Source: Pseudomonadota bacterium
Lineage (GTDB): Bacteria > Pseudomonadota > Gammaproteobacteria > Xanthomonadales > SZUA-38
Direction of reading: 5' to 3'
NCBI GenBank assembly: GCA_039033415.1
Contig: JBCCCR010000026.1
Span: 1 to 64,000, forward strand
DNA: 64,000 nucleotides
In this document: positions 1 through 64,000 of the stretch, one piece after another
Layout: each line of letters opens with the position of its first letter
Numbering within the stretch: position 1 is the stretch's first letter
The notes under the pieces: model-generated
What the model saw: the letters and a program-made list of their open reading frames with translations, nothing else
What the model was told of the DNA's origin: nothing
Database searches by the model: none
Program-made: the position numbers and the translations under genes

Positions 1-1086
1 GGTGATGCCCAGGCAGTAGCAGACCGCGGAGTTAGCTGCGGAGCCGCGGCCCTGACAGAGGATCTGCTGGCGGCGCGCAAACGCCACCACGTCCTCCACG
101 GTCAGAAAGAATGCTTCGTATTGGAGCTCAGCGATCAGCGCCAGCTCGTGCTCAACCTGCTGGCGGACGCTCTCGCTCGCCCCGTCTGGCCAGCGTCGGG
201 CCATGCCGGCCATCGTGAGCTGCCTCAGGTAGCTGGTGGGCGTGTGGCCATCGGGCACCAGCTCCCGGGGGTAGGTGTAGTTGAGCTGGTCCAGCGTGAA
301 GCGGCAGCGCCGGGCGATGTGGACCGACGCTGCCAGCAGGTCCGCTGGATACACCCGGCGCAGCACCTCGCGATGGCGCAGATGCCGCTCGCCGTTCACC
401 GACAGCGCCGCGCCGGCGGCGCACAGCGGTTTGCCGATCCGGATGGCGGTCAGGGTGTCGGCCAGGGCGCGGCGGCCCCGCCGGTGCATGTGCACGTCGC
501 CGCAGGCGGTCAGCGGCATCCCGCAGTCCTGGCTTAAAGCGCGCAACTCCTCCAGCAGGCGCTGATGGCAGCTCTCAAACAGCAGCTCCACCCCGATCCA
601 GCAGCGGCCGGCAAAATGCTGCTGCAGCCAGTGTCCCGAGTCTCTATCGTCGCGCTGCTCATCGTCAGGGCACCACAGGAGCAGCACGTCGGGGGCGTCC
701 GGCGGTGTGTCCAGCAGCTCTTCCAGCACGTCCTGGCGGCTCAGCCGGTACTGGCCTTTGGGCGCCGCGCGGCGACCGCGGGTGATCAGTTGACAGAGCT
801 GCGTGTAGCCTCGGTGGGTGGTGGCCAGCAGGACCAGCTTGAGGCCGTCTTCGGTGATTATTTCGGTGCCGATGATGAGCTGGAGACGCTTTTCCGGCGG
901 CAGCCCGTTGGCCGCCTCGAAGGCCCGCACCACGCCGCTCATGGTGCATTCATCGGTAATGGCCAGCGCCTGATAGCCGAGCTCGCTGGCGGTCTGCACA
1001 AGTTCCTTGGCGTGTGAGGCGCCGCGCAGGAAAGAAAAATTGCTCAGGCAGTGCAGTTCAGCGTAAGGCGGGGGTACGGCAGACAT
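1..1086 (-). CDS. dnaE2: Error-prone DNA polymerase DnaE2 (ImuC), N-terminal part, cut by window edge
   Basis: Catalytic subunit of the SOS-induced translesion polymerase that works with ImuA and ImuB. The visible 362 codons read leftward from ATG at 1086 and stay open to base 1, so the C-terminal polymerase part lies outside the window. The N-terminus carries the PHP-domain opening typical of DnaE-type polymerases (ELHCLSNFSFLRGASH at about residues 9-24), then AITDE and GRRALADT, and near the edge GRGSAANS, a polymerase-core motif. The Pro-rich start and the PHP signature at residue 9 leave no other start codon. A near-consensus LexA box ends on the A of this ATG, so there is no room for a ribosome binding site and the transcript may be leaderless. 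No imuA or imuB is visible upstream; the next gene is a divergent hydrolase. Identification is firm; assignment to DnaE2 rather than DnaE1 rests on the SOS box and the sequence style. Confidence 0.88.
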   Translation of the reverse strand, partial: MSAVPPPYAELHCLSNFSFLRGASHAKELVQTASELGYQALAITDECTMSGVVRAFEAANGLPPEKRLQLIIGTEIITEDGLKLVLLATTHRGYTQLCQLITRGRRAAPKGQYRLSRQDVLEELLDTPPDAPDVLLLWCPDDEQRDDRDSGHWLQQHFAGRCWIGVELLFESCHQRLLEELRALSQDCGMPLTACGDVHMHRRGRRALADTLTAIRIGKPLCAAGAALSVNGERHLRHREVLRRVYPADLLAASVHIARRCRFTLDQLNYTYPRELVPDGHTPTSYLRQLTMAGMARRWPDGASESVRQQVEHELALIAELQYEAFFLTVEDVVAFARRQQILCQGRGSAANSAVCYCLGIT

Positions 1087-1105
1087 ACTGTTTATTTATA
1101 CAGTA
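1086..1105. promoter_or_regulatory. LexA (SOS) box
   Basis: TACTGTTTATTTATACAGTA matches the E. coli LexA consensus at 18 of 20 positions, including both CTGT/ACAG arms. It lies directly against the dnaE2 start codon. A TATAAA at 1095-1100 on the minus strand inside the box could be the -10 element, so LexA would cover the promoter itself. Confidence 0.9.
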
Positions 1106-1203
1106 ATTGGGCTATCGCTGGAAAGCACTGGCTCACAGTTTGGGTGTTGATCAGCGAACCCCGTCGCGAGCCAATCCAAAGCCTGTCGAGCACCCGCCGA
1201 CGA

Positions 1204-1232
1204 TTCCCGTTGCTCGGGAGCGGTGCTATGGT
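1204..1232 (+). promoter_or_regulatory. Possible promoter of the amidase gene
   Basis: An extended -10 (TG at 1224, TATGGT at 1227-1232) sits 17 bp downstream of a weak -35 TTCCCG at 1204-1209. It would start transcription about 25-30 nt before the GTG at 1267, which argues against the upstream in-frame ATG at 1228. Weak -35; prediction only. Confidence 0.4.
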
Positions 1233-1266
1233 GCGCTTGAGGTCAAAGCCAACAGGAACCCATACG

Positions 1267-2088
1267 GTGACTCAGGAAAACCTGCAGATCAGCCTGATCC
1301 AGAGCGAAGTGAAATGGCACGACAGCGCCGCCAATCTGGCCAGCTTTGCTGAGCAGATCGCCCGCTTGGAGAACCCTGGCCATCTGATCATGCTGCCGGA
1401 GACCTTCGCCAGCGGCTTTACCCAGGAGCCCGCGAAGGCGGCTGAGGCGATGGACGGGCCGGCGGTCAACTTTATGCGCGAGCAGTCGCGCCTGACCGGG
1501 GCAGCGATCACCGGCTCGCTGGCGATTGCGGATCGCGGGCACTACTTCAATCGGATGCTGTTCGTCGCTGACGGCGAGGTGCTGGGTAGCTACGACAAAA
1601 AACACCTGTTTACGCTCGCCGGCGAGCACAAGCGCTACGCCGCCGGCAGCGAGCGGGTGGTCGTGGACTACCTGGGATGGCGCATCTGTCTGCAGGTCTG
1701 CTACGACCTGCGATTTCCGGTGTTTTCCCGCTGCCGGAACGACTACGACCTGCTGCTGTACGTGGCCAACTGGCCCATGCCGCGGGCCCATGCCTGGAGC
1801 ACGCTCCTGCGGGGCCGAGCGATCGAAAACCTCTGCTACACGGTTGGCGTTAACCGTACGGGCCTGGATGGCAACAACTGGGAATATGCCGGCGGGTCAG
1901 CGGCGGTGGACTACCTCGGTCATGATCTTGTCGATCTGGGAACCGAGCCCCGCTGCGCCACCGTGACGCTCAGTCTCGCCGATCAGAACGCCTTTCGAGA
2001 CAAGTTCCGCTTCCTGGACGACGCCGACGACTTCGTCTTGCTCGACGGTGAGCGACAGGAGAAGACAGCTCTGCGGGGCGCTGGGTAA
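1267..2088 (+). CDS. Carbon-nitrogen hydrolase, omega-amidase (YafV) type
   Basis: Nitrilase-superfamily hydrolase, probably cleaving omega-amides such as 2-oxoglutaramate or 2-oxosuccinamate from transamination side routes. The catalytic triad is visible: Glu in LPETFASGF, Lys in YDKKHLF, Cys in LQVCYDLRFPVF. The WRGRAIENLCY-like stretch and the C-terminal KFRFLDDADDF match the YafV/NIT2 group. About 273 residues from GTG at 1267, where homologues begin (QISLIQ...W); an in-frame ATG at 1228 and a longer frame back to 1051 exist but add unconserved residues, and a promoter -10 overlaps the ATG. The last 106 bases overlap, antiparallel, the end of cmoB. Family is clear; substrate is inferred. 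Confidence 0.82.
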   Translation: MTQENLQISLIQSEVKWHDSAANLASFAEQIARLENPGHLIMLPETFASGFTQEPAKAAEAMDGPAVNFMREQSRLTGAAITGSLAIADRGHYFNRMLFVADGEVLGSYDKKHLFTLAGEHKRYAAGSERVVVDYLGWRICLQVCYDLRFPVFSRCRNDYDLLLYVANWPMPRAHAWSTLLRGRAIENLCYTVGVNRTGLDGNNWEYAGGSAAVDYLGHDLVDLGTEPRCATVTLSLADQNAFRDKFRFLDDADDFVLLDGERQEKTALRGAG

Positions 2089-3023
2089 CCCTCCACCGTC
2101 AGGTCCGGGTTAGCCGGGTCTAGAAAGGTTTCCAGAGAATCAAAGGTCATCCAGCGCGTGGTGCGCTGCTCCTCAATCGACGTCACGGTGACGTCGAGCA
2201 GCTCGACTTCGACAAACCCGCAGCGCCGCAGCCACCGCGCCAGCAGCGGCGGGCTGGGAATAAACCAGACGTTGCGCATTTTTGCGTAGCGCCCCTCCGG
2301 CACCAGCACCCGATTGTCGTCACCCTCAACCACCAGCGTTTCAATGATGGCCTGACCGCCGGGCCTCAGTAAGGACCGAATCAGCTCCAGGTGTTCCAGC
2401 GGCGAGCGCCGGTGGTAAAGGATGCCCATGGAAAAGACGGTATCGAAGCCCGTCAGGTCCGGCGGGAGCTCTTCCAGGCCGATCGGCAGCAGGGCGGCGG
2501 GCAGGTCCGGCAGGAAATGACGCAGCGCGGCAAACTGTAGGCCGAACAGGGCGGTGGGGTCGATCCCCAGCGCGGCGCGCGAGCCGGCGCCCATCATGCG
2601 CCACAGGTGATAGCCGCTGCCGCAGCCGATGTCTAAAACGATGCGGCCCTCCAGGCTGTCCAGGGCCGGCGCCACGCGGTCCCATTTCCAGTCGGAGCGC
2701 CACTCGGTGTCGAGCTCGAGGCCAAAGAGGGAGAACGGGCCTTTACGCCACGGGTTCAGTTCCGCTAGCGCTGCTTCGAGTTCAGCCAGGTCCGAGCTGG
2801 AGATCTCGCCGGATGCGGTGACGGCAGACGCGTTGAGATCGACGTGATCGACCCGCGGCCGGGGCAGCGAATCCAGGGCCTGCTGCCAGCGCGGAAGGTC
2901 ACCGTGTTGCTGCAGCCTGCCGAGACGCTCTGCGTCGCAAAACCACTCCAGCCAGGGGCCGAGTCGAGAGTTCTGCAGCGCTTCGCGGAACGCGCCGCCA
3001 GGTGTGAACCGCTCGGCGTTCAA
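1983..3023 (-). CDS. cmoB: tRNA U34 carboxymethyltransferase CmoB
   Basis: Transfers the carboxymethyl group of carboxy-S-adenosylmethionine to 5-hydroxyuridine at tRNA position 34, giving cmo5U, which widens wobble reading. 346 residues: N-terminal helical part (GPWLEWFCDAERLGRLQQHGD), NPWRKGPFSLFGLELDTEWRSDWKWDR-type block, Rossmann SAM site LDIGCGSGYHLWRM, then MGILYHRRSPLEHL and KMRNVWFIPS, all typical of CmoB. Starts one base after the cmoA stop, so the two are co-translated. The last 20 or so residues are Ser/Lys/Arg-rich, make the protein longer than the usual ~323, and are encoded antisense to the conserved end of the amidase gene. Confidence 0.95.
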   Translation of the reverse strand: MNAERFTPGGAFREALQNSRLGPWLEWFCDAERLGRLQQHGDLPRWQQALDSLPRPRVDHVDLNASAVTASGEISSSDLAELEAALAELNPWRKGPFSLFGLELDTEWRSDWKWDRVAPALDSLEGRIVLDIGCGSGYHLWRMMGAGSRAALGIDPTALFGLQFAALRHFLPDLPAALLPIGLEELPPDLTGFDTVFSMGILYHRRSPLEHLELIRSLLRPGGQAIIETLVVEGDDNRVLVPEGRYAKMRNVWFIPSPPLLARWLRRCGFVEVELLDVTVTSIEEQRTTRWMTFDSLETFLDPANPDLTVEGYPAPRRAVFSCRSPSSKTKSSASSRKRNLSRKAF

Positions 3024-3758
3024 CTACTTGAAGGCGACCAGCGAGGCGAAGTTGAAGCACTGAAACCACTGTTCAACCTGGCGAAAGCCCGCGCCGTGCA
3101 GCCGCGCCCGATGGTCAGCAATCGTTTCGCGCACGAGTACGTTTTCCAGCGCGCTGCGCTTGCGCGCAATCTCGAGCTGACTGTAGCCCTGGCTACGTTT
3201 GAAGGCGTGATACAGATCGTGAAACAGCGTATCGCTGGCCGGGTCCTCGAAAGCAATTTTCTCGGACAGCAGCAGCACCCCGCCGGGCCGCAGCGCGTCT
3301 GCAATCCGACTCAGCAGCGCAGTGCGTTCACCCAGCGGCACAAACTGCAGCGTGAAGTTCAGCACCACCACCGACGAATTCTCAAGCGGAAAGGCGGTGA
3401 TGTCCCCCAGCTCCAACTCAACCGGACCGTTTTTCTGGTGGTCCGCAAGGCTGGCTCGGGCCCGGTCGATCATGGCGGGGGCGTTGTCGACGCCAACGAT
3501 CGTGACGGTTGCGTCGTCTACTGCGTCACGCATGGCAAAGGTGGCCGCGCCGAGCGAACACCCGAGGTCGTAGCAACGGCTCCCGGGCTGCGCATAGCGC
3601 CCGGCCATCGCGGCGATCGTCGACAGCGTGGTCGCATAACCCGGGATGGATCGCTCGAGCATGTCGGGAAACACCCGAGCCACGGCGTCGTTGAACTCAA
3701 ACGGTGGCTCCTCCGCCGCCGCAGGGGAGGCGAACAGCTTGTCTTTGGTGCGGGTCAT
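3024..3758 (-). CDS. cmoA: Carboxy-S-adenosyl-L-methionine synthase CmoA
   Basis: Makes carboxy-SAM from SAM and prephenate, the donor used by CmoB encoded next. 244 residues. Motifs seen: DKLFASP near the N-terminus, FNDAVARVFPDMLERSIPGY, the SAM-binding CYDLGCSLGAATFAM, NFTLQFVPLGER and a C-terminal FQCFNFASLVAFK, all characteristic. The start lies 6 nt after the stop of the CHAT gene, so cmoAB may be read both from the ECF operon and from an internal promoter not identified here. Confidence 0.96.
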   Translation of the reverse strand: MTRTKDKLFASPAAAEEPPFEFNDAVARVFPDMLERSIPGYATTLSTIAAMAGRYAQPGSRCYDLGCSLGAATFAMRDAVDDATVTIVGVDNAPAMIDRARASLADHQKNGPVELELGDITAFPLENSSVVVLNFTLQFVPLGERTALLSRIADALRPGGVLLLSEKIAFEDPASDTLFHDLYHAFKRSQGYSQLEIARKRSALENVLVRETIADHRARLHGAGFRQVEQWFQCFNFASLVAFK

Positions 3759-3764
3759 GATTAT

Positions 3765-6530
3765 CTAGTTGGCTTGTGTTCGGCGGCTCCGGCTCAGCGC
3801 CAGCAGCAATGCTCCAACGAGCATTATGCCGCCCCCTATCGCCCACAGCATGCGCTGGGGGGTTCGCTCGCCCTCGCTCAGGGCAACCGCGCTATCGCCG
3901 GCGATGATCCAGCCGGCCCAAGCGCTGGCGGGGTAGCCGGCGGCGGCAAACTCTTGGCGTGTCTCGGCGAGAGCAGCACCCAGCGGCAAACCGCTGCGCA
4001 ACCGAGCGTACCAGCGGCTGACAAAACGGCTCGCCAGCGCGTCGTCGATCGGCCACAGGTTGGCGGCCACCGATACGGCCCCGGCGTCGAGCAGGGTGCT
4101 GGTGAGTCCTATCAAGCCTTCTCCGGTCAAACGCCTGCCTGCTGCACTCTCGCACGCGGAGAGCAACACCACCTTCGGCGGGAGTCTGAGCTTCGACAGT
4201 TCCCGTACGGTAAGCCAGCCGTCACTTCGATCGTCTGGCGCGAGCTGAAGGCTGGAGTTCAGCGGGTCGTCGGGCTGAATCTTGACGTGGGTGGCAAAAT
4301 GCAGCCATGCAGTCCCCCCGGTCAGCGCTGCTAGGGCTTCGCTCTCTGACGCGGCGGCGCCCGACAGAATACGGCTGCCGGCCCAACTATCGGCAATCGC
4401 CGCGGCCTCCGTTAGTGTCGCCGGCAGGCGATCGTGGTTTGCCGGCTTTCCAGTTCCAGGCATTGGCGTTATCGGGGGCATCGGGTTGGCGAAGATCGTC
4501 GGTCCAATGCTGAAATCCGGTGCCACTGCCGTTGAAGCGCGTGAAGCGTTGGACCAAGCCTTGAGTGACCCGTAGCTCGAAGCGTGCAGGAGCCTGGGGT
4601 TATCGCCTCCGATCGCGCCTAGCGGAACCGCGTGAAGCTCACCATCCGGCAGGAACACGAGCGGTCCTTCGGATTGACTCAGCGCACCTGCCAGCGGATC
4701 GACGAGCATCTGTCGAAGTTCCTCAAGTGCGGCGCTGATGCGGCGGTGATCTCCGCTCCGTACTCCGCTGCCCAGCAGGGCAAGCTGCGCGTCAGCTCGG
4801 CGCTCCGTGTCCAGCTCGACTGTACGAATCTCTCCGCCGCTCAGTACGAACGCGCGGCGCGAAAAATCCCGGTCATGATGCCATTGAAAAAACACTGCGG
4901 TACTCTCGGGCGGAATCTGGTCCATCAGCGCGAGCTGAGAATCAACCGTGGCTGAGGTTGCGGGCAGCATCGGGGCCTTTTCTGCTCTCGAAAACTCGTC
5001 GTCCGATATCAATCGCGGTGTGGGTTGTTGAGCCAGTTGCTCCCGCCAGCGAACCCAACCATCAAGGGCCACCATGTCAGCCGCTGCGTCGAGCTCGGAA
5101 GCTCGCCGGCCGGATCGAGCAGCCTCCAGGATCGCCAGTGCCGTCCAAAGATTGCGCACGGGCAACGCGCCGTCATGAACGGCGTTAATCACCTGGTCGG
5201 TGAGCCAATAGTGGTCGTTATTTAGATATCCTAGGAACTCGCTCGCTCTCTCACCAACCCGCTGCAGGTTTCGTCCAAACTCTATTTGCGACAGCAGTTC
5301 AAGGCTTCGCTCAACAGACCTGACGTCAACTGGTTCAGCCCAAACAAGCCGAAGCTCAGCTTGCGCCAAAAGCAACTTCATTTCCGGTGTGGCATTACCG
5401 CCAAAACCCTCTCTCGCGGTTTTGATCCAATTGGCGGCTGATTCATAATCCTCCGACGCTAGCGCAATCGCTAAACGTGTCTCACAAAGCGTGCGGAGGT
5501 CGTCGTAGCCGATTTCTTTTGCGCTCTCTGCACACCATTTCAGATCCGTGACCCTGTTCTCATCAGGCATTAGTGTCTGACGAGCCAAGCCAGCGTGAAT
5601 TCGCACAGAGAGAGGTATTTCCATGCTGTCTCGTATTTCTTCCAACTTCGCAAGAATTGTCGCTTTGCGGGAATTGCTGGACGATCGATCAAACTGCAAC
5701 GTTAGGAGGTCAACTTTGCTTGCAAGCCCGAGACTCGATCCTGAAGTCCCCGGAGCGCGGTCCGCAACTCGTTGCAACGTGATGAGAGCCTGCTCACGGT
5801 GTCCAAGACGAATTGCGACACGAGCCCGCCAGTGATCGAAGTAAAGTTGAGTTACGGGGTCCACAGCCTCAGTGAGGTTTGCTGAAGCCTCAAGAACTTG
5901 GAGCGCTCGAGGGATATTGTTGAGACCAAACAGTCGATGCCTGGCGAGGCTTGTGGCTGCTTTTACCTGATCAGTGGGAAGCGAGAGGATTCGGCTCAGT
6001 TCAAAAGCCTTTTCCGCCTCCCAAATTGCAAGTTCGAATTGCTCATTCGCGTCAAGCCCGAAGCTCAAGAAGCGACGAGCCTGCAACTCGCACTTGGCCT
6101 GCCGATTTTTTAAGCAAAGAAAGGTCGCACGACGGGCATATTCAACAACGGAATCAAAATCTTCCCGCATATAGCCCAACTGTGCGAGCGCTAAAGCCAC
6201 TTTGTGGGAGGGATCTTTTCCTTCAGACAGTCGATGAACCAAGTCTTCCCAAGCGACGGAAAACTCGGGATCCTGGTTCGATTCTTTGTAGTCGGTCCAG
6301 CACTGCTGGGCGGATTCTACATCTAGGCATGGGTAAGCGTGGCTTTGCTTCAACTCACCTAAAAGCAGCAGACACGCCAACGCCGCGCTTGCCAGTTTGG
6401 AAAGCGCCAGCGTTGGCGCGCCGCTGCTCAGCGTGCCGTGGTTAAACCGTGCGTTTGTTTTCTTCAACCACGACGATATGCGGCGGCGAAAGCTGGAAGC
6501 CAGAATTGTTGGGCTCCTGATCACCATCAT
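3765..6530 (-). CDS. TPR-CHAT protease-like protein, membrane anchored
   Basis: CHAT domains are caspase-fold cysteine peptidases related to separase; here the partner substrate is unknown. The N-terminus has a signal-like hydrophobic segment (SAALACLLLLGEL, about residues 47-59) followed by helical TPR-like repeats to about residue 560. The CHAT domain occupies roughly 600-870, with candidate catalytic His in WLHFATH (~750) and Cys in LLSACES (~792). A C-terminal membrane helix (GGGIMLVGALLLAL) precedes a short basic tail, so an envelope location is likely. The long frame starts at 6530, overlapping the small gene before it by 89 nt; TTG at 6467 giving MKKTNARF... is a plausible shorter start. 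Last specific gene of the ECF sigma operon. Confidence 0.85.
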   Translation of the reverse strand: MMVIRSPTILASSFRRRISSWLKKTNARFNHGTLSSGAPTLALSKLASAALACLLLLGELKQSHAYPCLDVESAQQCWTDYKESNQDPEFSVAWEDLVHRLSEGKDPSHKVALALAQLGYMREDFDSVVEYARRATFLCLKNRQAKCELQARRFLSFGLDANEQFELAIWEAEKAFELSRILSLPTDQVKAATSLARHRLFGLNNIPRALQVLEASANLTEAVDPVTQLYFDHWRARVAIRLGHREQALITLQRVADRAPGTSGSSLGLASKVDLLTLQFDRSSSNSRKATILAKLEEIRDSMEIPLSVRIHAGLARQTLMPDENRVTDLKWCAESAKEIGYDDLRTLCETRLAIALASEDYESAANWIKTAREGFGGNATPEMKLLLAQAELRLVWAEPVDVRSVERSLELLSQIEFGRNLQRVGERASEFLGYLNNDHYWLTDQVINAVHDGALPVRNLWTALAILEAARSGRRASELDAAADMVALDGWVRWREQLAQQPTPRLISDDEFSRAEKAPMLPATSATVDSQLALMDQIPPESTAVFFQWHHDRDFSRRAFVLSGGEIRTVELDTERRADAQLALLGSGVRSGDHRRISAALEELRQMLVDPLAGALSQSEGPLVFLPDGELHAVPLGAIGGDNPRLLHASSYGSLKAWSNASRASTAVAPDFSIGPTIFANPMPPITPMPGTGKPANHDRLPATLTEAAAIADSWAGSRILSGAAASESEALAALTGGTAWLHFATHVKIQPDDPLNSSLQLAPDDRSDGWLTVRELSKLRLPPKVVLLSACESAAGRRLTGEGLIGLTSTLLDAGAVSVAANLWPIDDALASRFVSRWYARLRSGLPLGAALAETRQEFAAAGYPASAWAGWIIAGDSAVALSEGERTPQRMLWAIGGGIMLVGALLLALSRSRRTQAN

Positions 6531-6630
6531 CCAGAACCGCGACCGTTATGGCTGCGCCTGCGGCCGCGCCCACAGCCGCCGCAAGCAGCGTTTGCCATGG
6601 TGGTGGCTTTGTTGGGTTGCCATTTGACAT
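6442..6630 (-). CDS. Small single-span membrane protein
   Basis: 62 residues with one Ala/Gly-rich transmembrane helix (about 14-33, TLLAAAVGAAAGAAITVAVL) and a polar C-terminal tail ending VVVEENKRTV. The ATG has a good ribosome binding site (AGGAG about 9 nt upstream). It lies 18 nt after the anti-sigma-like gene and overlaps the long frame of the CHAT gene. No family recognised; the location suggests a membrane partner in the ECF-CHAT system. Confidence 0.65.
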   Translation of the reverse strand: MSNGNPTKPPPWQTLLAAAVGAAAGAAITVAVLDDGDQEPNNSGFQLSPPHIVVVEENKRTV

Positions 6631-6648
6631 GCCTGTTTCTCCTCTTTG

Positions 6649-7371
6649 TTATTGCTTGTCGAGTTTGGGATCGAATACAAAAGACTGCTCTGCCGAGACT
6701 CGGCCGCTGTCGCTGCCGCCAATCACTTTTACTGACCAAAGGATCTTTTCGCCTGGCGAAAAATTCGCAAGTGTCTCGTCATCAAGCACAAAAGCGGAAT
6801 CTGTAACTACTCTTCGGACACTCAGGCCGGATACTCCCATAAGCGTCAATTCGTACCCATCAGCGCCCGATACCTGTGTCCAACCGAGTCCGGCCCCTCG
6901 TCCAAGACTCTCTGCATGACCCAAAGAAATTGGGCCTGATGCGTCATCTGCTCCACGAAGTACGCCGCTCGGTGCAGGTGCTGCCAGCGGATCCAGCGGG
7001 GCAGGGCCGTCGAGCCAGACCACCGCGACCAGCAAGGCGGCCGCTCCGGCCATCGCTGGACCAAAGACCGCCGGGCGCAGCAGCTGCTGCCAAAACGACG
7101 GCCGGTCCGGTTGCGGCGGGTTCGTCACGGCTGCAGGCTCGATCGCGGCAGCCTCCTGCTGGACGCTGATCGCCGCCTGCCACGCCAGTGCACATTCGGG
7201 GCAGCTCGCCGTCAGGCTGATGATTTCGCGGCGCCGTGCTGCGGGCAGCTTCATATTGACCGCGTCCCAGATCTCTTCCGGCGACGGGCATTCGACCTCG
7301 GCGTCGCTGCTGTCAGCCGCGGTCAGCGAACTGAGAAACGCTTCGCGCAGCTCCTCCTCACCCCAGGACAT
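6649..7371 (-). CDS. Membrane protein with anti-sigma-like layout
   Basis: 240 residues. The N-terminal ~75 residues hold a CPEC pair in the position of a zinc-finger anti-sigma domain, but the usual preceding His is absent (SLTASCPEC). One transmembrane helix follows at about 97-116 (FGPAMAGAAALLVAVVWL). The C-terminal ~120 residues form a beta-rich extracytoplasmic domain (GLGWTQVSGADGYELTL...) resembling FN3-type folds. It overlaps the end of the ECF sigma gene by 14 nt, the classic sigma/anti-sigma arrangement. Role as anti-sigma factor is inferred from position and layout. Confidence 0.68.
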   Translation of the reverse strand: MSWGEEELREAFLSSLTAADSSDAEVECPSPEEIWDAVNMKLPAARRREIISLTASCPECALAWQAAISVQQEAAAIEPAAVTNPPQPDRPSFWQQLLRPAVFGPAMAGAAALLVAVVWLDGPAPLDPLAAPAPSGVLRGADDASGPISLGHAESLGRGAGLGWTQVSGADGYELTLMGVSGLSVRRVVTDSAFVLDDETLANFSPGEKILWSVKVIGGSDSGRVSAEQSFVFDPKLDKQ

Positions 7372-7876
7372 GATTCACTCCTTTTCGACTCAGGCACTCC
7401 CGCAGATTGGCCAGCCCCCGATAGACGCAGTTTTCCGTGCGCTTGTTGGGCCAGTCGAGCAGCTTAGCTGCCTCTGGGACGGTGTGACCCTGGAGATACA
7501 GGACCAGCGCCTGGCGCCGGCTCTCGGCGAGCTGGCTAAGGCAATCCCAAAGCGCCTCGCGCGCGTCATCCGCCGCCAGTGCATCCTCAGGCGAATCCTT
7601 TCGTTCCGAGCCGAACTGCTCGGGTGATACGGCTTGTGTCGTCACGGGACGTCTAGACCTCTTTCTGACCTCGTCGACCACGATGCTGTGGGCGACTCGA
7701 TACAGGTAAGACGCCAGGAGGGCGGAGTTCTCCTCACCGGATGCTCGTTGATGGAGTTTCAGGAGGGCGGTTTGTACGAGGTCCTCTCGTTCGTCCTCCC
7801 CCCAGCGGTAGCACAGTCGATCGACAGCGCGCCGCAAAACGCTCTGAATCCGTTCCAGGTCGTCGCCAGATAACAA
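7358..7876 (-). CDS. ECF-type RNA polymerase sigma factor
   Basis: 172 residues with region 2 (EDLVQTALLKLHQRA, SYLYRVAHSIVVDEVRKRSRR) and region 4 (LAESRRQALVLYLQGHTVPEAAKLLDWPNKRTENCVYRGLANLRECL). Starts with TTG at 7876, preceded by GGGGAGA at a suitable distance. Expected to drive its own operon and other envelope genes; the promoter it reads is not known. An inverted repeat lies about 40 nt upstream. Confidence 0.88.
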   Translation of the reverse strand: MLSGDDLERIQSVLRRAVDRLCYRWGEDEREDLVQTALLKLHQRASGEENSALLASYLYRVAHSIVVDEVRKRSRRPVTTQAVSPEQFGSERKDSPEDALAADDAREALWDCLSQLAESRRQALVLYLQGHTVPEAAKLLDWPNKRTENCVYRGLANLRECLSRKGVNHVLG

Positions 7877-7915
7877 AGGCTCTGTCTCCCCACGAGCACG
7901 TCGTCAGCGGAATAT

Positions 7916-7929
7916 GATAACGAGTTATC
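7916..7929. promoter_or_regulatory. Inverted repeat upstream of the ECF operon
   Basis: GATAAC-GA-GTTATC, two perfect 6-bp arms with a 2-bp centre, 39 nt before the TTG start of the ECF sigma gene. It may be a regulator site or part of the promoter. No known regulator assigned. Confidence 0.4.
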
Positions 7930-7962
7930 GGTGAAATGTGCCGTTATTGTGCGGAAGTTGGC

Positions 7963-8406
7963 TCAGTTCGTGACGTTGTCTGCTGCGGCTGCCGCCGGGA
8001 TTTCCACGCTGCACAGCGACATCCGGCAAGCCGGCAATGGCCGGCGGTCAGGCATCAGAAAACGCCGGCGGGCTTCGGGTAACGTCAGCCGCGCACGACT
8101 GTAGTAGCGCTCCAGGCAATCTCGCCGGCTCAGATCGGGATTCTTTGCCAAGAAATCATCAAACGATTCCCCTGGCCTGGCTGACGCCGCGATCAGGGTC
8201 AGAAAGGCCCCAGTGATGGTGGCGTGGTAGCGCTCCGGTGCCCCGGCCGAGTCGGCGAGGGCGTAAAGGCTGGAGGCGAGCTTCCTAGGTCCTTCGGGAT
8301 TTTCTTTCTGAATGCACTCCCAGCCGGCCTGCAGGTGGGCGCTGTGATCAAACGCGTCCGGACGGATTTGTCCGTCGTAGAGTCGAGGAAGAATGGGTTC
8401 CGTCAC
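7963..8406 (-). CDS. Conserved hypothetical protein
   Basis: 147 residues from GTG at 8406, which has a strong GGAGG 6 nt upstream; the longer frame to 8601 reads through the promoter of the divergent gene and is rejected. Recognisable features are RLYDGQIRPDAFDHSAHLQAGW, RYHATITGAFLTLI, NPDLSRRD and ERYYSRARL...ARRRFLMPDR. This pattern of conserved His and Asp recurs in a widespread uncharacterised family, so metal or ligand binding is possible. No membrane segment. Function unknown. Confidence 0.72.
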   Translation of the reverse strand: MTEPILPRLYDGQIRPDAFDHSAHLQAGWECIQKENPEGPRKLASSLYALADSAGAPERYHATITGAFLTLIAASARPGESFDDFLAKNPDLSRRDCLERYYSRARLTLPEARRRFLMPDRRPLPACRMSLCSVEIPAAAAADNVTN

Positions 8407-8411
8407 TTGCC

Positions 8412-8427
8412 ACCTCCAATTGGTGGT
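8412..8427. promoter_or_regulatory. Candidate operator between divergent genes
   Basis: ACCTCCAATTGGTGGT is a 16-bp inverted repeat with one mismatched pair and a perfect CCAATTGG core. It covers the ribosome binding site of the leftward hypothetical gene and touches a TACAAT (8427-8432) usable as -10 for the rightward RHH-like gene. Autoregulation by that protein is a reasonable guess. Confidence 0.45.
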
Positions 8428-8446
8428 ACAATGGTAACAAGATAAC

Positions 8447-8704
8447 ATGGTAGTGGAGCAGATGAAAACCATAGAACGCACCCAGACCGGCGTCCGGCTG
8501 GAAAAGAAATTGCTGAAAGTCCTAAAGGCCACCGCCGAATATTGCGACCTGTCGCTCGGAGACCTTCTCGAGGGCGTTGTGTTGCACGTCTTCGAGGGCA
8601 AAACGCCGTTTTCGCCGGAGACCCTTGAGAAAATTCAGCAGCTCAAGCAGGTCTATGGACTAGAGCTGACCGCCGCCGATAGTCATCGGCTCCAGGAAAA
8701 ATAG
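8447..8704 (+). CDS. Small ribbon-helix-helix-like protein
   Basis: 85 residues from ATG at 8447, or 80 from ATG at 8462; neither has a clean ribosome binding site. The segment TGVRLEKKLLKVLKATAEYCDLSLGDLLEGVVLHVFEG has the strand-helix-helix pattern of RHH DNA-binding or antitoxin proteins (strand with alternating polar residues, then LSLGDLLEG as second helix). The tail is helical and charged. No toxin gene is adjacent; the divergent neighbour is a hypothetical protein and rlmL follows. DNA binding is inferred from the pattern only. Confidence 0.6.
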   Translation: MVVEQMKTIERTQTGVRLEKKLLKVLKATAEYCDLSLGDLLEGVVLHVFEGKTPFSPETLEKIQQLKQVYGLELTAADSHRLQEK

Positions 8705-8812
8705 CGCGAGCGGCGCTTGACACGCTGAGGCACTTAGCGGCGCAATGTGCCGCCGCTGGCACTGAGCCGCGCCTGGAGTGTCTTGACCTTTCATGATCGG
8801 AGAATCCTGACT

Positions 8813-10918
8813 TTGCGTTGGTTCGCGAGCTGTCCTCTTGGCCTGGAGTATCTCCTGGTCGACGAGCTGAAGACCTTCGGCCTGCGCGACGTTCGCGAGG
8901 GTCTCGCTGGCGTGCATGCGGAAGGCTCGCTGGCGGACGCTTATCGGGCAGCTATCAGCAGTCGGCTCGCGACGCGCCTGCTGCTGCCGCTGGCCGAGTT
9001 CGACGCGCCGGACGCTGATGCGCTCTATGAAGGATGCAAAACGGTGGCGTGGGGCGACCATCTCACCGCACGTCAGACGCTTTCCGTGCACGCCAGCGTG
9101 GCCCGCCATCCTGAGATTCGCGACTCCCGTTTCGCCGCGGTGCGGGTGAAAGATGCCGTCTGTGATCAGTTTCGAGAGCGTACGGGGTCCCGTCCCAGCG
9201 TGAGCCGATCCGACCCGGATGTTCAGCTCTATCTCTTTGTCGCGCGCAACCAGCGAGCGACCGTTGGCATCGACCTGCTGGGCCGACCGCTGCACCAGCG
9301 CGGCTATCGAAGCCGGGGTGGGGCGGCGCCGCTGAAGGAAAACCTCGCCGCTGCGCTGGTGCTGCGCAGCGGTTGGCTCGACGACCCGACGCGGCCGCTT
9401 GTCGATCCGCTGTGTGGCTCCGGGACGCTGCTCATCGAGGCGGTCTGCATGGCGCTCAACCAGGCCCCTGGGCTGCTGTGGGCTGAGCTGGTCCAGCTGG
9501 GTTGGGCCGGCCACAGTCAAAAACTTTTTGCTGAGGCGCTGGAAGCCGCGCGGGACGCCGCCACGCCGGACCGCATGGTTGGTCCCGTCGTGGGGAGAGA
9601 CCGTGACGAAAGGGCTGTCGAGTCCTGTCGCCGCCACGCGCTCGCTGCCGGCGTTGCGTACCAGACGACCTGGGAGAACCGCGAACTCGGTGAGGCCTTT
9701 GAGCCTTTCGAGCGCGCGGGCACGGTGCTTACCAATCCGCCCTACGGTCGCCGCCTCGGTGGCGGCGAGGAGGACTCGACAGCCCTCGACGATCTCTACC
9801 GGCGCCTGGGCGAGCGACTCCAGACAGACTTTGCGGGCTGGCGCGCCGGCGTCTTCACCGAAGATCCGGACCGATGCCGCAGCTTCGGCTTTGCACCGTT
9901 TAAGAAGTACCGCCTCTACAACGGCGCGCTGGACTGCCGGCTTCTGCTGTTCCAGGTCCCGGAGGCGCCCCCGGCGCCGAGTGAGCTGGCCCACATGGTC
10001 GCTAATCGAATTCGGAAAAATCTCAAGAAGCTGCGGCGCTACGTCGAGCAGCATGAGCTGGAGGCGTACCGAGTCTATGACCGGGATATTCCGGAGTACG
10101 CGGTGGCGGTCGACGTCTACGGCTCGCGCGCCAACGTTCAGGAATACGCGCCACCAGCGTCGGTCGAGCCAGCGGTGGCGTCGGCCCGCCTGAACGATGC
10201 CGTGGCGGGCGTGCGGCTCGCGCTCGACCTGACCGCTGCGGATCTGGTGGTCCGCCGTCGGCAGCGCCAGCGTGGCGAGAAGCAGTATCAGCGTCGCGCA
10301 GCCACCGGCCGTATCGACTGGGTGCGCGAGGGAGGGTATCGCTTTGCGGTGAACCTCGATGACTATCTCGACACCGGGCTGTTTCTGGACCACCGCGAAA
10401 CGCGTCGAATGGTCGGTGAGATGAGCGCCGGGGCTCGGGTACTGAACCTGTATTGCTATACGGGTAGCTTCACGGTTTACGCTGCCGGCGGTGGGGCTCT
10501 GGAATCTACCTCGGTGGATCTCTCGCGCACCTATCTCGATTGGGCTCGGCAGAACCTGGAAGCAAACGGGCTTGCCAGCACGGCCCACCGGCTGCTGCGC
10601 GAAGACTGCGTTCGCTTTCTCCGGGGCGGCCAAAACGTGTTCGACCTCATCATTCTCGATCCGCCGACCTTCTCGACCGCCGAACGAGCTGAAGGATCGC
10701 TGGACATCCAGCGCGACCACGTTGAGCTCCTCGAACTCTGTCGATCGCGGCTGGCGCCGGAAGGGACGCTCCTGTTCTCCACCAATGCTCGACGCTTCAA
10801 GCTGGACGAAGGGGCTCTTGTCGACAGCTACCAGATCACCGAAATCACCCGGTCCACGGTGCCACCGGATTTCTCGCGCCGGCCGCCGCATCATTGCTGG
10901 AGACTCATCAAAAAATAA
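8813..10918 (+). CDS. rlmL: Bifunctional 23S rRNA methyltransferase RlmKL
   Basis: Methylates G2445 (m2G, RlmL half) and G2069 (m7G, RlmK half) of 23S rRNA. About 701 residues. In order: N-terminal ferredoxin-like/THUMP region (RWFASCPLGLEYLLVDEL... PSVSRSDPDVQLYLFVARN), the first methyltransferase (DPLCGSGTLLIEA and catalytic LTNPPYG at ~303-309), and the second (FLDHRETRRMV, LNLYCYTGSFTVYAA, ILDPPTFS). TTG at 8813 gives MRWFASCPLG, matching where homologues begin, with GGAGA about 9 nt upstream; an in-frame ATG at 8747 adds unconserved residues. Monocistronic. Confidence 0.94.
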   Translation: MRWFASCPLGLEYLLVDELKTFGLRDVREGLAGVHAEGSLADAYRAAISSRLATRLLLPLAEFDAPDADALYEGCKTVAWGDHLTARQTLSVHASVARHPEIRDSRFAAVRVKDAVCDQFRERTGSRPSVSRSDPDVQLYLFVARNQRATVGIDLLGRPLHQRGYRSRGGAAPLKENLAAALVLRSGWLDDPTRPLVDPLCGSGTLLIEAVCMALNQAPGLLWAELVQLGWAGHSQKLFAEALEAARDAATPDRMVGPVVGRDRDERAVESCRRHALAAGVAYQTTWENRELGEAFEPFERAGTVLTNPPYGRRLGGGEEDSTALDDLYRRLGERLQTDFAGWRAGVFTEDPDRCRSFGFAPFKKYRLYNGALDCRLLLFQVPEAPPAPSELAHMVANRIRKNLKKLRRYVEQHELEAYRVYDRDIPEYAVAVDVYGSRANVQEYAPPASVEPAVASARLNDAVAGVRLALDLTAADLVVRRRQRQRGEKQYQRRAATGRIDWVREGGYRFAVNLDDYLDTGLFLDHRETRRMVGEMSAGARVLNLYCYTGSFTVYAAGGGALESTSVDLSRTYLDWARQNLEANGLASTAHRLLREDCVRFLRGGQNVFDLIILDPPTFSTAERAEGSLDIQRDHVELLELCRSRLAPEGTLLFSTNARRFKLDEGALVDSYQITEITRSTVPPDFSRRPPHHCWRLIKK

Positions 10919-10995
10919 GGCTGATATCCGGTTCAGCGAGGGTTCATCACGCCGCCGTATCTTAGAGGCCAACCTGAAACGAAAGGAGGTCCCTG

Positions 10996-11334
10996 ATGAA
11001 ACGGCTTAACCGGGCTTTGATGTTGGCGATTTTCAGCACCGGCGTGCTGCTGGCTGCCCCCGCCGTAGCGGACCGCGGCGTTAACGTCGGCTACTACGAC
11101 GATTTTGGTGTGCAGGTTTATCCGGTCGATCGCCGCTTTCGCAATGATTTTCGCGGCCCGCGCTTTGCGCCCCGACCCTTTGATCGGCGGCATTGGCGTC
11201 GCGGCCAGCGACATTTCAAGCGCTACGGCTACTACCCGCGCGCCAACGCGCGACCGGTATTTGTGGAACCGCGCTACTACTACTGTCCGGTACGTCGCGG
11301 CTACTTTCCACGGGGCGACCGCTTCTATCGCTGA
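10996..11334 (+). CDS. Small secreted Arg/Tyr-rich protein
   Basis: 112 residues with a clear signal peptide (MKRLNRALMLAIFSTGVLLAAPAVA). The mature part is strongly basic and aromatic (RGPRFAPRPFDRRHWRRGQ, RYGYYPRANARP, YYYCPVRRGYFPRGDRFYR) and has a single Cys. Preceded by an excellent AAAGGAGGT and followed by a good terminator, so it is very probably expressed. No family recognised; such cationic periplasmic proteins are often envelope-associated, but no role is claimed. Confidence 0.78.
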   Translation: MKRLNRALMLAIFSTGVLLAAPAVADRGVNVGYYDDFGVQVYPVDRRFRNDFRGPRFAPRPFDRRHWRRGQRHFKRYGYYPRANARPVFVEPRYYYCPVRRGYFPRGDRFYR

Positions 11335-11346
11335 TCACAACACCGG

Positions 11347-11373
11347 CGGCACAGGGATGTGCCGTCTTTTTTT
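11347..11373 (+). terminator. Rho-independent terminator
   Basis: Stem CGGCACA/TGTGCCG with a GGGA loop, followed by TCTTTTTTT, 12 nt after the stop of the Arg/Tyr-rich protein gene. Confidence 0.88.
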
Positions 11374-11440
11374 GTGAGACGGATCACGGCGCTCGAGTCG
11401 AAGCTGGCCCGGGTGAGGTTTCTGGTTAATAATCAGCGCC

Positions 11441-12037
11441 ATGCGATGGATTTGCTTCATGATTTTGCTGTGTCCGCTGAGCGGTGCGCTGGCCCAGGTT
11501 TACAAGTACGTCGACGACGACGGCATTTTGCACTACACCGATCGTAAGCCTGCTGAAGGCAAAAAGTATTCGGTGATCCGGATGAAGTGTCGCGGCTGCG
11601 GCTGGCACAAGGCCGTGAACTGGCGGACGGTGGCGCTCAACACCGGCGACTTTGCCCAGGAGATTGCTGCCGCAAGTCAGCGGCATGCGGTCGACGCGGC
11701 GCTGGTGAGGGCGGTGATACACGCCGAGTCCTGGTTTGTGGTGGACGCGGTCTCCGACGTGGGCGCCCAGGGCCTGATGCAGCTGATGCCTGAAACGCAG
11801 CGGCGGTTTGGGGTCACAAGCCCGTTCGATCCCTCGCAGAACATCGACGCTGGCGTGCGGTACCTGCGCGAGCTCCTCGACATGTTTGAAGACGATTACC
11901 GGCTCGCCAGCGCGGCCTTCAACGCTGGCGAAAACGCGGTCAAACGCTTTGGCGGGATCCCGCCGTACAACGAAACCGAGAATTTTGTGAAGCGGGTCGG
12001 CATCCTGCGGGAGCGGTATCGCCGAGCCTCGTCCTGA
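11441..12037 (+). CDS. Secreted lytic transglycosylase (DUF4124 + SLT)
   Basis: 198 residues. Signal peptide (MRWICFMILLCPLSGALA), then a DUF4124 segment (QVYKYVDDDGILHYTDRKP), then an SLT-type goose-lysozyme-like domain: catalytic Glu in VIHAESWFVVDAVS, GAQGLMQLMPET, NIDAGVRYLRELLDMF, LASAAFNAGENAV and GIPPYNETENFVKRV. It should cleave the MurNAc-GlcNAc bond of peptidoglycan with 1,6-anhydro product formation in the periplasm. DUF4124-SLT fusions are common in Gammaproteobacteria. Single gene; no adjacent secretion cluster. Confidence 0.9.
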   Translation: MRWICFMILLCPLSGALAQVYKYVDDDGILHYTDRKPAEGKKYSVIRMKCRGCGWHKAVNWRTVALNTGDFAQEIAAASQRHAVDAALVRAVIHAESWFVVDAVSDVGAQGLMQLMPETQRRFGVTSPFDPSQNIDAGVRYLRELLDMFEDDYRLASAAFNAGENAVKRFGGIPPYNETENFVKRVGILRERYRRASS

Positions 12038-12189
12038 ACCCTGTTTTCCGGCGACACAACGCTGCGGTCTTACCCCGATCCTGTTGCCCTTCAGAGTCGA
12101 GGGTGGCGACGGCGGGCTGTCGTTGCTGCGTCGGAGCAATTTACGCAACACTTGCGCGAATGGTCCCCGAGTTCTATTTTTAGGTCTCT

Positions 12190-12831
12190 ATGCCCGCTGA
12201 CCTCGACCAGGATTTCAGAGCTATGAGCAGTAAGTCGCGACCGTCCCAGCCATCCTTACGGGCCCTCAGGTCCGAACTCACGCCGGCAGCCATGGTCACC
12301 GTCATTCTGCTGGGGCTGAGTCTCGGGTTGCCTGCCAGGGCGTTGGAGTTCGAGCGCATGGGGCTCGCCCAGTACCGCCAGACGATCAACAAGGCTCACA
12401 AGGCTTATCGGTCCGGGCGCATGGAAGAGGCGCTGGCGCTCTACAACCTCACGGCCCGCTGGGGTGAACCCGACTGCCAGCGGCAGCTCGGCATCATGCT
12501 GCTGTCTGGCGAAGGCACGGAGGTGGACCTGGTTGAGGGTATGGCGTGGATTCAGCTGGCGGCTAAAACGCGCCGGAAGTCTGATCTGGACGTGTTGAAG
12601 CAGGCCAAGGCGCAGCTGCCGGAAGAGGCCGTCAAGGCTGCGGAGGAGCTGGCGGAGGAATGGAAGCCGCTCTACGGCGCCAAAGCGACAGGCATCAGCT
12701 GTAAGCGGCAGCGACTCAAAGACAGCGGCCGCAAAGAGGTGTTTTGTGAGCGCCGCGCTGGCGGTATGGCTGACGCCAAGATTGTTGAGGTCCCGGTCCT
12801 CGACTCCCAGTACTACTGGGCCATCGACTGA
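12190..12831 (+). CDS. Sel1-repeat-like secreted or membrane-anchored protein
   Basis: 213 residues from ATG at 12190; ATG at 12223 (MSSKSRP...) is also possible. A hydrophobic segment (AAMVTVILLGLSLGLPARA, about 34-52) is a late signal peptide or anchor. The body has helical Sel1/TPR-like repeats (AYRSGRMEEALALYNLTARWGEPDCQRQLGIMLLSGEGTEVDLVEGMAWIQLAA), the last part matching the Sel1 consensus closely. The C-terminus has two Cys (SCKRQ, FCERR). Likely a protein-protein interaction scaffold in the envelope; partners unknown. Converges with the kinase gene, 19 nt apart. Confidence 0.72.
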   Translation: MPADLDQDFRAMSSKSRPSQPSLRALRSELTPAAMVTVILLGLSLGLPARALEFERMGLAQYRQTINKAHKAYRSGRMEEALALYNLTARWGEPDCQRQLGIMLLSGEGTEVDLVEGMAWIQLAAKTRRKSDLDVLKQAKAQLPEEAVKAAEELAEEWKPLYGAKATGISCKRQRLKDSGRKEVFCERRAGGMADAKIVEVPVLDSQYYWAID

Positions 12832-12850
12832 CCCCCCAAGAACGTTCGAC

Positions 12851-15800
12851 CTACTCGAGGTCTCGAACCACCCGAAACCCGACGTGACTGAACCGGGCGC
12901 TGCGCTCGAGCCTCAGTCGGTGCCGCACCGAGACCTCCCGAGGTCGTTCAAACCACGACCCGCCGCGCACCGCGCCGGCCTCGCAGCCGCTTATCGTACT
13001 GGCTGCGCCGTAGTCCTGGCGCCAGCAGTCCAGCGTCCATTCCCCCGCGTTGCCCAGCAGATCATAAATCCCGGCGGCCGTCGGGGTGTAGCTCCCCACC
13101 GGCGCCGTGTTTACGCGACGATCCCGGCAGCCAAAAATGTTCTCCGTGGATACCTCGAGGTTGTGACGTTCTGCTCGGTCGAGATCGGAAACGTTGGCCA
13201 GATCGCAGGCATCCCGACTGCTGGTCCAGTACACGCCCGTCGTCGCATCCAGCGCCGCAGCGTATTCCCACTGATATTCGGTCGGCAGCGAGTAGCTGAA
13301 ACCGGTCTGATCGCTCAGCCACCGGGTGTAGGCCAGCGCATCGTTGTAGCTGACGCAGACCGCCGGGTGTGACTCCGACTGCGTAAAACCCGGCGAGTCC
13401 CAGGATTTGTCTGCCCGCTGGCGCCAGTTAAACAACCAGTAGTTGCAGCCTTCGTCAGCGCTGCTCGGCGCTGCCAGACCCGTTGCTTCGGCGAACTGCC
13501 GATACTCCCCGACCGTAACCTCGTAGGCCGCGAGCGCAAAGGCGGGTAACGAGGCCGTGACCGTTGTGCCCGAGCTGTCGTCAGCCGCATCGCCGAGCGT
13601 CACCGTCGCCGCGGGCACCGGAATCAGCAGTGGCCCGGTGCCGCCCGTAGCAAGCGGGTCCTGAAACGGGGTTGCGCCCGAGCTTTCGCCGAGCCGCTCA
13701 TCAAACTGATTCAGGTCCGGGTGGAGAGGATCAATAAAGCGCAGACGCTCCGTGAGCTGGCGGGCGGCTGATCGATCGCCGTCATCGAGCGCGGCGTTGA
13801 TGCGATTGACGTAGGTGCGCTGGAGCCGCGCCAGGCCGCGCAGCGCCTCGCGGTTGCTCGGATCGAGATCCAGAACCTGTTGGTAGGCCTCCCAGGCGTT
13901 TTCCCCCTCTGGGAGGGTCAGCTGGTCCGCCGCAATCAACAGCTCAGCGTCCAGCAGCAGCTGTGCCACCTTGGGATCGCCAGCGGTCTCAGAAGAAGAT
14001 GCTGTCGCGGGCGCTGCGCTCGGTGCTTGCGACTCTTCGCGCTGGGGCTCTTCGACCGGGCGTTCCCGCTCGACTGGCGGGGCCTCTTGAACCGCCACGG
14101 CGGCCTCGGATACGGGGGGAGGCTTAGTGCTTGCTGCTTCCTCGGGAGGATCACTCTCTGCCGCTTGTTCGGACAGCATTTCAGCCAGCAGCGCGTCGAG
14201 GTTTTCTTCGGGCTCCGCCTCAACTGGAGGTGCCTCGGTGCTTTCCGGCTGGCCCTGGGGCTGGGGAACTCGCTCAGGTACCGGCTCCTCGGGATCGCGT
14301 TCGCGCGCCTGGTTGCCCAGGCCGATACCGGCACCGCTACCTTCGCCGGTCACCAGCTCGAGCGGTGACGCCTCATCATTGCCGCGGCCTGACAGGACAA
14401 CGGCCAGGACTATGACCAGTAGACCTGCGGCTCCGCCGCCCCAAACGGCCGGCTTGCGGTGCCACTGTGGCGGAGGCTTCTGGTAGAGGTCGTCCACCTT
14501 CCAGCGCTCCGCTTCGGGGCCGCTGTCCACTTCGGGTGGCGCCTGCGGATCAGCCTTGGCGTTGCCCGGTGCTTTGACCGCCGGGATCAGCGTGGTTTCG
14601 CGAAGGTGCGAGGCCTTGGCCTCCGCCACAGGCGGCGCGGCGGCAGCCGGCGGGCGTTGTTCCTTGGCCAGGGTCGTCTGTGCGAGTTCTTCCTTCGGAC
14701 CTGCGGCAGCGGGCGGCGGTTCGCTGGCCGGGATCGGCGGAGTCTCCGGCGCTACGGCCTCGTCCTGCCCGGCTGGCTCTCCCGTACTGTCAGCATCTTG
14801 GGGCTCCTCGACAGTCTCTTCGGCCTGCTCGGTCGCGCGGCCTTTTTCCGTGGGCACCATGATCTGGAGTTCGGCTTCAGGGCCTGTGCCCGCCGGATCC
14901 GCACTTGCCGACTCGGCTTCCGGTGTGGCCTGGTCAGGCTCTGCCTCACGTTTGGCTGCAGGTGGCGCCTCCGAGCTGGTGACCTCTTCGGAGGCCTGAG
15001 CCGGATTTCGAGCTGGCGTCACGGACATCAGCTCAAACTCGGTCGCGGGATCGGCTGGCCGTGGCTGGGCGCCCACAACCGTTGACGGATCAAGCTGCTC
15101 AGCAGACTGGGTGTCCGCCTGATCGTCCGCAACCGCTCCTTGCGGACTGTCTTGCGGCTCAGCTTTCGGGCTTTCTTCGGCCGCCGACTCCTCGCTGTCT
15201 TCGCCAGCGCCTTCGTCCTCGGTTGGCGCGGCGTCCGCAGAGAGCGGCGGCAGGCCGTGCACCTCTGGCGCGACGGCGTCGATCAGCTCCTGCAACGCCC
15301 GACCGGATGCGGGACGCGCGTCCTGCTGTTTGGCCATCAGCGTATCGAGCAGTGGCTGGAGCGCGCCTAGTGAGGGCGGCAAAGATGGGACAGGTTGATT
15401 GACGTGCTGCAGCGCAATACCCACCGAGGTGGCAGCGTCAAACGGGACGGCGCCCGTGAGCATTTCGTGGAGCATCACCCCGAGGCTGTACAGATCGCTG
15501 CGGGCGTCGACGTTGGAGGACGACTGCGCCTGCTCCGGGCTCATGTAGTAGGGCGTGCCGACCGATGTTCCGATCTGGGTCAGCTTCGACGCGGAGTCGA
15601 GGACTTTGACAATGCCAAAGTCAACGAGCACCGGCGCGCCGTCTTTGCCAAACAGCACGTTCTCCGGCTTGATGTCTCGATGGATGATGGCCTGGTCGTG
15701 CGCATGCTGCAGCGCTCCTGCCAGCGCTCGCGTGATCGAGAGAGCTTCTGTCGGCGCCAGCGCATCGCCCGCCAGCCGTGTTTTGAGGTTGCCGGCGGGC

Positions 15801-16078
15801 AGCAGCGTCATCGCGTAAAACTGCAGGTCGTCGGCGCTGCCGACGTCGAAGATGGTGACGATGCCGGGATGATCCAGCGCCGCCACGGCCAGCACCTCTT
15901 TGCGGAAGCGCTGCACGTGCTCACTGTCGGCGGAAAATTCTGGCGGCAGAACTTTGAGCGCTACGGACCGCTGTAGCGTCGTGTCGATGGCCTCGAAGAT
16001 TTCGGACATGCCGCCGACGCCGATCTGCTGAACAATCTCGTATTTGCCGAGCATCTGGCCCGGCTCGATCAACGCCAT
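12851..16078 (-). CDS. Ser/Thr protein kinase fused to FGE-sulfatase-type domain
   Basis: About 1075 residues from ATG at 16078 (a longer frame to 16183 adds 35 unconserved residues). Domains: Hanks-type kinase ~12-270 with Gly loop QQIGVGGMSEIFEA, Lys in VALKVLPP, catalytic IIHRDIKPEN, DFG and the activation segment GTPYYMSPEQ; a ~270-residue Pro/Glu/Ala-rich linker; one membrane helix at ~545-565 (GGGAAGLLVIVLAVVL); another acidic linker; TPR-like helices ~720-800; and a C-terminal FGE-sulfatase/C-type-lectin-like domain (YEVTVGEYRQFAEATG, LPTEYQWEYAAA, YDLLGNAGEWTLDCW, GGSWFERP, RFSHVGFRVVRD). The layout puts the kinase in the cytoplasm and the FGE-like domain outside as probable sensor. 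No phosphatase gene is adjacent. Confidence 0.9.
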   Translation of the reverse strand: MALIEPGQMLGKYEIVQQIGVGGMSEIFEAIDTTLQRSVALKVLPPEFSADSEHVQRFRKEVLAVAALDHPGIVTIFDVGSADDLQFYAMTLLPAGNLKTRLAGDALAPTEALSITRALAGALQHAHDQAIIHRDIKPENVLFGKDGAPVLVDFGIVKVLDSASKLTQIGTSVGTPYYMSPEQAQSSSNVDARSDLYSLGVMLHEMLTGAVPFDAATSVGIALQHVNQPVPSLPPSLGALQPLLDTLMAKQQDARPASGRALQELIDAVAPEVHGLPPLSADAAPTEDEGAGEDSEESAAEESPKAEPQDSPQGAVADDQADTQSAEQLDPSTVVGAQPRPADPATEFELMSVTPARNPAQASEEVTSSEAPPAAKREAEPDQATPEAESASADPAGTGPEAELQIMVPTEKGRATEQAEETVEEPQDADSTGEPAGQDEAVAPETPPIPASEPPPAAAGPKEELAQTTLAKEQRPPAAAAPPVAEAKASHLRETTLIPAVKAPGNAKADPQAPPEVDSGPEAERWKVDDLYQKPPPQWHRKPAVWGGGAAGLLVIVLAVVLSGRGNDEASPLELVTGEGSGAGIGLGNQARERDPEEPVPERVPQPQGQPESTEAPPVEAEPEENLDALLAEMLSEQAAESDPPEEAASTKPPPVSEAAVAVQEAPPVERERPVEEPQREESQAPSAAPATASSSETAGDPKVAQLLLDAELLIAADQLTLPEGENAWEAYQQVLDLDPSNREALRGLARLQRTYVNRINAALDDGDRSAARQLTERLRFIDPLHPDLNQFDERLGESSGATPFQDPLATGGTGPLLIPVPAATVTLGDAADDSSGTTVTASLPAFALAAYEVTVGEYRQFAEATGLAAPSSADEGCNYWLFNWRQRADKSWDSPGFTQSESHPAVCVSYNDALAYTRWLSDQTGFSYSLPTEYQWEYAAALDATTGVYWTSSRDACDLANVSDLDRAERHNLEVSTENIFGCRDRRVNTAPVGSYTPTAAGIYDLLGNAGEWTLDCWRQDYGAASTISGCEAGAVRGGSWFERPREVSVRHRLRLERSARFSHVGFRVVRDLE

Positions 16079-16250
16079 GTCTGACCCCGTTTGTTGTTGC
16101 GCCGAAGCTGAAGAACCTGGATTTGAGGCGGCTGCTTCGGCTGCCTTTCCCTGCAAGTGCTTAAGTTTAACCCGCCAACGCACCGGCGCAACGGGACAGA
16201 TGGGCCTGCCGGGGGTAAGCTAGCTTAATGGGGCACGACGAGGTTGAGAG

Positions 16251-16742
16251 ATGTCTTGGTTTGATCACCAGGTAGAAAACCATCAGCGGGAGCAGCAGGG
16301 AGACGACGGTGAGGCGTTAGAGAACGCTCGTGACGCGTTTCGGAGGGATTTTGAGGTCCAGGTAGACAAGGTTGTCTGGCCGGCCTTCGAGGGATTTGTC
16401 GTTGAAGCCACCGAGCACGATTTCCCGGCCACGGTCGCCCGGGAGGAGGACGCTCAGGGCCGCCTGCGGGCCGTTCGCATCTATCTGCTGGGGATTTCGG
16501 GCGCGGAGGCGACGCCCCTGGCGCTTGAGACCTGCTGCTACAAGATTGTGCTGCAGATGGGCGCGCGGCGCGTGGCTCACATGATGAATTTCCAGAATCG
16601 CAGCAACCCGCGGGTGAGCAATCAGTACGACTTCCGCGGCCTCGATTCCCTGAGCGCTGAGAACGTGGACGCCAAGCTCCAGCAGTTTCTCAGCCTGTCT
16701 CTCGAATATTGCAAAGGCCAGCCCAAAGCGCAGCTCGGTTAA
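16251..16742 (+). CDS. Hypothetical protein
   Basis: 163 residues, starting MSWFDHQVENHQREQQGDD. Mixed charged helices then a more hydrophobic, probably beta-containing centre (AVRIYLLGISG, ETCCYKIVLQMGARRVAHMMNFQN). No signal peptide or membrane span. It is transcribed divergently from the kinase gene and converges with the mccA gene. Codon use resembles neighbours. No family recognised. Confidence 0.65.
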   Translation: MSWFDHQVENHQREQQGDDGEALENARDAFRRDFEVQVDKVVWPAFEGFVVEATEHDFPATVAREEDAQGRLRAVRIYLLGISGAEATPLALETCCYKIVLQMGARRVAHMMNFQNRSNPRVSNQYDFRGLDSLSAENVDAKLQQFLSLSLEYCKGQPKAQLG

Positions 16743-16745
16743 CGC

Positions 16746-18752
16746 TCAGTCGGTTTCGTCCTCAGCTTCGGCCAGTTCCAGCTCTAGGAGCAGGGTATCG
16801 GCTTCGACGAAGCTTCCCGTCGAGCAGTTGATGGCGCTTACGCTGCCGCCCGCCGGCGCCTTCAGGCTCAGCTCCATCTTCATGGCTTCCATCACCATCA
16901 GCTCCTGACCGGGCTCGACAAGGTCACCCTCGTTCACCCGGATGGTCACCACCTTGCCGGGCATCGGCGCCAGCACACGGCTGTCAGCAGCGGTGTCGAG
17001 CTCGCCGCCGGCCTGGTGCTCAACGTGTTCAAACAGATGAATGAAACCGCTGCCGGCCACATGAACCTGCGCGCCCGAAGCCTCGGCAACGAGGCGTTGG
17101 CGTCGCCCATCTGTTTGCCAGGACAAGAGGTTGGCATCTCGTTGGACTGCGCTGAGCTGCTGCTCGGGCTCGTCGTCCAGCCTGGCGTCGTAACCCGCGG
17201 CTGGGGTACCCCGAAGTCGAACCACGTGCCGCGCGTCGCGATCGCCGAGGTGGTATTCCCGCCACGCGGCCTGTCCCACGCGCCAGCCGCTAAGAGCGGA
17301 CCATGGGCTGAAGCAATCCGCCGTGCCGTTTCGCTCGGCACTGCCGCTCCATCGATCCAGGTCCAGCGTCACGGCTGCAGCGATGAGGTGCTGGGTCAAC
17401 ACCTCAGCTGGTGCCCCGGCCGGCAGTTCGCTGTCGAGAAGCGCGGTATGCATAGCGCCTTCGACAAAAGCGGGCAGCCGGATCAGCCGGGCAAGAAACG
17501 CCAGATTGGTCCGCGGACCGGCGAGACGTGTTTCAGTGAGAGCCTGCTCCATCTGGGTCAGCGCCTCTCGCCGGGAAGACCCGTGAGTAATCATCTTGGC
17601 GAGCATGGGGTCGTAGTGGACCGTCACCTCGTCACCCTCCTGAAAGCCGGCGTCGGCCCGCGCGCCGCTAGGAAAGTGGAGCCAGCTTAGCGTGCCGCTG
17701 GCGGGGAGAAAGCCGGCGTCGGGGTCTTCGGCGTAGATCCGGGCTTCGAGCGCGTGGCCCTGGCAGCGGATCTGGTCTTGCGGCAGGGGCAGGGTTTCGC
17801 CGGCAGCCACCCGAAGCTGCCACTCCACCAGATCGATGCCGGTAACCGCTTCGGTGACCGGGTGCTCAACCTGCAGTCGGGTATTCATCTCCATGAAAAA
17901 GAACTCGCCCTGCGAGTCGGCAATAAACTCCACGGTGCCGGCGCCGCGATAGTCGACTGCGCGAGCTGCCTCGACGCCCGCGCTGCAAAGGGCAAGCCGC
18001 TGCTCGTCGCTCAGACCGGGGGCAGGGGATTCCTCCAGCACTTTCTGGTAGCGGCGCTGGGCTGAACAGTCGCGTTCAAACAGATGCACCACGTTACCCC
18101 GGCCGTCACCAAAGATCTGCACCTCCAGATGGCGTGGGGTTTCGAGATAGCGTTCCAGGATCATCCGATCGTCGCCAAAGGCTCCCAGCGCCTCGCGACG
18201 TGCCGAGTCGAGCGCCTGTGGCAGTTCGCCACCGCTCCTGACAATTCGCATGCCCTTGCCGCCGCCGCCGGCGGCGGCTTTCAGCATCAGCGGATAACCC
18301 ACCCGCTCAGCCTCTTCCCGCAGGGTCTCGGTAGACTGCTCTTCGCCGTGGTAGCCGGGAACCACCGGCACGCCGGCTTTTTCCATGGTGGCCTTGGCGT
18401 CTGCCTTTGACCCCATGAGGGCAATCGTTCGCGCGTCGGGTCCGACAAAGGTGCAGTCCGCGCGCTCCAGAGCCGCGACAAAGTCTGCGTTCTCGCTCAA
18501 AAATCCGTAGCCGGGGTGGACAGCGTCCGCACCGGTGGATGCCACCGCAGCCAGCAGCTTGGGAATGTTGAGATAGGATTCAGCGGCGGCGGCCGGCCCC
18601 AGCAGCACCGCCTGGTCGGCGCTCTTCGTGTGCAGTGCGCCGGCGTCTGCCTCGGAATACACCGCAACCGTCTCGATGCCGAGGCGTCGACAGGTGCGGA
18701 TGATGCGGCAGGCAATCTCGCCGCGATTGGCGATCAGCAGGCGCCGAATCAT
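16746..18752 (-). CDS. liuD: Methylcrotonyl-CoA carboxylase, biotin-carrying alpha subunit
   Basis: Carboxylates biotin with ATP and bicarbonate and carries it to the beta subunit; 3-methylcrotonyl-CoA to 3-methylglutaconyl-CoA in leucine breakdown. 668 residues: biotin carboxylase N-domain (RLLIANRGEIACRIIRTCRRLGI), ATP-grasp part with AAAGGGGKGMR, ERDCSAQRRYQKVLEE and EMNTRLQVEHPVTE, carboxylase C-domain, a linker, and the biotinyl domain with MEAMKMEL at the C-terminal ~640. Overlaps the preceding hydratase gene by 4 nt. Acetyl- or propionyl-CoA carboxylase subunits look similar; the operon context decides for the leucine enzyme. Confidence 0.92.
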   Translation of the reverse strand: MIRRLLIANRGEIACRIIRTCRRLGIETVAVYSEADAGALHTKSADQAVLLGPAAAAESYLNIPKLLAAVASTGADAVHPGYGFLSENADFVAALERADCTFVGPDARTIALMGSKADAKATMEKAGVPVVPGYHGEEQSTETLREEAERVGYPLMLKAAAGGGGKGMRIVRSGGELPQALDSARREALGAFGDDRMILERYLETPRHLEVQIFGDGRGNVVHLFERDCSAQRRYQKVLEESPAPGLSDEQRLALCSAGVEAARAVDYRGAGTVEFIADSQGEFFFMEMNTRLQVEHPVTEAVTGIDLVEWQLRVAAGETLPLPQDQIRCQGHALEARIYAEDPDAGFLPASGTLSWLHFPSGARADAGFQEGDEVTVHYDPMLAKMITHGSSRREALTQMEQALTETRLAGPRTNLAFLARLIRLPAFVEGAMHTALLDSELPAGAPAEVLTQHLIAAAVTLDLDRWSGSAERNGTADCFSPWSALSGWRVGQAAWREYHLGDRDARHVVRLRGTPAAGYDARLDDEPEQQLSAVQRDANLLSWQTDGRRQRLVAEASGAQVHVAGSGFIHLFEHVEHQAGGELDTAADSRVLAPMPGKVVTIRVNEGDLVEPGQELMVMEAMKMELSLKAPAGGSVSAINCSTGSFVEADTLLLELELAEAEDETD

Positions 18753-19561
18753 GACTTGGGCGGCACCCAGCTGGCGGCCCGCTTCTCCAGAAACGCCGTG
18801 ATGCCTTCTCGGCCTTCGGGGGATACCCGCAGGCTTGCAATCAGCTTTGCGGTCGCCTGATCCAGCGCCTTCTGGGAATCTTCGGTGCGTCCCGAGACGG
18901 CGCCGACCAGCGACTTTGCGGCGAAGAGTGCCTGGGGGCCCGCTTTCATGAGCAGGTCGATTTCTTCGTTGACGGCCGCGTCCAGCTCCGCCGCCGGAAC
19001 GCTGCGGTGCAGCAGGCCGAGCCGCTCAGCGTCGTGGGCCGAAAAGATTCTGGCGGTCAGGAACAGCCGGTTAGCCTGGCGTGCGCCAAGGGCGTTGATG
19101 ACGTACGGCGAGATGACCGCAGGAACCAGCCCCAGACGGGTTTCGGTCAGGCCAAACCGCGCGTCGTCCGATCCGATGGCCACGTCGCAGCAGGCGATGA
19201 GTCCCACGCCGCCACCGTAGGCGGCCCCGTTCACCCGCGCCACGGTGGGGGTCTTGGTGTAGGCCAGCCGCCGGAGCATGTCGGCCAGCGCGAGTGCGTC
19301 AGCCATGTTCGACTGCTCGTCGACCTGAGCAATCTCTTTCATGCCGTTCAGATCCGCGCCCGCGGAGAACGAACGGCCCTCGCCGGTCAGGACCAGCACG
19401 CGAACCGATGCGTCTTCGTCGAGCCGGACGATGTCCTGATGCAGCTGGGTGATCAGCGCGGCGTTGAACGCGTTGTGTACTTGAGGGCGATTCAGAGTGA
19501 TGGTTGCAACGCCACGATCGTCCTGAGAAAGCTGGGTGAGTGGTGGGGTATCGGTCATCAT
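18749..19561 (-). CDS. liuC: Methylglutaconyl-CoA hydratase (enoyl-CoA hydratase family)
   Basis: Hydrates 3-methylglutaconyl-CoA to HMG-CoA. 270 residues with crotonase-fold signatures: ITLNRPQVHNAFNAALI, the oxyanion-hole segment FSAGADLNGMK, and NGAAYGGGVGLIACCDVAI with the catalytic-loop region ARFGLTETRLGLVPAVISPYV. Starts directly after the mccB stop and overlaps mccA by 4 nt. Specificity is from context. Confidence 0.9.
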   Translation of the reverse strand: MMTDTPPLTQLSQDDRGVATITLNRPQVHNAFNAALITQLHQDIVRLDEDASVRVLVLTGEGRSFSAGADLNGMKEIAQVDEQSNMADALALADMLRRLAYTKTPTVARVNGAAYGGGVGLIACCDVAIGSDDARFGLTETRLGLVPAVISPYVINALGARQANRLFLTARIFSAHDAERLGLLHRSVPAAELDAAVNEEIDLLMKAGPQALFAAKSLVGAVSGRTEDSQKALDQATAKLIASLRVSPEGREGITAFLEKRAASWVPPKS

Positions 19562-21169
19562 TTACATCCGGAAAACGCCGAAGCGGTCGGGCTCAATCGG
19601 CGCGTTGGTGGCGGCCGAGAGCGCCAGACCGAGCACCTGGCGGGTGTCTGCGGGGTCGATAACGCCATCGTCCCAGAGCCTTGCGCTGGCGTAGTAGGGA
19701 TGGCCCTGGGTCTCGTACTGGTCCTCGATGGTCTGACGGAAAGCCGCCTCATCATCCTCCGGCCAGTCTTCGCCGCGCAGCGCCAGGCCGTCCCGCTTGA
19801 CGGTCGCCAGCACGGCCCCGGCCTGCTCGCCGCCCATCACCGAGATCCGGGCGTTTGGCCACATGAACAACATCCGCGGCTGGTAAGCTCGGCCGCACAT
19901 GGCGTAATTGCCGGCGCCGAAGCTGCCGCCGATCACCACGGTAAATTTGGGCACGTGGCTGCAGGCAACGGCGGTCACCATCTTTGCCCCATCTTTGGCG
20001 ATACCGGCGTTTTCATATTTTTTGCCGACCATAAAGCCGGTGATGTTCTGCAGAAAGATGAGCGGAATGTTGCGCTGGTTGCAGAGCTGGACAAAGTGCG
20101 CGCCTTTGAGCGCGGACTCTGAAAACAGAATGCCGTTGTTGGCCACAATGCCCACCGGGTAGCCCATCAGGTGCGCAAAGCCGCACACCAGGGTCTTCCC
20201 ATACATCGCCTTAAATTCCTGAAACTCTGAGCCGTCGACCAACCTGGCGATCAGCTGTCGCACGTCGTACGGGTAGCGGGTGTCCCTCGGTACCACGCCA
20301 TAAATCTCTTCCGCGGGGTAGGCGGGTTCGACCGGCGCCCGCACCGCAAGCGGCATGGCCTTGCGCCGGTTCAGGGTGCCGGCGATTTGCCGGGCCAGTT
20401 CCAGCGCGTGGCTGTCGTCCCGAGCGAAGTGGTCGGTCACGCCAGACTGACTGCAGTGGACGAGCGCGCCGCCGAGGCTTTCCGCGTCGACCTCCTCGCC
20501 GGTGGCGGCTTTCACCAGCGGAGGGCCGCCGAGAAAGATGGTCCCCTGGTCCGCCACGATCACCGACTCATCGCACATCGCCGGCACGTATGCGCCACCG
20601 GCGGTGCAGGAGCCCATTACCACAGCAATCTGCGGAATATTTCGCGCCGACAGGCGGGCCTGGTTGTAGAAGATCCGGCCAAAGTGATCCCGGTCGGGAA
20701 ATACCTCATCCTGGAGCGGCAGATAAGCTCCGCCTGAGTCGACGAGGTAGAAGCAGGGCAGTTCGTTTTCCAGGGCAATTTCCTGCGCCCGGAGATGCTT
20801 TTTGACCGTGAGCGGGTAGTAGGTGCCGCCTTTGACGGTGGCGTCATTGGCAACCACCATCACTTCCATACCCTGGACGCGGCCGATGCCGGCGATGACG
20901 CCCGCGCAGGGCGCGGCGCCGTTGTAGAGTCCGTGTGCTGCCAGCGGCGAGATTTCCAGGAATGGGCTACCGTGATCCAGGAGCCGGTTGATGCGTTCGC
21001 GAGGCAGCAGCTTGCCGCGGTCCAGATGTCTCTGCCGCGACTTTTCCCCGCCACCCTCCTGGGCCTTGGCCAGCTCGGCTCTTAGATCCGCCACCAGACC
21101 CTCGAGGTGGGCGGCGTTGGCTTGAAAACCTTCGCTGGCCGGGTCGATCGTGTTTTCGATGCGGCTCAA
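19562..21169 (-). CDS. liuB: Methylcrotonyl-CoA carboxylase beta subunit
   Basis: Carboxyltransferase that moves CO2 from carboxybiotin to 3-methylcrotonyl-CoA. About 535 residues from TTG at 21169 ([26 protein letters not shown]), where homologues begin; the frame stays open to 21274 but that part overlaps the thiolase gene. Seen: [107 protein letters not shown] and [16 protein letters not shown], all diagnostic of MccB/LiuB. Confidence 0.94.
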
Positions 21170-21212
21170 CGCGTCAAACCTCGTGCCGCCAGCTCCGCTG
21201 TGGGGTCCACGA

Positions 21213-22388
21213 TCAGCGGACCTCCAGCGCAACCGCCGTCGCTTCGCCGCCACCCAGACACAGCGCGGCGACACCGCGCTTCAGCCCGCGCTGACGCAGC
21301 GCGTGCATCAGGGTCACGACAATGCGGCTCCCGGTGGCCCCGATCGGGTGGCCAAGCGCGCAGGCGCCGCCGTTGACGTTCACCTTGGCGTGATCCAGAC
21401 CGAGATCTTTCATTGCGGCCATCGTGACTGCGGCAAAAGCCTCGTTGATTTCCCAAAGGTCGACATCGCTGACCTGCCAGCCAAGCTGATCGAGCAGCCG
21501 CTCGCAGGCTTTGGGCGGCGCGGTGGTGAACCACTCCGGCTCGTGGGCGTAGGTTGCGTGCCCGACAACTGCAGCCAGCGGCGCTAGCCCGCGTTTTTCG
21601 GCTTCCGCGTCGGTCATCATCAGGACCGCCGCCGCGCCGTCTGAGATCTTCGAGGACGTTGCGGCGGTGACCGTGCCGTCTTTGGCGAAGGCGGGACGAA
21701 GGCCGGGGATTTTGTCGATGCGGCAGCCCGGGGGCTCCTCGTCCAGCAGGATCACCTGCTCACCGGCCCGAGTTTTGACCGTGACCGGCGCGATCTCAGC
21801 GTCGAAGTAGCCGGCGTCAGCGGCGCTGAGCGCCCGCTCGATCGAGGCGACGGCAAAAGCGTCCTGATCTTCGCGGCTGAACTCATAGCGGGCTGCGGTC
21901 GCCTCTCCAAAGGCACCCATCATTTTGCCGTCAAAGGGGCTCTGCAAGCCGTCAAAGAACATGTGGTCGATCACCTCGCCGTGACCCATCCTCAGGCCTT
22001 TTCGCGCTTTGGGCAGCACGTAGGGTGCGTTGGTCATCGACTCCATGCCGCCGGCGAGAATGACCGAGGCAGATCCCGCGCGCAGCATGTCGTGGCCGAG
22101 CATCAGCGTTTTCATGGCTGAGCCGCAGACCTTGTTGACGCTCAGGCAGCCCACCGAAGTCGGCAGGCCGGCGTCCAGCGCCGCCTGGCGAGCCGGAGCC
22201 TGGCCGAGGCCGGCCGGCAGGACGTTGCCCATGATCACTTCGCTGACGTCTGCCGGGGGCAGGGCGGTTTGTTCCAGCACGGCGCGAATGGCGGCGCTGG
22301 CTAGCTGGGCTGCGGACACGTTCGCAAACTGTCCCTGAAACGAACCAATGGGGGTTCTCTTGCCAGAAACAATAACAATTTCAGTCAC
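21213..22388 (-). CDS. Acetyl-CoA C-acetyltransferase (thiolase)
   Basis: Condenses or cleaves acetoacetyl-CoA, the end product of leucine degradation. 391 residues. Nucleophilic Cys in [10 protein letters not shown] (~89), His in [16 protein letters not shown] (~350) and second Cys in LCLGGGEA (~380). AAAGGA lies just upstream of the ATG. Positioned between ivd and mccB in one direction. HMG-CoA lyase (liuE), expected before it in the pathway, is not in this window. Confidence 0.93.
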
Positions 22389-22450
22389 TTTGAATCCTTT
22401 CTTAATGTAGATAGATATCTTTGGTCATGGGCGACCAGGGCGGGTTGGAT

Positions 22451-23602
22451 TCAGCCTGCGCCCAGCAGCTCGCGACCGATCAGCATTCGTCGAATCTCAT
22501 TGGTGCCGGCACCAATATCGTACAGCTTTGCATCACGCAGCAGCCTGCCTACCGGGTATTCGTTGATATAACCATTGCCGCCCAGGGCTTGAATCGCCTG
22601 CAGGCACACCTGAACCGAATTTTCTGATGCCAGCAGCAGGCAGGCAGCGGGGTCGATCCGCGAGCTGACGCCGCGATCATAGTCCTCAGCCACCCGGTAG
22701 CTGAAGGCCCGCGACGACTGCAGCGCGGTGTACATATCAGCAATCTTGGCCTGCATTACGCCAAACGTGCCGATGGGTCGGCCAAACTGCTCTCGTTCAT
22801 TCACGTAAGGCACCGACGCATCCAGGGCCGCCTGCATGATGCCGATCGGTCCACCGGACAGCACCAGCCGCTCCGTGTCCAGCCCGCTCATCAGGATCTT
22901 GACGCCCTGGTTGACCTCGCCTAGCCGCTGGCTGTCGGGGATCTCGCAGTCCTCAAACACCAGCTCGCAGGTGTTGGAGCCTCGCATCCCCAGCTTGTCC
23001 AGCTTCTGAGCCGTGGAGAAACCTGGCATGCCCTTTTCGACGATAAACGCGGTCATGCAGCGGGAGCCCGCGTCGGGCTGATCGGCCGTCCGCATGTAAA
23101 CCAGCAGGACGTCAGCATCGGGGCCATTGGTGATCCACATTTTCGAGCCGTTGGCGACCCAGTGGTCCCCCTGCCGAACCGCGCGGCACCGCATCGAGCC
23201 AACCACGTCGGAACCGGCCCCAGGTTCGCTCATCGCCAGCGCGCCGACATGTTCTCCGCTGGCCAGGCGAGGCAGGTAACGGGCCCGCTGCTCCTCGCTG
23301 GCGTGCCGGTAGAGGTTCATCACGCACAGGTTCGAATGGGCGCCGTACGACAGGCCAACCGATGCGGAGGCCCGGGAAATCTCCTCCATCGCGATCAGGT
23401 GGGCCAAAAAACCCAGCCCGCTGCCGCCGTAGGCTTCGTCGATAGTCGGCGCCAGCAGGCCCAGCTCGCCGAGCTGGGGCCAAAGGTCGCGGGGAAAATC
23501 GTTGGTTACATCGATTTCCGCAGCCCGCGGCGCAATCACTTCCGCGGCGAAGCGCTGCACCGTCTCGCGGAGCAGCTCAAGTTCCTGGTTGAGTTCAAGC
23601 AT
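22451..23602 (-). CDS. liuA: Isovaleryl-CoA dehydrogenase
   Basis: FAD enzyme oxidising isovaleryl-CoA to 3-methylcrotonyl-CoA. 383 residues; acyl-CoA dehydrogenase signatures [52 protein letters not shown], and the C-terminal [35 protein letters not shown], the form typical of IVD. Its ATG overlaps the leucine dehydrogenase stop by one base (TGATG). Confidence 0.93.
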
Positions 23603-24705
23603 CAGTTGGCGCGCTTCCTTCCGGGAAACCGATGGGGGTGATGGCCCAGGTAGGGCAATTTGATTTTACCAATGGCGTCAATCCGTTGTTCGGCCAGCCG
23701 GTTGGCCGCCAGCCAGGTGGGGATGCCGTCGCGCCGGGCGATCTCGAAGATGGTCCCGACGTTGTCATAAATCGTGCGCATCATACGCTTGGCGCGCTCG
23801 CGGTTATAGCCTTCAAATTCGATCGACACGTTCATTAACCCACCGGCGTTTACCGCGTAGTCCGGTGCAAAAAGAATTCCTCGACGATTCAATTCGTTAC
23901 CGGACTCATCGTCCGCCAGCTGATTGTTGGCGCTGCCGCAGATAATTTTGAAGCGGAACCGGGGGATCGTCTCCGCGTTCACCACGCCACCGAGTGCTGA
24001 TGGACAGAACACGTCCGCGTCCACGTCGTAGATGTCGTCCAGCGCTACGGCCTCAGCACCCAGCTCCTCAACGCAGCGGGCGACCGACGACGCCTGGATA
24101 TCGGTAACAAACACCTTGGCCTCCTGAGCCCTCAGCTGACGGACCAGCTCAAATCCCACGTGACCGGCCCCCTGCACGGCGAAACTGTAGTCAGCGAGGT
24201 TTTCATTGCCGAATTGATGCTGCAGGCTCGCTCGAATACCTTGGATGGTGCCGTAAGCGGTGAACGGTGACGGGTCACCCGACCCGCCGTGGACCTGATG
24301 GACGCCAACGACGTTGTCGGTCTCCTGAAAGACGTACTCCATGTCGCTGACGTCGATGCCGACATCTTCAGCGGTGATGTACCGACCGTTCAGCGATTCG
24401 ATAAATCGCCCGAGGCTGCGAAACAGGGCCTCGGACTTGTCGCTGGCCGGGTCGCCGAGGATGACACACTTGCCGCCCCCAAGGTTCAGCCCGGCGACGG
24501 CGGCTTTGAAGGTCATGGTGCGCGACAGCCGCAGCACGTCGTCCAGGGCCTCCTGCTCAGTGGGGTAGGGCCACATACGCAGGCCGCCGAGGGCCGGACC
24601 CAGGGTGGTGTTGTGAATGGCGATGATGGCCCGTAGCCCCGCGTCGGGGTTGTGGCAGTAGACCACCTCTTCGTGGCCTGAGTGGGCAAGCGTTTCAAAC
24701 AGCAT
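23602..24705 (-). CDS. Leucine dehydrogenase (Glu/Leu/Phe/Val dehydrogenase family)
   Basis: NAD-dependent deamination of leucine to 4-methyl-2-oxopentanoate, feeding the operon. About 367 residues from ATG at 24705, preceded by AAGGGGA; the frame extends to 24852 without support. Substrate-binding half with [13 protein letters not shown] and catalytic Lys in [12 protein letters not shown] half with [16 protein letters not shown] and [10 protein letters not shown]; late [15 protein letters not shown]. Glutamate dehydrogenases are longer. Substrate among branched-chain amino acids is inferred from neighbours. Confidence 0.9.
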
Positions 24706-24868
24706 GGCGCGGTTCCCCTTCCCGGCGCTCCGCGCGGTTCCCGGAGGACGCCAATGTGGGTGTGATCCAGCTACGGTAGGCCCGAAAACGCTGGGAATCA
24801 ATTGGCGTCGGAAGCGGCGTTGGGGCTTTCGATCGCCGGCACACCGCCGCAAGGCGGCAAGGCCGAGG

Positions 24869-25450
24869 TCAGGGCGTCAGGAAGCTGCCGCCGTGAAAAA
24901 TCAGCGGTGAGCCGGTTTCGCCGTGGTGAATGGCGCCGACACGGCCGACAATAATTGCGTGGTCGCCGCCCGGATAACGGTGCTCAACCTGGCATTCGAG
25001 GCTGATCAGGCAGTCGTCGAGCAGCGGCAGGCCGGCGGGGCCGCTTCGCCAGGGCGTTTCACCAAACTTGTCGGCACCGCGGGTCGCAAAGCGCTTGGCC
25101 AGGGCCTCCTGGCCCGCGTGCAGGATATGCAGCGCAAACGCATCGCTATCCATAAATGCACGGTGCGAATCGGAGCCTTCGCCCAGGTTCCATAGCACGA
25201 GGGGCGGGGCCAGCGAAACGCTCGTGAAGCTGTTCACCGTCAGGCCCTTGGGTGAGCCCTCAAACAGTGTGGTGACAACGGTGACGCCAGTAGCGAATTG
25301 ACCGACGGCCTGGCGAAAGGTCTTCTGATCGAAGGTGCGATCACCGTCCGCAGCCTCGCTTAGGTCGCGGCCTGGATCGACGTCGGTTCGAGCGGAAGTC
25401 GCAGCGGTGTTGTCAGCGGATTTATCGGAGCCCGGCGTTGGGTCGTCCAT
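24869..25450 (-). CDS. Flavin reductase family protein (FMN-binding split barrel)
   Basis: 193 residues. After a polar, disordered-looking first ~38 residues comes the flavin reductase-like core: TFRQAVGQFATGVTVVTT, GLTVNSFTSVSLAPPLVLWNL, FALHILHAGQEALAKRFA, CLISLECQVEHRYPGGDHAIIVGRV and LIFHGGSF. It would bind FMN and reduce it with NAD(P)H, usually to supply a monooxygenase. No monooxygenase is adjacent; it lies 163 nt upstream of leucine dehydrogenase in the same direction. Start ATG has a weak ribosome binding site. Confidence 0.86.
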   Translation of the reverse strand: MDDPTPGSDKSADNTAATSARTDVDPGRDLSEAADGDRTFDQKTFRQAVGQFATGVTVVTTLFEGSPKGLTVNSFTSVSLAPPLVLWNLGEGSDSHRAFMDSDAFALHILHAGQEALAKRFATRGADKFGETPWRSGPAGLPLLDDCLISLECQVEHRYPGGDHAIIVGRVGAIHHGETGSPLIFHGGSFLTP

Positions 25451-25529
25451 TGACTTGTCCGGAAGTCAGGCAATCCGCCATTGTAACCAATGCCCCCGCG
25501 CTGCAACAGCGAGAGCGCGTAACGGGAGA

Positions 25530-25700
25530 CTAGTGCCAGCAGCCGCCTAAAGACTTGAGCTCTGCGGTTTTGATGGCAAGGACACTTTCCAGCACAAACT
25601 GCGCATGTTTGAACTCACGGCTTTGTCCAGCACGTGACAGGGGCAGCTTCCGGTAGAGACTCCGGATATCGCTAATCAGTTGCTCTTTGCGTTGCTCCAT
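25530..25700 (-). CDS. Small 56-residue protein, unknown function
   Basis: ORF of 56 codons plus TAG beginning MEQRKEQLISDIRSLYRKLP and ending KSLGGCWH. A strong GGGAGG lies 7 nt before the ATG, which is the main support. The product is helical and basic, one Cys, no membrane span. It precedes the flavin reductase gene by 80 nt in the same direction and has a perfect 20-bp palindrome 77 nt upstream of its start. No family recognised. Confidence 0.6.
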   Translation of the reverse strand: MEQRKEQLISDIRSLYRKLPLSRAGQSREFKHAQFVLESVLAIKTAELKSLGGCWH

Positions 25701-25776
25701 CCGTCGCCTCCCGTGCGTCAGTGTCTCAGCAGCCGAACCAGGATAGCCCAGCGGCGCAGCGAGCCTTATGGGGGAT

Positions 25777-25796
25777 TTCCTACATGCATGTAGGAA
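25777..25796. promoter_or_regulatory. Perfect 20-bp palindrome, candidate operator
   Basis: TTCCTACATGCATGTAGGAA is perfectly self-complementary over 20 bp. It lies upstream of the 56-residue ORF and flavin reductase and directly beyond the terminator of the OmpA operon. Length and symmetry suit a dimeric regulator, but I cannot name one. Confidence 0.6.
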
Positions 25797-25805
25797 GTAC
25801 GCGCG

Positions 25806-25837
25806 AAAAAAAACCGGCCCTGGGACGGGGCCGGTTT
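25806..25837 (-). terminator. Rho-independent terminator of the OmpA/DUF928/CHAT operon
   Basis: Read leftward: AAACCGGCCC / GGGCCGGTTT stem (10 bp) with a 7-nt loop, followed by a run of T (A run at 25806-25813 on the plus strand). It lies about 220 nt beyond the OmpA stop. Confidence 0.88.
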
Positions 25838-26058
25838 GAGGTTCCGCAGGGGACGGAACCGGTCACGGGGCCATCGCCGGCGGTTGACTTGGGACAACCG
25901 GCTGGCGTTGGCTTCAAACTGGCCTCAGGCATTGGGACGTTGCCGGCGACACCAGTCAACCTGAATGCTACGCGACGCCTGCGGTGAGGCCATGTGCCTA
26001 TCGTCTGCCTTGAAATCGCCAGGCGAACGATTCGGCCGCGTAGCGCGGTTCCGCTGAG
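25838..26058 (-). other. Long 3' untranslated stretch, no gene seen
   Basis: 221 bases between the OmpA stop and the terminator. It holds a hairpin (GGTTCCG 25840-25846 with CGGAACC 25854-25860) just before the terminator stem, so two hairpins are stacked. No ORF with a ribosome binding site was found. Together with the terminator it could yield a 3'-derived small RNA; this is speculative. Confidence 0.35.
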
Positions 26059-26604
26059 TTAGTTCTGTGGGCCGAGATTGACGATCAGCACAACCCGGTT
26101 TTCGGGGCCGTTGGGATTGTCCGGGTTGAGCAGCGAGCTCTCGCCGCGCGCCACCGTCTCCAGCCGGTTCGCCTCCATCTCGAATAGGTTGATCAGGTAG
26201 TTTCGTACACCGTCCGCTCGCCGCCGCGACAGGTCGAGGTTGTAGTCCTCGTCTCCCAGCGCATCCGTATGGCCTTCCACCCGAAAACGAAATTCGGACA
26301 GTGAGTCGGAGGTGAGGGCAGAACCTAGGCGATTAAGCGTCTGCTGCGCAGATTCTGTCAGCTCGTAGGAGTCGAGCTCGAACCGGATTCGCAGCGGGAT
26401 CGCCCGCAGCTTCATTTCCGGCGCCTCGCCGTCGAGGCTTCGGGTCACCAGTGGGGGTGGCGGCGTCAGCGCGTCGATGATGTCCTGCTCGCTGGCGTTG
26501 TCGGCGTCGAGCTCCATCACCTCATAGTCGGTCTCCTGAGCCAGGCTGCTGCCCGCGAGCAGCGCCCACAGCGCCAGCGTATAAATCCCAGTTTTGATGT
26601 TCAT
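26059..26604 (-). CDS. OmpA-family periplasmic protein
   Basis: 181 residues from ATG at 26604 with AAGGAG 7 nt before it. Signal peptide (MNIKTGIYTLALWALLAGSSLA), a short acidic linker, then the OmpA C-terminal peptidoglycan-binding domain: RIRFELDSYELTESAQQTLNRLG, FRVEGHTDALGDEDYNLDLSRRRADGVRNYLI. No beta-barrel and no lipobox, so it is a soluble periplasmic wall-binding protein. Last gene of the leftward arm of the CHAT/TPS island, 108 nt after the DUF928 gene. Confidence 0.88.
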   Translation of the reverse strand: MNIKTGIYTLALWALLAGSSLAQETDYEVMELDADNASEQDIIDALTPPPPLVTRSLDGEAPEMKLRAIPLRIRFELDSYELTESAQQTLNRLGSALTSDSLSEFRFRVEGHTDALGDEDYNLDLSRRRADGVRNYLINLFEMEANRLETVARGESSLLNPDNPNGPENRVVLIVNLGPQN

Positions 26605-26712
26605 GTGTTTCTCCTTAACTTCCCGCGGCCCTGCTAGCGGCCGCATCCCTGTCTGTTTGTTGCTGTCCTGGCTTTCGTCCTGGCCTGATTGTCATACCGA
26701 TCGATCAGACCG

Positions 26713-27390
26713 CTAGTTGAGCACCTGCTCGAGATCGGCCTGCCGCAGCAGTTCGTCCCGTAGCGCTCGTGCCGCCGCTGAATTCTCAGCCTCCTGCTCA
26801 AGGAGTGCCAGCGCGTCATACCAGACGCCGGCTGCGGCCAATTCTTTTGCTTGGACCAGCGGCCCGCCCGATGGATCCGCCGTCAGCGCCATAGCGTGCT
26901 GGAGCAGCGTGCTGGCAAACACGTCGTTTGACCTGACGTTTTCGTCCGCGACGGCGGCGACGGAAAACTGATAAACCTTACCCAGCTCCAGGCTGACTTT
27001 GTCGGGCAGCTCGAAAGCCTGCATTCCCGCATCCAGCGGTGGGTCGAGACGGACCTCTGCGAGCGCTTCCTCGCCCCCTTCTTCGATCAACACCAGCTCC
27101 ACCGGCACGTTGATGCGGTTGGATGCGTGCCAGTAGATCACCGGCCGCGGGCTGATCGTCGCCGCCAGTCCCGGCGGCGCGATGACGGTCAGCGACAGGT
27201 CGTTTTCGCTGCCCCGGATACTGCCGCCGACGGTTGCAGCAGGTGCATTGGGGTCGGGCGGCTGGTAGCGAATAGTCCCGCCGCCGGAGCCTGCCTGAGC
27301 CCAGGCGGCAAGCGGCAGTGCGGCCAGTACCAGCAGCGCTGGACCCAGCCAGCGACCCGGACGCCGTGAGATTTTCTTTGCCGAGCTCAA
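26713..27390 (-). CDS. DUF928-like secreted protein
   Basis: 225 residues with signal peptide (GPALLVLAALPLAAWA). The sequence GLAATISPRPVIYWHAS, VPVELVLIEEGGEEALAEVRLDPPLDAGMQAFELP and LELGKVYQFSVAAVAD corresponds to the DUF928 family that I know mainly from cyanobacteria next to CHAT, haemagglutinin and ShlB-type genes. The C-terminal ~60 residues (AAAGVWYDALALLEQEAENSAAARALRDELL) are TPR-like. It overlaps the CHAT gene stop by 4 nt. Function unknown; family name given from memory of its pattern. Confidence 0.7.
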   Translation of the reverse strand: MSSAKKISRRPGRWLGPALLVLAALPLAAWAQAGSGGGTIRYQPPDPNAPAATVGGSIRGSENDLSLTVIAPPGLAATISPRPVIYWHASNRINVPVELVLIEEGGEEALAEVRLDPPLDAGMQAFELPDKVSLELGKVYQFSVAAVADENVRSNDVFASTLLQHAMALTADPSGGPLVQAKELAAAGVWYDALALLEQEAENSAAARALRDELLRQADLEQVLN

Positions 27391-29597
27391 AGCCAGTTAC
27401 CAATCAGCAGAAACGGTGCCCAGTAGCCTGGATGCTGATAGCGGCGATCCGCGATCAGGCTGCGCTGCGCTTTGGCGAGCGCCACGGCTTTTGAGCTGTC
27501 GCCCTGTGCCAGCTCGCCGTAAAACTCGGTGATCAGCTCCGAGGTGGCGCGGTCGTTGATGTACCACAGCGTCCCGAGCGCGCTGCGGGCGCCAGCCCGG
27601 ATGGCGATACCCGCGAGGCCGAGGGCCGCGCGGTCGTCACCGGCCGCGGTGCGGCAGGCGGAAAGCGTCAGCAGCTCGACGGGCTCGTCGCTGAAGCGAC
27701 GGAGCTGCATGAAGTCGTCGAGCTGGTCCATATTCAGCTTGTCGTCGTAGGTGAGCAGAAAAGACTGGCTGACGTCCGCCTGGAACTCACCGTGCGACGC
27801 AAAGTGCACGATGTTGTAGGGCCGCTGAGTCATTTCCTGTTCAACGTTGCCGGCGACAAAACTCTGATTCTTCAGCATCGTGACCCGGTCCGGGAACAGC
27901 TCGCCAAGTGACGCCAGCTCGGCCTCAACCGAGGGCAGCGCGGGAAACCCCTGCACCGCGTCGGTCAGCCCGTTCAGCAGAAAGCTGGGCTGCTGCCGGG
28001 CGATGGGCTGCGGATCGGTGAGGCTGAGGCCTGGGGTGGTGGCGATCGCAAACCGCTCGACCAGAAACTGTTTCCCGTCGTGAAAAGCAGCGAGCGGCAC
28101 GTTGCGCAGGCTGCCGTCGGGCACAAACACCAGGGTATCGACCCCAGCATCTTTGAGCAGCGGTTCGGCATCGCGGACAAGCCAGTTGTAAAGGCGCTTG
28201 GCCTGGACGCGGTACTGGTGCGAGCTGCGCCGTTCGAGCGAGCGACGAAACTGCTGCGCCACCCGACCGATCTGGTCGGCGCCGGCGGGCACGGAGTACT
28301 GATGGATCGTACCGCCGATACTCACCAGCATCTCGCTGCGGTCGTTCAGCAGCACCGGGTAAAGGACGGCGGTGCGGCGGTCCAGACTGTCGAGCGCGGT
28401 ATCCGCGATATCGAGGTCGACGACACACTCATCCAGGAAGTAGTCCTGGAGTTCTGCACTCTTGAACGCCTCGATTACCTGCCTTGCACGCCGCCGCAGC
28501 TGCTGCTGACGGTCCGGCGCGGCGCTCGCCGCCTGGGTCAAAAGAATGTCTGCGTGGTCCTGGAACAGCGGGCCGACCCGCTGGCGAAACGGCTCCCGAC
28601 GACCGCGGATGCCGGTCAGCAGGCTGGATCGGACTTCGCTGAGGTCGGTGAGCGCGCGCTCCATGGCGGCCTGGGCGCCCGGCAGATCGCCCGACGCGCG
28701 AAGCGCCCGGCCGCTGAGCCACTGCCAGCGATAGGTGAGGTCGGTGGCGCCAACGCTCTGAGCTTCGAACGTGGCCAGGCGAGCCAGCTCCAACGCTTCC
28801 TGCGCGCGACCCGCCCGCAGATAGAATTCGCCCAGTAAGCCAGCGGCCTGCGAGCTGAGGCGCGGGCTGGACATTTGCCTCGCCAGCTCCAGCGCGCCGG
28901 CGGCCGTGCGCGCACCCAGGTTAAGGTCCCAGTTTTGCAGCTTGAGGGTTTCGTCGGACCGGAGCAGCGTGTCGGCGGCCGCTACCTCCAGACGAGCCCG
29001 CAGCGCCGGGTCGGCGGTCAGCAGCGTCTGTTCCAGTGCTTTTTCCAGCGCGTCGCGCAGGGCCGGACGGTTGAGCTGGGCGAGGGCGTTCTCCGCTTTG
29101 CCCAGCCAGGCGCGGGCCGCGTCGCTGGAGTCATCGACCGCACCGGCGCTGGCCAGCACGTCATCAAAAAACTGCTCAGCTTCATTAAATCGGGCCTGGT
29201 AGGTGGCGAGCCTGCCCAGCGACAGCTGAGCCTGGCGCGCTCTGACGGGGGCGTCCGCGGCCAGCGTCAACGCCTGCTCCAGCTCACTGCGCGCGCTGCT
29301 TAGGTCGCCGAGCATGATGGTGCTTGCGCCTTGACCCAGGAGACAGTCAATTGCGTCCGAGCGCTGCTGCGTCTGGTTGGCCTCATTCACGCACGCCTGG
29401 AACGCGGCCCGTGCTGCCGCAAACTGTCCGTCTTCGAGGAGCCGGTAACCCGCATCGGCCGCCGCCAGACAAATAGAACCCGTCAGCGCGGCGGAAAGCG
29501 CGGTGCCCAGTGCAAAAGCCTTGGCCCAGAGCGTGCCCTGCCTGGTCGTTGGTGTCAGATCATTCAATCGACAGTTTTCCCCGTAAATCCCTCTCAC
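27387..29597 (-). CDS. TPR-CHAT protease-like protein of the TPS island
   Basis: Up to 736 residues from GTG at 29597; a TATGAT abuts this codon, so TTG at 29567 (MNDLTPTTRQ...) may be the true start. Signal segment (FALGTALSAALTGSICLA) then a series of TPR-like helices (AGYRLLEDGQFAAARAAFQACV...) to about 330, then the CHAT domain ~420-736. Catalytic His in IVHFASHGEF (~600) and Cys in LTLSACRTAAGDD (~644) are both present, as are GIAIRAGARSALGTLW and the C-terminal HPGYWAPFLLIGNW typical of CHAT. Probably periplasmic. Divergent from the TpsA gene and first of three leftward genes. Confidence 0.87.
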   Translation of the reverse strand: MRGIYGENCRLNDLTPTTRQGTLWAKAFALGTALSAALTGSICLAAADAGYRLLEDGQFAAARAAFQACVNEANQTQQRSDAIDCLLGQGASTIMLGDLSSARSELEQALTLAADAPVRARQAQLSLGRLATYQARFNEAEQFFDDVLASAGAVDDSSDAARAWLGKAENALAQLNRPALRDALEKALEQTLLTADPALRARLEVAAADTLLRSDETLKLQNWDLNLGARTAAGALELARQMSSPRLSSQAAGLLGEFYLRAGRAQEALELARLATFEAQSVGATDLTYRWQWLSGRALRASGDLPGAQAAMERALTDLSEVRSSLLTGIRGRREPFRQRVGPLFQDHADILLTQAASAAPDRQQQLRRRARQVIEAFKSAELQDYFLDECVVDLDIADTALDSLDRRTAVLYPVLLNDRSEMLVSIGGTIHQYSVPAGADQIGRVAQQFRRSLERRSSHQYRVQAKRLYNWLVRDAEPLLKDAGVDTLVFVPDGSLRNVPLAAFHDGKQFLVERFAIATTPGLSLTDPQPIARQQPSFLLNGLTDAVQGFPALPSVEAELASLGELFPDRVTMLKNQSFVAGNVEQEMTQRPYNIVHFASHGEFQADVSQSFLLTYDDKLNMDQLDDFMQLRRFSDEPVELLTLSACRTAAGDDRAALGLAGIAIRAGARSALGTLWYINDRATSELITEFYGELAQGDSSKAVALAKAQRSLIADRRYQHPGYWAPFLLIGNWL

Positions 29598-29793
29598 ATC
29601 ATACTAGTTCCCGCGGGCCGCCGGGGCCAGATGAATGTGCTAGTCTCAAGCAGGTCGAGGGTTTTTCTTACAACGCGCCGCGATTGTTTCTGCGGGGTGC
29701 GCGGTTCAATCTCGGCGATGCTGTAGGGGTGGGGAAGCGCCGCCGGTCCGCTTAGCGGTTTCGGCTGGCAGTGAACAGGGAAGCGGCAACACG
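29598..29793. promoter_or_regulatory. Divergent promoter region of the CHAT/TPS island
   Basis: 196 bases between the two arms. On the minus strand TATGAT (29598-29603) is a good -10 without an obvious -35. On the plus strand TGCTAGTCT near 29640 could be an extended -10. Several GC-rich inverted stretches near 29610-29630. No operator recognised. Confidence 0.4.
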
Positions 29794-32700
29794 ATGAAAA
29801 AAGCACAGTCTTCTTCGCTTGCTCGGACGCTCGTGTCCGGCATGCGGCACCGCCGGCTCGCGCTAGCGATCATGCTGGCGGCGAGCGCGGGGAGCCAGGC
29901 CCAGGTGGTCTTTGATGGTTCACTCGGCGCCCCGGGCGCCCTGAACGGCCCCGCCTATCTCATCGATCAGGCGCGTGGTCGGCTGGAGGGGGGCAACCTT
30001 TTTCACAGCTTTTCCGATTTCAGCATCAGTACCGGCGAGTCGGCAACGTTCTCCTCGACTTCGATGCTCGACAACATTATCGCTCGGGTGACCGGCGGCG
30101 GCCTGTCGCGCATTGACGGGCAGCTTGGCACGGCCGCACCAGGGCCGGTCAGCCTGTGGCTGATCAACCCGGCTGGGGTGGTTTTTGGCGCCAATGCCTC
30201 GCTGGATGTGCAGGGTTCGCTCTATCTCAGCACCGCGGACTACCTCCGGTTTACCGACGGCACTACCTTTTCCGCCGGGGGAGCCGGAGGGCCGTCGACA
30301 CTTTCCGCCGCGCCTGTCGCCAGCTTTGGCTTCATGGGGGCGCCGGCCGGCATCACCATGAACGAAGCGGTGCTCTCGATTCCGGAAGGCAATACGTTTG
30401 CTCTCGTCGGCGGCGACATTTCGATCAACGACGCGAGGCTCCAGGCGCCCGCCGGGCACGCACAGGTGATCTCGGTAGCCTCCCAGGGTGAGGCGCCGCT
30501 GACGGCCGACGGGATTGACGTCAGCGGGTTTTCAGCGCTCGGGGATATCGACATTTTTCGAAACACCTCACGGCTGCCGGTCACGGGCAATCTGGACGTC
30601 AGCGGTGGCTTGTTCACCGGCACGCAGGCGGGCGATATTACGGTTCGAGGCGGTTCGCTGGACAGCGACAGCGGCTTCTTCAACTCCGTATCGTTCAGCG
30701 ACCAGAACTCGGGTCGCACCGTTATCGAGGTGACCGGTGAAGCTAACCTGACCGGCAACACCCAGGTGCTGTCATCCAGCTTCTTCGGTGCCGGCGACGC
30801 CGGCGATGTAATAATCCGCGCCGGTGAGCTGGTGGTGGTCGACAACGCCAGCATCAGCACCGAGTCGCAGGGCGCCGGCGACGCCGGCGACGTCACGCTG
30901 GTGGCAGACAACATATTTATGGACGAGCGGGGCAAGGTGTTTTCCAACACCTTCGACTCGGGTCGAGGCGGCAACATCACGATGACCGCGACCGGCACTA
31001 TTGTGATGGACGGGCAGTCGTCGGTGCGCTCGGTTGCGCTTGGGTCGGGCAACGCTGGCGACATCGTTGTCGACTCCGCCGAGCTGGTCCTGTTTGACGA
31101 AGGCACCATCGACGCCTCAACGTTCGGCGGCAGTTCGGGCAACGGCGGTTCCATCGACATCAACACCGGCGAGCTGGTGGCCCGCGACTTTGGCGTCCTG
31201 ATTACCACGCAGACGGGCGGCAGCGGCGACGGCGGTTCCATTTCGATCGACGCCGATTCTGTGGTGGTGGACAACCGGGCGGAAATCTCGGCGGAGAGCA
31301 GCTCCACCGGCGATGCCGGTGGCATCCGCATCAACACCGACTCGTTTGTGGCCAGCAACGGGGCGCTGATCAACAGCGCGACCAGCGGCGCTGGGCGCGG
31401 TGGATCCGTGGACATCAACGCTGATGATCTCGCTATCAGCGGGAGCGCTACCGAGATTACCGCAGCCACCGCCGGCGCCGGCCGCGGCGGCAACGTCAGC
31501 ATCAACGCGCGCAATGTCGCGATCAGCGATGGCGCCCGCGTGACCGCCCGTGCGGTGTCGACCGGTAACGGCGGCGATGTGGATATCCGAAGCGACGAGC
31601 AGCTGTCGATCGACGGCGCCACGGTCACCGCGTCAGCCAACGGTTCGCGGGGAGGCGGCGTGGCGCTGGCCGCCGGCCAGTCCATGGCGCTGACCAACGC
31701 CAACGTTACGGCTGCGGTGTCGACTGGGCCGCAGGGCGGGACGGTGACCCTGGCGGCACCGCAGATGCTGGTCGACGGCAGTACCGTCAGCGCGACCACC
31801 GGTGGCAACGGCAGCGGCGGCAATGTTGAAATCAGCGGAGACACGCTGCTGGTGAGCAACGGCTCGGAGGTCACATCACGCAGCAGCGGCAACGGATCAG
31901 CCGGTTCGGTGGCGCTGAGCGGCTCCTCGCAGCTCTCCGTCAGCGACAGCGAAATTGCATCGTCTGCCGTGCGCGGTGACGGCGGGGACGTCAACCTGGC
32001 GGCGGATCGGGTCGACATCAACGGCTCGCTGATCTCGGCCTCGGTGGACGGCGGTGCCGGTGACGGCGGGTCGGTCAGCATTGCCGCGGTGGATGCACTG
32101 AGCATCGCCAACAGCAGCATCACGGCTGCCACCGGCGGCACCGGCGACGCGGGCACCGTAACCATCACGGTCGGCGGTGGCGCCCAGCCCAACGAACGCC
32201 GACTGGAAGGCCAGGACACCGATAGCGGTGGCGACCTGACAATCGATCAATCGCTGATCTCGAGCGTTGCTTCGGGTGACGGTGACGCTGGCGGGGTCAG
32301 CCTGACCGCCGGCAGCATTAGCCTGAGCGGCAGTGAGACTTCAGCGACCGCTGGCGGTTTGGGTGACGCGGGCTCCGTGGTGCTCCGGTCGGATACGAGC
32401 ATTACCTCCGCGGACAGCGCGATCACCACCGAGGCCAATCTCGGCCAGGGTGGGGCGATTGAGCTGACGGCCCCGACCATGATCACGCTCGACGATACGC
32501 TCGTTTCAGCGACGGTGCTGGGCGGCACCGGTGACGGCGGCGACCTGACATTTACCACCGGCAAGCTGAGCGTCATGGGCGGTTCGATCGAGGCAGCCAC
32601 CTTCGGCACGGGCACCGGCGGCGTAATCAGCTTTGACACCGACGATCTGATGCTTATGGAAGGCGCGCGTGTAGACAGCAGCGCCGGCGGCGGGGGGCAG

Positions 32701-35052
32701 GGCGGTACGATCAACGTCACCACCCGCAACGACCTGGTGATCGCCGGGACGGGCGCGGGCTTTAGTACCAACGCGGTCGGTTCGGGTCAGGGTGGTGACG
32801 TCATTGTCAGTGCCGCTAATCTGACCGTCAGCGATGGCGCTCAGCTCACTGCAACCGGCACCGGTAGCGCGAACGCCGGCTCCGTATCGGTCGCGGCTGC
32901 CGGGCAGCTCACGGTCAGTAACGCGGTCATCAGTTCGTCCGCCGAGAGTGGGCAGGGCGGATCGGTGACGCTGGGTGCGACCGCAGACACGACACTCACG
33001 AACGCCCAAATCAGTGCGGCAACCGACTCCGGCAACGGAGGTTCGGTCAGCGTGATGAGTGGCGGGGCGCTGGCGATTACCGACAGCAACCTAGCCGCAA
33101 CGTCGAACACCGGCAGCGGTGGCTCCGTGCTGGTGTCGGCCCCTGGTGATGTGACCGTGAGCAATAGCAGCCTCACCGCAACGGTTGGTGGCGCCGGGAC
33201 CGGCGGCGATGTGTCTTTGACTGCAGGCGGCAGTGCCAGCCTGGCTGGCGCCAGTCTGACGGCCCAAGCGCAGGACGGCAGCGGCGGCGCGGTAAGCGTC
33301 GCGGGAAGCGCTCTGGCGATCAACGATAGTTCCATCAGCGCCGCCACCAGCGGGTTGGGTGACGCAGGCAGCGTAGAGCTGTTGAGCGAATCCACGTTGG
33401 CCCTGTCCGCCTCAGAGGTGTCATCACAGGCATTCGCCGGACGTGGCGGCACGGTCTCCCTTATCGCTCCGCAGGCCATCACGCTCGACAACGCGTCGAT
33501 TACTGCGGCAGTTCTAGGTGGCCGGCGAACCGGTGGTGACATCACGGTTGCAACGGGTGATTTCTCCATGACCGGTGGTGCGGTTACTGCGGCAACCGGT
33601 GGGCAAGGCTCGGGGGGAAGTATTCAATTAACCGCCGAACAGATCAGTCTCGGCAATGGTGCATCCGTCACGACACAAGGTACGGCGAGCGGTGACGCGG
33701 GCAGCGTAAGTTTGAATGCAGCGGGTGACCTGATCGCTTCGGACGCCATCGTATCGAGCGCCGCCAACACGGGGAGCGGCGGTTCAGTTTCGCTTGCTGC
33801 CGGCGGCGACATGATGCTATCCGATGCCGACGTTACGGCGACCGTGGCGGCCGGCTCAGGCACCGGCGGCGATGTCGACCTGCAGGCGAATAACGTTACG
33901 ATCAATGGCGGCATCATACAGGCAGCGACCGGCGGCGCGGGTGAAGGTGGTTCCGTCATTGTGCTGGCGTTTGAAAACCTTCTGCTGGCCGGCAACGCAC
34001 GTATCGATGCGACAACATCAGGCAGCGGGCGCGGCGGAAACATTGCCCTCGCCGGTGATGATGTACAGGTGACGGATGGGGCCATCGTTTCGGCTGCCGG
34101 CACCGCGGACGGGGACGCCGGCAGCGTGCTGGTCGACGCCGCGGGCGTGCTGACGGTTACGGACGCCTCTTTGGCCAGCACTGCGAACCGCGGCGCCGGG
34201 GGCAGCGTGACGCTCTCAGCCAGCGGCGACCTGGTGCTAACGAACAGCAGCATCTCGGCTCAGGTGTTTGCCGGCGCAAGCCCGGGCGGCAGCGTGGTGC
34301 TGCGCGGCCAGCGCAGCGAGATCCGGGGAACGCTGATCAGCGCCGCTACCGGTGGTGCAGGCACAGGTGGCAGCGTGTTGGTCGACGTTTCCAGCCTGAC
34401 GCTGGCGGACGGAACGCGGATTGCCGCCAGCAGCACCGGCACCGGCAACGCGGGCAACATTCGCCTGCAGGTGGTCGGTGGTATCGACACCGAAGGCGCG
34501 ACTATCAGCACCCAGGCGGTGTCCGCGGACGGCGGCAATATCGAGATTCAGATGGGTGGCGATTTCTTCCTGCAGGACACGTCGATCACCACGGCGGTAG
34601 GCACCGGTTTAGGCGCCGGCGGCAACATTACCATCGCGCAGCCGGAATTTATGATTCTGAACGGCACCATCATCAGCGCCAACGCGTTTGGCGGACCCGG
34701 CGGCAACATCACGCTGGACCCGGATCAGTTTGTGCCGTCGGCCGACAGCCAGGTGACCGCAAGCTCGGTGCTCTCCAACGACGGGGAAATCCGGATCGTG
34801 GCGCCGGAGACCGACCTCAGTGCCAGCCTGCAGACGCTGCCCGGTGGCTTTGCCCAGGGTGAGGTGCTGTCAACGCGCGAGTGTCAGCGGCGCCCGGGTG
34901 GCCCGCAGAGCCGCTTTGTGATCGAAGACGGTTCCGCCGTACCGCTGGCGCCCCAGGACAACTGGGTGGCCCGCGATTCCACCAACGCCGCACAGGATGA
35001 CAGCCCCACCAGGCTTGCGGCCAACATCACCCTCTGTCGCCAGGATGGCTGA
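29794..35052 (+). CDS. Filamentous-haemagglutinin-type exoprotein (TpsA)
   Basis: 1752 residues. Signal peptide to about residue 36, then a TPS secretion domain ~38-170 (LIDQARGRLEGGNLFHSFSDFSI, DNIIARVTGG, LWLINPAGVVFGANASLDVQGSLYLSTADYLRF, the NPNG-type motif). The rest is a long Gly/Ser/Ala/Thr-rich parallel beta-helix built of repeats of roughly 20 residues with GG+V turns (GDAGDV, GRGGNI, GDGGSV, GSGGSV). Near the C-terminus a single Cys motif, ECQRRPGGPQSRFVIEDGS, resembles the C-terminal block of cyanobacterial homologues. Expected to be exported by the TpsB encoded 9 kb downstream and displayed on or shed from the surface. Adhesin role is inferred from the fold. Confidence 0.9.
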   Translation: MKKAQSSSLARTLVSGMRHRRLALAIMLAASAGSQAQVVFDGSLGAPGALNGPAYLIDQARGRLEGGNLFHSFSDFSISTGESATFSSTSMLDNIIARVTGGGLSRIDGQLGTAAPGPVSLWLINPAGVVFGANASLDVQGSLYLSTADYLRFTDGTTFSAGGAGGPSTLSAAPVASFGFMGAPAGITMNEAVLSIPEGNTFALVGGDISINDARLQAPAGHAQVISVASQGEAPLTADGIDVSGFSALGDIDIFRNTSRLPVTGNLDVSGGLFTGTQAGDITVRGGSLDSDSGFFNSVSFSDQNSGRTVIEVTGEANLTGNTQVLSSSFFGAGDAGDVIIRAGELVVVDNASISTESQGAGDAGDVTLVADNIFMDERGKVFSNTFDSGRGGNITMTATGTIVMDGQSSVRSVALGSGNAGDIVVDSAELVLFDEGTIDASTFGGSSGNGGSIDINTGELVARDFGVLITTQTGGSGDGGSISIDADSVVVDNRAEISAESSSTGDAGGIRINTDSFVASNGALINSATSGAGRGGSVDINADDLAISGSATEITAATAGAGRGGNVSINARNVAISDGARVTARAVSTGNGGDVDIRSDEQLSIDGATVTASANGSRGGGVALAAGQSMALTNANVTAAVSTGPQGGTVTLAAPQMLVDGSTVSATTGGNGSGGNVEISGDTLLVSNGSEVTSRSSGNGSAGSVALSGSSQLSVSDSEIASSAVRGDGGDVNLAADRVDINGSLISASVDGGAGDGGSVSIAAVDALSIANSSITAATGGTGDAGTVTITVGGGAQPNERRLEGQDTDSGGDLTIDQSLISSVASGDGDAGGVSLTAGSISLSGSETSATAGGLGDAGSVVLRSDTSITSADSAITTEANLGQGGAIELTAPTMITLDDTLVSATVLGGTGDGGDLTFTTGKLSVMGGSIEAATFGTGTGGVISFDTDDLMLMEGARVDSSAGGGGQGGTINVTTRNDLVIAGTGAGFSTNAVGSGQGGDVIVSAANLTVSDGAQLTATGTGSANAGSVSVAAAGQLTVSNAVISSSAESGQGGSVTLGATADTTLTNAQISAATDSGNGGSVSVMSGGALAITDSNLAATSNTGSGGSVLVSAPGDVTVSNSSLTATVGGAGTGGDVSLTAGGSASLAGASLTAQAQDGSGGAVSVAGSALAINDSSISAATSGLGDAGSVELLSESTLALSASEVSSQAFAGRGGTVSLIAPQAITLDNASITAAVLGGRRTGGDITVATGDFSMTGGAVTAATGGQGSGGSIQLTAEQISLGNGASVTTQGTASGDAGSVSLNAAGDLIASDAIVSSAANTGSGGSVSLAAGGDMMLSDADVTATVAAGSGTGGDVDLQANNVTINGGIIQAATGGAGEGGSVIVLAFENLLLAGNARIDATTSGSGRGGNIALAGDDVQVTDGAIVSAAGTADGDAGSVLVDAAGVLTVTDASLASTANRGAGGSVTLSASGDLVLTNSSISAQVFAGASPGGSVVLRGQRSEIRGTLISAATGGAGTGGSVLVDVSSLTLADGTRIAASSTGTGNAGNIRLQVVGGIDTEGATISTQAVSADGGNIEIQMGGDFFLQDTSITTAVGTGLGAGGNITIAQPEFMILNGTIISANAFGGPGGNITLDPDQFVPSADSQVTASSVLSNDGEIRIVAPETDLSASLQTLPGGFAQGEVLSTRECQRRPGGPQSRFVIEDGSAVPLAPQDNWVARDSTNAAQDDSPTRLAANITLCRQDG

Positions 35053-35061
35053 GACCCGCCG

Positions 35062-38000
35062 GTGCACCGGGGTGATTCGGCCGGCCTGATGCCGCGCGCC
35101 GGTTCTTGGCCTGGCCGCGCAACGCTCGCGCGCCTGTTGGCGACGGGGGCTTTAGCGCTGCTTAGCGCCACGGGAGCAGCCGCTCAGACGCTCAATCTAA
35201 TCGACCGCACGAGCGCGTGCCTGTCGTCTCCGCTGCTGGGCTTGAGCCACAACGCGGACCCGCCCGGTACCGCGTTTGTCGTGCAAAGCGCTGACGGCTT
35301 TCGGGTACCCGACGGTCCGGCCTGGCGCCTGGACCAGCTGCGCGTTCGCGGCAGCTTTAACGGTTCTGAGCTGTCGCCGGAAGGCGTGGACGTTCGCGTC
35401 TATCAAAACAGCGAAACCCAAAACGCTCCGGACGCCCAGGTTTGCAGCTTCAACGTGGCGCTGTCGCAGCTGGGGCCGCAGGCGAGCAGCGGCAACTTCG
35501 AAATCAACCTGCCCCAGGAGCCGGCCTCCGCCTGCGAGCTGCCGGCGGGCCGCTACTGGCTATCCGTGGTCTTTAACGGTTCGATCGGCGGCAATCCATC
35601 GCAGGGTCGTTATTGGTACTGGGATCAATCGACGGATGCGAGCATGGTGAGCTGGCGGATGCGCGCCTCCGCCGATCTGGACGGCACCGGCATCAGCTGT
35701 CCGGACTGGCTGCCGCGCGATCAGTGCTCGTCGGTGACTCAGGAAAACTCGCTGTGTTTCGGACTGTCGGGTAACACCAACGTGACGCTGCGCGACTCGC
35801 TGGCGGATCAGTTCACCAGCGCCGGCACCAGCTTTCTGATGGACGTCGGCAGCGCCTTCGCCGACCCGGACGGTGACGTGCTCAATTTCCAGGCCAACGG
35901 CTTGCCCGACAGCCTGGCGCTGGACCCGGTGAGCGGACGCATCAGCGGGACCCTGCAGCAGACCGACATCCCGGGCAGCCCCTACACGGTGGACGTTTCG
36001 GTGACTGACCAGGACGGTGAAACCGCCCTGGACACCTTCAGCCTGGTGGTCGCAGACAACGAGGTGTCCGAGTTTCGGTTCCGGCGGCTGTGGCCGGTGC
36101 TGCAGCAGCCCTGGTACTTCGGGTCAGGGGCGCCTGACGTGGCGTTCGCCGGCGAAGCGCTGTTTGTCGCCAACGCCGATTTTTCCCGCATCCAGCGATT
36201 TACGCAGCTGGGACTGCTGATCAGCAATTTGTTTATTGAAGGCCCGGGTGGCGCCGGTACCGTTGGCAAACCGCGCGTGATCGCGGCCAGCCGCAAGGCG
36301 GTTTACACGGTCGGTGATCTGGACCCTCAGATACATATGCTCGATCCGGAAGGCAGGCTGATCCGCAAGTTCGGCGCTTCGGAGCTGGGCGGCCAGGTGC
36401 CACAGTTTCTGGCGGTGACGGAGCGCGGCTGCCGGCGACTCGGCGGGTGTGTGTTCGTGGGTCTGCCCGATCGCGTTTTGAAATTCAGCGAGCAGGGCCA
36501 GTTCCTGACCAGCTTCGGGGCTTGCAGCAGCGCACCCTGCGGCGGCGGCACCGTGCAGACCTTGGGTGGCCTGGGCGCGTCGGAAGACGGCTTTGTTTAT
36601 CTGGCCGACGCCGCTGAGGACCAGCTGATCGTGCTTCGGGCGCAGCCGGGTGATGCGATCAGCACGCCGCCAACGTTGTTGACTGAGGTCGGCAGCAGCG
36701 GCACCGATCCGGGTCAGTTTCAGCAGCCGAGCGACCTGACCCTGGATCGTCAGGGGCGGGTTTATGTCGCCGACGCCAACCGGGTGCAGGTCTTCGACGA
36801 GCTCGGCGCGGTGCTGGATGAATACCAGGCCAACGATCCCGCCAGGACCATCCGCCGGCTGGAGTTTGGGCCTGGTAACCTTGGGTTTGCCTCCAACGAT
36901 CTGGCCCAGGTGGTCCGTTTCCGCCGGGTTGGAGACGTCGAAGCGGGCGCTTCGACATTAAATCTCTCCACCCCTTATTCGAGTGCTGACGACGCCCCCG
37001 GCTTCTTCCGACAGCCGGTTGATCTCGCCGCCGGGCCGAACAGCAACATGTATATCGCTGACGCCGGCAACTTCCGGGTCCAGAAGTTCAGTCCGCAGGG
37101 TGATCTGCAGAACGGATTCGGCAGCGAAGGCACGGGGCCCGGTGAGTTCAGCCGCATGATTGCGCTCGATGCCGGCACCGCTTTCGGACAATTTCGCGTC
37201 AGCGTGCTCGACGACACGGGCACCGAGTACCGGATCCAGCGTTTCGAAAACCAGCTGAATTTTGTCGACCAGATTACGTTGCCCAGCGGAGCGGACTACG
37301 TGGACATGGTCATCGGCAGCGGCGGGAACGCGTTTCTGGTGACAGAACAGGGCAGCGCGCTTAAGGTGGCGCCGGACGGCACCGTGCTCGCAGGCTGGCA
37401 GTCGGAAGGGTCGGGCGGTGAGTTCCGGCAGGTAGCGATCGCACCCAACGGGCTGATCTATTTCACGGTGCAAAGCCCGTCGCAGGACGGCTTTGAGATC
37501 TTCGATCGCTTCGGCAACTTCGTCGCGTTCCTGCCGGCCGCGTTCAACGCGCCGGCGTCCCTGACCATCGCCACCGACGGCAAGATTGTGCTTGGCGAGA
37601 TCCCGGACGTGGCGCCGGACGTGCCCAGGATCAAAATCTTTCGCCAGGATGGCGTTCTTCTGCAGTCGGTCGGGGAGTACGGGTATTTCCCTGGCTCGTT
37701 CGCCGCCCCGTCAGGACTCGACTTTGCCCCCAACGGCCTGCTCTACATCACCGATCGCGCGAACAACAACGTACAGGTGCTTGACCCGGTTCCACCGAGT
37801 CAGGTGACCAAGGTGATTGTGGTGGCCGGCGGTGGACCCTATGTCGGCAACAATCTTTGGGAAACGACCCAGGCGCTCACCAACAGCGCGTACCTTGCTT
37901 TGGCTTATCAGGGGCTCAGCGGCGATGAGATCATGTATCTGTCGTCCAACCAAAACGAGGATCTGGACGGCAACGGCGTGTCGGACGTCGACGCACCCGC

Positions 38001-41000
38001 CACGCCCGGCGCGCTCAACAACGCGATTACCGGCTGGGGCGCGGACGCTGATCAGCTGGTGGTTTATTTGGCCGATCACGGTTCGGAGGACGTCTTTCGG
38101 CTGAACCCTCGCAACACGCTGAGCGCAAGCCAGCTCGCGTCAGCGCTGGATACCGTCCAGGCCGGTCCGGACGGCGTGAGCCAGGCCGTGGTGATCTACG
38201 AGGCCTGCCGGGCCGGCAGCTTTGTCGACGATCTCGCGAACAGCTCCGTCAACCGGATCGTGCTGGCCAGCACCGGCGAAGCGCAGAGCGCCAAATTTGT
38301 CTCTGACGGTATCCTCAGCTTCTCGAACCAGTTCTGGACGCAGATCTTCTCGGGTTCGGACCTCGCTGATGCATACAGCACAGCGTCTCAGGTGATGACG
38401 GCATCGTTTACCGACCAGCAGCCTGAAGCCGACGCCGATGGAGACGGGAGCAGCAATGAGCCGATCGAAGATCTGGCTGCGCTAGCCGGCGTTTTTGTCG
38501 GGGCGGGCACCGACTTTGACCCGGGTTCGCCGATCATCACCAGCGTTACGGCACCGCAGACGCTGGCCAGCGGGAACACGGCGCAGATCAGCGCGTTCGG
38601 CGTCAGCGATGCGGACGGCGTGAGTCGGGTTTATGCGGAGATCATTCCTCCTGACTTCGAAGACGTGGACATCGACCAGCCGGTCCGAGAGTTTCCCGGC
38701 TTTGAGCTGCAGCCGGACAGCCGCGGCAGCGTGGACTACACGCTGATCTATGACGAGTTCTCCATCGAAGGCGTCTATGTGATCAACGTCTACGCCCAGG
38801 ACCGGTTCGGCAACGTTTCCTCGCCATCTACCACAACGGTTACCGTCGGCAATCCGGAGCTGCGCAAAGCGCTGCTGATTGTCGGCGGCGAGACCACTGA
38901 TCCGCGCTGGTCGGCTTACAGTGCCAACGGATCGTTTGCGTTTACGGCGTTGAGCGCGCAGGGCTACAGCGATCTTGGCCTCGAGACGGTGCGGTATCTG
39001 TCCAACGGCGGTGGCGAGGGCGTCGACGGCGCCGCCGGCAGCGCCAACGTGGCTGACGGGTTCGCCTGGGCCGGGACGCAGGCGCAGGACGTCGTGGTGT
39101 ATCTCGTGGGCGGTGTACGCAGCGGCGCGCTGCGGCTGGCGAGCGGCGATCGGCTCACCGTCAGCGAGCTCGCCGACTATCTGGATAACCTGGAGGCCGC
39201 CATCAGCGGCCGGCTTGTGGTGCTCTATGACGGCAACCGATCGGGTGCGTTTCTTCCCCGTCTCGCCTCGGCCAGCGACGATCGTCGACTCTTGATCACG
39301 AGCGCCGCCGCGTCGCAGGACGCCAGTTTCCTGCTGGACGGGACCTTGAGCTTTTCGCAGTTCTTCTGGAATCGGGTGCTGAATGGCGACTCGGTGCTGG
39401 AGGCGTTTGAAGCGGCGCGCGACGCCATCAGCTTTTCCGCCGGCGGGCAGACGCCTCAGCTCGACGATAACAGCAACGGTGAGGGCAACGACGCTGAGGA
39501 CGGGCTGCTGGCGAGCGCGTACTCGATCGGCACCGGGATCCTGCAGGATGCCAACGGACCAACGGTTGGCGAGACGGGGCCGGACGTGGTGCTGTCCGGG
39601 GGCGTGACGACCGCAGACATCACCGTCAATGATGTGTTGAGCACCGGATCGGTGGATCAAGTTTTTGGTGTCGTCACAACGCCACCGCCGCAGCAGCTTA
39701 CCGACAGCTTCGCGTTTGCACCAACCAACGTCGATGCTGACGGCAACGGCGAATACACCGGCACCTACGGCGGCTTCGGACCTCTGCCGGGCGGCGGCTT
39801 CGCCGCGGGCGACTACAGCATTTCTGTCTATGCACGCGACGCCCGCGGCAACGTGTCGTTCCAGGAGAACCTGCGGGTGGAACAAACCGCGGGGCCGGAC
39901 GGCTATGAGCCCGACGCCACGCGCGCTGCGGCCTCGGTGATTTTTGTGGACGATCTCGACGCGCAGCCGCACACGTTTCATGTCGATAGCGACGCCGACG
40001 TGATGAGTTTCACCGCGGTGAACTCGCCGGCCGGGCCCGGCAATCCCGCGCAGACTTATCAGATTGAGGTCTCCGAGATCGACGATTTTTCCGGCGCTGC
40101 GTTCAATCTTCGGATCGAACTGTTCGGCCCCACCACGCCGCTGGGAACGCCGCTCGCGACCACCAGCGGGGGGTTGAGCGGAAGCCTGTCACTGACCTGG
40201 CCACCGGCTAACGCCGCTTATGACGAAGGGGAAGGGGAGTATTTTGTCCGAGTCAGCGCGCTGTCATCGACACAGCGCGGAAAGTACGAGGTTCGGGTCT
40301 TCCGACCCGACGTGCTGCTGACGGGCCTGGTCCGCGGTTCAGTGGTGGACGCGCAGACCGGGCTGCCCGTGGTTGGCGCGCTGATCAGCACCGGGGGCAC
40401 GGTGGCTGCCGCCAGCAATCCGCTCGGGGAGTTTCAGCTAGTGGAAAACCCGGGCAGCTACGATCTGACCGTGATTCCGCCGGCCGGCTATGACGGCCTG
40501 GTGGAAGCGGCGGTGCCAGTGGTGGAAAGCCTGACGACCTGGCGCCTGCTGCAGCTAGACCCCAGCGGGGTGGCGCCGACCGTGTTTACCGGAACGGCTG
40601 ACAATATTGGTCAAACGAGCGTCACCCTCGATGGCCAGGTCTCACCCAACGGCGAGACAACCAGCGTGCTGTTTTCGGTTCAGCCAGCGGCCGGCGGGAT
40701 TGTTCAGCCCGGTGATCTGGCGGCGGCAGCGCCGCTGTCGGACGTTACCGCCCAGGTGTCGGGTCTGACGTGTGAAACCGGGTATCAATTTCGAGTGAGC
40801 GCTACCAACGCCAGCGGCACCAGCGACGGCAACCTGGTCGCGTTTACCACCGCGGACTGCGTCACGCCGCCCACCGTCGGGACGCCGCAGGCGCAGTCGA
40901 TCACCGATAGCAGCGCCACCCTGACCGTGCAGGTTGATCCGATGGGTAGCGATACCACCACGGCGTTCCGCTGGCGGCCGGTCGGCGGTGTGTTCAACGT

Positions 41001-42441
41001 CTACACCGATTCATCCCCGGTCCTGACCGGCAACGGCTTACAAACGGCGACGCTGGACGTCGCCGATCTGACCTGCGGTACGAACTATGACCTGCACGCC
41101 CGGGCGAGCAACAGCGGCGGCATGGTCGAAAGCGCCTTCGCAAGCTTTGCTACGGCAGCCTGTCCGCAGCCGCCGCCGGTGGTGACCACGCTCGCCGCCC
41201 AGAGCGTCACCGAAACCAGCGCTGACCTGCGGGCGGCTGTCGACCCCAACGGTGCGAGTACGCTGGTGGAATATGTTTTTGCGGCGGTCGGCGAAGCGGA
41301 CGGTCCCTGGCTGACCGCAACCACGATCACCGAGTCGACCACGGTGGTCGCGCCGGTCAGTGGCCTGGACTGTGGCCGAAGCTATCGGTATCGGTTCCGG
41401 GCCAGCAACGCCGGTGGTCAAACCGAAGGGGCTGAGCTCAGTTTTATGACCACCGAGTGTCCCGCTGACTTCCCCGAGACCACCAGCGTTGCGGCAAACG
41501 CGGTGAGTCAGACGTCCGCCACGCTCAACGCAACCGTCAACCCGAACGGGTCCGAGACCCAGGTGAGCTTCGACTTTGGCCGGGGCGGCGTGTTCACCGA
41601 TTCGGCGGCGCTGGACGTGACGCTCGACGGCAGCGACACCCAGCCGGTGAGCGTGGTGCTGACAGGCCTGGTCTGTAACAGCGAGTACCAGTTCCGGGTC
41701 CAGGCAACCAACGCGGCGGGTACCGCCTTCGGTGCGGCGCTGACGTTCACGACCAACCCCTGTGATCGGATCCTCCTGGTGGACGACGACGACAACGTGC
41801 CCGACGTGTTGCCCACCTACAGCGGCGCGCTCGACACGTTGGGTTTTGCTTTCGACGTGTGGAACACCAACGGGGCGGACGCGGAGCCCGGCCAGGCTGA
41901 GCTGGAGAGCTATTCCACCGTCATCTGGTTTACCGGCAATAACGCCGAAGTTGGCACCGGCCCTTCTTCCACCAGTGAGGAGGCGCTGGGAGCGTACCTG
42001 AACGGCGGTGGATGCCTGGCGGTCTCGGCTCAAGATTATTTCACTGTGCGCGCTAACGGCAGCGTTCCGACTCCGCTGATGGCCGACTACCTGGGCGTCA
42101 GCGGCGGCACCAGCGACGCGGGGCCCGCTGAGGTGGCCGGCGTCTCTGTTGAGTTTGCAGGACTGCCAGCGAGCGGTAGCTACGTGCTGGACTACGCGAG
42201 TGCTGCTCTGCAGGACAGGGCTGACGAGCTGGCCGAAGACAGCACCGCCGCAGCGTCTTTCAGCGGTGAGGGCCGGACGGCAGGTCTACAAAAACTGACT
42301 CCGGTTTACCGAACGCTCTACCTGGGTTTCCCGCTGGCCGCGGTTCCGGGTGCCACCGAGCAGGCCGCCGTACTCAGCGCTATGCTGGACTTTTGTCGCG
42401 GGGCCGATCAGATTTATGCCGATGGGTTTGAAGATGAATAG
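35062..42441 (+). CDS. Giant secreted protein: NHL propeller, tandem C13 peptidase domains, FN3-like repeats
   Basis: 2459 residues from GTG at 35062; ATG at 35089 is also possible. Signal peptide to ~41. Then an Ig/cadherin-like domain (SAFADPDGDVLNFQANGLP ~275-345), an NHL-type propeller ~350-910 (repeated VYVADANRVQVFD, MYIADAGNFRVQKFS, LYITDRANNNVQVLD), a C13 legumain-like domain ~915-1155 with His in YLADHGSED (~1006) and Cys in IYEACRAGSF (~1048), an Ig-like domain, a second C13-like domain ~1268-1500 lacking both residues, a prepeptidase-like region, a carboxypeptidase-regulatory-like domain ~1755-1830, four FN3-like repeats ~1838-2233 each with a Cys pair, and a glutamine-amidotransferase-like domain (ILLVDDDDNVPDVLPTY). 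Ends IYADGFEDE. Lies 9 nt after tpsA; cell-surface or secreted protease role inferred. Confidence 0.82.
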   Translation: MHRGDSAGLMPRAGSWPGRATLARLLATGALALLSATGAAAQTLNLIDRTSACLSSPLLGLSHNADPPGTAFVVQSADGFRVPDGPAWRLDQLRVRGSFNGSELSPEGVDVRVYQNSETQNAPDAQVCSFNVALSQLGPQASSGNFEINLPQEPASACELPAGRYWLSVVFNGSIGGNPSQGRYWYWDQSTDASMVSWRMRASADLDGTGISCPDWLPRDQCSSVTQENSLCFGLSGNTNVTLRDSLADQFTSAGTSFLMDVGSAFADPDGDVLNFQANGLPDSLALDPVSGRISGTLQQTDIPGSPYTVDVSVTDQDGETALDTFSLVVADNEVSEFRFRRLWPVLQQPWYFGSGAPDVAFAGEALFVANADFSRIQRFTQLGLLISNLFIEGPGGAGTVGKPRVIAASRKAVYTVGDLDPQIHMLDPEGRLIRKFGASELGGQVPQFLAVTERGCRRLGGCVFVGLPDRVLKFSEQGQFLTSFGACSSAPCGGGTVQTLGGLGASEDGFVYLADAAEDQLIVLRAQPGDAISTPPTLLTEVGSSGTDPGQFQQPSDLTLDRQGRVYVADANRVQVFDELGAVLDEYQANDPARTIRRLEFGPGNLGFASNDLAQVVRFRRVGDVEAGASTLNLSTPYSSADDAPGFFRQPVDLAAGPNSNMYIADAGNFRVQKFSPQGDLQNGFGSEGTGPGEFSRMIALDAGTAFGQFRVSVLDDTGTEYRIQRFENQLNFVDQITLPSGADYVDMVIGSGGNAFLVTEQGSALKVAPDGTVLAGWQSEGSGGEFRQVAIAPNGLIYFTVQSPSQDGFEIFDRFGNFVAFLPAAFNAPASLTIATDGKIVLGEIPDVAPDVPRIKIFRQDGVLLQSVGEYGYFPGSFAAPSGLDFAPNGLLYITDRANNNVQVLDPVPPSQVTKVIVVAGGGPYVGNNLWETTQALTNSAYLALAYQGLSGDEIMYLSSNQNEDLDGNGVSDVDAPATPGALNNAITGWGADADQLVVYLADHGSEDVFRLNPRNTLSASQLASALDTVQAGPDGVSQAVVIYEACRAGSFVDDLANSSVNRIVLASTGEAQSAKFVSDGILSFSNQFWTQIFSGSDLADAYSTASQVMTASFTDQQPEADADGDGSSNEPIEDLAALAGVFVGAGTDFDPGSPIITSVTAPQTLASGNTAQISAFGVSDADGVSRVYAEIIPPDFEDVDIDQPVREFPGFELQPDSRGSVDYTLIYDEFSIEGVYVINVYAQDRFGNVSSPSTTTVTVGNPELRKALLIVGGETTDPRWSAYSANGSFAFTALSAQGYSDLGLETVRYLSNGGGEGVDGAAGSANVADGFAWAGTQAQDVVVYLVGGVRSGALRLASGDRLTVSELADYLDNLEAAISGRLVVLYDGNRSGAFLPRLASASDDRRLLITSAAASQDASFLLDGTLSFSQFFWNRVLNGDSVLEAFEAARDAISFSAGGQTPQLDDNSNGEGNDAEDGLLASAYSIGTGILQDANGPTVGETGPDVVLSGGVTTADITVNDVLSTGSVDQVFGVVTTPPPQQLTDSFAFAPTNVDADGNGEYTGTYGGFGPLPGGGFAAGDYSISVYARDARGNVSFQENLRVEQTAGPDGYEPDATRAAASVIFVDDLDAQPHTFHVDSDADVMSFTAVNSPAGPGNPAQTYQIEVSEIDDFSGAAFNLRIELFGPTTPLGTPLATTSGGLSGSLSLTWPPANAAYDEGEGEYFVRVSALSSTQRGKYEVRVFRPDVLLTGLVRGSVVDAQTGLPVVGALISTGGTVAAASNPLGEFQLVENPGSYDLTVIPPAGYDGLVEAAVPVVESLTTWRLLQLDPSGVAPTVFTGTADNIGQTSVTLDGQVSPNGETTSVLFSVQPAAGGIVQPGDLAAAAPLSDVTAQVSGLTCETGYQFRVSATNASGTSDGNLVAFTTADCVTPPTVGTPQAQSITDSSATLTVQVDPMGSDTTTAFRWRPVGGVFNVYTDSSPVLTGNGLQTATLDVADLTCGTNYDLHARASNSGGMVESAFASFATAACPQPPPVVTTLAAQSVTETSADLRAAVDPNGASTLVEYVFAAVGEADGPWLTATTITESTTVVAPVSGLDCGRSYRYRFRASNAGGQTEGAELSFMTTECPADFPETTSVAANAVSQTSATLNATVNPNGSETQVSFDFGRGGVFTDSAALDVTLDGSDTQPVSVVLTGLVCNSEYQFRVQATNAAGTAFGAALTFTTNPCDRILLVDDDDNVPDVLPTYSGALDTLGFAFDVWNTNGADAEPGQAELESYSTVIWFTGNNAEVGTGPSSTSEEALGAYLNGGGCLAVSAQDYFTVRANGSVPTPLMADYLGVSGGTSDAGPAEVAGVSVEFAGLPASGSYVLDYASAALQDRADELAEDSTAAASFSGEGRTAGLQKLTPVYRTLYLGFPLAAVPGATEQAAVLSAMLDFCRGADQIYADGFEDE

Positions 42442-44161
42442 CTTGCGCCTGAAAGGTCTACTGCTCCTGGCGGTGGTGCTCTGCGGGAGCGCCGGCGCGG
42501 CGACGCGACACGCGCTGCTCATCGGCGTCGGCAGCTACGATGACCCGGTGTCGGCGCTGCTGGCGCCGCGGTTTGACGTAACGGCCGTCGAAAATACCCT
42601 GCTGGAAAAGTGGGCCTTTGAGCCCACCAACGTGACCCGCCTGCTCGACGGTGACGCGACCCGCGAGGGGATCCTGCGCGCCCTGCGCAATCTTCAGCTC
42701 ACCACCGAACCCGGCGACTTTGTGTTTGTGTACTACGCGGGCCACGGCACCAGCGCGCTGGACTTAAGCGTCGCCGCGGCGCTGCCCCATACCTCGGGCG
42801 CGCTGATCCCCGCCGATTTCAATCGGCACGGCACGCCGGAGGAGATCGCCGAATCGCTGATCATCGGGCGGCGCGATATTCGCCCGATCTTGGCGCAGCT
42901 CGATGCCGCGGGCCGCGAAGTCTTTTTTGTGGTGGACGCCTGCTATTCTGGCAACACGGTCCGTGGCGCCGGCCAGGAGCACACCGGGCGTCCGCCCCTG
43001 CCGGTGCGCGCCGCCGACATTCTGCCGCCGGATGTGCAGGCCACGCCCGCGCCGCCCAGCGAAGAGGCATACCCTTACTCGCAGGTGTTCTATCTTTCGG
43101 CCGCCGGTGAACACGAGCCCGCCGGCGAGATCACCGACAAGCTGCTGCGCTGGTATCCCACCTTCGACGGGCAGCCTCATGGGGCGTTTACTGACGCTCT
43201 GCTGCGCGCCATGCAGGGCCTCACCCCCGGCACGGATGCGAACGGTGACGGCCGCGTGTCTTACCTTGAGCTGTATGAATCCGTGCGCGGCTTTATGGAA
43301 AAACGTGGCTATCCGCAGAGCCCGCAGTTTTTGCCGACGATCGATGAGGCGCAGGTGGACCCCAGCACCGCCATCATTTTTGACCTGCCCGGCGAGCCCC
43401 AGTTTGTGCAGCCCGCACCCGAACCGGATCAGCCGCTGCGGCTCAAATGGATCAACCCCAGTGAAGCGGATCGCCGTCTCGTCAAGAGTCTGAGCGGTCT
43501 GGAGATCACCGACGGTGATGCCGATCTCATTTTGCTGCGTGAGTCCGACCGTAGCGTCCTGCTCAACGCGTCGGGTGATCTCATTTCTGAGGTGTTTGAC
43601 CCGGCCAGCGCTGACCCGTGGCACCGGATTCGCGGGGAGCTGTTCGTGCGCGGCTTGGCCTCACGGGGAGTAGCCAAAGGGGCGAATCAGAACCTGGTGC
43701 TGCAGTACACAGATCCCGCGATGGGGGTGACCGCCGTACGCGGCGACGACCTGGGTTTTGTCATGCGCCCGTCGCTGCCGCTTCATTTGCTGGTGTTCGA
43801 CCTGGAGTCAAACGGCGGCATCAGCCTGCTGTATCCCATCAACAGACAGGAGAAGGCGCGGCAGCCGGCCGGGCGCCTGACCAAGATCGAAGATATAGTA
43901 GTAGTACCACCGTTTGGCATGGACAAGATTGTGGCGGTGGGGTTAGGGCGCCCGCTGGAGGCGGCGGGGCAAGCTTCAACCGAAGGTCTTGGGTCGTTTC
44001 TCGGCCAGACGCTGGATCCCGGCAGCGATGCGCTCGCCCGGTTTCAGCAGCTCCTGGCCGGCCGCGACGACCTGAGGGCCGTCGCGCAACTGTCGCTGAT
44101 CACCACCGACAGCGTGAACCGGGCGGCCCGCGGCGGAGCCGACAGGGGGGATAAGGAATGA
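42434..44161 (+). CDS. Caspase-family (C14) protein with EF-hand-like loop
   Basis: 575 residues from ATG at 42434, overlapping the previous stop by 8 nt. Signal peptide (LKGLLLLAVVLCGSAGAA). Caspase-like p20 region: RHALLIGVGSYDD, His in VYYAGHGTSA (~104), Cys in VDACYSGNTVR (~170). At ~267 a canonical 12-residue calcium loop, DANGDGRVSYLE. The C-terminal ~230 residues (RLKWINPSEADRRLVKSL..., HLLVFDLESNGGISLLYPI) look like the DUF4384-type domain often following bacterial caspases. Clan CD peptidases cleave after basic or acidic residues; the substrate is unknown, but the signal peptide and neighbours place it in the envelope. Confidence 0.9.
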   Translation: MNSLRLKGLLLLAVVLCGSAGAATRHALLIGVGSYDDPVSALLAPRFDVTAVENTLLEKWAFEPTNVTRLLDGDATREGILRALRNLQLTTEPGDFVFVYYAGHGTSALDLSVAAALPHTSGALIPADFNRHGTPEEIAESLIIGRRDIRPILAQLDAAGREVFFVVDACYSGNTVRGAGQEHTGRPPLPVRAADILPPDVQATPAPPSEEAYPYSQVFYLSAAGEHEPAGEITDKLLRWYPTFDGQPHGAFTDALLRAMQGLTPGTDANGDGRVSYLELYESVRGFMEKRGYPQSPQFLPTIDEAQVDPSTAIIFDLPGEPQFVQPAPEPDQPLRLKWINPSEADRRLVKSLSGLEITDGDADLILLRESDRSVLLNASGDLISEVFDPASADPWHRIRGELFVRGLASRGVAKGANQNLVLQYTDPAMGVTAVRGDDLGFVMRPSLPLHLLVFDLESNGGISLLYPINRQEKARQPAGRLTKIEDIVVVPPFGMDKIVAVGLGRPLEAAGQASTEGLGSFLGQTLDPGSDALARFQQLLAGRDDLRAVAQLSLITTDSVNRAARGGADRGDKE

Positions 44162-45873
44162 AACAGACAACAATCGGTCGTTGGGTTTTGCTGGCAGCGC
44201 TGCCGGGGCTGTTGCTGCCGCTGCCCTCAGCGCTCGCCCAAAGTGACGACGTGGAGCGCGGCCTTCAGCGTCGTCCCGGGCTGGAGAACGAGCGCCCCGA
44301 GCTGCCGGAATTCGACGAGCGCGAGGACGTGCCGCTGGATCTGCCGGCAATCGAATCGCTGGCGATCCCCAAAGACACGCTCTCGGGCGCCCCGCTGGTT
44401 TATCTCCAGAAGGTGCAGCTCACGGACGCCACGGAGTTGACCGCCACCGACGTGGGCGAGGTGAGCGCCGCCTACCTGGACCGAAACGTCAGCGCCGAGG
44501 AGCTGCAGCAGCTGAGGGCGGAGCTGACTCAGCTCTATGTCGACCGGGGCTACATCACGTCCGGCGTGCTGCTGCCCGATCAGCGGATCAGTGACGGCAC
44601 GGTCCGCTATCAGGCGGTTGAGGGTCGGCTCGAGGCGCTGGAGGTCTCCACCAGCGGACGACTCCGCCCCTCTTACGTGGAGTCACGGCTTCAGGGTGGG
44701 GGCGACGAGCCGTTGAACGTGGTGGATCTGCGTGAGCAGCTCCGCATCCTGCACGCTGATCCGTTGATCGAACGGGTCGATAGCCGGCTGCTGCCGACGC
44801 AGCAGCGGGGTTCAGCCAGGCTGGTGGTCGACGTCGAGGAGGCCCGCCCGTACAGCCTGTTTTTGACGGCCCACAACAATCGGGCCCCGAGCGTCGGCAG
44901 CGAATGGGTGGAGCTCGGTTTTGTCCATCGCAACCTGCTCGGTTTTGGCGATCGCGCAGAGCTGCGGTACGGGACCGGTGACGGCCTGGATGACTACCAG
45001 CTGGGCTACGCGGTGCCGGTCACCCGAAGCGGGATCACGGTGGGCGTCAGCTACGCGCAGAGCGACGCACAAATTGTCGAAGAACCGTTCAGCCGCATCG
45101 ATATCCGCAGCGACAGCGAGGAGTGGGCCCTGGACGTGGTTGTCCCCTGGAAACGCTTCGGTGCCCGTCGTTTGACCTTTATCGCCGGTGTAGATCATCG
45201 GGAAAGCAATACAAGCCTGCTGGGCATTCCGTTTTCCTTTTCTCCGGGCGTGAACAACGGTCGGGCTGAGGTTACCGCCGCGCGGCTGACCGCGGACTGG
45301 ACCGACCGACGCGCCAACCAGGTTTTTGCGCTGCGGGGACGAATTAGCGTAGGGCTCGATGCCCTCGACTCGACGATCAACGACGGCAATCTGCCCGACA
45401 GCGAGTTTGTGACCTTCCTCGGTCAGGCCCAGTGGTCACGCCGTTTCGGTGAAAACGACAACCAGCTGATTTTGCGCGGCGATTTGCAGAAAACCTTCGA
45501 CGGCCTGCTGCCGCTGGAGAAGCTGTCGATCGGCGGGCGTACGAGCGTGCGCGGCTATCGTCAGAATCTGATGGTGCGCGACAACGGCTGGGTTGCCTCA
45601 GCGGAGTTTCGCATGCCGGCGTTCCGTGACAGCAACGGCCGCAGCAAATTCCAGTGGTCGGTCTTTGCTGACATCGGGCGCGGGTGGAACGAGGATTTCG
45701 ATACGCCGGAGCCTAAGTCGATCGCCAGCGTCGGGGCCGGATTCTTGTGGGATCCACTGCCCGGCCTGCACACCGAGCTCTACCTCGCCCACGGCTTTGA
45801 AGACATCGAGTTCAGCGACAGCGATCCGCAGGACGACGGGATCCACCTCCTGGTTCGTTACGACATCTTCTAA
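44158..45873 (+). CDS. TpsB outer-membrane transporter (ShlB/FhaC family)
   Basis: 571 residues; exports TpsA exoproteins across the outer membrane. Signal peptide (LLAALPGLLLPLPSALA), two POTRA-type domains at about 75-225 (VYLQKVQLTDATELTATDV..., YVDRGYITSGVLLPDQRISDGTVRYQAVEGRLEAL; RLRPSYVESRLQ...), then the 16-strand barrel with RRLTFIAGVDHR and the conserved L6 motif SVRGYR at ~463. Ends LLVRYDIF, a typical terminal aromatic strand. ATGA overlap with the caspase gene. Cognate substrate is presumably the TpsA encoded two genes upstream; the 9-kb separation is unusual. Confidence 0.92.
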   Translation: MKQTTIGRWVLLAALPGLLLPLPSALAQSDDVERGLQRRPGLENERPELPEFDEREDVPLDLPAIESLAIPKDTLSGAPLVYLQKVQLTDATELTATDVGEVSAAYLDRNVSAEELQQLRAELTQLYVDRGYITSGVLLPDQRISDGTVRYQAVEGRLEALEVSTSGRLRPSYVESRLQGGGDEPLNVVDLREQLRILHADPLIERVDSRLLPTQQRGSARLVVDVEEARPYSLFLTAHNNRAPSVGSEWVELGFVHRNLLGFGDRAELRYGTGDGLDDYQLGYAVPVTRSGITVGVSYAQSDAQIVEEPFSRIDIRSDSEEWALDVVVPWKRFGARRLTFIAGVDHRESNTSLLGIPFSFSPGVNNGRAEVTAARLTADWTDRRANQVFALRGRISVGLDALDSTINDGNLPDSEFVTFLGQAQWSRRFGENDNQLILRGDLQKTFDGLLPLEKLSIGGRTSVRGYRQNLMVRDNGWVASAEFRMPAFRDSNGRSKFQWSVFADIGRGWNEDFDTPEPKSIASVGAGFLWDPLPGLHTELYLAHGFEDIEFSDSDPQDDGIHLLVRYDIF

Positions 45874-47684
45874 TGAGCTGGCTTGGGCGCAGCCTGCTGG
45901 TGCTGGCCGTCAGCGCGTTTGGGGCGCTGGTGTCGGTGACCCCCTTTGTGAAGCGCCTCGAGCTTCAGGTTTTTGATATCCAGCAGCGATTCGTGCGCCA
46001 GTACGTGCCGCAGCCTGGCGCCAGCCCCGAGGTGGCGCTGATCGGCATTGACGAGGGCACGGTACAGGCCATCGACGCCCCCATGGCCCTCTGGCACCAG
46101 CAGCTGGCGCAGGTCATTACCGCCATGGCGTCGGCCAAGGCCGCGGTCCTGGGCTTTGACCTTGTCCTGCCGGAACGCAGTTTTGACGAGTTTCTTGGCC
46201 GGGCCAACGATCAGCCGCTGATGCAGGCCATCCTCGGCGCCCGCCGCGCCGGCGTGCCGGTGGTGTTTGGCCGAACGCTGAGCGCCAGCGGCCGGCTATA
46301 TGACGTCCTGCCGAAATTTAAGGCGGTTCTGGGCAAAGACGGTTTCGGCATGGTACTGCAGGTGCAGGAGATGGACGCGGTGGTGCGGCGCTACTACGAC
46401 GACCGCTACGAAGATGCGCTTGAGCTGCGCACGCTCGTCGGGCAGATGGCCCGCCAGACCGACGTCACGGTGCGCAACGGCTGGATCGACTACGCGGTCG
46501 GCGACCCGATCGGCTACGTCCCGATGTCTCAGGTGATCCAGTGGCAGGCAGCGGGAGACGTCGACGCTCTGCAACAGGCGTTTGAAGGCAAAGCGGTGTT
46601 TGTCGGCGGCGTCCTGCCGTTTGAAGATCGCCACACCCAGCCACTGGTCCTGGCGGACTGGGAAGCCAACCGTTACGCCCCCGGTGTGCTCATCCACATG
46701 CAGGCCTACCGGTCGCTGGCAAGCGACCGGATTCTCAGCGGGGTGGGCGGTGTTTGGTACGCCAGTTCGCTTCTCGTGATGGCCCTGCTGGTGCTGCTAC
46801 GCGACCGGCCGCTGACGGCGCTGATTGTGCTCGGGGTTGCCGTGCTTGCGGCGGCGGCGGGGTCGACGGTTGCCTATCTGGAGGGCTGGCGCCTTAGCGC
46901 GGTGCCGATGGTGGTCACCGCTCTTGCAGCCTGGCTGGCAGGGGCGGTCCGAGACGCCTGGTCAAACCTGCGGGACAAGCAGCGGATGCGTTCGGCGTTC
47001 GGTGGTTACGTCAGTCCACAGATTCTGAATGAAATCCTGGAGGGCAACCTGTCGCCGGAGTTAGGCGGCGAGAGCCGGGAAATTTGCCTGTTATTCTGCG
47101 ATTTGATTGGCTTTACGACCCTCAGCGAAACCAATGACGCGGAATATGTTCTAACCCTGTTGAATCGGTACTTTGATCGCGTTACACCCGCCATTCACAC
47201 CTTTGATGGTACGCTCGATAAGTACATGGGAGATGGGATCATGGCGTTCTTCGGCGCGCCAAAACCCCACAAAAACGCGGCCCAGGCGGGCTTCGATGCG
47301 GCGCGGATGATGCTGAACGAGCTGGACAAGTTCAACGTCGAGCTCGCCGCAGAGGGGATTCCGCCGATCCAGGCCGGAATCGGGCTGGGTCTGGGAAAGG
47401 CGATTGTCGGCCACGTCGGCGCCCAGTCTCGCTTCGAATATTCGGCGATCGGCGACGCGGTGAACGTGTCGGCGCGTATCGAGGGCCTGACGCGGCACCT
47501 GAACTGCCGCATTGCGCTGAGCGAGAACGTCGCCAATCAGCTAAGGGTCGAGGACCAGCAGGAGCTGGAGCCTTTCGGGCCACAGCAGATCAAAGGCCAC
47601 TCGGCGATCAAGGTTTTCGGCTGGGGAGAGCTCCGGCCAGGGAAGGAGGCAGCTGAGGCTGTCAGGAGCGAGGTAGCATCATGA
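45873..47684 (+). CDS. CHASE2-domain adenylate cyclase
   Basis: 603 residues. One N-terminal membrane helix, a CHASE2 extracytoplasmic sensor ~30-285 (LIGIDEGTVQAIDAPMALWHQQLAQVI, VLGFDLVLPERSFDEFL), three membrane helices ~290-365, a short linker (RSAFGGYVSPQILNEIL), and a class III cyclase domain ~400-590. Metal-binding Asp residues in LFCDLIGFT (~410) and YMGDGIMAFFG (~453); the Lys of LDKYMGDG and Asp of AIGDAVNVSARIEG are the pair that selects ATP. So an active adenylate cyclase is predicted. Start overlaps the TpsB stop by one base. Provides signalling output of the island. Confidence 0.92.
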   Translation: MSWLGRSLLVLAVSAFGALVSVTPFVKRLELQVFDIQQRFVRQYVPQPGASPEVALIGIDEGTVQAIDAPMALWHQQLAQVITAMASAKAAVLGFDLVLPERSFDEFLGRANDQPLMQAILGARRAGVPVVFGRTLSASGRLYDVLPKFKAVLGKDGFGMVLQVQEMDAVVRRYYDDRYEDALELRTLVGQMARQTDVTVRNGWIDYAVGDPIGYVPMSQVIQWQAAGDVDALQQAFEGKAVFVGGVLPFEDRHTQPLVLADWEANRYAPGVLIHMQAYRSLASDRILSGVGGVWYASSLLVMALLVLLRDRPLTALIVLGVAVLAAAAGSTVAYLEGWRLSAVPMVVTALAAWLAGAVRDAWSNLRDKQRMRSAFGGYVSPQILNEILEGNLSPELGGESREICLLFCDLIGFTTLSETNDAEYVLTLLNRYFDRVTPAIHTFDGTLDKYMGDGIMAFFGAPKPHKNAAQAGFDAARMMLNELDKFNVELAAEGIPPIQAGIGLGLGKAIVGHVGAQSRFEYSAIGDAVNVSARIEGLTRHLNCRIALSENVANQLRVEDQQELEPFGPQQIKGHSAIKVFGWGELRPGKEAAEAVRSEVAS

Positions 47685-48508
47685 AGAAGATGTTTGCAGG
47701 GATGATTTTGTGGGGCGTGGCGCTGACGGTATCGGCGGATCCGGTGGCCATTGTCACCGATGCGCTCGGTGACCACAGCCTCAACGGCGAAGCGCTGGAG
47801 ATCCTGTCTGAGGTCAGCACCGGTGATCAGATCATGGTTGCCGACGCCGGCAGCATCAGTCTCGTTTACTACCAGGATGGCGCGGAGTTCGTGTACATGG
47901 GCCCGGCAGCCTTTGAGGTTGGGGAGAACGCACCCAAAACACTCTCCGGCAACGATCCCAGCAATGGGTCAGCCGTGCCGGAGGGTGAAGGCTCGATCTC
48001 AACCGTGGGTCTGGCTCAGGCCGCCATGGTGATGCGTGCCGGCGGGTCTGAAAAACGCCTGGATCAGGTGTTTCCCGTCGACACCGTGCTGCTCGGCAGC
48101 CCGGACACGTTTCGTTGGCGCGAACTCGCTGAAGGGGTGGGGTACACCTTTGAGCTGACCGACGGTGAGGGGCGCAGCCTGCTTGAGACCACGGTCACGG
48201 GCAACGAGCTTAAGGTGCCGAGCCACATTACGCTCGCCGCGGGGGATTACTATTCCTGGTCGCTCGAAAGCCGCCTGCCCGATGGCAAAAAGTTCTCCAG
48301 CTACGCGGGCTTCAGCATCGCTGACGATGCGCTGATCAGCCGGGTAGAGAGCTTCAGGCCCGCCGACGAGGCCAACGTCTCCCGGATTATCGTGTTTGCG
48401 CTGTGGCTGGAGCAGAACGAGCTCGTGGAAGAGGCGAGACGCTACTGGCAGATGGCCAGCCGCCAGCGGCCCGAAGACCTCGCTCTGCGCCAGCGCGCCG
48501 GTGGCTGA
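47681..48508 (+). CDS. FecR-like periplasmic protein
   Basis: 275 residues with signal peptide (MKKMFAGMILWGVALTVSA). The FecR-type core is visible as VAIVTDALGDHSLNGEALEILSEVSTGDQIMVADAGSISLVYYQDGAEFVYMGPAAFEVG (~20-80). A later beta-rich segment (FELTDGEGRSLLETTVTG...) and a C-terminal TPR-like helix pair (ALWLEQNELVEEARRYWQMASRQRP) follow. ATGA overlap with the cyclase. No membrane helix, so it is not a classical anti-sigma FecR; probably a periplasmic binding component. Last gene of the rightward arm. Confidence 0.78.
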   Translation: MKKMFAGMILWGVALTVSADPVAIVTDALGDHSLNGEALEILSEVSTGDQIMVADAGSISLVYYQDGAEFVYMGPAAFEVGENAPKTLSGNDPSNGSAVPEGEGSISTVGLAQAAMVMRAGGSEKRLDQVFPVDTVLLGSPDTFRWRELAEGVGYTFELTDGEGRSLLETTVTGNELKVPSHITLAAGDYYSWSLESRLPDGKKFSSYAGFSIADDALISRVESFRPADEANVSRIIVFALWLEQNELVEEARRYWQMASRQRPEDLALRQRAGG

Positions 48509-48553
48509 ATTTACGGGCAGCGCGCGTCTGGTTCGCTAGCGGCGAGACACAAA

Positions 48554-48587
48554 AAAACGCCGGTTGGGGTAGCCCAACCGGCGTTTT
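48554..48587. terminator. Bidirectional rho-independent terminator
   Basis: A 15-bp perfect stem, AAAACGCCGGTTGGG with CCCAACCGGCGTTTT, and GTAG loop. A run precedes and T run follows, so it can end both the FecR transcript and the small leftward gene at 48618. Confidence 0.92.
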
Positions 48588-48617
48588 GCGTTTTGTGGGG
48601 TTGACCCCGTCGATACC

Positions 48618-48713
48618 TTAGTTTTCGCGCTTGGTCACCAGCCAAACCAGCGACCCGTAGGCCAATACGCCGAGCGCGCAAACGCCGGTCATTACATACC
48701 CTTCAAAAAACAC
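48618..48713 (-). CDS. Small 31-residue membrane protein
   Basis: From GTG at 48713, preceded by GGAAGGAG at good spacing. The protein is essentially one transmembrane helix (VMTGVCALGVLAYGSLVWLV) with a basic end TKREN. A longer frame to 48854 adds Arg/Gln-rich residues and is unlikely. Followed by the shared terminator. Size and form resemble small subunits or regulators of membrane complexes; no family recognised. Confidence 0.6.
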   Translation of the reverse strand: MFFEGYVMTGVCALGVLAYGSLVWLVTKREN

Positions 48714-49158
48714 GTTGAACTCCTTCCTTCCCAACTGGCCGGTCGTCTCGCTCCGTGATTGACGGCCAGGCGGCCAGCATAACCGGCTTTCAGGCCCTTG
48801 CGGGCCGGTGTTAACGTTTGTTTGCCTGTCTGTAACGTTCTGTTTCAAAGACAATAATTACCCTAATGCACCGCCGGCGCAGGGGCGTTTATCGGGAATT
48901 ATTTGTCAACAATCTTTAAAGCTAGAGGGCGGCAGTAGTGCTCAAAACCCCAAGGCACTAGTCTGCTGGAAGGTCGCCGCGAGGTGACACGGAAACGCGA
49001 TCACGGATGACTACGGGCGTTTGCGCGGCGTATGCCGCACCCGCGGTAACCGGCCTGGGTTCTGCCTCCCCCTCTACCCGGCCGGTTCCGCACCTGCATT
49101 TAGGGTAAAGTTGAGACGCGGGGGACAGAAGATAAGGTAGGGGTCAAGCTGCGCAGCC
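48714..49158. other. 445-base intergenic region with a leader hairpin
   Basis: Between the small leftward membrane gene and the REC-EAL gene. No coding capacity seen. Positions 49048-49087 form a hairpin: AACCGGCC + GGGT pairing with ACCC + GGCCGGTT around a single bulged T (49056) and a C-rich 15-nt loop. No T run follows, so it is not a terminator. It lies about 70 nt before the REC-EAL start. AT-rich DNA near 48845-48925 probably holds promoters for both genes. Confidence 0.5.
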
Positions 49159-50367
49159 ATGACTGACGCATCCGCCAGAAAGCGCAAGGTACTGATTATT
49201 GACGACGATCCGGACGTACTGGAGTACGCCTCTGTTGTCTTTTCAGACTGTGGCTTTGATCTCATGATTCGCCGGCCCGGCGAAGACCTGGTCGCCAAGC
49301 TCAACCAGCTCCCCGATCTGATTGTGGTCGACCTCCTGATGCCCAGCGAAGACGGGATCCAGGTGCTTCACAACATGGCCAAGGCAGACGTTAAATGCCC
49401 GGTGCTGGTGGTGAGCATGTGTAGCGAGGAGGTCTTGCGCTCGGCCCGAGCCGTGGCCCAGATGCTCAACTTCGAGGTTCTGGGCTTTCTCCGCAAGCCG
49501 TTCTACAAAGAGGACGTGCTCCGCCTGACCAGTTCGCTGCGCCGGGAAGAGCAGGGCACCGCCGAGCTGCGGCGCCTGGTGAATTCGGGGCGGATCGTGA
49601 ATCACTACCAGCCGGTCGTCGACGTCCAGCGCGGCCGGGTGATCCGGCTCGAAGCGCTGTCCCGCTTCCACCACCCCAAGAGCGGCATCATTGCCCCGAT
49701 GGAGTTTCTGCGCTGGTCTCGGCGGCTGCGCATCACCGCGGCGCTCGAGCGACGGTTGACCAAACAGGCCCTCGACGACGCTAAGCGGATTGAAGAAAAA
49801 GGTTTCCGGCTGCCGATGTCGGTCAACCTGAGCACCGAGACGCTGGAGCAGCCGGACTTTGCCGACCGCATGGAAAAGCTCTGTCGGCAGCAGCGCTTTC
49901 TGCTCAGCCAGTTGACCATCGAGATCAGCGAAAACGATCTGCACCGCAACCTGATTCCCGTCCAGAGCAACCTGACGCGTCTAGCGCTGCGCGGATGCTC
50001 GGTCTCGTTGGAGTATGGCGGCGAAGTGTTTTCCAAGATGCAGCTGGAAAACCTGCCCCTGGCCGAGGTCAAGCTGACCCCAAGCCTGGTGCGCGACTGC
50101 ATCAAAGACGACTCCCGCCGAAATCTGCTGATTTCGGTCGTCAATCATGCGGACGTGCTGGACATTCCGGTCACCGCTATCGGCGTTGAGTCACCCGAGG
50201 AGCTGGGTCTGCTGCTGGATCTTGGTCTGACACGTTTTCAGGGGCATTTCTTCTGCGAAGACAAACAGTTTGAAGGCGCGCTTTACTACCTGCACCGTGC
50301 GCCAGAGCAGCTGGCGGAACTGGGGCTTGCGGGCCCGCCGTCACGCGCGTCGTCCATCCGTCCCTAA
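49159..50367 (+). CDS. Response regulator with degenerate EAL domain
   Basis: 402 residues. Receiver domain 1-125 with acidic pair IIDDDPD, phospho-Asp in IVVDLLMPSEDG (~56) and Lys in FLRKPF (~114). EAL-like domain ~145-385: the EAL signature is kept (RLEALSRFHHP), as are SVNLS and IEISEND, but the metal-binding DDFG motif is replaced by SLEYGGEV (~284) and IKID by VKLT. GVESPEELGLLLDLGLTRFQGHFF keeps the later Glu. So c-di-GMP hydrolysis is doubtful; binding or protein interaction is more likely. It converges with the kinase operon and may be its target. Confidence 0.88.
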   Translation: MTDASARKRKVLIIDDDPDVLEYASVVFSDCGFDLMIRRPGEDLVAKLNQLPDLIVVDLLMPSEDGIQVLHNMAKADVKCPVLVVSMCSEEVLRSARAVAQMLNFEVLGFLRKPFYKEDVLRLTSSLRREEQGTAELRRLVNSGRIVNHYQPVVDVQRGRVIRLEALSRFHHPKSGIIAPMEFLRWSRRLRITAALERRLTKQALDDAKRIEEKGFRLPMSVNLSTETLEQPDFADRMEKLCRQQRFLLSQLTIEISENDLHRNLIPVQSNLTRLALRGCSVSLEYGGEVFSKMQLENLPLAEVKLTPSLVRDCIKDDSRRNLLISVVNHADVLDIPVTAIGVESPEELGLLLDLGLTRFQGHFFCEDKQFEGALYYLHRAPEQLAELGLAGPPSRASSIRP

Positions 50368-50419
50368 TCGTTTTTTTTTGGCTTGCGTCGCCGGTCGCGG
50401 CGGGAGGTCTCGCTGGCGT

Positions 50420-50737
50420 TCAGTCGTCAGCGGCAGGACTGGCGTTGGCTTGCAGCTCGCTCATCAGCTTGCTGACCGCCGCCTCTCGGTCGGCTTCACT
50501 CGCGTTTTCGTCGCGCAGCGTCTGTTCGGCATGCACCGCGTCCGACTGCAGCTCGGTCAGGCCGTGCAGCCCCGCTGATCCGGCGATTCGGTGCACCGCA
50601 TCGATAAGATCCAGCTCCTGATGCGTCCGCTGTTCCCACAGCGTGGCCAGCTCCGTGTGCTTGCCGGTTAGCGAAGCCAGGTAGCGTTCGCGCTGTTTGG
50701 CCAGCAGCTCACGTGCGCGGTCAGAAAGCTCAGCCAT
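50420..50737 (-). CDS. Hpt-domain phosphotransfer protein
   Basis: 105 residues from ATG at 50737, overlapping the kinase stop by 8 nt; the frame open to 50815 is shadow of the kinase end. The phosphoaccepting His is in AVHRIAGSAGLHGL, the canonical Hpt motif, within an all-helical protein (ELSDRARELLAKQRERYLASL). It probably relays phosphate from the hybrid kinase to a separate receiver, such as the OmpR-type regulator or the REC-EAL protein. Confidence 0.86.
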   Translation of the reverse strand: MAELSDRARELLAKQRERYLASLTGKHTELATLWEQRTHQELDLIDAVHRIAGSAGLHGLTELQSDAVHAEQTLRDENASEADREAAVSKLMSELQANASPAADD

Positions 50738-52235
50738 TGACCGCCTTTTCCAGTTCTTTGCCCAGGATGTCCAGGTCGAACGGTTTGACCAGATAAGCGC
50801 TTGCGCCCGCGCCAAACGCGGCGTTGCGGTCCTCTTCAGCGTTGGACGCGCTCATCGCAATCACCGGAATCTGGCTCGCGTGCAGGTCGTGAATCAGCTT
50901 CTCGCCGGAGATGTCGTTCAGGTGAAAATCGCTCAAGACAACGTCCGGTCGCGCGCTGGCCAGCTTGTCCAACGCCTGCTGACCGTTGATGGCCAGGGTC
51001 GGGGAGTAGCCCAGGTCGGCCAGGATCACGGCCAGAAACTCGCGAACGTCCATGTCGTCCTCGACGATCAGCACCCGGCGCTGGCCTTCGTGCGCGTCGC
51101 TGGGCGCGAGGTTTGCGGACAGCACTCCGGCGCCGCGAACTTCGAACGAGAAAGTGGACCCCTGGCCCACGGTTGACTCGAGCTCGATGTCACCTCCGAG
51201 CACGTCCGCCAGGTGTTGGCTGATCGAAAGGCCGAGACCGAGACCCTTGGCGCGGGTCTTCTCGTCTTCCAGGCTCGAAAACGCCTGAAAGATCTGCTTG
51301 CGCTTGCCCTCCGGAATACCCGGGCCGGTGTCGATGACCGCCACCTTAAGGCGATCGTTGGCCTGGCTCCAGGTGACCTTGACCGAGCCGGACTCGGTGT
51401 AGCGCAAAGCGTTTGAGATGAGATTGACGATGATCTGCCGCAGCCTGACGGGATCGGTGCGAATCTCCTCGCAGGCGCAGCCCTGCTCGACAATTTCGAA
51501 CGCCAGCTCCTTTTGCTGTGCCAGCGGTTCGAACATGAGATTCATCGACTCAAACAGACGCCGAAGATTGACCTCTTCTTCGACGGGTTCGATCCGGTCG
51601 GAAACCACCCGGCCATGTTCGAGCAGGTTTTCGACGAGCGACAGCAGGTGCGTAGCGGAACGACGAATCCCCTGCAGGCGACGATCGTCGCGGCCGTAGT
51701 CTTTTTCCAGCAGGTCGCAGTAGCCGAGAACGGAGGTCACGGGCGTGCGAAATTCGTGCGACATGCCGGCGATGAAGCGGCTCTTAAGCTCGCTCGCCCG
51801 GGCTGCTTCCCGCTTCGCTTCCTCGAGCTCAACCTCCAGCTGCGAGGCGCGGTACTCAACGATATCGGTCTTTTCCGCCTGGCGTCTCAGATGCAGGTCC
51901 GCCATGTCAGAAGCGTTGGCGTCGGTCAGCAGAACATAGGCCTGCGCGTGCTGGGGCTGCGCCATGATCGAGACATGGATGGGTCGGTTGCCGTCAAACC
52001 ACATCATCGGAAAGGTGACCGACTTGAAGCCGTCCAGACCCGCCAGAAACTTCATGGTTTGACGGATGTCCTGGCCCGCCTCCAGCGAGAAATCGTAGAC
52101 GGCCGGGTCACCCGCCCAGTCGAGCACCCGGAACGCGGCGTCGGTGCGAACGAGCAGCGGCTCCGCCAGGTCGTTGAGTTCCAGCGAGGCGGGCAGGGAG
52201 CTGGAGATGGTGGACGGCTGGCCGGTCTCATCCAT
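50730..52235 (-). CDS. Cytoplasmic hybrid histidine kinase
   Basis: 501 residues, no membrane span. PAS-like sensor ~20-130, coiled coil ~135-165 (ASQLEVELEEAKREAARASELKSR), HisKA with MSHEFRTPVTSVLGY (His ~171), HATPase_c with NLISNALRYT, DTGPGIPEGK, KGLGLGLSISQ, and a C-terminal receiver with VEDDMD, phospho-Asp in VVLSDFHLND (~430) and Lys in LVKPFD. Overlaps the GTPase gene by 8 nt upstream and the Hpt gene by 8 nt downstream. The input is likely intracellular and may be the GTPase. Confidence 0.93.
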   Translation of the reverse strand: MDETGQPSTISSSLPASLELNDLAEPLLVRTDAAFRVLDWAGDPAVYDFSLEAGQDIRQTMKFLAGLDGFKSVTFPMMWFDGNRPIHVSIMAQPQHAQAYVLLTDANASDMADLHLRRQAEKTDIVEYRASQLEVELEEAKREAARASELKSRFIAGMSHEFRTPVTSVLGYCDLLEKDYGRDDRRLQGIRRSATHLLSLVENLLEHGRVVSDRIEPVEEEVNLRRLFESMNLMFEPLAQQKELAFEIVEQGCACEEIRTDPVRLRQIIVNLISNALRYTESGSVKVTWSQANDRLKVAVIDTGPGIPEGKRKQIFQAFSSLEDEKTRAKGLGLGLSISQHLADVLGGDIELESTVGQGSTFSFEVRGAGVLSANLAPSDAHEGQRRVLIVEDDMDVREFLAVILADLGYSPTLAINGQQALDKLASARPDVVLSDFHLNDISGEKLIHDLHASQIPVIAMSASNAEEDRNAAFGAGASAYLVKPFDLDILGKELEKAVNG

Positions 52236-52737
52236 GGCCGGTCACCATCGTTGTGATTTCTTCGAAGCAGCGCTTCACGTTGTTACCCGTGTGCGAGCTG
52301 GTTTCGATCACCCGCAGCCCGCTCGCGCGAATGCGTTCCAGGTCTGCGGCCGAGACTTCAGCACGGTCGGTCAGGTCGGACTTGTTCACCGCCAGCAGGC
52401 AGCTGACGCCGGGAAAGCTGTCTTCGAGACGCGATATGAGGGCTCGGGATGCGGTGACGGTCGGCCGGCGCGTCCGGTCGCAGACCACGATGCACCCATG
52501 CACGCCAGTGAGATACGGGGTCTCAAGTACAAAGCCCCCATCAGCGCAGAGGATGTCCCACACCACCAGTTCGCGTGTCACGCCGTCAGCTTCGATCTGC
52601 CCCACCTCAACCTGAGCACCGGAGCGAATGCGCCGTACGTTCTCGGCGTCGCGGCCGGAAAAGGCACCAATGAAGTCGCTCTTGCCGACAGCCGCCTCAC
52701 CGAGGACGCAGATTTTGATGGGGTTTGGAGCGGACAT
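52228..52737 (-). CDS. Small Ras-like GTPase
   Basis: 169 residues. G1 P-loop GEAAVGKSDF, G4 NKSD, G5 ETSSHTG, and a G3-like WDILCADGG following strand ELVVWD. The switch I Thr is not obvious (RSGAQVEVGQI) and the DTAGQ-type Gln is missing, so hydrolysis may need a partner or be slow. Length and layout fit the Rab/Roc/MglA-like small GTPases of bacteria. Encoded between an OmpR-type regulator (29 nt upstream) and the hybrid kinase (8-nt overlap), suggesting it switches this phosphorelay. Confidence 0.84.
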   Translation of the reverse strand: MSAPNPIKICVLGEAAVGKSDFIGAFSGRDAENVRRIRSGAQVEVGQIEADGVTRELVVWDILCADGGFVLETPYLTGVHGCIVVCDRTRRPTVTASRALISRLEDSFPGVSCLLAVNKSDLTDRAEVSAADLERIRASGLRVIETSSHTGNNVKRCFEEITTMVTGHG

Positions 52738-52766
52738 GGCCTTCTGGCGACAGGCTCAAACGCCGC

Positions 52767-53498
52767 TTACTGTGCACCCTGTGCAGCGCCGGCGTCTTCG
52801 AGGCGCTCCAGCCGATAGCCGTGATGGTAAATGCTCTTGAGGCTCCAGCCCGAATCTTCGGTCAAGCTAAGCTTCTTCCGCAGACGGCTGATGTGGGTAT
52901 CCAGCGTGCGGGTCACCACCTGAGCGTTAAGGCCCCAGATCTCTTTGAGCAACACCTCGCGCGGAATAATGCGCCCGAGATTGCGAATCAGATAGACGGC
53001 CAGTGCAAACTCGCGCCGGGTCAGCGAGACAGGCTCGCCGTTCAGGGTCATCACTTCCCGGTCGGTGTCGTAGGCGATCGGGCCGACTTCCTTGCGCGCA
53101 TCGTTGTCGGGGGAATCGATGCCGCTGCGCCGGGCCACCGCGTCGATCCTCGCCAGCGTGACCGGCTGGCTCAGCGGTTTGGTCAAGTAGTCGTCCGCGC
53201 CGCTTTCCAGCGCCTTGACGATATCCTCGTCAGCGTCTCTGGCGGTCAGGAAAATCACCGGCAGCTTGCTGTCGATGTTTTGCCGAATCCAGCGCAGCAC
53301 CGAATAGCCGTCGAGCTCCGGCACCTGCCAGTCGAGCAGCACCATGTCGAAGCGGTCCGAGCGCACCGCGTTGATCAGGTCCGAGCCCCGCGCGTGCCAG
53401 TCGACCTCGTGGCCGGCGTCCTCCATCCAGATTTTGACAACTTCAGCCTGGTCATGGTCGTCTTCTAAAAAGGCGATCTTCAAAGTGGCTTTCCCCAT
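52767..53498 (-). CDS. OmpR-family response regulator
   Basis: 243 residues. Receiver 1-120 with LEDDHDQ, phospho-Asp in MVLLDWQVPELDG (~55), FLTARD and Lys in YLTKPL; winged-helix DNA-binding domain ~145-235 (SLTRREFALAVYLIRNLGRIIPREVLLKEIWG, RTLDTHISRLRKKL, IYHHGYRLE). Followed 29 nt later by the GTPase gene. Likely output of the adjacent relay; no cognate membrane kinase beside it. Confidence 0.93.
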   Translation of the reverse strand: MGKATLKIAFLEDDHDQAEVVKIWMEDAGHEVDWHARGSDLINAVRSDRFDMVLLDWQVPELDGYSVLRWIRQNIDSKLPVIFLTARDADEDIVKALESGADDYLTKPLSQPVTLARIDAVARRSGIDSPDNDARKEVGPIAYDTDREVMTLNGEPVSLTRREFALAVYLIRNLGRIIPREVLLKEIWGLNAQVVTRTLDTHISRLRKKLSLTEDSGWSLKSIYHHGYRLERLEDAGAAQGAQ

Positions 53499-53528
53499 TG
53501 CCGTCGCGTGGACACTAGTTTACCAGTG

Positions 53529-54908
53529 CTAACGACTGAGCAACACATGTAAAAGATTGTCCTGAAAGGTAATGTTGCCGGTCAGCTGATCGTGTGATTC
53601 GCAGATAAACATCGAGTAGTCGAGCGGAAAGAAGATGTAGCGATGGCGCGGGACCGTCGGGTCAAGGGAATTCCTGGCCAGCAGCGACGATTTGGTCACC
53701 GTGCCGTCGCCGGGTTCGAGCATCAGTCGCTCATAGTCCACGCCCGGTCGGGGACTGGCAATCCGATCCGGTTCGAGGCGCAGCACGGATCGGCCTTCCA
53801 CCTCCTCAACCAGCATCCGTGCCGGCGTCAGCTCGCAGTCCCCGCCGAACAGGATGAGCCGCCATGGCGTTTCCTCCAGCGGCACGGTCAGCGACCAGAC
53901 GAAGCGGCGAGCCCGCTCCAGATGCTTCTCAAAATAGCGCTCCAGCGTCTCGAGATGGGCCTCGCCTGCGGCCGGATCGTCGAATGCGGCGAGAATCCTC
54001 TCCCGCACCGCCGGATCGAAAATCGACCAGCCAAAGCGCCGCCAGATCCTCACGGAGAACAGGTCCCGCTCCAGCTGTTCCCCGCTCGCAGAAATCAGCC
54101 AGGCGCCGGCTAGCGGATGGGGAAACAGCTGGTAGACGCTGGGCATGGTGGCCAGCACTTCGGTGGGAATGCGGCCAAAGCCGAGCTTTACCCCCTCGAT
54201 GAAGCCGCGTACGGAGTTCACCGACCCCATGTTGGGCGTGCCGAGCAGGATGACCCGCCGAACCCGGCTGGCGCCCCAGAGATTGACCGGAAACTCGTTG
54301 TCGTCCAGCACGTCGGTCGGGCCGTAGCGAAGGTAATAGCGCGTCAGCAGCCCGCCCATGCTGTGCGCCACGATATCGACCTTGAGTTCTGGCTGGCAAT
54401 AGTCCTCGCGAATCTGGTTGATAAACGCGTCCAGCCGCGCGGCGTTTTCCACGTTGTCGCGGCGCCAGTCATAGCGGAAGACGTAGAACCGCCTCGCGCC
54501 CATGGCGACCGGCCGCCCCGGCTCGCCGCGCTCAAACTTGCCGGCCTCGGTCAGCACCTCGATCACCCGGCCGTAAAAATCGGTGCCGGCGGCGCGGTCG
54601 AAGATGGCATAGGGCTCCAGTCCGTCGCTGACCGGCTCGAGCGTGGCGGGATCAATCGGGAGCGCCAGATCGCTGTAGTTGCTGAACAGCAGCTTGCGCA
54701 GTTGCCCGACCCAGATTTCCTGAAGTCCATCGGCGGTGCGCAGCCGAGAGCCAAGAATGCCGTGGATCAGCACCACCGGCGGCTGATCACCGCCGGCGGT
54801 GGCGGAGCCGTAGAGACGGGCAAGATCCGGTCGGCTGGCGCGCGTGCCGCAGCTGGCCAGCAGCAGCGCCGCGAGCACGATGACCAGCGTGTGGCCCGCG
54901 CGACTCAC
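53529..54908 (-). CDS. LCAT-like lipase/acyltransferase lipoprotein
   Basis: 459 residues. Lipoprotein signal with lipobox LLASC (Cys ~20). Alpha/beta hydrolase fold related to lecithin:cholesterol acyltransferase: oxyanion region VVLIHGILGSRL, FRYDWRRD, nucleophile Ser in VAHSMGGLLTRYY, LGTPNMGS, then GDGTVTKSSLL and the late His in ICESHDQL. Acts on lipids at the outer membrane or periplasm by inference. Overlaps the aminotransferase stop by 4 nt and is 30 nt upstream of the regulator gene. Confidence 0.85.
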   Translation of the reverse strand: MSRAGHTLVIVLAALLLASCGTRASRPDLARLYGSATAGGDQPPVVLIHGILGSRLRTADGLQEIWVGQLRKLLFSNYSDLALPIDPATLEPVSDGLEPYAIFDRAAGTDFYGRVIEVLTEAGKFERGEPGRPVAMGARRFYVFRYDWRRDNVENAARLDAFINQIREDYCQPELKVDIVAHSMGGLLTRYYLRYGPTDVLDDNEFPVNLWGASRVRRVILLGTPNMGSVNSVRGFIEGVKLGFGRIPTEVLATMPSVYQLFPHPLAGAWLISASGEQLERDLFSVRIWRRFGWSIFDPAVRERILAAFDDPAAGEAHLETLERYFEKHLERARRFVWSLTVPLEETPWRLILFGGDCELTPARMLVEEVEGRSVLRLEPDRIASPRPGVDYERLMLEPGDGTVTKSSLLARNSLDPTVPRHRYIFFPLDYSMFICESHDQLTGNITFQDNLLHVLLSR

Positions 54909-56053
54909 AGGACCGAAGCCACCATATTCAGCACGTCGTCAATATGCTGTGGGGGCGTTGAGTAATGGGGTGAAAGGCGCAGCAGCCCGCCGCGGACGGC
55001 GCAAAACACGCCTTTTTCGCTGAGCGCGTTGTAGGCATCGCGGGTTGCGTTTTCATCGCCGAGGCTGAAGGCGACGATACCGGCGTGCTGCGCCGAATCT
55101 GCGGGTGTCCGGACGTCTACGCCCAGGTCGGCCAGGCCGCCCAGCAAGCGCTTGGTGTGGCCGCGGATGATGTGTTCCACGCTGTCGGCGCCGAGTTCCT
55201 GATAAAGCGACAGGCTGGCCTCCAGCGCCACAATGCCCACCGTATTGAGGGTGCCGGCCTCCAGTCCTCGGCCGTCGCTCGCCGTTTCGCTGAGCGCGCC
55301 GGCAAACTTGAACGGCTCGCTCACCATGCGCCAGCCGACCTGGGTCGGCTTGAGGGCCTGGCGCAGCGAGTCGCTCAGGTAGAGAAACCCGACGCCCTCG
55401 GCTGAGAGAAGCCACTTGTGGGACCCGCACGCCACCGCGTCGACCGGACAGTCCGTCACGTCCAGCGGAAACGCACCGAGACTCTGTATGGCGTCAACCA
55501 CCAGCAGGATGCCTCGTTCTCGGCAATGCTGGCTGAGTTCCTTCAGCAGCAGCGCCGTACCGTTCGCGTACTGAACGGTGCTGACCGAAATCAAGCGGGT
55601 CTGTGGCGTGGTCGCTTCGATCAATGCCTCGTGCACCGGCTGGCCTGGCTGTCGCTTCACCGAATCGACGGTGACCGAGGCTGGCGTGCAGTGATCCCAG
55701 CACCATTGATTGGACGAAAACTCCTCGCTGAGGACCAGCACGCGATCCCCGTCTCGCCAGTCAAGTCCGGCGGCGATCCGCGAAAGCCCCTCGCTGGTGT
55801 TTTTGGTCAGGCTGACCTGGCTGCCGTCGGAAGCCCCGATGAGATCACCCAGTCGCTGGCGCAGCCGCTGTTCGGCCCCGTACCAGTCCAGCCAGTTGGC
55901 CATGATGCGCGTATTGCTCCCCTGGGCCAGCTCGGTGACCCGCTGGACGGTTCGGAGCGGCCAGGGGCCGATCGCCGCGTGATTGAGATACCAGATTCCG
56001 GGCTGCTGTTGGAACTCCTGGTCGATCAGCTGGGTCTGAGCTTGGCTGGTCAT
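54905..56053 (-). CDS. Class V aminotransferase (PLP enzyme)
   Basis: About 382 residues from ATG at 56053 (an upstream GTG/ATG option reaches 56065). Fold-type I PLP enzyme of the cysteine desulfurase/isopenicillin-epimerase-like group: YLNHAAIGPWP, KNTSEGLSRIAAGL, LVVDAIQSLGAFPLDV, PLP Lys in ACGSHKWLL (~214), EAGTLNTVGIVALEASL. No conserved C-terminal active Cys loop as in IscS. Substrate unknown. Its stop overlaps the lipoprotein start by 4 nt. Confidence 0.86.
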   Translation of the reverse strand: MTSQAQTQLIDQEFQQQPGIWYLNHAAIGPWPLRTVQRVTELAQGSNTRIMANWLDWYGAEQRLRQRLGDLIGASDGSQVSLTKNTSEGLSRIAAGLDWRDGDRVLVLSEEFSSNQWCWDHCTPASVTVDSVKRQPGQPVHEALIEATTPQTRLISVSTVQYANGTALLLKELSQHCRERGILLVVDAIQSLGAFPLDVTDCPVDAVACGSHKWLLSAEGVGFLYLSDSLRQALKPTQVGWRMVSEPFKFAGALSETASDGRGLEAGTLNTVGIVALEASLSLYQELGADSVEHIIRGHTKRLLGGLADLGVDVRTPADSAQHAGIVAFSLGDENATRDAYNALSEKGVFCAVRGGLLRLSPHYSTPPQHIDDVLNMVASVL

Positions 56054-56252
56054 GATTTCCCGCACGGTGAGGTCGCTGCGATTCTAACCCAAGGTCAGGA
56101 TCGAATCGGATCCAATCGAGGTTCGTAGCGGGGCGCTTTGGCGATGCTGAAAGGGCCGGCTGACAAGGGGCGCGGCGCCTTGACCGGTGGGAGTGCCATG
56201 CTATGGTTGCGCCGCCGGCGCAGGCCGCATGCTGACCCGTTTGGCGGGTTAC

Positions 56253-56280
56253 GAACTATCGATCGACATTGGTGTCTAGA
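56253..56280 (+). promoter_or_regulatory. Sigma-E-type promoter of rpoE
   Basis: GAACTA (56253-56258) and TCTAGA (56275-56280) separated by 16 bp resemble the sigma-E consensus GGAACTT/TCTAA. It lies about 65 nt upstream of the rpoE start, where autoregulation is expected. Confidence 0.68.
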
Positions 56281-56344
56281 GAGTAAGAGCGGCGTGGGAC
56301 CGCCGCCTGGAACCTCTGGGCTCCGGGGAAGGAGCTTGGCCCGG

Positions 56345-56938
56345 ATGGGCGAGAAACAGGTAGACCAGCTACTGGTTGAACGGGTACAGCAGGGCGACAA
56401 GAGAGCGTTCGACCTGCTGGTACTGAAATATCAGCACAAGATCGTGAATCTGATATCTCGGTACGTCAAAGACCCGAGCGAGAACCAGGATGTGGCGCAG
56501 GAGGCGTTTATCAAAGCCTACCGGGCCATCGGCCGGTTTCGCGGAGACAGCGCGTTCTACACCTGGATGTATCGCATCGCCATCAACACGGCCAAGAACT
56601 ACCTGGTCGCGCAGGGGCGCCGACCGCCGGCGACCGATATCGAGCCCGGCGACGCCGAATTGTTCGATTTGGACACTCGGCTGAAAGACCGCGACACCCC
56701 CGAGCGGGAGTTGCTGAAAGACGAAATTGAGCAGACGGTTTTTGCTGCCATTGAGGACCTGCCGGAAGACCTGCGAACGGCGATTACGCTGCGGGAGATG
56801 GAAGGCATGAGCTACGAGGAAATTGCGGTGACCATGGACTGCCCGATCGGCACCGTGCGATCACGGATTTTTCGAGCGAGAGAGGCGATAGATCAGCGGC
56901 TTGCGCCGCTGCTGGATCAGAAAGAGGATCGAGGTTGA
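56345..56938 (+). CDS. rpoE: RNA polymerase sigma-E factor
   Basis: 197 residues from ATG at 56345 with GGGGAAGGAG upstream; the frame open from 56138 includes the promoter and is rejected. Region 2 (RAFDLLVLKYQHKIVNLISRYVKDPSENQDVAQEAFIKAYRAI, FRGDSAFYTWMYRIAINTAKNYLVA) and region 4 (EDLRTAITLREMEGMSYEEIAVTMDCPIGTVRSRIFRAREAI) are classic RpoE/AlgU. Directs envelope-stress genes. Stop overlaps the rseA start by one base. Confidence 0.97.
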   Translation: MGEKQVDQLLVERVQQGDKRAFDLLVLKYQHKIVNLISRYVKDPSENQDVAQEAFIKAYRAIGRFRGDSAFYTWMYRIAINTAKNYLVAQGRRPPATDIEPGDAELFDLDTRLKDRDTPERELLKDEIEQTVFAAIEDLPEDLRTAITLREMEGMSYEEIAVTMDCPIGTVRSRIFRAREAIDQRLAPLLDQKEDRG

Positions 56939-57618
56939 TGGAGAAGCAGCACACAGGGGAATTGTGCGAATCGCTTTGCCGCCTGATGGACGGCGAAGCA
57001 GAAGCCAGCGAAGCGCAGTTCATGCTGCGACGACTGGGTCATGATGAAGAGCTGTCGCAGCGGTGGGAACGATACCACCTCGTGCGCAGCGTCCTGCGCG
57101 ACCACCGTTGCGCGTCGCTGGACGGATTTGCTGCGCGGGTGTCCGCTGGCGTCGCCCAGGAGCCAACGCCGGAGCCGGATGCGCAGCAAAATCCCGCATC
57201 GCCAGCGCACGGTGAGGCCACAGGCACGGGCCTGCGTCGCTGGCTCCAGCCGGCAGCCGGTGCAGCTGTGGCGGCTAGCGTAGCGGTGCTGGCCTTCAAC
57301 GCGTGGCAGCCTGACGTGGTTGCGCCGGGTGGAAACACGGCGCCCCAGTCGCTTTTGTCTCAGGGCATCGACGATCCGACGGCTGACGTTGAGGGTCGGG
57401 TTGGCCCAGCCGCCTCGTCGCTGGCGGTACCGGCTGCCGTTGGATCCACCAACGAGCAGCTTCAGAAGTACCTGATTCGCCATACGCAGGTGTCGGCGAC
57501 CGGACACCGGCTGCCGCTGATCTACATGGTCAGCGAAACCGAGACCGCCGACGTCAGTCTTTCGGCCGAGCCTGCCGAGGCTCCGCCACCCGACCCGCAG
57601 GCATCGAGCGAGCCCTGA
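56938..57618 (+). CDS. rseA: Anti-sigma-E factor RseA (MucA)
   Basis: 226 residues. N-terminal cytoplasmic sigma-binding domain (ELCESLCRLMDGEAEASEAQFMLRRLGHDEELSQRWERYHLVRSVLR), one membrane helix ~102-120 (AAGAAVAASVAVLAFNAW), periplasmic C-terminal region with STNEQLQKYLIRHTQVSA, a conserved MucA-family block. Holds RpoE at the membrane until cleaved by DegS/RseP. Directly downstream of rpoE. Confidence 0.93.
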   Translation: MEKQHTGELCESLCRLMDGEAEASEAQFMLRRLGHDEELSQRWERYHLVRSVLRDHRCASLDGFAARVSAGVAQEPTPEPDAQQNPASPAHGEATGTGLRRWLQPAAGAAVAASVAVLAFNAWQPDVVAPGGNTAPQSLLSQGIDDPTADVEGRVGPAASSLAVPAAVGSTNEQLQKYLIRHTQVSATGHRLPLIYMVSETETADVSLSAEPAEAPPPDPQASSEP

Positions 57619-57630
57619 CGGCAGGGAGTC

Positions 57631-58638
57631 ATGCCCGGTCCGGACCGATTCTCGGCCCTCGTGCGCAGCGGCTGTCTGCTCACGGCACTCCTGCTGCCGC
57701 TGCTCGCTACGGCCGAGGACAGCGCGCTGGCCGCCAAGCGCTGGCTCGACCAGATGGCGAGCGCGGTCAGCAACCTGACCTATCGCGGCACGCTGATCTA
57801 CCTGCGCCGCAACCAGGTCGACTCACTGAAGATCTATCACCGCGTGGACGAGACCGGCATGCGGGAACGACTCGTGGCGCTCAACGGCAGCCCTCGCGAG
57901 ATCCTGCGAGACAACAACTCCGTCCGCTGTATCTTTCCTGATCGCCGCTCTGTTCTGATCGATACCCGAATCGCTGAACGGCTTTTCCCCGTGATACCGG
58001 CGGATCTATTCAGCCTGTCGGAAGGGCGCTACAAGCTGTCGTTGGACGGCGCCGACCGCGTGGCGCAGCTCGAGGCTCAGGTTGTGCGGATCGCTGCTGC
58101 TGACAACTTCCGCTTTGGCTATCGGCTGTGGCTGGAAAAAAATACCGGCATGCTTCTCAAGTCGAGCCTGATCAACCGCCAGGGGAAGGCGATCGAGCAG
58201 GTGTTGTTTACCGATATTGAGATCGGGGCGGTGATCAGCGATCAGGATCTTTTGCCGGACATCACGAGCGATGGTTATGTGGAGGTCGCACTGCCGGACC
58301 TGAAAACCAGCACACCGCCCGATTCGGCCCCGCGATGGCGCGTCACCGAGCTGCCGGTCGGCTTTCAGCCGCTGGCACAGCGCAGGGCGGGGCCGCTCAG
58401 CCATCTGACCTTCAGCGACGGTCTGGCCGTGGTGTCCTTGTATGTTGAGCCCGCCGGTGCCGGTCAGACTGCGCCCCGAGGCTACTCGCGCGTCGGCGCC
58501 ATGAATATTCTCTCGCAGATGCGGGGCGGCTTTGCGGTGACGGCGGTCGGCGAGGTGCCTCCCCCGACCCTGGAGATGATGGTGAGCTCCGTAGCCCAGC
58601 AGCCGGGTTTCGGGCCGGCGCGGGCCAACGTTCCCTGA
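57631..58638 (+). CDS. rseB: Sigma-E regulator RseB (MucB)
   Basis: 335 residues. Signal peptide (LLTALLLPLLATA), the LolA-like large domain (AKRWLDQMASAVSNLTYRGTLIYLRRNQVDSLKIYHRVDETGMRERLVALNGSPREILRD) and the small C-terminal domain (WRVTELPVGFQPLAQRRAGPLSHLTFSDGLAVVSLYVE). Binds RseA in the periplasm and senses lipopolysaccharide or lipoprotein faults. The gene is 12 nt after rseA; no mucC or mucD/degP follows. Confidence 0.94.
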   Translation: MPGPDRFSALVRSGCLLTALLLPLLATAEDSALAAKRWLDQMASAVSNLTYRGTLIYLRRNQVDSLKIYHRVDETGMRERLVALNGSPREILRDNNSVRCIFPDRRSVLIDTRIAERLFPVIPADLFSLSEGRYKLSLDGADRVAQLEAQVVRIAAADNFRFGYRLWLEKNTGMLLKSSLINRQGKAIEQVLFTDIEIGAVISDQDLLPDITSDGYVEVALPDLKTSTPPDSAPRWRVTELPVGFQPLAQRRAGPLSHLTFSDGLAVVSLYVEPAGAGQTAPRGYSRVGAMNILSQMRGGFAVTAVGEVPPPTLEMMVSSVAQQPGFGPARANVP

Positions 58639-58731
58639 GCCGCAACAGCGGCGTAAACCCGCCGGACTTTCATCACGCCGCGCTCAGACGTTTGCCGGTA
58701 AGCTCGCTCGGCGCGTAAAATAGGGGATTCG

Positions 58732-58767
58732 GCCTTCGGTCCTGGATCGGAGGCTTTTGTTTTTCTT
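58732..58767 (+). terminator. Likely terminator of the rpoE operon
   Basis: GCCTTCGGT pairs with ATCGGAGGC (9 bp including two wobble pairs) around CCTGG, followed by TTTTGTTTTTCTT. It lies about 95 nt after rseB and 90 nt before lepA. Confidence 0.68.
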
Positions 58768-58856
58768 GAGGACGCGTTTGGCTGTTCTTCCTGGGTTGCC
58801 TGCCCCCTTTGCTGTCCTGACGGCAACCGGCAGGCCGGCACAACGAGGTTGTTGAC

Positions 58857-60662
58857 TTGACCGCGCAAGCGAACATTCGAAACTTTTCCATCATTGCTCA
58901 TGTCGACCACGGCAAGTCGACGCTGGCCGACCGATTTATCCAGGTCTGCGGCGGGCTGTCGGAGCGCGAGATGGCTGAGCAGGTGCTCGACTCGATGGAT
59001 CTTGAGCGGGAGCGTGGCATTACGATCAAGGCGCAGTCGGTGTCGCTGAATTTCACCGCTGCTGACGGTGAGAGCTATCTACTGAACTTCATCGACACCC
59101 CCGGCCACGTCGACTTCTCCTATGAGGTATCGCGATCGCTTGCGGCCTGTGAAGGCGCGTTGCTGGTGGTGGATGCCGCGCACGGCGTTGAGGCGCAGAG
59201 CGTGGCGAACTGCTACACGGCAGTGGAGCAGGGGCTGGAGGTGCTGCCGATTCTGAACAAGATCGACCTGCCCTCAGCGGAGCCCGAACGAGTTGCGCAG
59301 GAAATCGAGGACGTCATCGGCATCGATGCCACCGATGCGCTGCAGGTCAGCGCCAAGACGGGGAAGGGCGTCGCCGAGGTGCTGGAGATGCTGGTCCAGC
59401 AGGTGCCCCCGCCGGCCGGCGAACCCGACGGTGAACTCCGGGCACTGATTATCGACTCATGGTTCGACAACTATCTCGGCGTGGTCTCGCTGGTCCGCGT
59501 TAAAGACGGGGTGCTGCGCAAGGGTGACAAGATCCGCATGATGTCCACAGGCCAGTCCTACCAGGCAGAAGGTCTGGGCATCTTCACGCCCAAGCGCGAG
59601 GTGCGCGACTTCCTCAGGGCCGGCGAAGTGGGTTTTGTGAGCGCTTCGGTCAAAGATGTCCATGGTGCGCCGGTGGGCGACACCATCACGCATGAGCGGG
59701 CCCCGGCTGCGGAACCGCTGCCCGGCTTCCAGCGGGTTCAGCCACGGGTGTTTGCGGGCCTGTTCCCGACCAGCTCGGATGACTATGCCGGACTGCGCGA
59801 AGCGCTGGACAAGCTGCAGATCAACGATACGGCGCTCATGTTTGAGCCGGAAACCAGCGAGGCGCTGGGTTTTGGATTCCGCTGCGGCTTCCTGGGTATG
59901 CTGCACATGGAGATCGTTCAGGAGCGTCTCGAACGGGAGTACAACCTCGACCTCGTCACGACGGCGCCCACCGTGATCTACGAAATCGTGGGCACCGATG
60001 GCGACGTCACAAAGCTCGACAATCCGGCTCAGCTACCGCCACAAAACAAGATCGAGGAGATTCGCGAGCCGATCATCCTGGGCAATATTCTGGTCCCGCC
60101 TGACTATGTCGGAGGCGTGATTGGCCTGTGCGAAGAAAAGCGCGGCGTTCAGCGTCAGATCCAGTACATGGGGACGCAGGTTTCGATCAGCTATGAGCTG
60201 CCGTTGAGTGAGGTGGTGCTGGACTTTTTTGACCGTCTGAAGTCGGTCAGCCGCGGCTATGCCTCGTTTGACTATGACTTCCTGCGCTTTGACGCGGGAC
60301 CTTTTGTGCGGGTCGACATTCTGATCAACGGGGAGCGGGTGGACGCGCTGTCGGTGATTGTCCACCAGAGCGAGTCTCAGCGGCGGGGGCGCCAGCTTGC
60401 TGAGGCGATGAAAGCGCTGATACCACGACAGATGTTTGAGGTCGCAATTCAGGCGGCCATCGGGGCCCACGTCGTCGCCCGCACAAACGTGAAAGCGCTA
60501 CGCAAAAACGTCACCGCGAAGTGTTATGGTGGCGACGTTTCGCGCAAGCGAAAGCTCCTGGAAAAACAAAAAGCCGGCAAGAAACGGATGAAGCAGGTCG
60601 GCCGGGTGGAGATTCCCCAGGAAGCTTTTCTGGCGGTCTTGCGGGCCGAAGACCGTTCCTGA
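58857..60662 (+). CDS. lepA: Elongation factor 4 (LepA)
   Basis: 601 residues from TTG at 58857. Ribosome-associated GTPase that helps in subunit assembly or back-translocation. G1 [16 protein letters not shown]3 [11 protein letters not shown]4 [11 protein letters not shown], followed by EF-G-like domains and the LepA-specific C-terminal domain ([55 protein letters not shown]). Full length. First gene of the lepA-lepB-DUF4845-rnc-era-recO run. Confidence 0.98.
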
Positions 60663-60721
60663 CGCCGCATCGCCAGTCTGCCGGGGCTGCCCGCAATAAC
60701 AAGATATGACGGGGTTTGACT

Positions 60722-61522
60722 ATGCATTTTGATTTCGCCGCAATTCTGGTGATCCTCACGGGCGTGACGGGCGCAATCTGGGCGCTGGACTCGCTGCTGC
60801 TGGCGCCGAAACGCCGCGCTGCGCTGGCGGGCGGTGGGACTGACGAAACCGCCGGCGAGGCCAAAGAGCCGGTGGTGGTCGAGTATGCGCGGTCCTTCTT
60901 TCCGGTCATCCTGATCGTGCTCGTGATCCGGTCTTTTCTCGCAGAGCCGTTCCGGATTCCCTCCGATTCCATGATGCCAACGCTGCTCGACGGCGACCTG
61001 ATCCTGGTCAACAAGTTTTCCTACGGGATTCGGTTGCCGGTCATCGATACCAAGGTCATCGAGCTGGGTTCGCCCGAGCGCGGTGACGTGGTGGTGTTCC
61101 GCTATCCTGAAAACCCCGCCCAGGACTACATCAAGCGCATCGTCGGCGTTCCCGGCGACGTGGTGGAATACCGCAACAAACGCCTTTACCTGAACGGCAC
61201 TTTGGTCGATACCCAAATAACCGGGACCTATGTGCCCGAGAAAGGGACCTCGCGCATCCGCCAACAAAACGCGCTGGAAAAGCTGCCGGGCCGCGAGCAC
61301 AACATTTTGCTGACGCCCGCCGCGCTGAATCCGCCTTTTGGCAGCAACCGATGGGAAGTCGGCGAAGACGAGTATTTTGTGCTGGGTGACAACCGCGACA
61401 ACAGTCGTGACAGCCGCTACTGGGGCTTTGTGCCGGACCGAAATCTGGTGGGCAAGGCCTTTTTTATCTGGATGCACTTAAGTCCCAGCGGCTTTGATCG
61501 CATAGGAACAGTGATCAAATAA
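60722..61522 (+). CDS. lepB: Signal peptidase I (LepB)
   Basis: 266 residues from ATG at 60722 (a TTG two codons earlier is possible). Two N-terminal membrane segments (FAAILVILTGVTGAIWALDSLLL and FFPVILIVLVIRSFL), catalytic Ser in IPSDSMMPTLLDGD (~84), Lys in YIKRIVGVPGD (~138), and box E GDNRDNSRDSRYWGFVP. Cleaves Sec and Tat signal peptides at the outer face of the inner membrane, including those of the many secreted proteins in this window. Confidence 0.97.
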   Translation: MHFDFAAILVILTGVTGAIWALDSLLLAPKRRAALAGGGTDETAGEAKEPVVVEYARSFFPVILIVLVIRSFLAEPFRIPSDSMMPTLLDGDLILVNKFSYGIRLPVIDTKVIELGSPERGDVVVFRYPENPAQDYIKRIVGVPGDVVEYRNKRLYLNGTLVDTQITGTYVPEKGTSRIRQQNALEKLPGREHNILLTPAALNPPFGSNRWEVGEDEYFVLGDNRDNSRDSRYWGFVPDRNLVGKAFFIWMHLSPSGFDRIGTVIK

Positions 61523-61567
61523 TGCTAAGGTTTTCCCTTAGATATTAGCCCCTTTGGAGGCATTTCT

Positions 61568-61951
61568 ATGAAATCAATTGATCTTGCTTCACCCAAGCGC
61601 CAGCGGGGCATTACGCTGATCGGGCTGATCATCGTGCTGACCGTCCTGGGTTTTTTCGCCTTTATCGGAATCAAGCTGTTCCCGGTCTATCAGGAATACT
61701 TTTCGGTGGTCCAGGCGATGAAGAGCGTGGCGTCACAGCCAGGCGTCAGCCGCCAGGAGCCGAGGCAGGTCCAGGAAATGCTGATCAAGCGCATGTATGT
61801 GAGCTACGTCGAGTCAGTCAACAAGAGCCACATTCGGGTCACCCGAGGCGGTCTCCCGACACTGAACGTGAGGTACGAAGTCCGCCGGCCGCTGATCGGC
61901 AACCTCGATTTTGTCGCCAAATTTGACGAGACGGTTGACCTCAAAGGCTAG
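61568..61951 (+). CDS. DUF4845 membrane protein
   Basis: 127 residues. An N-terminal segment like a pilin prepilin region (KRQRGITLIGLIIVLTVLGFFAFIGIKLFPVY) gives one membrane helix, and the rest (YFSVVQAMKSVASQPG..., INKSHIRV-like NKSHIRVTRGG, VRYEVRRPLIGNLDFVAKFDE) matches the DUF4845 family usually found between lepB and rnc. GGAGG upstream of the ATG. Overlaps the start of rnc. Function unknown. Confidence 0.9.
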   Translation: MKSIDLASPKRQRGITLIGLIIVLTVLGFFAFIGIKLFPVYQEYFSVVQAMKSVASQPGVSRQEPRQVQEMLIKRMYVSYVESVNKSHIRVTRGGLPTLNVRYEVRRPLIGNLDFVAKFDETVDLKG

Positions 61952-62645
61952 TGAAAACGGACCGGCTGCGGCGGGTGGCGGCGGTCTTAAGCTAGGTTTC
62001 ACCTTTTCGGATCCCGCCCTGCTGACGCAGGCGCTGACCCATCGTAGTGCCAGCCGAACGAACAACGAGCGGCTCGAGTTTCTCGGCGATTCGGTGCTGA
62101 GCACCATCATCTCCGAAGCACTCTTCGAGCGGTTTCCCAACGCATCCGAAGGCGACCTGAGCCGCGCGCGGGCGCGGCTGGTCCGCGGCGTGACGCTGGC
62201 GCGTTTGGCGGGTGAACTCGGCTTTATGGGTGCCGTGCTGCTCGGCCCGGGTGAACGAAAGAGCGGTGGCCAGCGCCGCCAGTCGATCCTGGCTGACGCG
62301 CTGGAGGCCGTCATCGGTGCGATCTATCTGGAAGCGGGCTACGTGACCTGTCGCCAGGTGGTCCTGAGCTGGTTTGAGAACCGTCTTGCTACGCTGCCGG
62401 CACCGGAGGCGCTCAAAGACGCAAAGACGCGGCTGCAGGAGCACCTGCAGCAGCGGGGCAGACCGCTTCCGGAGTATCAGCTGCTCGGGTCGGAGGGCGC
62501 CGATCACGCGAAGGTGTTTCAGGTGCGCTGTGTGCTCGATGGAGACCCGCAAGTCTTCGAGGCCAGTGGCAGCAGTCGCCGGAAGGCGGAACAGACGGCC
62601 GCCGCAATGGCGCTAAGCTATCTGGAGGCAGGTGAGGGTGACTGA
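61911..62645 (+). CDS. rnc: Ribonuclease III
   Basis: Up to 244 residues. Double-strand RNA endonuclease for rRNA and mRNA processing. Signature NERLEFLGDSVLSTIIS (~52), LADALEAVIGAIYLEAG, and a C-terminal dsRBD (DAKTRLQEHLQQRGRPLPEYQLLGSEGADHAKVFQVRC... GSSRRKAEQTAAAMAL). Start uncertain: TTG at 61911 or 61935, both inside the DUF4845 gene; residues before about 25 are unconserved. Overlaps era. Confidence 0.96.
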   Translation: MSPNLTRRLTSKASENGPAAAGGGGLKLGFTFSDPALLTQALTHRSASRTNNERLEFLGDSVLSTIISEALFERFPNASEGDLSRARARLVRGVTLARLAGELGFMGAVLLGPGERKSGGQRRQSILADALEAVIGAIYLEAGYVTCRQVVLSWFENRLATLPAPEALKDAKTRLQEHLQQRGRPLPEYQLLGSEGADHAKVFQVRCVLDGDPQVFEASGSSRRKAEQTAAAMALSYLEAGEGD

Positions 62646-63552
62646 TACAGACCAAAACCCAACTCATCGCTGCGGCTACGTGGCGCTGATCGGCCGACCC
62701 AACGTGGGTAAGTCGACGCTGCTCAACGCATTGCTGGGCCAGAAGCTGAGCATCACCGCTCACAAACCTCAAACAACGCGTCATCAGATCCTGGGCGTTA
62801 GCCATCACGAAGATGGCCAGCTCGTGTTTGTGGATACCCCGGGGCTTCACGCCGCACCCGCCGGCGCGTCGGCCATGAACCGTTACCTCAATCGGGTCGC
62901 CGAAGCGGTCTCTCAGGGCGTAGATGTGGTTGCGTGGCTGCTGGACGCGCGTGGCGTGACCGACGCGGATTTGAAAATCGGTGAAGGGCTACGGCAGCGG
63001 CAGGGCAAGCTTTTCTGCGTGCTGAACAAAACCGATCTGGTCACCGACAAAGCCAAGCTGCTGCCGCTGTCCGCCGAGCTTGCCGAGCGGTTTGATCCTG
63101 ATGAGCTGCTCATGATTTCAGCACAGAAAGGCAAAGGCCTGGAGGAGCTGCGTGCGCGCTTGCTGGCAGCCGTCCCGGAAGGTCCGCCGGTATTTGGTGA
63201 GGACGAGCTAACCGACCGGAGTGAACGGTTCATCGCGACCGAATTTATCCGGGAGCAGGTGACTCGAAGGCTGCACCAAGAGCTGCCCTATGCGTCGACG
63301 GTGGAAGTTGAAGCCTTTCAGCGAGAGGGTCCGGTGCTGCATATCGCCGCCGTGATCTGGGTCGAGCGGGAGGGCCAAAAAGGCATTGTGATCGGGCAGC
63401 GTGGGGCGACGCTCAAGGGTATCGGTACCGCGGCGCGGGCGACGCTTGAAGCGTTCTTTGCCTGCCGGGTGAACCTGAAGCTGTGGGTCAAGGTGAAAAA
63501 GGGCTGGTCCGACGACGAACGCTCGCTGCAGCAGCTGGGCTACGTGGATTGA
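62632..63552 (+). CDS. era: GTPase Era
   Basis: 306 residues from GTG at 62632 (GTG at 62638 also possible). Essential GTPase for 16S rRNA maturation and 30S assembly. G1 GRPNVGKSTLLN, PQTTRHQILGV, G3 VDTPGLH, G4 NKTDLV, G5 ISAQKGKG, then KH domain IVIGQRGATLKGIGTAARATLEAFF. Overlaps rnc by 14 nt and recO by 4 nt. Confidence 0.98.
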   Translation: MRVTDTDQNPTHRCGYVALIGRPNVGKSTLLNALLGQKLSITAHKPQTTRHQILGVSHHEDGQLVFVDTPGLHAAPAGASAMNRYLNRVAEAVSQGVDVVAWLLDARGVTDADLKIGEGLRQRQGKLFCVLNKTDLVTDKAKLLPLSAELAERFDPDELLMISAQKGKGLEELRARLLAAVPEGPPVFGEDELTDRSERFIATEFIREQVTRRLHQELPYASTVEVEAFQREGPVLHIAAVIWVEREGQKGIVIGQRGATLKGIGTAARATLEAFFACRVNLKLWVKVKKGWSDDERSLQQLGYVD

Positions 63553-64000
63553 ATCGGCTTCTGACCCCAGCATTTGTTCTGCACCGCCGCAATTTTGAGG
63601 AAGCGTCGCTGCTGGTCGAGCTGCTGACTCGGGATCGGGGTCGTGTCGGCGCGGTTGCGCGCGGCGCGCGCAAATCCCGGCGCCATCGCGGTGGGCTATT
63701 GCAGCCCTACGTACCGCTTCAGGTGAGCCTGTCGGGTCGAGGGCAGCTGGCGACGCTCGGCCAGCTTGAGGCGGAGGGCCCGCCGATTCTGACGGTCGGC
63801 AGCCGACCTGCGCTAATTGCGCTCTATCTGAATGAACTGCTGCTGCGACTCACCGCGCGCGACGACCCCAACGAAACGCTGTTTCGGTGTTACCTCAAGA
63901 CGCTCGTCGGGCTTGCCACCGGGGCTGCAGCGCCGGTCCTGCGACGTTTCGAGCTGGCGCTGCTGGCGAGTCAGGGCTACGCGGTGGCGTTGACGCACGA
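63549..64000 (+). CDS. recO: DNA repair protein RecO, N-terminal part, cut by window end
   Basis: Starts with TTG at 63549, overlapping the era stop. The 150 visible residues (LTPAFVLHRRNFEEASLLVELLTRDRGRVGAVARGARKSRRHRGGLLQPYVPLQVSLSGRGQLATL...) are the OB-fold of RecO followed by the start of its helical domain (YLNELLLRLTARDDPNETLFRCY). Helps RecR load RecA on gapped DNA. Completes the usual rnc-era-recO order. Confidence 0.92.
   Translation, partial: MNRLLTPAFVLHRRNFEEASLLVELLTRDRGRVGAVARGARKSRRHRGGLLQPYVPLQVSLSGRGQLATLGQLEAEGPPILTVGSRPALIALYLNELLLRLTARDDPNETLFRCYLKTLVGLATGAAAPVLRRFELALLASQGYAVALTH

Follow-up and report, generated by a model that had tools for sequence, protein, structure and literature searches.

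Several described systems resemble parts of the locus reported here. The exoproteins HMW1 and HxuA of Haemophilus have a two-cysteine C-terminal anchor (PMC5422565). In Pseudomonas the adhesins CdrA and LapA are held by a periplasmic anchor, CdrA being a two-partner secretion (TPS) exoprotein whose C-terminus forms a cysteine hook, and the protease LapG cuts the CdrA tail near its C-terminus under cyclic-nucleotide control (PMC5422565, PMC11898600). Bordetella FhaB is processed by the periplasmic proteases DegP and CtpA (PMC8263021). In S. meliloti the outer-membrane barrel NsrA acts upstream of the CHASE2 cyclases CyaD1, CyaD2 and CyaK (PMC13001267), and the BiofilmReg operon of Burkholderia pairs a FecR-domain protein with a CHASE2 kinase and is linked to biofilms (PMC5192318); TPS, CHAT and DUF928 do not figure in the passages on these two pathways.

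The locus was found in a stretch of 64,000 nucleotides (the window) from an uncultured Lysobacterales bacterium. The first-pass annotation had read nine genes in two divergent arms, and all nine open reading frames were recovered, together with the following features:

25811-25837, minus strand: terminator-like hairpin with a 10-bp stem, downstream of the left arm
26059-26646, minus strand: OmpA-domain gene, left arm
26713-27390, minus strand: DUF928 gene, left arm
27387-29597, minus strand: TPR-CHAT gene, left arm
29598-29793, no strand: divergent intergenic region of 196 bp, separating the two arms
29794-35052, plus strand: TpsA gene, right arm
34882-35037, plus strand: putative C-terminal two-cysteine hook of TpsA, Cys1697 and Cys1748, motif C-x(n)-SRF...P..P
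35062-42441, plus strand: giant C13 gene, NHL-C13-C13-fn3, right arm
42434 (likely start) to 44161 (stop), plus strand: caspase C14 gene, right arm
44158-45873, plus strand: TpsB gene, right arm
45873-47684, plus strand: CHASE2-cyclase gene, right arm
47681-48508, plus strand: FecR-like gene, right arm
48554-48587, plus strand: terminator-like hairpin with a 15-bp stem, closing the right arm

The rightward junctions from the C13 gene on had been said to overlap by 1-8 nt, and the measured overlaps agree with this (C13/C14 8 nt, C14/TpsB 4 nt, TpsB/CHASE2 1 nt, CHASE2/FecR 4 nt). In the left arm CHAT and DUF928 overlap by 4 nt; gaps of 9 nt and 66 nt separate TpsA from C13 and OmpA from DUF928. 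The OmpA-domain gene probably starts at an internal ATG (MNIKTG...). A sigma-70 promoter scan gave no match in the divergent region, and CRP-type sites are absent from that region and not enriched in the window. The GC content of the island is about 64-66% against about 62% in its flanks, so a recent import is not indicated. The TPS domain, the CHASE2 domain and DUF928 occur exactly once each in the genome of 6.4 Mb, all within this one 22-kb stretch, and the gene order is kept in a second genus of the same family (58-65% identity), so the clustering is more than chance.

With CHAT as the anchor, 84,980 species genomes yielded 188 relatives, and 21 loci were full, having 7 kb or more of flank on either side of CHAT. 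In these 21 loci TpsA accompanies CHAT in 16, TpsB in 15, DUF928 in 14 and a CHASE2-cyclase in 11, and within 10 kb of CHAT the cyclase is missing from 10 and TpsA from five. The CHAT loci come from Proteobacteria, Nitrospirota, Desulfobacterota and others, and a DUF928-anchored search returned the same gene set in Gammaproteobacteria. TPS and CHASE2 genes were paired within 10 kb in 10 genomes, where about 2 were expected. The core consists of TPR-CHAT, DUF928, TpsA, TpsB and the CHASE2-adenylate cyclase, and we are highly confident that it is a real functional module. The first-pass annotation had taken the cyclase for an addition; its presence in 11/21 full loci across phyla instead makes this CHASE2 class III cyclase a core component. 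The likeness to cyanobacterial neighbourhoods that had been noticed is borne out by plasmids of Pseudanabaena and Planktothrix, where CHAT, TpsA, ShlB, DUF928 and CHASE2, the same five families as here, lie together in stretches without annotated C13 or C14 giants. Gene order and orientation differ widely between loci. Most or all of the core is carried by the harmless, cultured Azospirillum rugosum, Nitrospira moscoviensis and Pseudanabaena. In the literature open without subscription we found no description of the module, and no text joining a CHAT domain with CHASE2, two-partner secretion or filamentous hemagglutinin. Other recurring neighbours of CHAT, in the Nitrospirota cases scanned, were generic kinases, PAS proteins, TonB receptors and ABC binding proteins.

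TpsA is a TPS exoprotein (Pfam PF05860, 3e-35; NCBIfam TIGR01901, 9e-17) that makes a long, repetitive, beta-rich fibre, and TpsB is an outer-membrane transporter with POTRA domain and ShlB/FhaC barrel (PF03865, ShlB, 8.3e-29; PF08479, POTRA_2, 1e-17), whose solved relatives are CdiB and FhaC. An exported exoprotein with an N-terminal TPS domain is thus encoded together with a linked transporter, as in two-partner secretion (type Vb). Exactly two cysteines lie within the last 140 residues in 45 of the 48 system TpsAs, two cyanobacterial ones included, and among full-length TpsAs without a neighbouring CHAT only 5/29 have two tail cysteines with one of them at most 20 residues from the end, all counts being from sequences that are not phylogenetically independent. 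The rest of the protein is nearly free of cysteine, and alignment of the tails shows the conserved motif given above. Judged by its sequence, the tail resembles the hook that HMW1, HxuA and CdrA keep in the periplasm, and HxuA is also the closest in sequence to the TPS domain among solved structures. Neither HMW1 nor HxuA is known to be linked to a protease or cyclase of the module's families.

TPR-CHAT (PF12770, 4.2e-56 in a Pfam search) has its dyad at His602 (27792-27794) and Cys648 (27654-27656), invariant in 87/87 aligned CHAT relatives, while the conservation of DYFxDxC among these relatives was partly imposed by the scan used to collect them. The structure model (pLDDT 84.7) has its best match among solved structures in Csx29 (8eey_B, E=4.5e-16, TM about 0.5), a partner-controlled protease to which the fold is closest. 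Csx29, of the type III-E CRISPR complex Craspase, shares the full-length TPR-CHAT fold and the His/Cys dyad, but identity is 12-14%, the CHAT here has a predicted export signal and envelope-protein partners, and no Cas7-11/gRAMP or CRISPR effector was found among the neighbours in the window and the related loci mapped. Signal-like N-termini were seen in 67/79 CHAT and 46/49 DUF928 proteins against 90/243 (37%) in the background, by a crude rule that served as comparison only. The export signal ascribed to CHAT earlier is clear in the orthologues, which lie above the simple threshold, and less so in the window protein, which falls slightly under it. We take the protein to be a predicted exported one, presumably located in the periplasm, where the TpsA tail or a hook-bound partner would be its putative substrate.

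DUF928 (PF06051, 5.7e-17) is likewise predicted to be exported. Its AlphaFold model (pLDDT 91.8) combines an Ig/FN3-like sandwich with TPR-like helices, and a fold search of the PDB gave no match at E<=1e-3; weaker matches were to generic Ig/FN3 and carbohydrate-binding sandwiches only. In the literature open without subscription the only mention of DUF928 was in an unrelated WD40 paper. The OmpA-domain protein (PF00691, 8.3e-21) is exported and of the peptidoglycan-binding type, and its gene adjoins DUF928 also in genomes G297 and G276. It is not limited to this lineage, since an OmpA-like protein also stands beside the system in some Nitrospirota (loci L108, L123 and L133). No Pfam or NCBIfam model matched the FecR-like protein, taken to be periplasmic, but it recurs as a partner of CHASE2: L127 and L132 have a homologue adjoining a CHASE2 cyclase, and L095 has one near CHAT. 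An HMM built from the window protein was too narrow for classical FecR proteins, and Pfam was substituted. The C-terminal part of the FecR-like protein resembles DUF928 (hhalign E=1.3e-6, prob 90).

The CHASE2-cyclase (PF05226, CHASE2, 5.6e-22; PF00211, class III cyclase, 4.1e-18) consists of a periplasmic CHASE2 domain, membrane helices and a cytoplasmic cyclase. The residues D, K, D, D, N and R, with the metal-binding Asp pair and the Lys/Asp purine pair, are present, the canonical set of a class III adenylate cyclase. CHASE2 cyclases together with an outer-membrane barrel recall S. meliloti (PMC13001267), and the BiofilmReg operon (PMC5192318) differs in that the output there is a histidine kinase and the FecR partner here is without a Pfam FecR match. 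The CHASE2 proteins of the cyanobacterial neighbourhoods carry a histidine kinase or AAA domain where the locus here has a cyclase, and in one Nostoc locus the CHASE2 protein carries its own CHAT domain. Apparent CHAT-CHASE2 fusions in L071 and L086 were overlapping spurious frames, the genes there being separate, so the Nostoc protein is the only fusion counted. Loci with CHASE2-cyclase, FecR and TpsAB but without CHAT exist, and CHASE2 is therefore not dependent on CHAT everywhere.

Our preferred explanation, to which we give a probability of about 0.42, is that CHAT gates the retention of a hooked TPS fibre and that CHASE2 and the FecR-like protein turn its state into cAMP. TpsB would export TpsA, and the two-cysteine tail, which bears most of this proposal, would form a disulfide hook that stays periplasmic against TpsB, because of which the fibre would be kept on the surface. 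The exported TPR-CHAT, helped by DUF928 as an Ig-like/TPR-like adaptor and the OmpA-like protein as a wall anchor, would act on the tail or on a hook-bound partner, and the fibre would be kept or released. In the periplasm the CHASE2-cyclase and the FecR-like protein would sense the state of hook, TpsB and protease, with cAMP as the output; that the fibre is let go, and which way the signal runs, we infer from the parts. The conserved core, the two-cysteine tails, the invariant dyad and the absence of LapG from the genomes searched speak for this explanation; against it speak the loci that lack the cyclase or TpsA, the CHAT-less loci with CHASE2-cyclase and TpsAB, the tail cysteines of some TpsAs away from CHAT and the divergent region without a CRP-type site. 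The protease-controlled TpsA with cAMP output that the first-pass annotation had put forward is plausible.

Such a system would work like LapG-CdrA without being a member of it. The LapG family (C93, PF06035) had no match in the genome studied and seven other system genomes, while a control search found the family in Caulobacter. The protease here is a TPR-CHAT enzyme of clan CD and not C93, the membrane protein encoded with it is a CHASE2 adenylate cyclase and not a c-di-GMP receptor, and DUF928, OmpA-like and FecR-like partners are present, with signalling that is likely outside-in. FhaB, whose C-terminal part is cut in the periplasm in a regulated way (PMC8263021), is similar to our model, but FhaB relies on general periplasmic proteases (DegP/CtpA/SphB1) and a prodomain, in place of locus-encoded clan CD proteases and a short cysteine tail.

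The stronger claim, that a periplasmic caspase-fold protease cuts the hooked TPS tail and a CHASE2 cyclase reads the event, in a widespread undescribed system that is a caspase-type counterpart of Lap control with cAMP, extending over Proteobacteria, Nitrospirota and Desulfobacterota and, where the CHASE2 outputs are exchanged, to cyanobacteria, we regard as doubtful. If true, it would be a second, independent answer to the LapG-LapD problem of when an adhesin is let go. Environmental bacteria are rich in CHAT proteases, DUF928 and CHASE2 sensors, and beyond CRISPR-linked TPR-CHAT and a few CHASE2 cyclases we know of hardly any targets for them. A module that recurs with a TPS fibre sets DUF928 in a context, and points to a possible substrate for the exported TPR-CHAT and to what may stimulate CHASE2 cyclases.

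CHAT and caspase domains are frequent effectors of conflict systems. It is conceivable, though rather unlikely, that TpsA and TpsB are an antenna, where a ligand or contact alters the hook or TpsB and switches on CHASE2 with FecR, and that CHAT is a signal-activated effector which cleaves periplasmic or envelope proteins in a conflict or stress response, and not TpsA. The CHASE2 and FecR proteins that accompany TPS without CHAT, the varying CHASE2 outputs with a fused CHAT among them, and the likeness of CHAT to the partner-activated Csx29 all speak for this, as do the role of these domains elsewhere (PMC10907252) and the protein signal that reaches the S. meliloti CHASE2 cyclases via an outer-membrane barrel (PMC13001267). 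Yet CHAT appears to be exported, its partners are more often TpsA (16/21) and DUF928 (14/21) than the cyclase (11/21), and no toxin/immunity pattern was seen. Unlikely, too, is a periplasmic quality-control or maturation station of CHAT, DUF928 and the OmpA-like protein for very long TPS fibres, which would remove stalled or misfolded TpsA as DegP and CtpA do for FhaB (PMC8263021), with CHASE2 reporting secretion stress; the TPR-rich CHAT and the Ig-like DUF928 do, in their models, resemble protein-binding adaptors, but clan CD proteases usually cut specific sequences, which makes dedicated ones an odd choice for quality control, and the conservation of the hook motif points to a specific target.

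That TPS, CHAT and CHASE2 are merely co-located surface genes without mutual action is very improbable: order and orientation vary, single parts are absent from many loci and the C13 family is mostly found apart, but the same five families recur across several phyla, with translational overlaps, a CHAT-CHASE2 fusion and the single-copy TPS, CHASE2 and DUF928 in one 22-kb stretch. Delivery of a CDI-like or polymorphic toxin to other bacteria, with the clan CD proteases as releasing peptidases, can practically be dismissed. Polymorphic toxin systems often include TpsA secretion domains and caspase-like peptidases (PMC3482391), but TpsA here ends in a conserved two-cysteine tail and not a variable toxin domain, matches no toxin family in Pfam or NCBIfam, and is directly followed by the C13 gene and not by an immunity-like one.

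The giant C13 protein and the caspase C14 are additions of the host's bacterial family and not part of the core, and homologues of either were found in 0/21 fully flanked CHAT loci. Of the single nine-gene machine proposed earlier the core genes do belong together, while these two do not share their distribution; the giant C13 had rightly been called an addition, but its tie to the machine is contradicted by homologues that occur mostly apart, the C13 protein being one of about nine paralogues, mostly elsewhere in the genome, of which at least eight are close and solitary. The caspase (PF00656, 1.2e-15) is exported, and a search of six genomes found its orthologues in the syntenic loci of G297 (93%) and G276 (58%) and nowhere else. 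The giant protein, predicted to be secreted, has NHL, two C13-like and fn3 domains and ends in ...IYADGFEDE. Both would probably serve in additional processing steps, either at the outer membrane or beyond it. All four clan CD domains claimed for the island are present, but not all with a dyad: His1006/Cys1049 of the first C13 domain is intact and kept across all aligned homologues, whereas the second lacks both residues (Gly1351, Asn1392) and is degenerate in all of them. This dead domain and the two-cysteine TpsA tail are additions to the first reading.

All nine open reading frames that the first-pass annotation had placed at 26059-48508 are present as described, coordinates and overlaps included, and the gene families were verified by Pfam. 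The left arm (minus strand) carries the OmpA-domain, DUF928 and TPR-CHAT genes, and the right arm (plus strand) TpsA, the giant C13, the caspase C14, TpsB, the CHASE2-cyclase and the FecR-like gene.

C13/C14 junction, plus strand: overlap of 8 nt
C14/TpsB junction, plus strand: overlap of 4 nt
TpsB/CHASE2 junction, plus strand: overlap of 1 nt
CHASE2/FecR junction, plus strand: overlap of 4 nt
CHAT/DUF928 junction, minus strand: overlap of 4 nt
Remaining within-arm junctions: gaps of 9 and 66 nt
Between the divergent arms: spacer of 196 bp
48554-48587: hairpin with a 15-bp stem, 3' of the FecR-like gene
25811-25837: hairpin with a 10-bp stem, beyond the OmpA gene

A hairpin closes each arm, so that both have a plausible end, and the GC content of the island (about 64-66%) is near that of its flanks. 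The genome has one TPS domain, one CHASE2 domain and one DUF928, all within the island. Elsewhere in the window there are a second, distinct CHAT-domain protein of 921 aa (3765-6530) and a kinase-FGE-sulfatase fusion (12851-16183).

Close homologues of the CHAT protein were found in just two further genomes of the order sample, both Lysobacterales MAGs of the same family: G297, from the same genus (CHAT 92% identical), and G276, from a different one (65%). The full gene set and its order are kept in both, and G276 has in addition, between TpsA and C13, a 432-aa CARDB/carboxypeptidase-regulatory-like protein and a second giant C13. Past the FecR-like gene (49159-53498) follow an EAL response regulator, a hybrid histidine kinase, a GTPase-like gene and an OmpR-type regulator, a set that is found next to the island in each of the family's three genomes; a link to c-di-GMP is possible.

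The core of CHAT, DUF928, TpsA, TpsB and CHASE2 is found well beyond this family. DUF928 is present in 10 of 274 gammaproteobacterial genomes, surrounded mostly by the same partners (CHAT, CHASE2-cyclase, TpsA and TpsB), and all six CHASE2 proteins tested from such neighbourhoods have a class III cyclase domain. When 84,980 species genomes were scanned with the CHAT alignment, 188 relatives came up, of which 80 were kept; they span Gamma-, Beta- and Alphaproteobacteria, Nitrospirota and Desulfobacterota, with single records from Verrucomicrobiota, Planctomycetota and Acidobacteriota, and come mostly from MAGs, the cultured exceptions being Azospirillum rugosum and Nitrospira moscoviensis. Where CHAT is flanked by 7 kb or more on either side (21 loci), TpsA occurs in 16, TpsB in 15, DUF928 in 14, the CHASE2-cyclase in 11 and a FecR-like protein in one, while the profiles used found homologues of the window's C13, C14 and OmpA in none. 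The giant C13 and the adenylate cyclase had both been taken for additions to a cyanobacterial type of neighbourhood, which holds for C13 and not for the cyclase. In Thiotrichaceae and Desulfonema (L074, L095) several such CHAT proteins stand side by side with no TPS nearby.

The likeness to the cyanobacterial CHAT-haemagglutinin-ShlB-DUF928 neighbourhoods is borne out by two of the six plasmid CHAT loci inspected, in Pseudanabaena and Planktothrix, where all five families occur together. A Nostoc plasmid has CHAT-DUF928-CHASE2, an Acaryochloris plasmid CHAT-DUF928, and the remaining two are no clear cases. The cyanobacterial CHASE2 proteins (L168, L171, L172) bear a histidine kinase, an AAA-like or their own CHAT domain: the sensor is retained and the output swapped.

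TPS and CHASE2 also appear to belong together outside the CHAT loci. Among 71 gammaproteobacterial genomes having both, at least 10 have them within 10 kb, as against about 2 expected from the counts and genome sizes. Five paired genomes among the matches listed have no CHAT; taken alone these are a weak excess (p about 0.05), and three of them (L191, L195, L211) share one architecture, in which the CHASE2-cyclase is accompanied by TpsA, TpsB and a FecR protein recognised by Pfam, with neither CHAT nor DUF928. In the other two (L214, L215) the cyclase adjoins TPS, again without CHAT or DUF928. These loci form a second neighbourhood type, in other Gammaproteobacteria.

The TpsA proteins of the CHAT loci share a peculiar tail. 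In 45 of the 48, the final 140 residues contain exactly two cysteines; the last cysteine is at most 20 residues from the end in 40, and the fibre outside the tail is almost devoid of cysteine (0.07% vs 1.4% of residues). The first lies within a conserved stretch, roughly LP...L...C...SSF...GRGGLP..P, which is also present in both cyanobacterial TpsAs. Of 40 control TPS loci chosen irrespective of neighbours, one has a CHAT of this type and its TpsA bears the tail. A pair of tail cysteines, one of them close to the C-terminus, is present in five of the 29 full-length TpsAs that lack a CHAT. The tail is thus typical of the system and not exclusive to it. In HMW1 and HxuA a comparable C-terminus remains periplasmic and disulfide-locked (PMC5422565), and among solved structures the window's TPS domain comes closest, by a weak match, to the HxuA type.

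All 87 CHAT sequences compared have the same dyad, and the structure model (pLDDT 84.7) matches Csx29 of Craspase along its length (E 4.5e-16, 14% identity), a TPR-CHAT protease under the control of its binding partner (PMC9729208). A crude rule assigns a signal-like N-terminus to 67 of the 79 CHATs and to 46 of the 49 DUF928 proteins, close to the 37 of 42 that it gives for TpsB as positive control, as against 90 of 243 background ORFs. DUF928 is confidently modelled as a sandwich of the Ig/FN3 type plus TPR-like helices. In its C-terminal part, the FecR-like protein (47681-48508) resembles DUF928 (26713-27390; hhalign E 1.3e-6, probability 90), and the two look related.

We think that TpsA would be displayed by TpsB and held by its two-cysteine tail as an anchor reachable from the periplasm; CHAT, with its DUF928 and OmpA-like partners, would gate this anchor, and CHASE2 with the FecR-like protein would report its state. 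Here we infer the identity of the CHAT substrate and the inward direction of signalling. In one rival reading the locus is a sensor-effector system whose CHAT has another target; in a second it is a secretion quality-control station. The components are already known, and the logic of a gated TpsA anchor resembles LapG-CdrA, where LapG cuts the C-terminus of CdrA and releases the adhesin under c-di-GMP control (PMC5422565, PMC11898600). However, the defining protease LapG was not found in the eight system genomes tested, by a search whose control recovers Caulobacter LapG, and we therefore do not count the module as a member of that system. Our literature search found no publication uniting these families.

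In the window's cyclase, the residues for metal and purine binding are canonical. The genome encodes many cNMP-binding proteins, so cAMP is readable, and further class III cyclases, so that of the island need not be the sole source. A protein sensed via the outer-membrane barrel NsrA of Sinorhizobium makes CHASE2 cyclases raise cAMP (PMC13001267), and a FecR-domain protein and a CHASE2 kinase form a biofilm-linked operon in Burkholderia (PMC5192318).

As for the added peptidases, C14 orthologues are confined to the syntenic loci in the six genomes searched. The C13 family is larger, with at least nine related catalytic domains in this genome, eight of them outside the island in secreted NHL-C13-pseudoC13 proteins of about 1300 aa that are solitary in their neighbourhoods (L160-L167, on contigs C1, C2, C3, C15, C17, C29, C30 and C35). 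In all aligned homologues the first domain has the His/Cys pair and the second is without it, so that the loss must be old and not peculiar to this locus. Most of the solitary paralogues have a GFE-like C-terminus, which looks like a lineage-specific sorting or processing tag. Such tails are found on many secreted proteins of the genome, and the giant C13 itself ends in IYADGFEDE (42400-42441).

Follow-up and report, generated by a model that had tools for sequence, protein, structure and literature searches.

A putatively live and a catalytically dead C13 peptidase domain form a conserved tandem in a giant, probably exported bacterial protein

In the window analyzed here (the whole 64,000-nucleotide stretch of contig JBCCCR010000026.1), one giant gene encodes two tandem units, each consisting of a C13 peptidase domain followed by an Ig-like domain. 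The first peptidase domain retains the His/Cys dyad expected of a cysteine peptidase, and the second has lost both residues. The same live-plus-dead pairing recurs in dozens of related genes from two phyla, which marks the dead copy as a long-established, functional part and not an accident. We favor, at a probability of roughly 0.5 and by analogy with other peptidases, the reading that the dead domain is an intramolecular partner of the live one. The conservation across the family and the repeated origin of such pairs are the parts that a specialist would not expect: one genome holds eleven copies, an intermediate step with the His gone and the Cys kept occurs in another phylum, and independent duplications appear to have reached the same outcome. 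This makes the family a direct testing ground for the question of why peptidase duplications repeatedly persist with one copy working and the other erased.

The giant protein (2459 amino acids; 35062–42441, forward strand, as are all window features below) is numbered from a GTG at 35062, which is residue 1. An alternative ATG start lies at residue 10 and is followed by a signal-peptide-like stretch; judged by eye, the protein probably exits the cytoplasm via this signal peptide. Its Pfam matches comprise a He_PIG Ig domain, NHL repeats, Peptidase_C13, and FN3 domains. The NHL β-propeller region (about residues 341–910, 36082–37791; Pfam NHL, E=1.4e-15) precedes the C13 pair, as it does in most paralogues, and part of it (36310–36828) weakly matches the NCBIfam ScyF model, with 122 bits against a cut-off of 350. 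Next come C13 domain 1 (residues 913–1158, 37798–38535), Ig-like domain 1 (about residues 1156–1263, 38527–38850), C13 domain 2 (residues 1264–1510, 38851–39591), and Ig-like domain 2 (about residues 1506–1625, 39577–39936). The first Ig-like domain is a β-sandwich in the predicted model and is homologous to the second, which was assigned from the model and this homology.

Domain 1 matches Pfam Peptidase_C13 (PF01650) with E=2.6e-10 and 40.7 bits, above the cut-off of 22.8, and domain 2 falls below it, with E=0.0029 and 17.6 bits. Domain 1 contains exactly one His (His1006, 38077–38079) and one Cys (Cys1049, 38206–38208), which constitute the expected dyad; the catalytic His-Gly and Ala-Cys follow hydrophobic strands (YLADHG and IYEAC) and are invariant. 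In the alignment of tandem genes, the corresponding positions of domain 2 are occupied by Gly1351 (39112–39114) and Asn1392 (39235–39237), and a scan of the whole domain (residues 1263–1510) found no His and no Cys. The sequence-only reading had identified YLADHGSED and IYEACRAGSF in the first copy and YLVGGVRSG and LYDGNRSGAF in the second, and had concluded that both catalytic residues of the latter were lost. These motifs lie where it placed them, at residues 1002–1010, 1045–1054, 1347–1355, and 1388–1397, respectively, and the loss holds. An alternative His/Cys active site inside domain 2 is ruled out because the domain has neither residue. Additionally, domain 1 carries a calcium-type loop, DLDGNGVSDVD (residues 967–977, 37960–37992), which is absent from domain 2 and, from its motif, may bind metal.

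The two units are homologous over their full length. In BLASTP, unit 1 aligns with unit 2 at 102 bits (E=4e-29, 29% identity over 356 columns), and the score lies 34 SD above those of shuffled sequences. Profile–profile comparison relates C13 domain 1 to C13 domain 2 with a probability of 100% (E=7e-55) and Ig 1 to Ig 2 with 99.5% (E=6e-23), whereas the crossed C13/Ig controls reached only 0.2–0.3%. Therefore, the C13 and Ig domains were duplicated together as one unit. Both this duplication and the alignment of the second domain with the first along its whole length had been proposed from the sequence.

Structure prediction points to one fold for both copies. In an AlphaFold2 model of the four domains, built on a shallow alignment of 4 rows drawn only from the window and related loci (mean pLDDT 62, pTM 0.39), strands and helices follow in the same order in the two C13 domains. 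The domain 2 region of this model, for which no domain 1 rows entered the alignment, best matched legumain 4nol (Z 16.4, rmsd 2.7 over 183 residues), and the top structural match listed for domain 1 was GPI transamidase (Z 15.3). A model of domain 2 alone, built on 9 rows from the same sources with domain 1 rows among them, reached a pLDDT of 83.7 and a pTM of 0.87. It matched legumains at Z 20–22.6 (best 6azt, Z 22.6, rmsd 2.5 over 213 residues), metacaspase-4 at Z 21.5, and the caspase-8/c-FLIP entry 3h11 (chain B) at Z 18.6; its mixed alignment biases it toward the shared fold, a bias of which the four-domain model is free. With the 732-residue model, Foldseek ranked many unrelated multi-domain enzymes first, and the domain 2-only model resolved the ranking. 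The two outcomes that the sequence-only reading had named against itself, a different His/Cys site in domain 2 or two unrelated folds, are thus contradicted by the scan and by the predicted legumain-like structure. Collectively, the lost catalytic residues and the conserved predicted fold under selection characterize domain 2 as a predicted pseudopeptidase.

The tandem is widely distributed. In its own genome (6.4 Mb; G000), a Lysobacterales-type MAG to judge by its 95%-identical relative JANQOZ01, PF01650 matches 13 places, and the complete tandem is present in 11 genes, one of them the window gene (contigs C1, C2, C3, C5, C9, C15, C17, C26, C29, C30, and C35), most of them with an NHL propeller in front, which represents a large expansion. 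The other ten are 37–45% identical to the window gene. The tandem also occurs in a congener, a family member, a more distant Gammaproteobacterium (G276), and Desulfonema magnum and other genomes of the same phylum, Desulfobacterota. Genome G003 has two tandem C13 genes next to each other within a single cluster (L104, 4725–16391). No relatives were found in the phage, plasmid, and viral-contig collections searched. A recent local duplication is ruled out by the same tandem in another phylum. The earlier interpretation therefore stands for the unit duplication and the loss of both residues, which sequence, profiles, and fold support, but not for its setting as a local event in a single gene: the arrangement is ancient, spans 27 compared tandem genes in two phyla, and arose more than once.

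In the domain-by-domain comparison of these 27 genes, the split gene of G374 was counted, and a gene with reversed order (L113) and one in G091 (L123), whose apparent second domain of 24 bits was discarded as spurious, were left out. Domain 1 keeps His and Cys in 27/27. Domain 2 lacks the His in 27/27 and the Cys in 23/27, and no tandem with two intact dyads was found among the genes compared. The four second copies with Cys and without His (L112, L121, L125, and G374) all belong to Desulfobacterota, which suggests that the His was lost before the Cys. The residues now at these positions vary widely from paralogue to paralogue (P, V, A, E, T, R, G, or D for His; D, E, S, or N for Cys). Columns conserved in both copies belong to the scaffold (SFSxxFW, R1065/R1409, S1070/S1414, and G1098/G1442), and those conserved in domain 1 only include the His, the Cys, their neighbors, and the calcium-type loop DxDxNGxxDDxD, a pattern present in 20/28 first domains and 0/28 second domains. 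Moreover, the window gene was compared with its counterpart in G001, which is 95% identical, by simple NG86 counts (one pair, small numbers). The dN/dS values were 0.030 (domain 2), 0.041 (domain 1), and 0.167 (FN3 region); in this pair, domain 2 is under purifying selection no weaker than that acting on domain 1.

A tree of C13 domains built without the catalytic columns places most dead second domains in one clade (support 98.8 in a pruned quick tree), and by this tree one duplication explains most tandem genes. A single origin of all dead second copies is ruled out by the AU test: forcing the G276 dead domains into the main dead clade was rejected (p-AU 4e-6). The dead domains of G276 and their own live domains are sisters (T1/T2, support 100/98), as are T1/T2 of Desulfonema L113 (support 100/94), and therefore live-plus-dead pairs formed repeatedly. 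On this phylogenetic evidence, a second, independent duplication (G276) also ended as one live and one dead copy, and apparently so did a third (L113), although gene conversion rather than new duplication could be behind both sister relations. In L113 (Desulfonema magnum, 5406–7805), the order is reversed: the first copy has His/Ser, with Cys changed to Ser, and the second an intact His/Cys. Desulfonema magnum also has single-domain C13 genes with damaged dyads (L114 564–3158, L115 7142–9640, and L120 13263–15134; H/A, N/P, and N/D, respectively), and the dead genes of L114 and L120 are close to intact paralogues in Desulfonema.

Several known systems share features with this protein. Legumain (asparaginyl endopeptidase; MEROPS C13, PF01650) resembles both domains in fold, and its HG and [D/E]AC motifs resemble those of domain 1; in contrast, the present protein is bacterial and tandem, with Ig domains following and the second copy dead, and the sequence match covers only the catalytic core. 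The GPI-anchor transamidase PIG-K/GPI8, the top listed match of domain 1, shares the C13 fold, but PIG-K is the one catalytic subunit of a membrane complex. Dead clan CD homologues are known to partner live peptidases, for example in caspase-8/c-FLIP (PMC6426788). The caspase-8:c-FLIP(L) pair likewise joins a live peptidase and a dead homologue of the same fold, and its 3h11 chain B matches domain 2, but it belongs to family C14, consists of two separate chains, and is intracellular. Bacterial C14 pseudo-forms, the pseudo-orthocaspases, also exist and have lost the clan CD His/Cys dyad, but they are C14 rather than C13 (PMC6426788); the searched text of that paper makes no mention of tandem forms. 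Gingipain RgpB (C25), another bacterial clan CD peptidase, joins a caspase-like catalytic subdomain to a noncatalytic subdomain on its N-terminal side and to an Ig-like domain; it differs in having the noncatalytic part first and one continuous 10-stranded sheet (PMC4357240). No C25 profile appeared among the Pfam matches up to E=1. Clan CD pseudopeptidases are already known among caspase relatives; of a conserved live-plus-dead C13 pair, no description was found in the open-licence literature searched.

We propose that an ancestral C13-peptidase–Ig unit was duplicated in tandem, that the first copy stayed a putative His/Cys cysteine peptidase, and that the second lost the His, probably before the Cys, together with its active-site and calcium-type loops, while selection has maintained it, with its predicted fold, as a pseudopeptidase. 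We infer that, on the exported protein, the dead and live domains act together in cis, the dead one most likely as an intramolecular partner that would stabilize or regulate domain 1 or present substrate to it, as inactive caspase homologues do for active ones. The NHL propeller and the Ig/FN3 modules could provide further binding surfaces, and the natural targets may be proteins outside the cell or in its envelope, with the cluster's own TpsA exoprotein as one possibility. This partner role is favored by analogy and by the near-constant fusion of the dead copy to a live one. Two considerations count against it: legumain is described as a monomer that needs no partner (PMC4357240), and a dimer-like role is therefore not implied by the C13 family; in addition, the low-confidence predicted four-domain model (pTM 0.39, mean pLDDT 62) established no interface between domains 1 and 2. 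More tentatively, repeated duplications in extracellular bacterial C13 peptidases might have converged on a live-plus-dead design in which the live copy depends on the dead one as its obligatory allosteric partner, a bacterial cis counterpart of caspase-8/c-FLIP in a different peptidase family. The term "binding or inhibitory pseudo-peptidase" proposed by the sequence-only reading is plausible for domain 2, and the data fit inhibition, activation, substrate binding, and scaffolding alike.

The partner role is preferred to two other functional readings. Domain 2 could be a stand-alone module that binds a substrate, matrix, or cell-surface ligand through the old groove or another surface and makes no contact with domain 1. 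The rest of the protein is built from binding modules (He_PIG, NHL, Ig, and FN3), and the varied residues at the old His/Cys positions would suit diversified ligands; however, binding alone leaves unexplained both the near-constant live C13 on the same chain and the fixed C13-Ig-C13-Ig order, and we regard this reading as possible but doubtful. It is unlikely that domain 2 is a structural spacer that holds modules apart and is kept since its deletion would misfold the protein: the fold is indeed kept with the active-site loops gone, but domain 2 is under stronger selection than the FN3 spacers of the protein (dN/dS 0.030 vs 0.167), and a 240-residue peptidase fold is an unusual spacer. Catalysis through different residues, such as an Asp at the Cys position, is very improbable; Asp is the commonest residue there (58% of second domains), but no residue reaches a consensus at the partner position (25% at best), the surrounding loop is not conserved, and domain 2 of the window has Asn. 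Least probable of all is a functionless, decaying relic, to which the lost catalytic residues could point: domain 2 is kept in 27/27 tandem genes of two phyla under strong purifying selection, and the dN/dS rules out its decay.

The gene lies in a cluster (29794–47684) that encodes, in order, a TpsA-type secreted exoprotein (29794–35052; Pfam TPS, E=3e-35), the tandem C13 protein, a caspase-like (C14) protein with a weak DUF4384 match (42350–44161; Pfam C14, E=1.4e-15), a TpsB-type outer-membrane transporter (POTRA_2, ShlB; 44158–45873; Pfam ShlB, E=8e-29), and a CHASE2-adenylate/guanylate cyclase (45873–47684; Pfam CHASE2, E=6e-22; Guanylate_cyc, E=4e-18). Pfam detected no TPS domain in the 2459-residue protein; this domain belongs to its upstream neighbor. 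Two clan CD peptidase genes next to a two-partner secretion pair are unusual. The cluster order is identical in G001; in G003, the cluster is present as well, with TpsA and the giant gene separated by two inserted genes, one of them another tandem C13 gene, and in Desulfonema, a TpsA-type protein is encoded two genes downstream of a tandem C13 gene. Several PADLOC Pycsar cyclase models match the cyclase domain (best E=2.4e-27), and a PADLOC caspase model matches the caspase-like protein; these hits probably reflect general family resemblance only. Finally, the window protein (42415–42438) and the tandem C13 paralogues L092–L101 end in F-x-x-[G/S/N]-F-E (for example, YADGFEDE, FASGFE, and FADGFE). 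A count of the codon pattern of this motif plus a stop gave 17 occurrences in the own genome and none in a reversed control, and this end looks like a C-terminal sorting tag of the source lineage.
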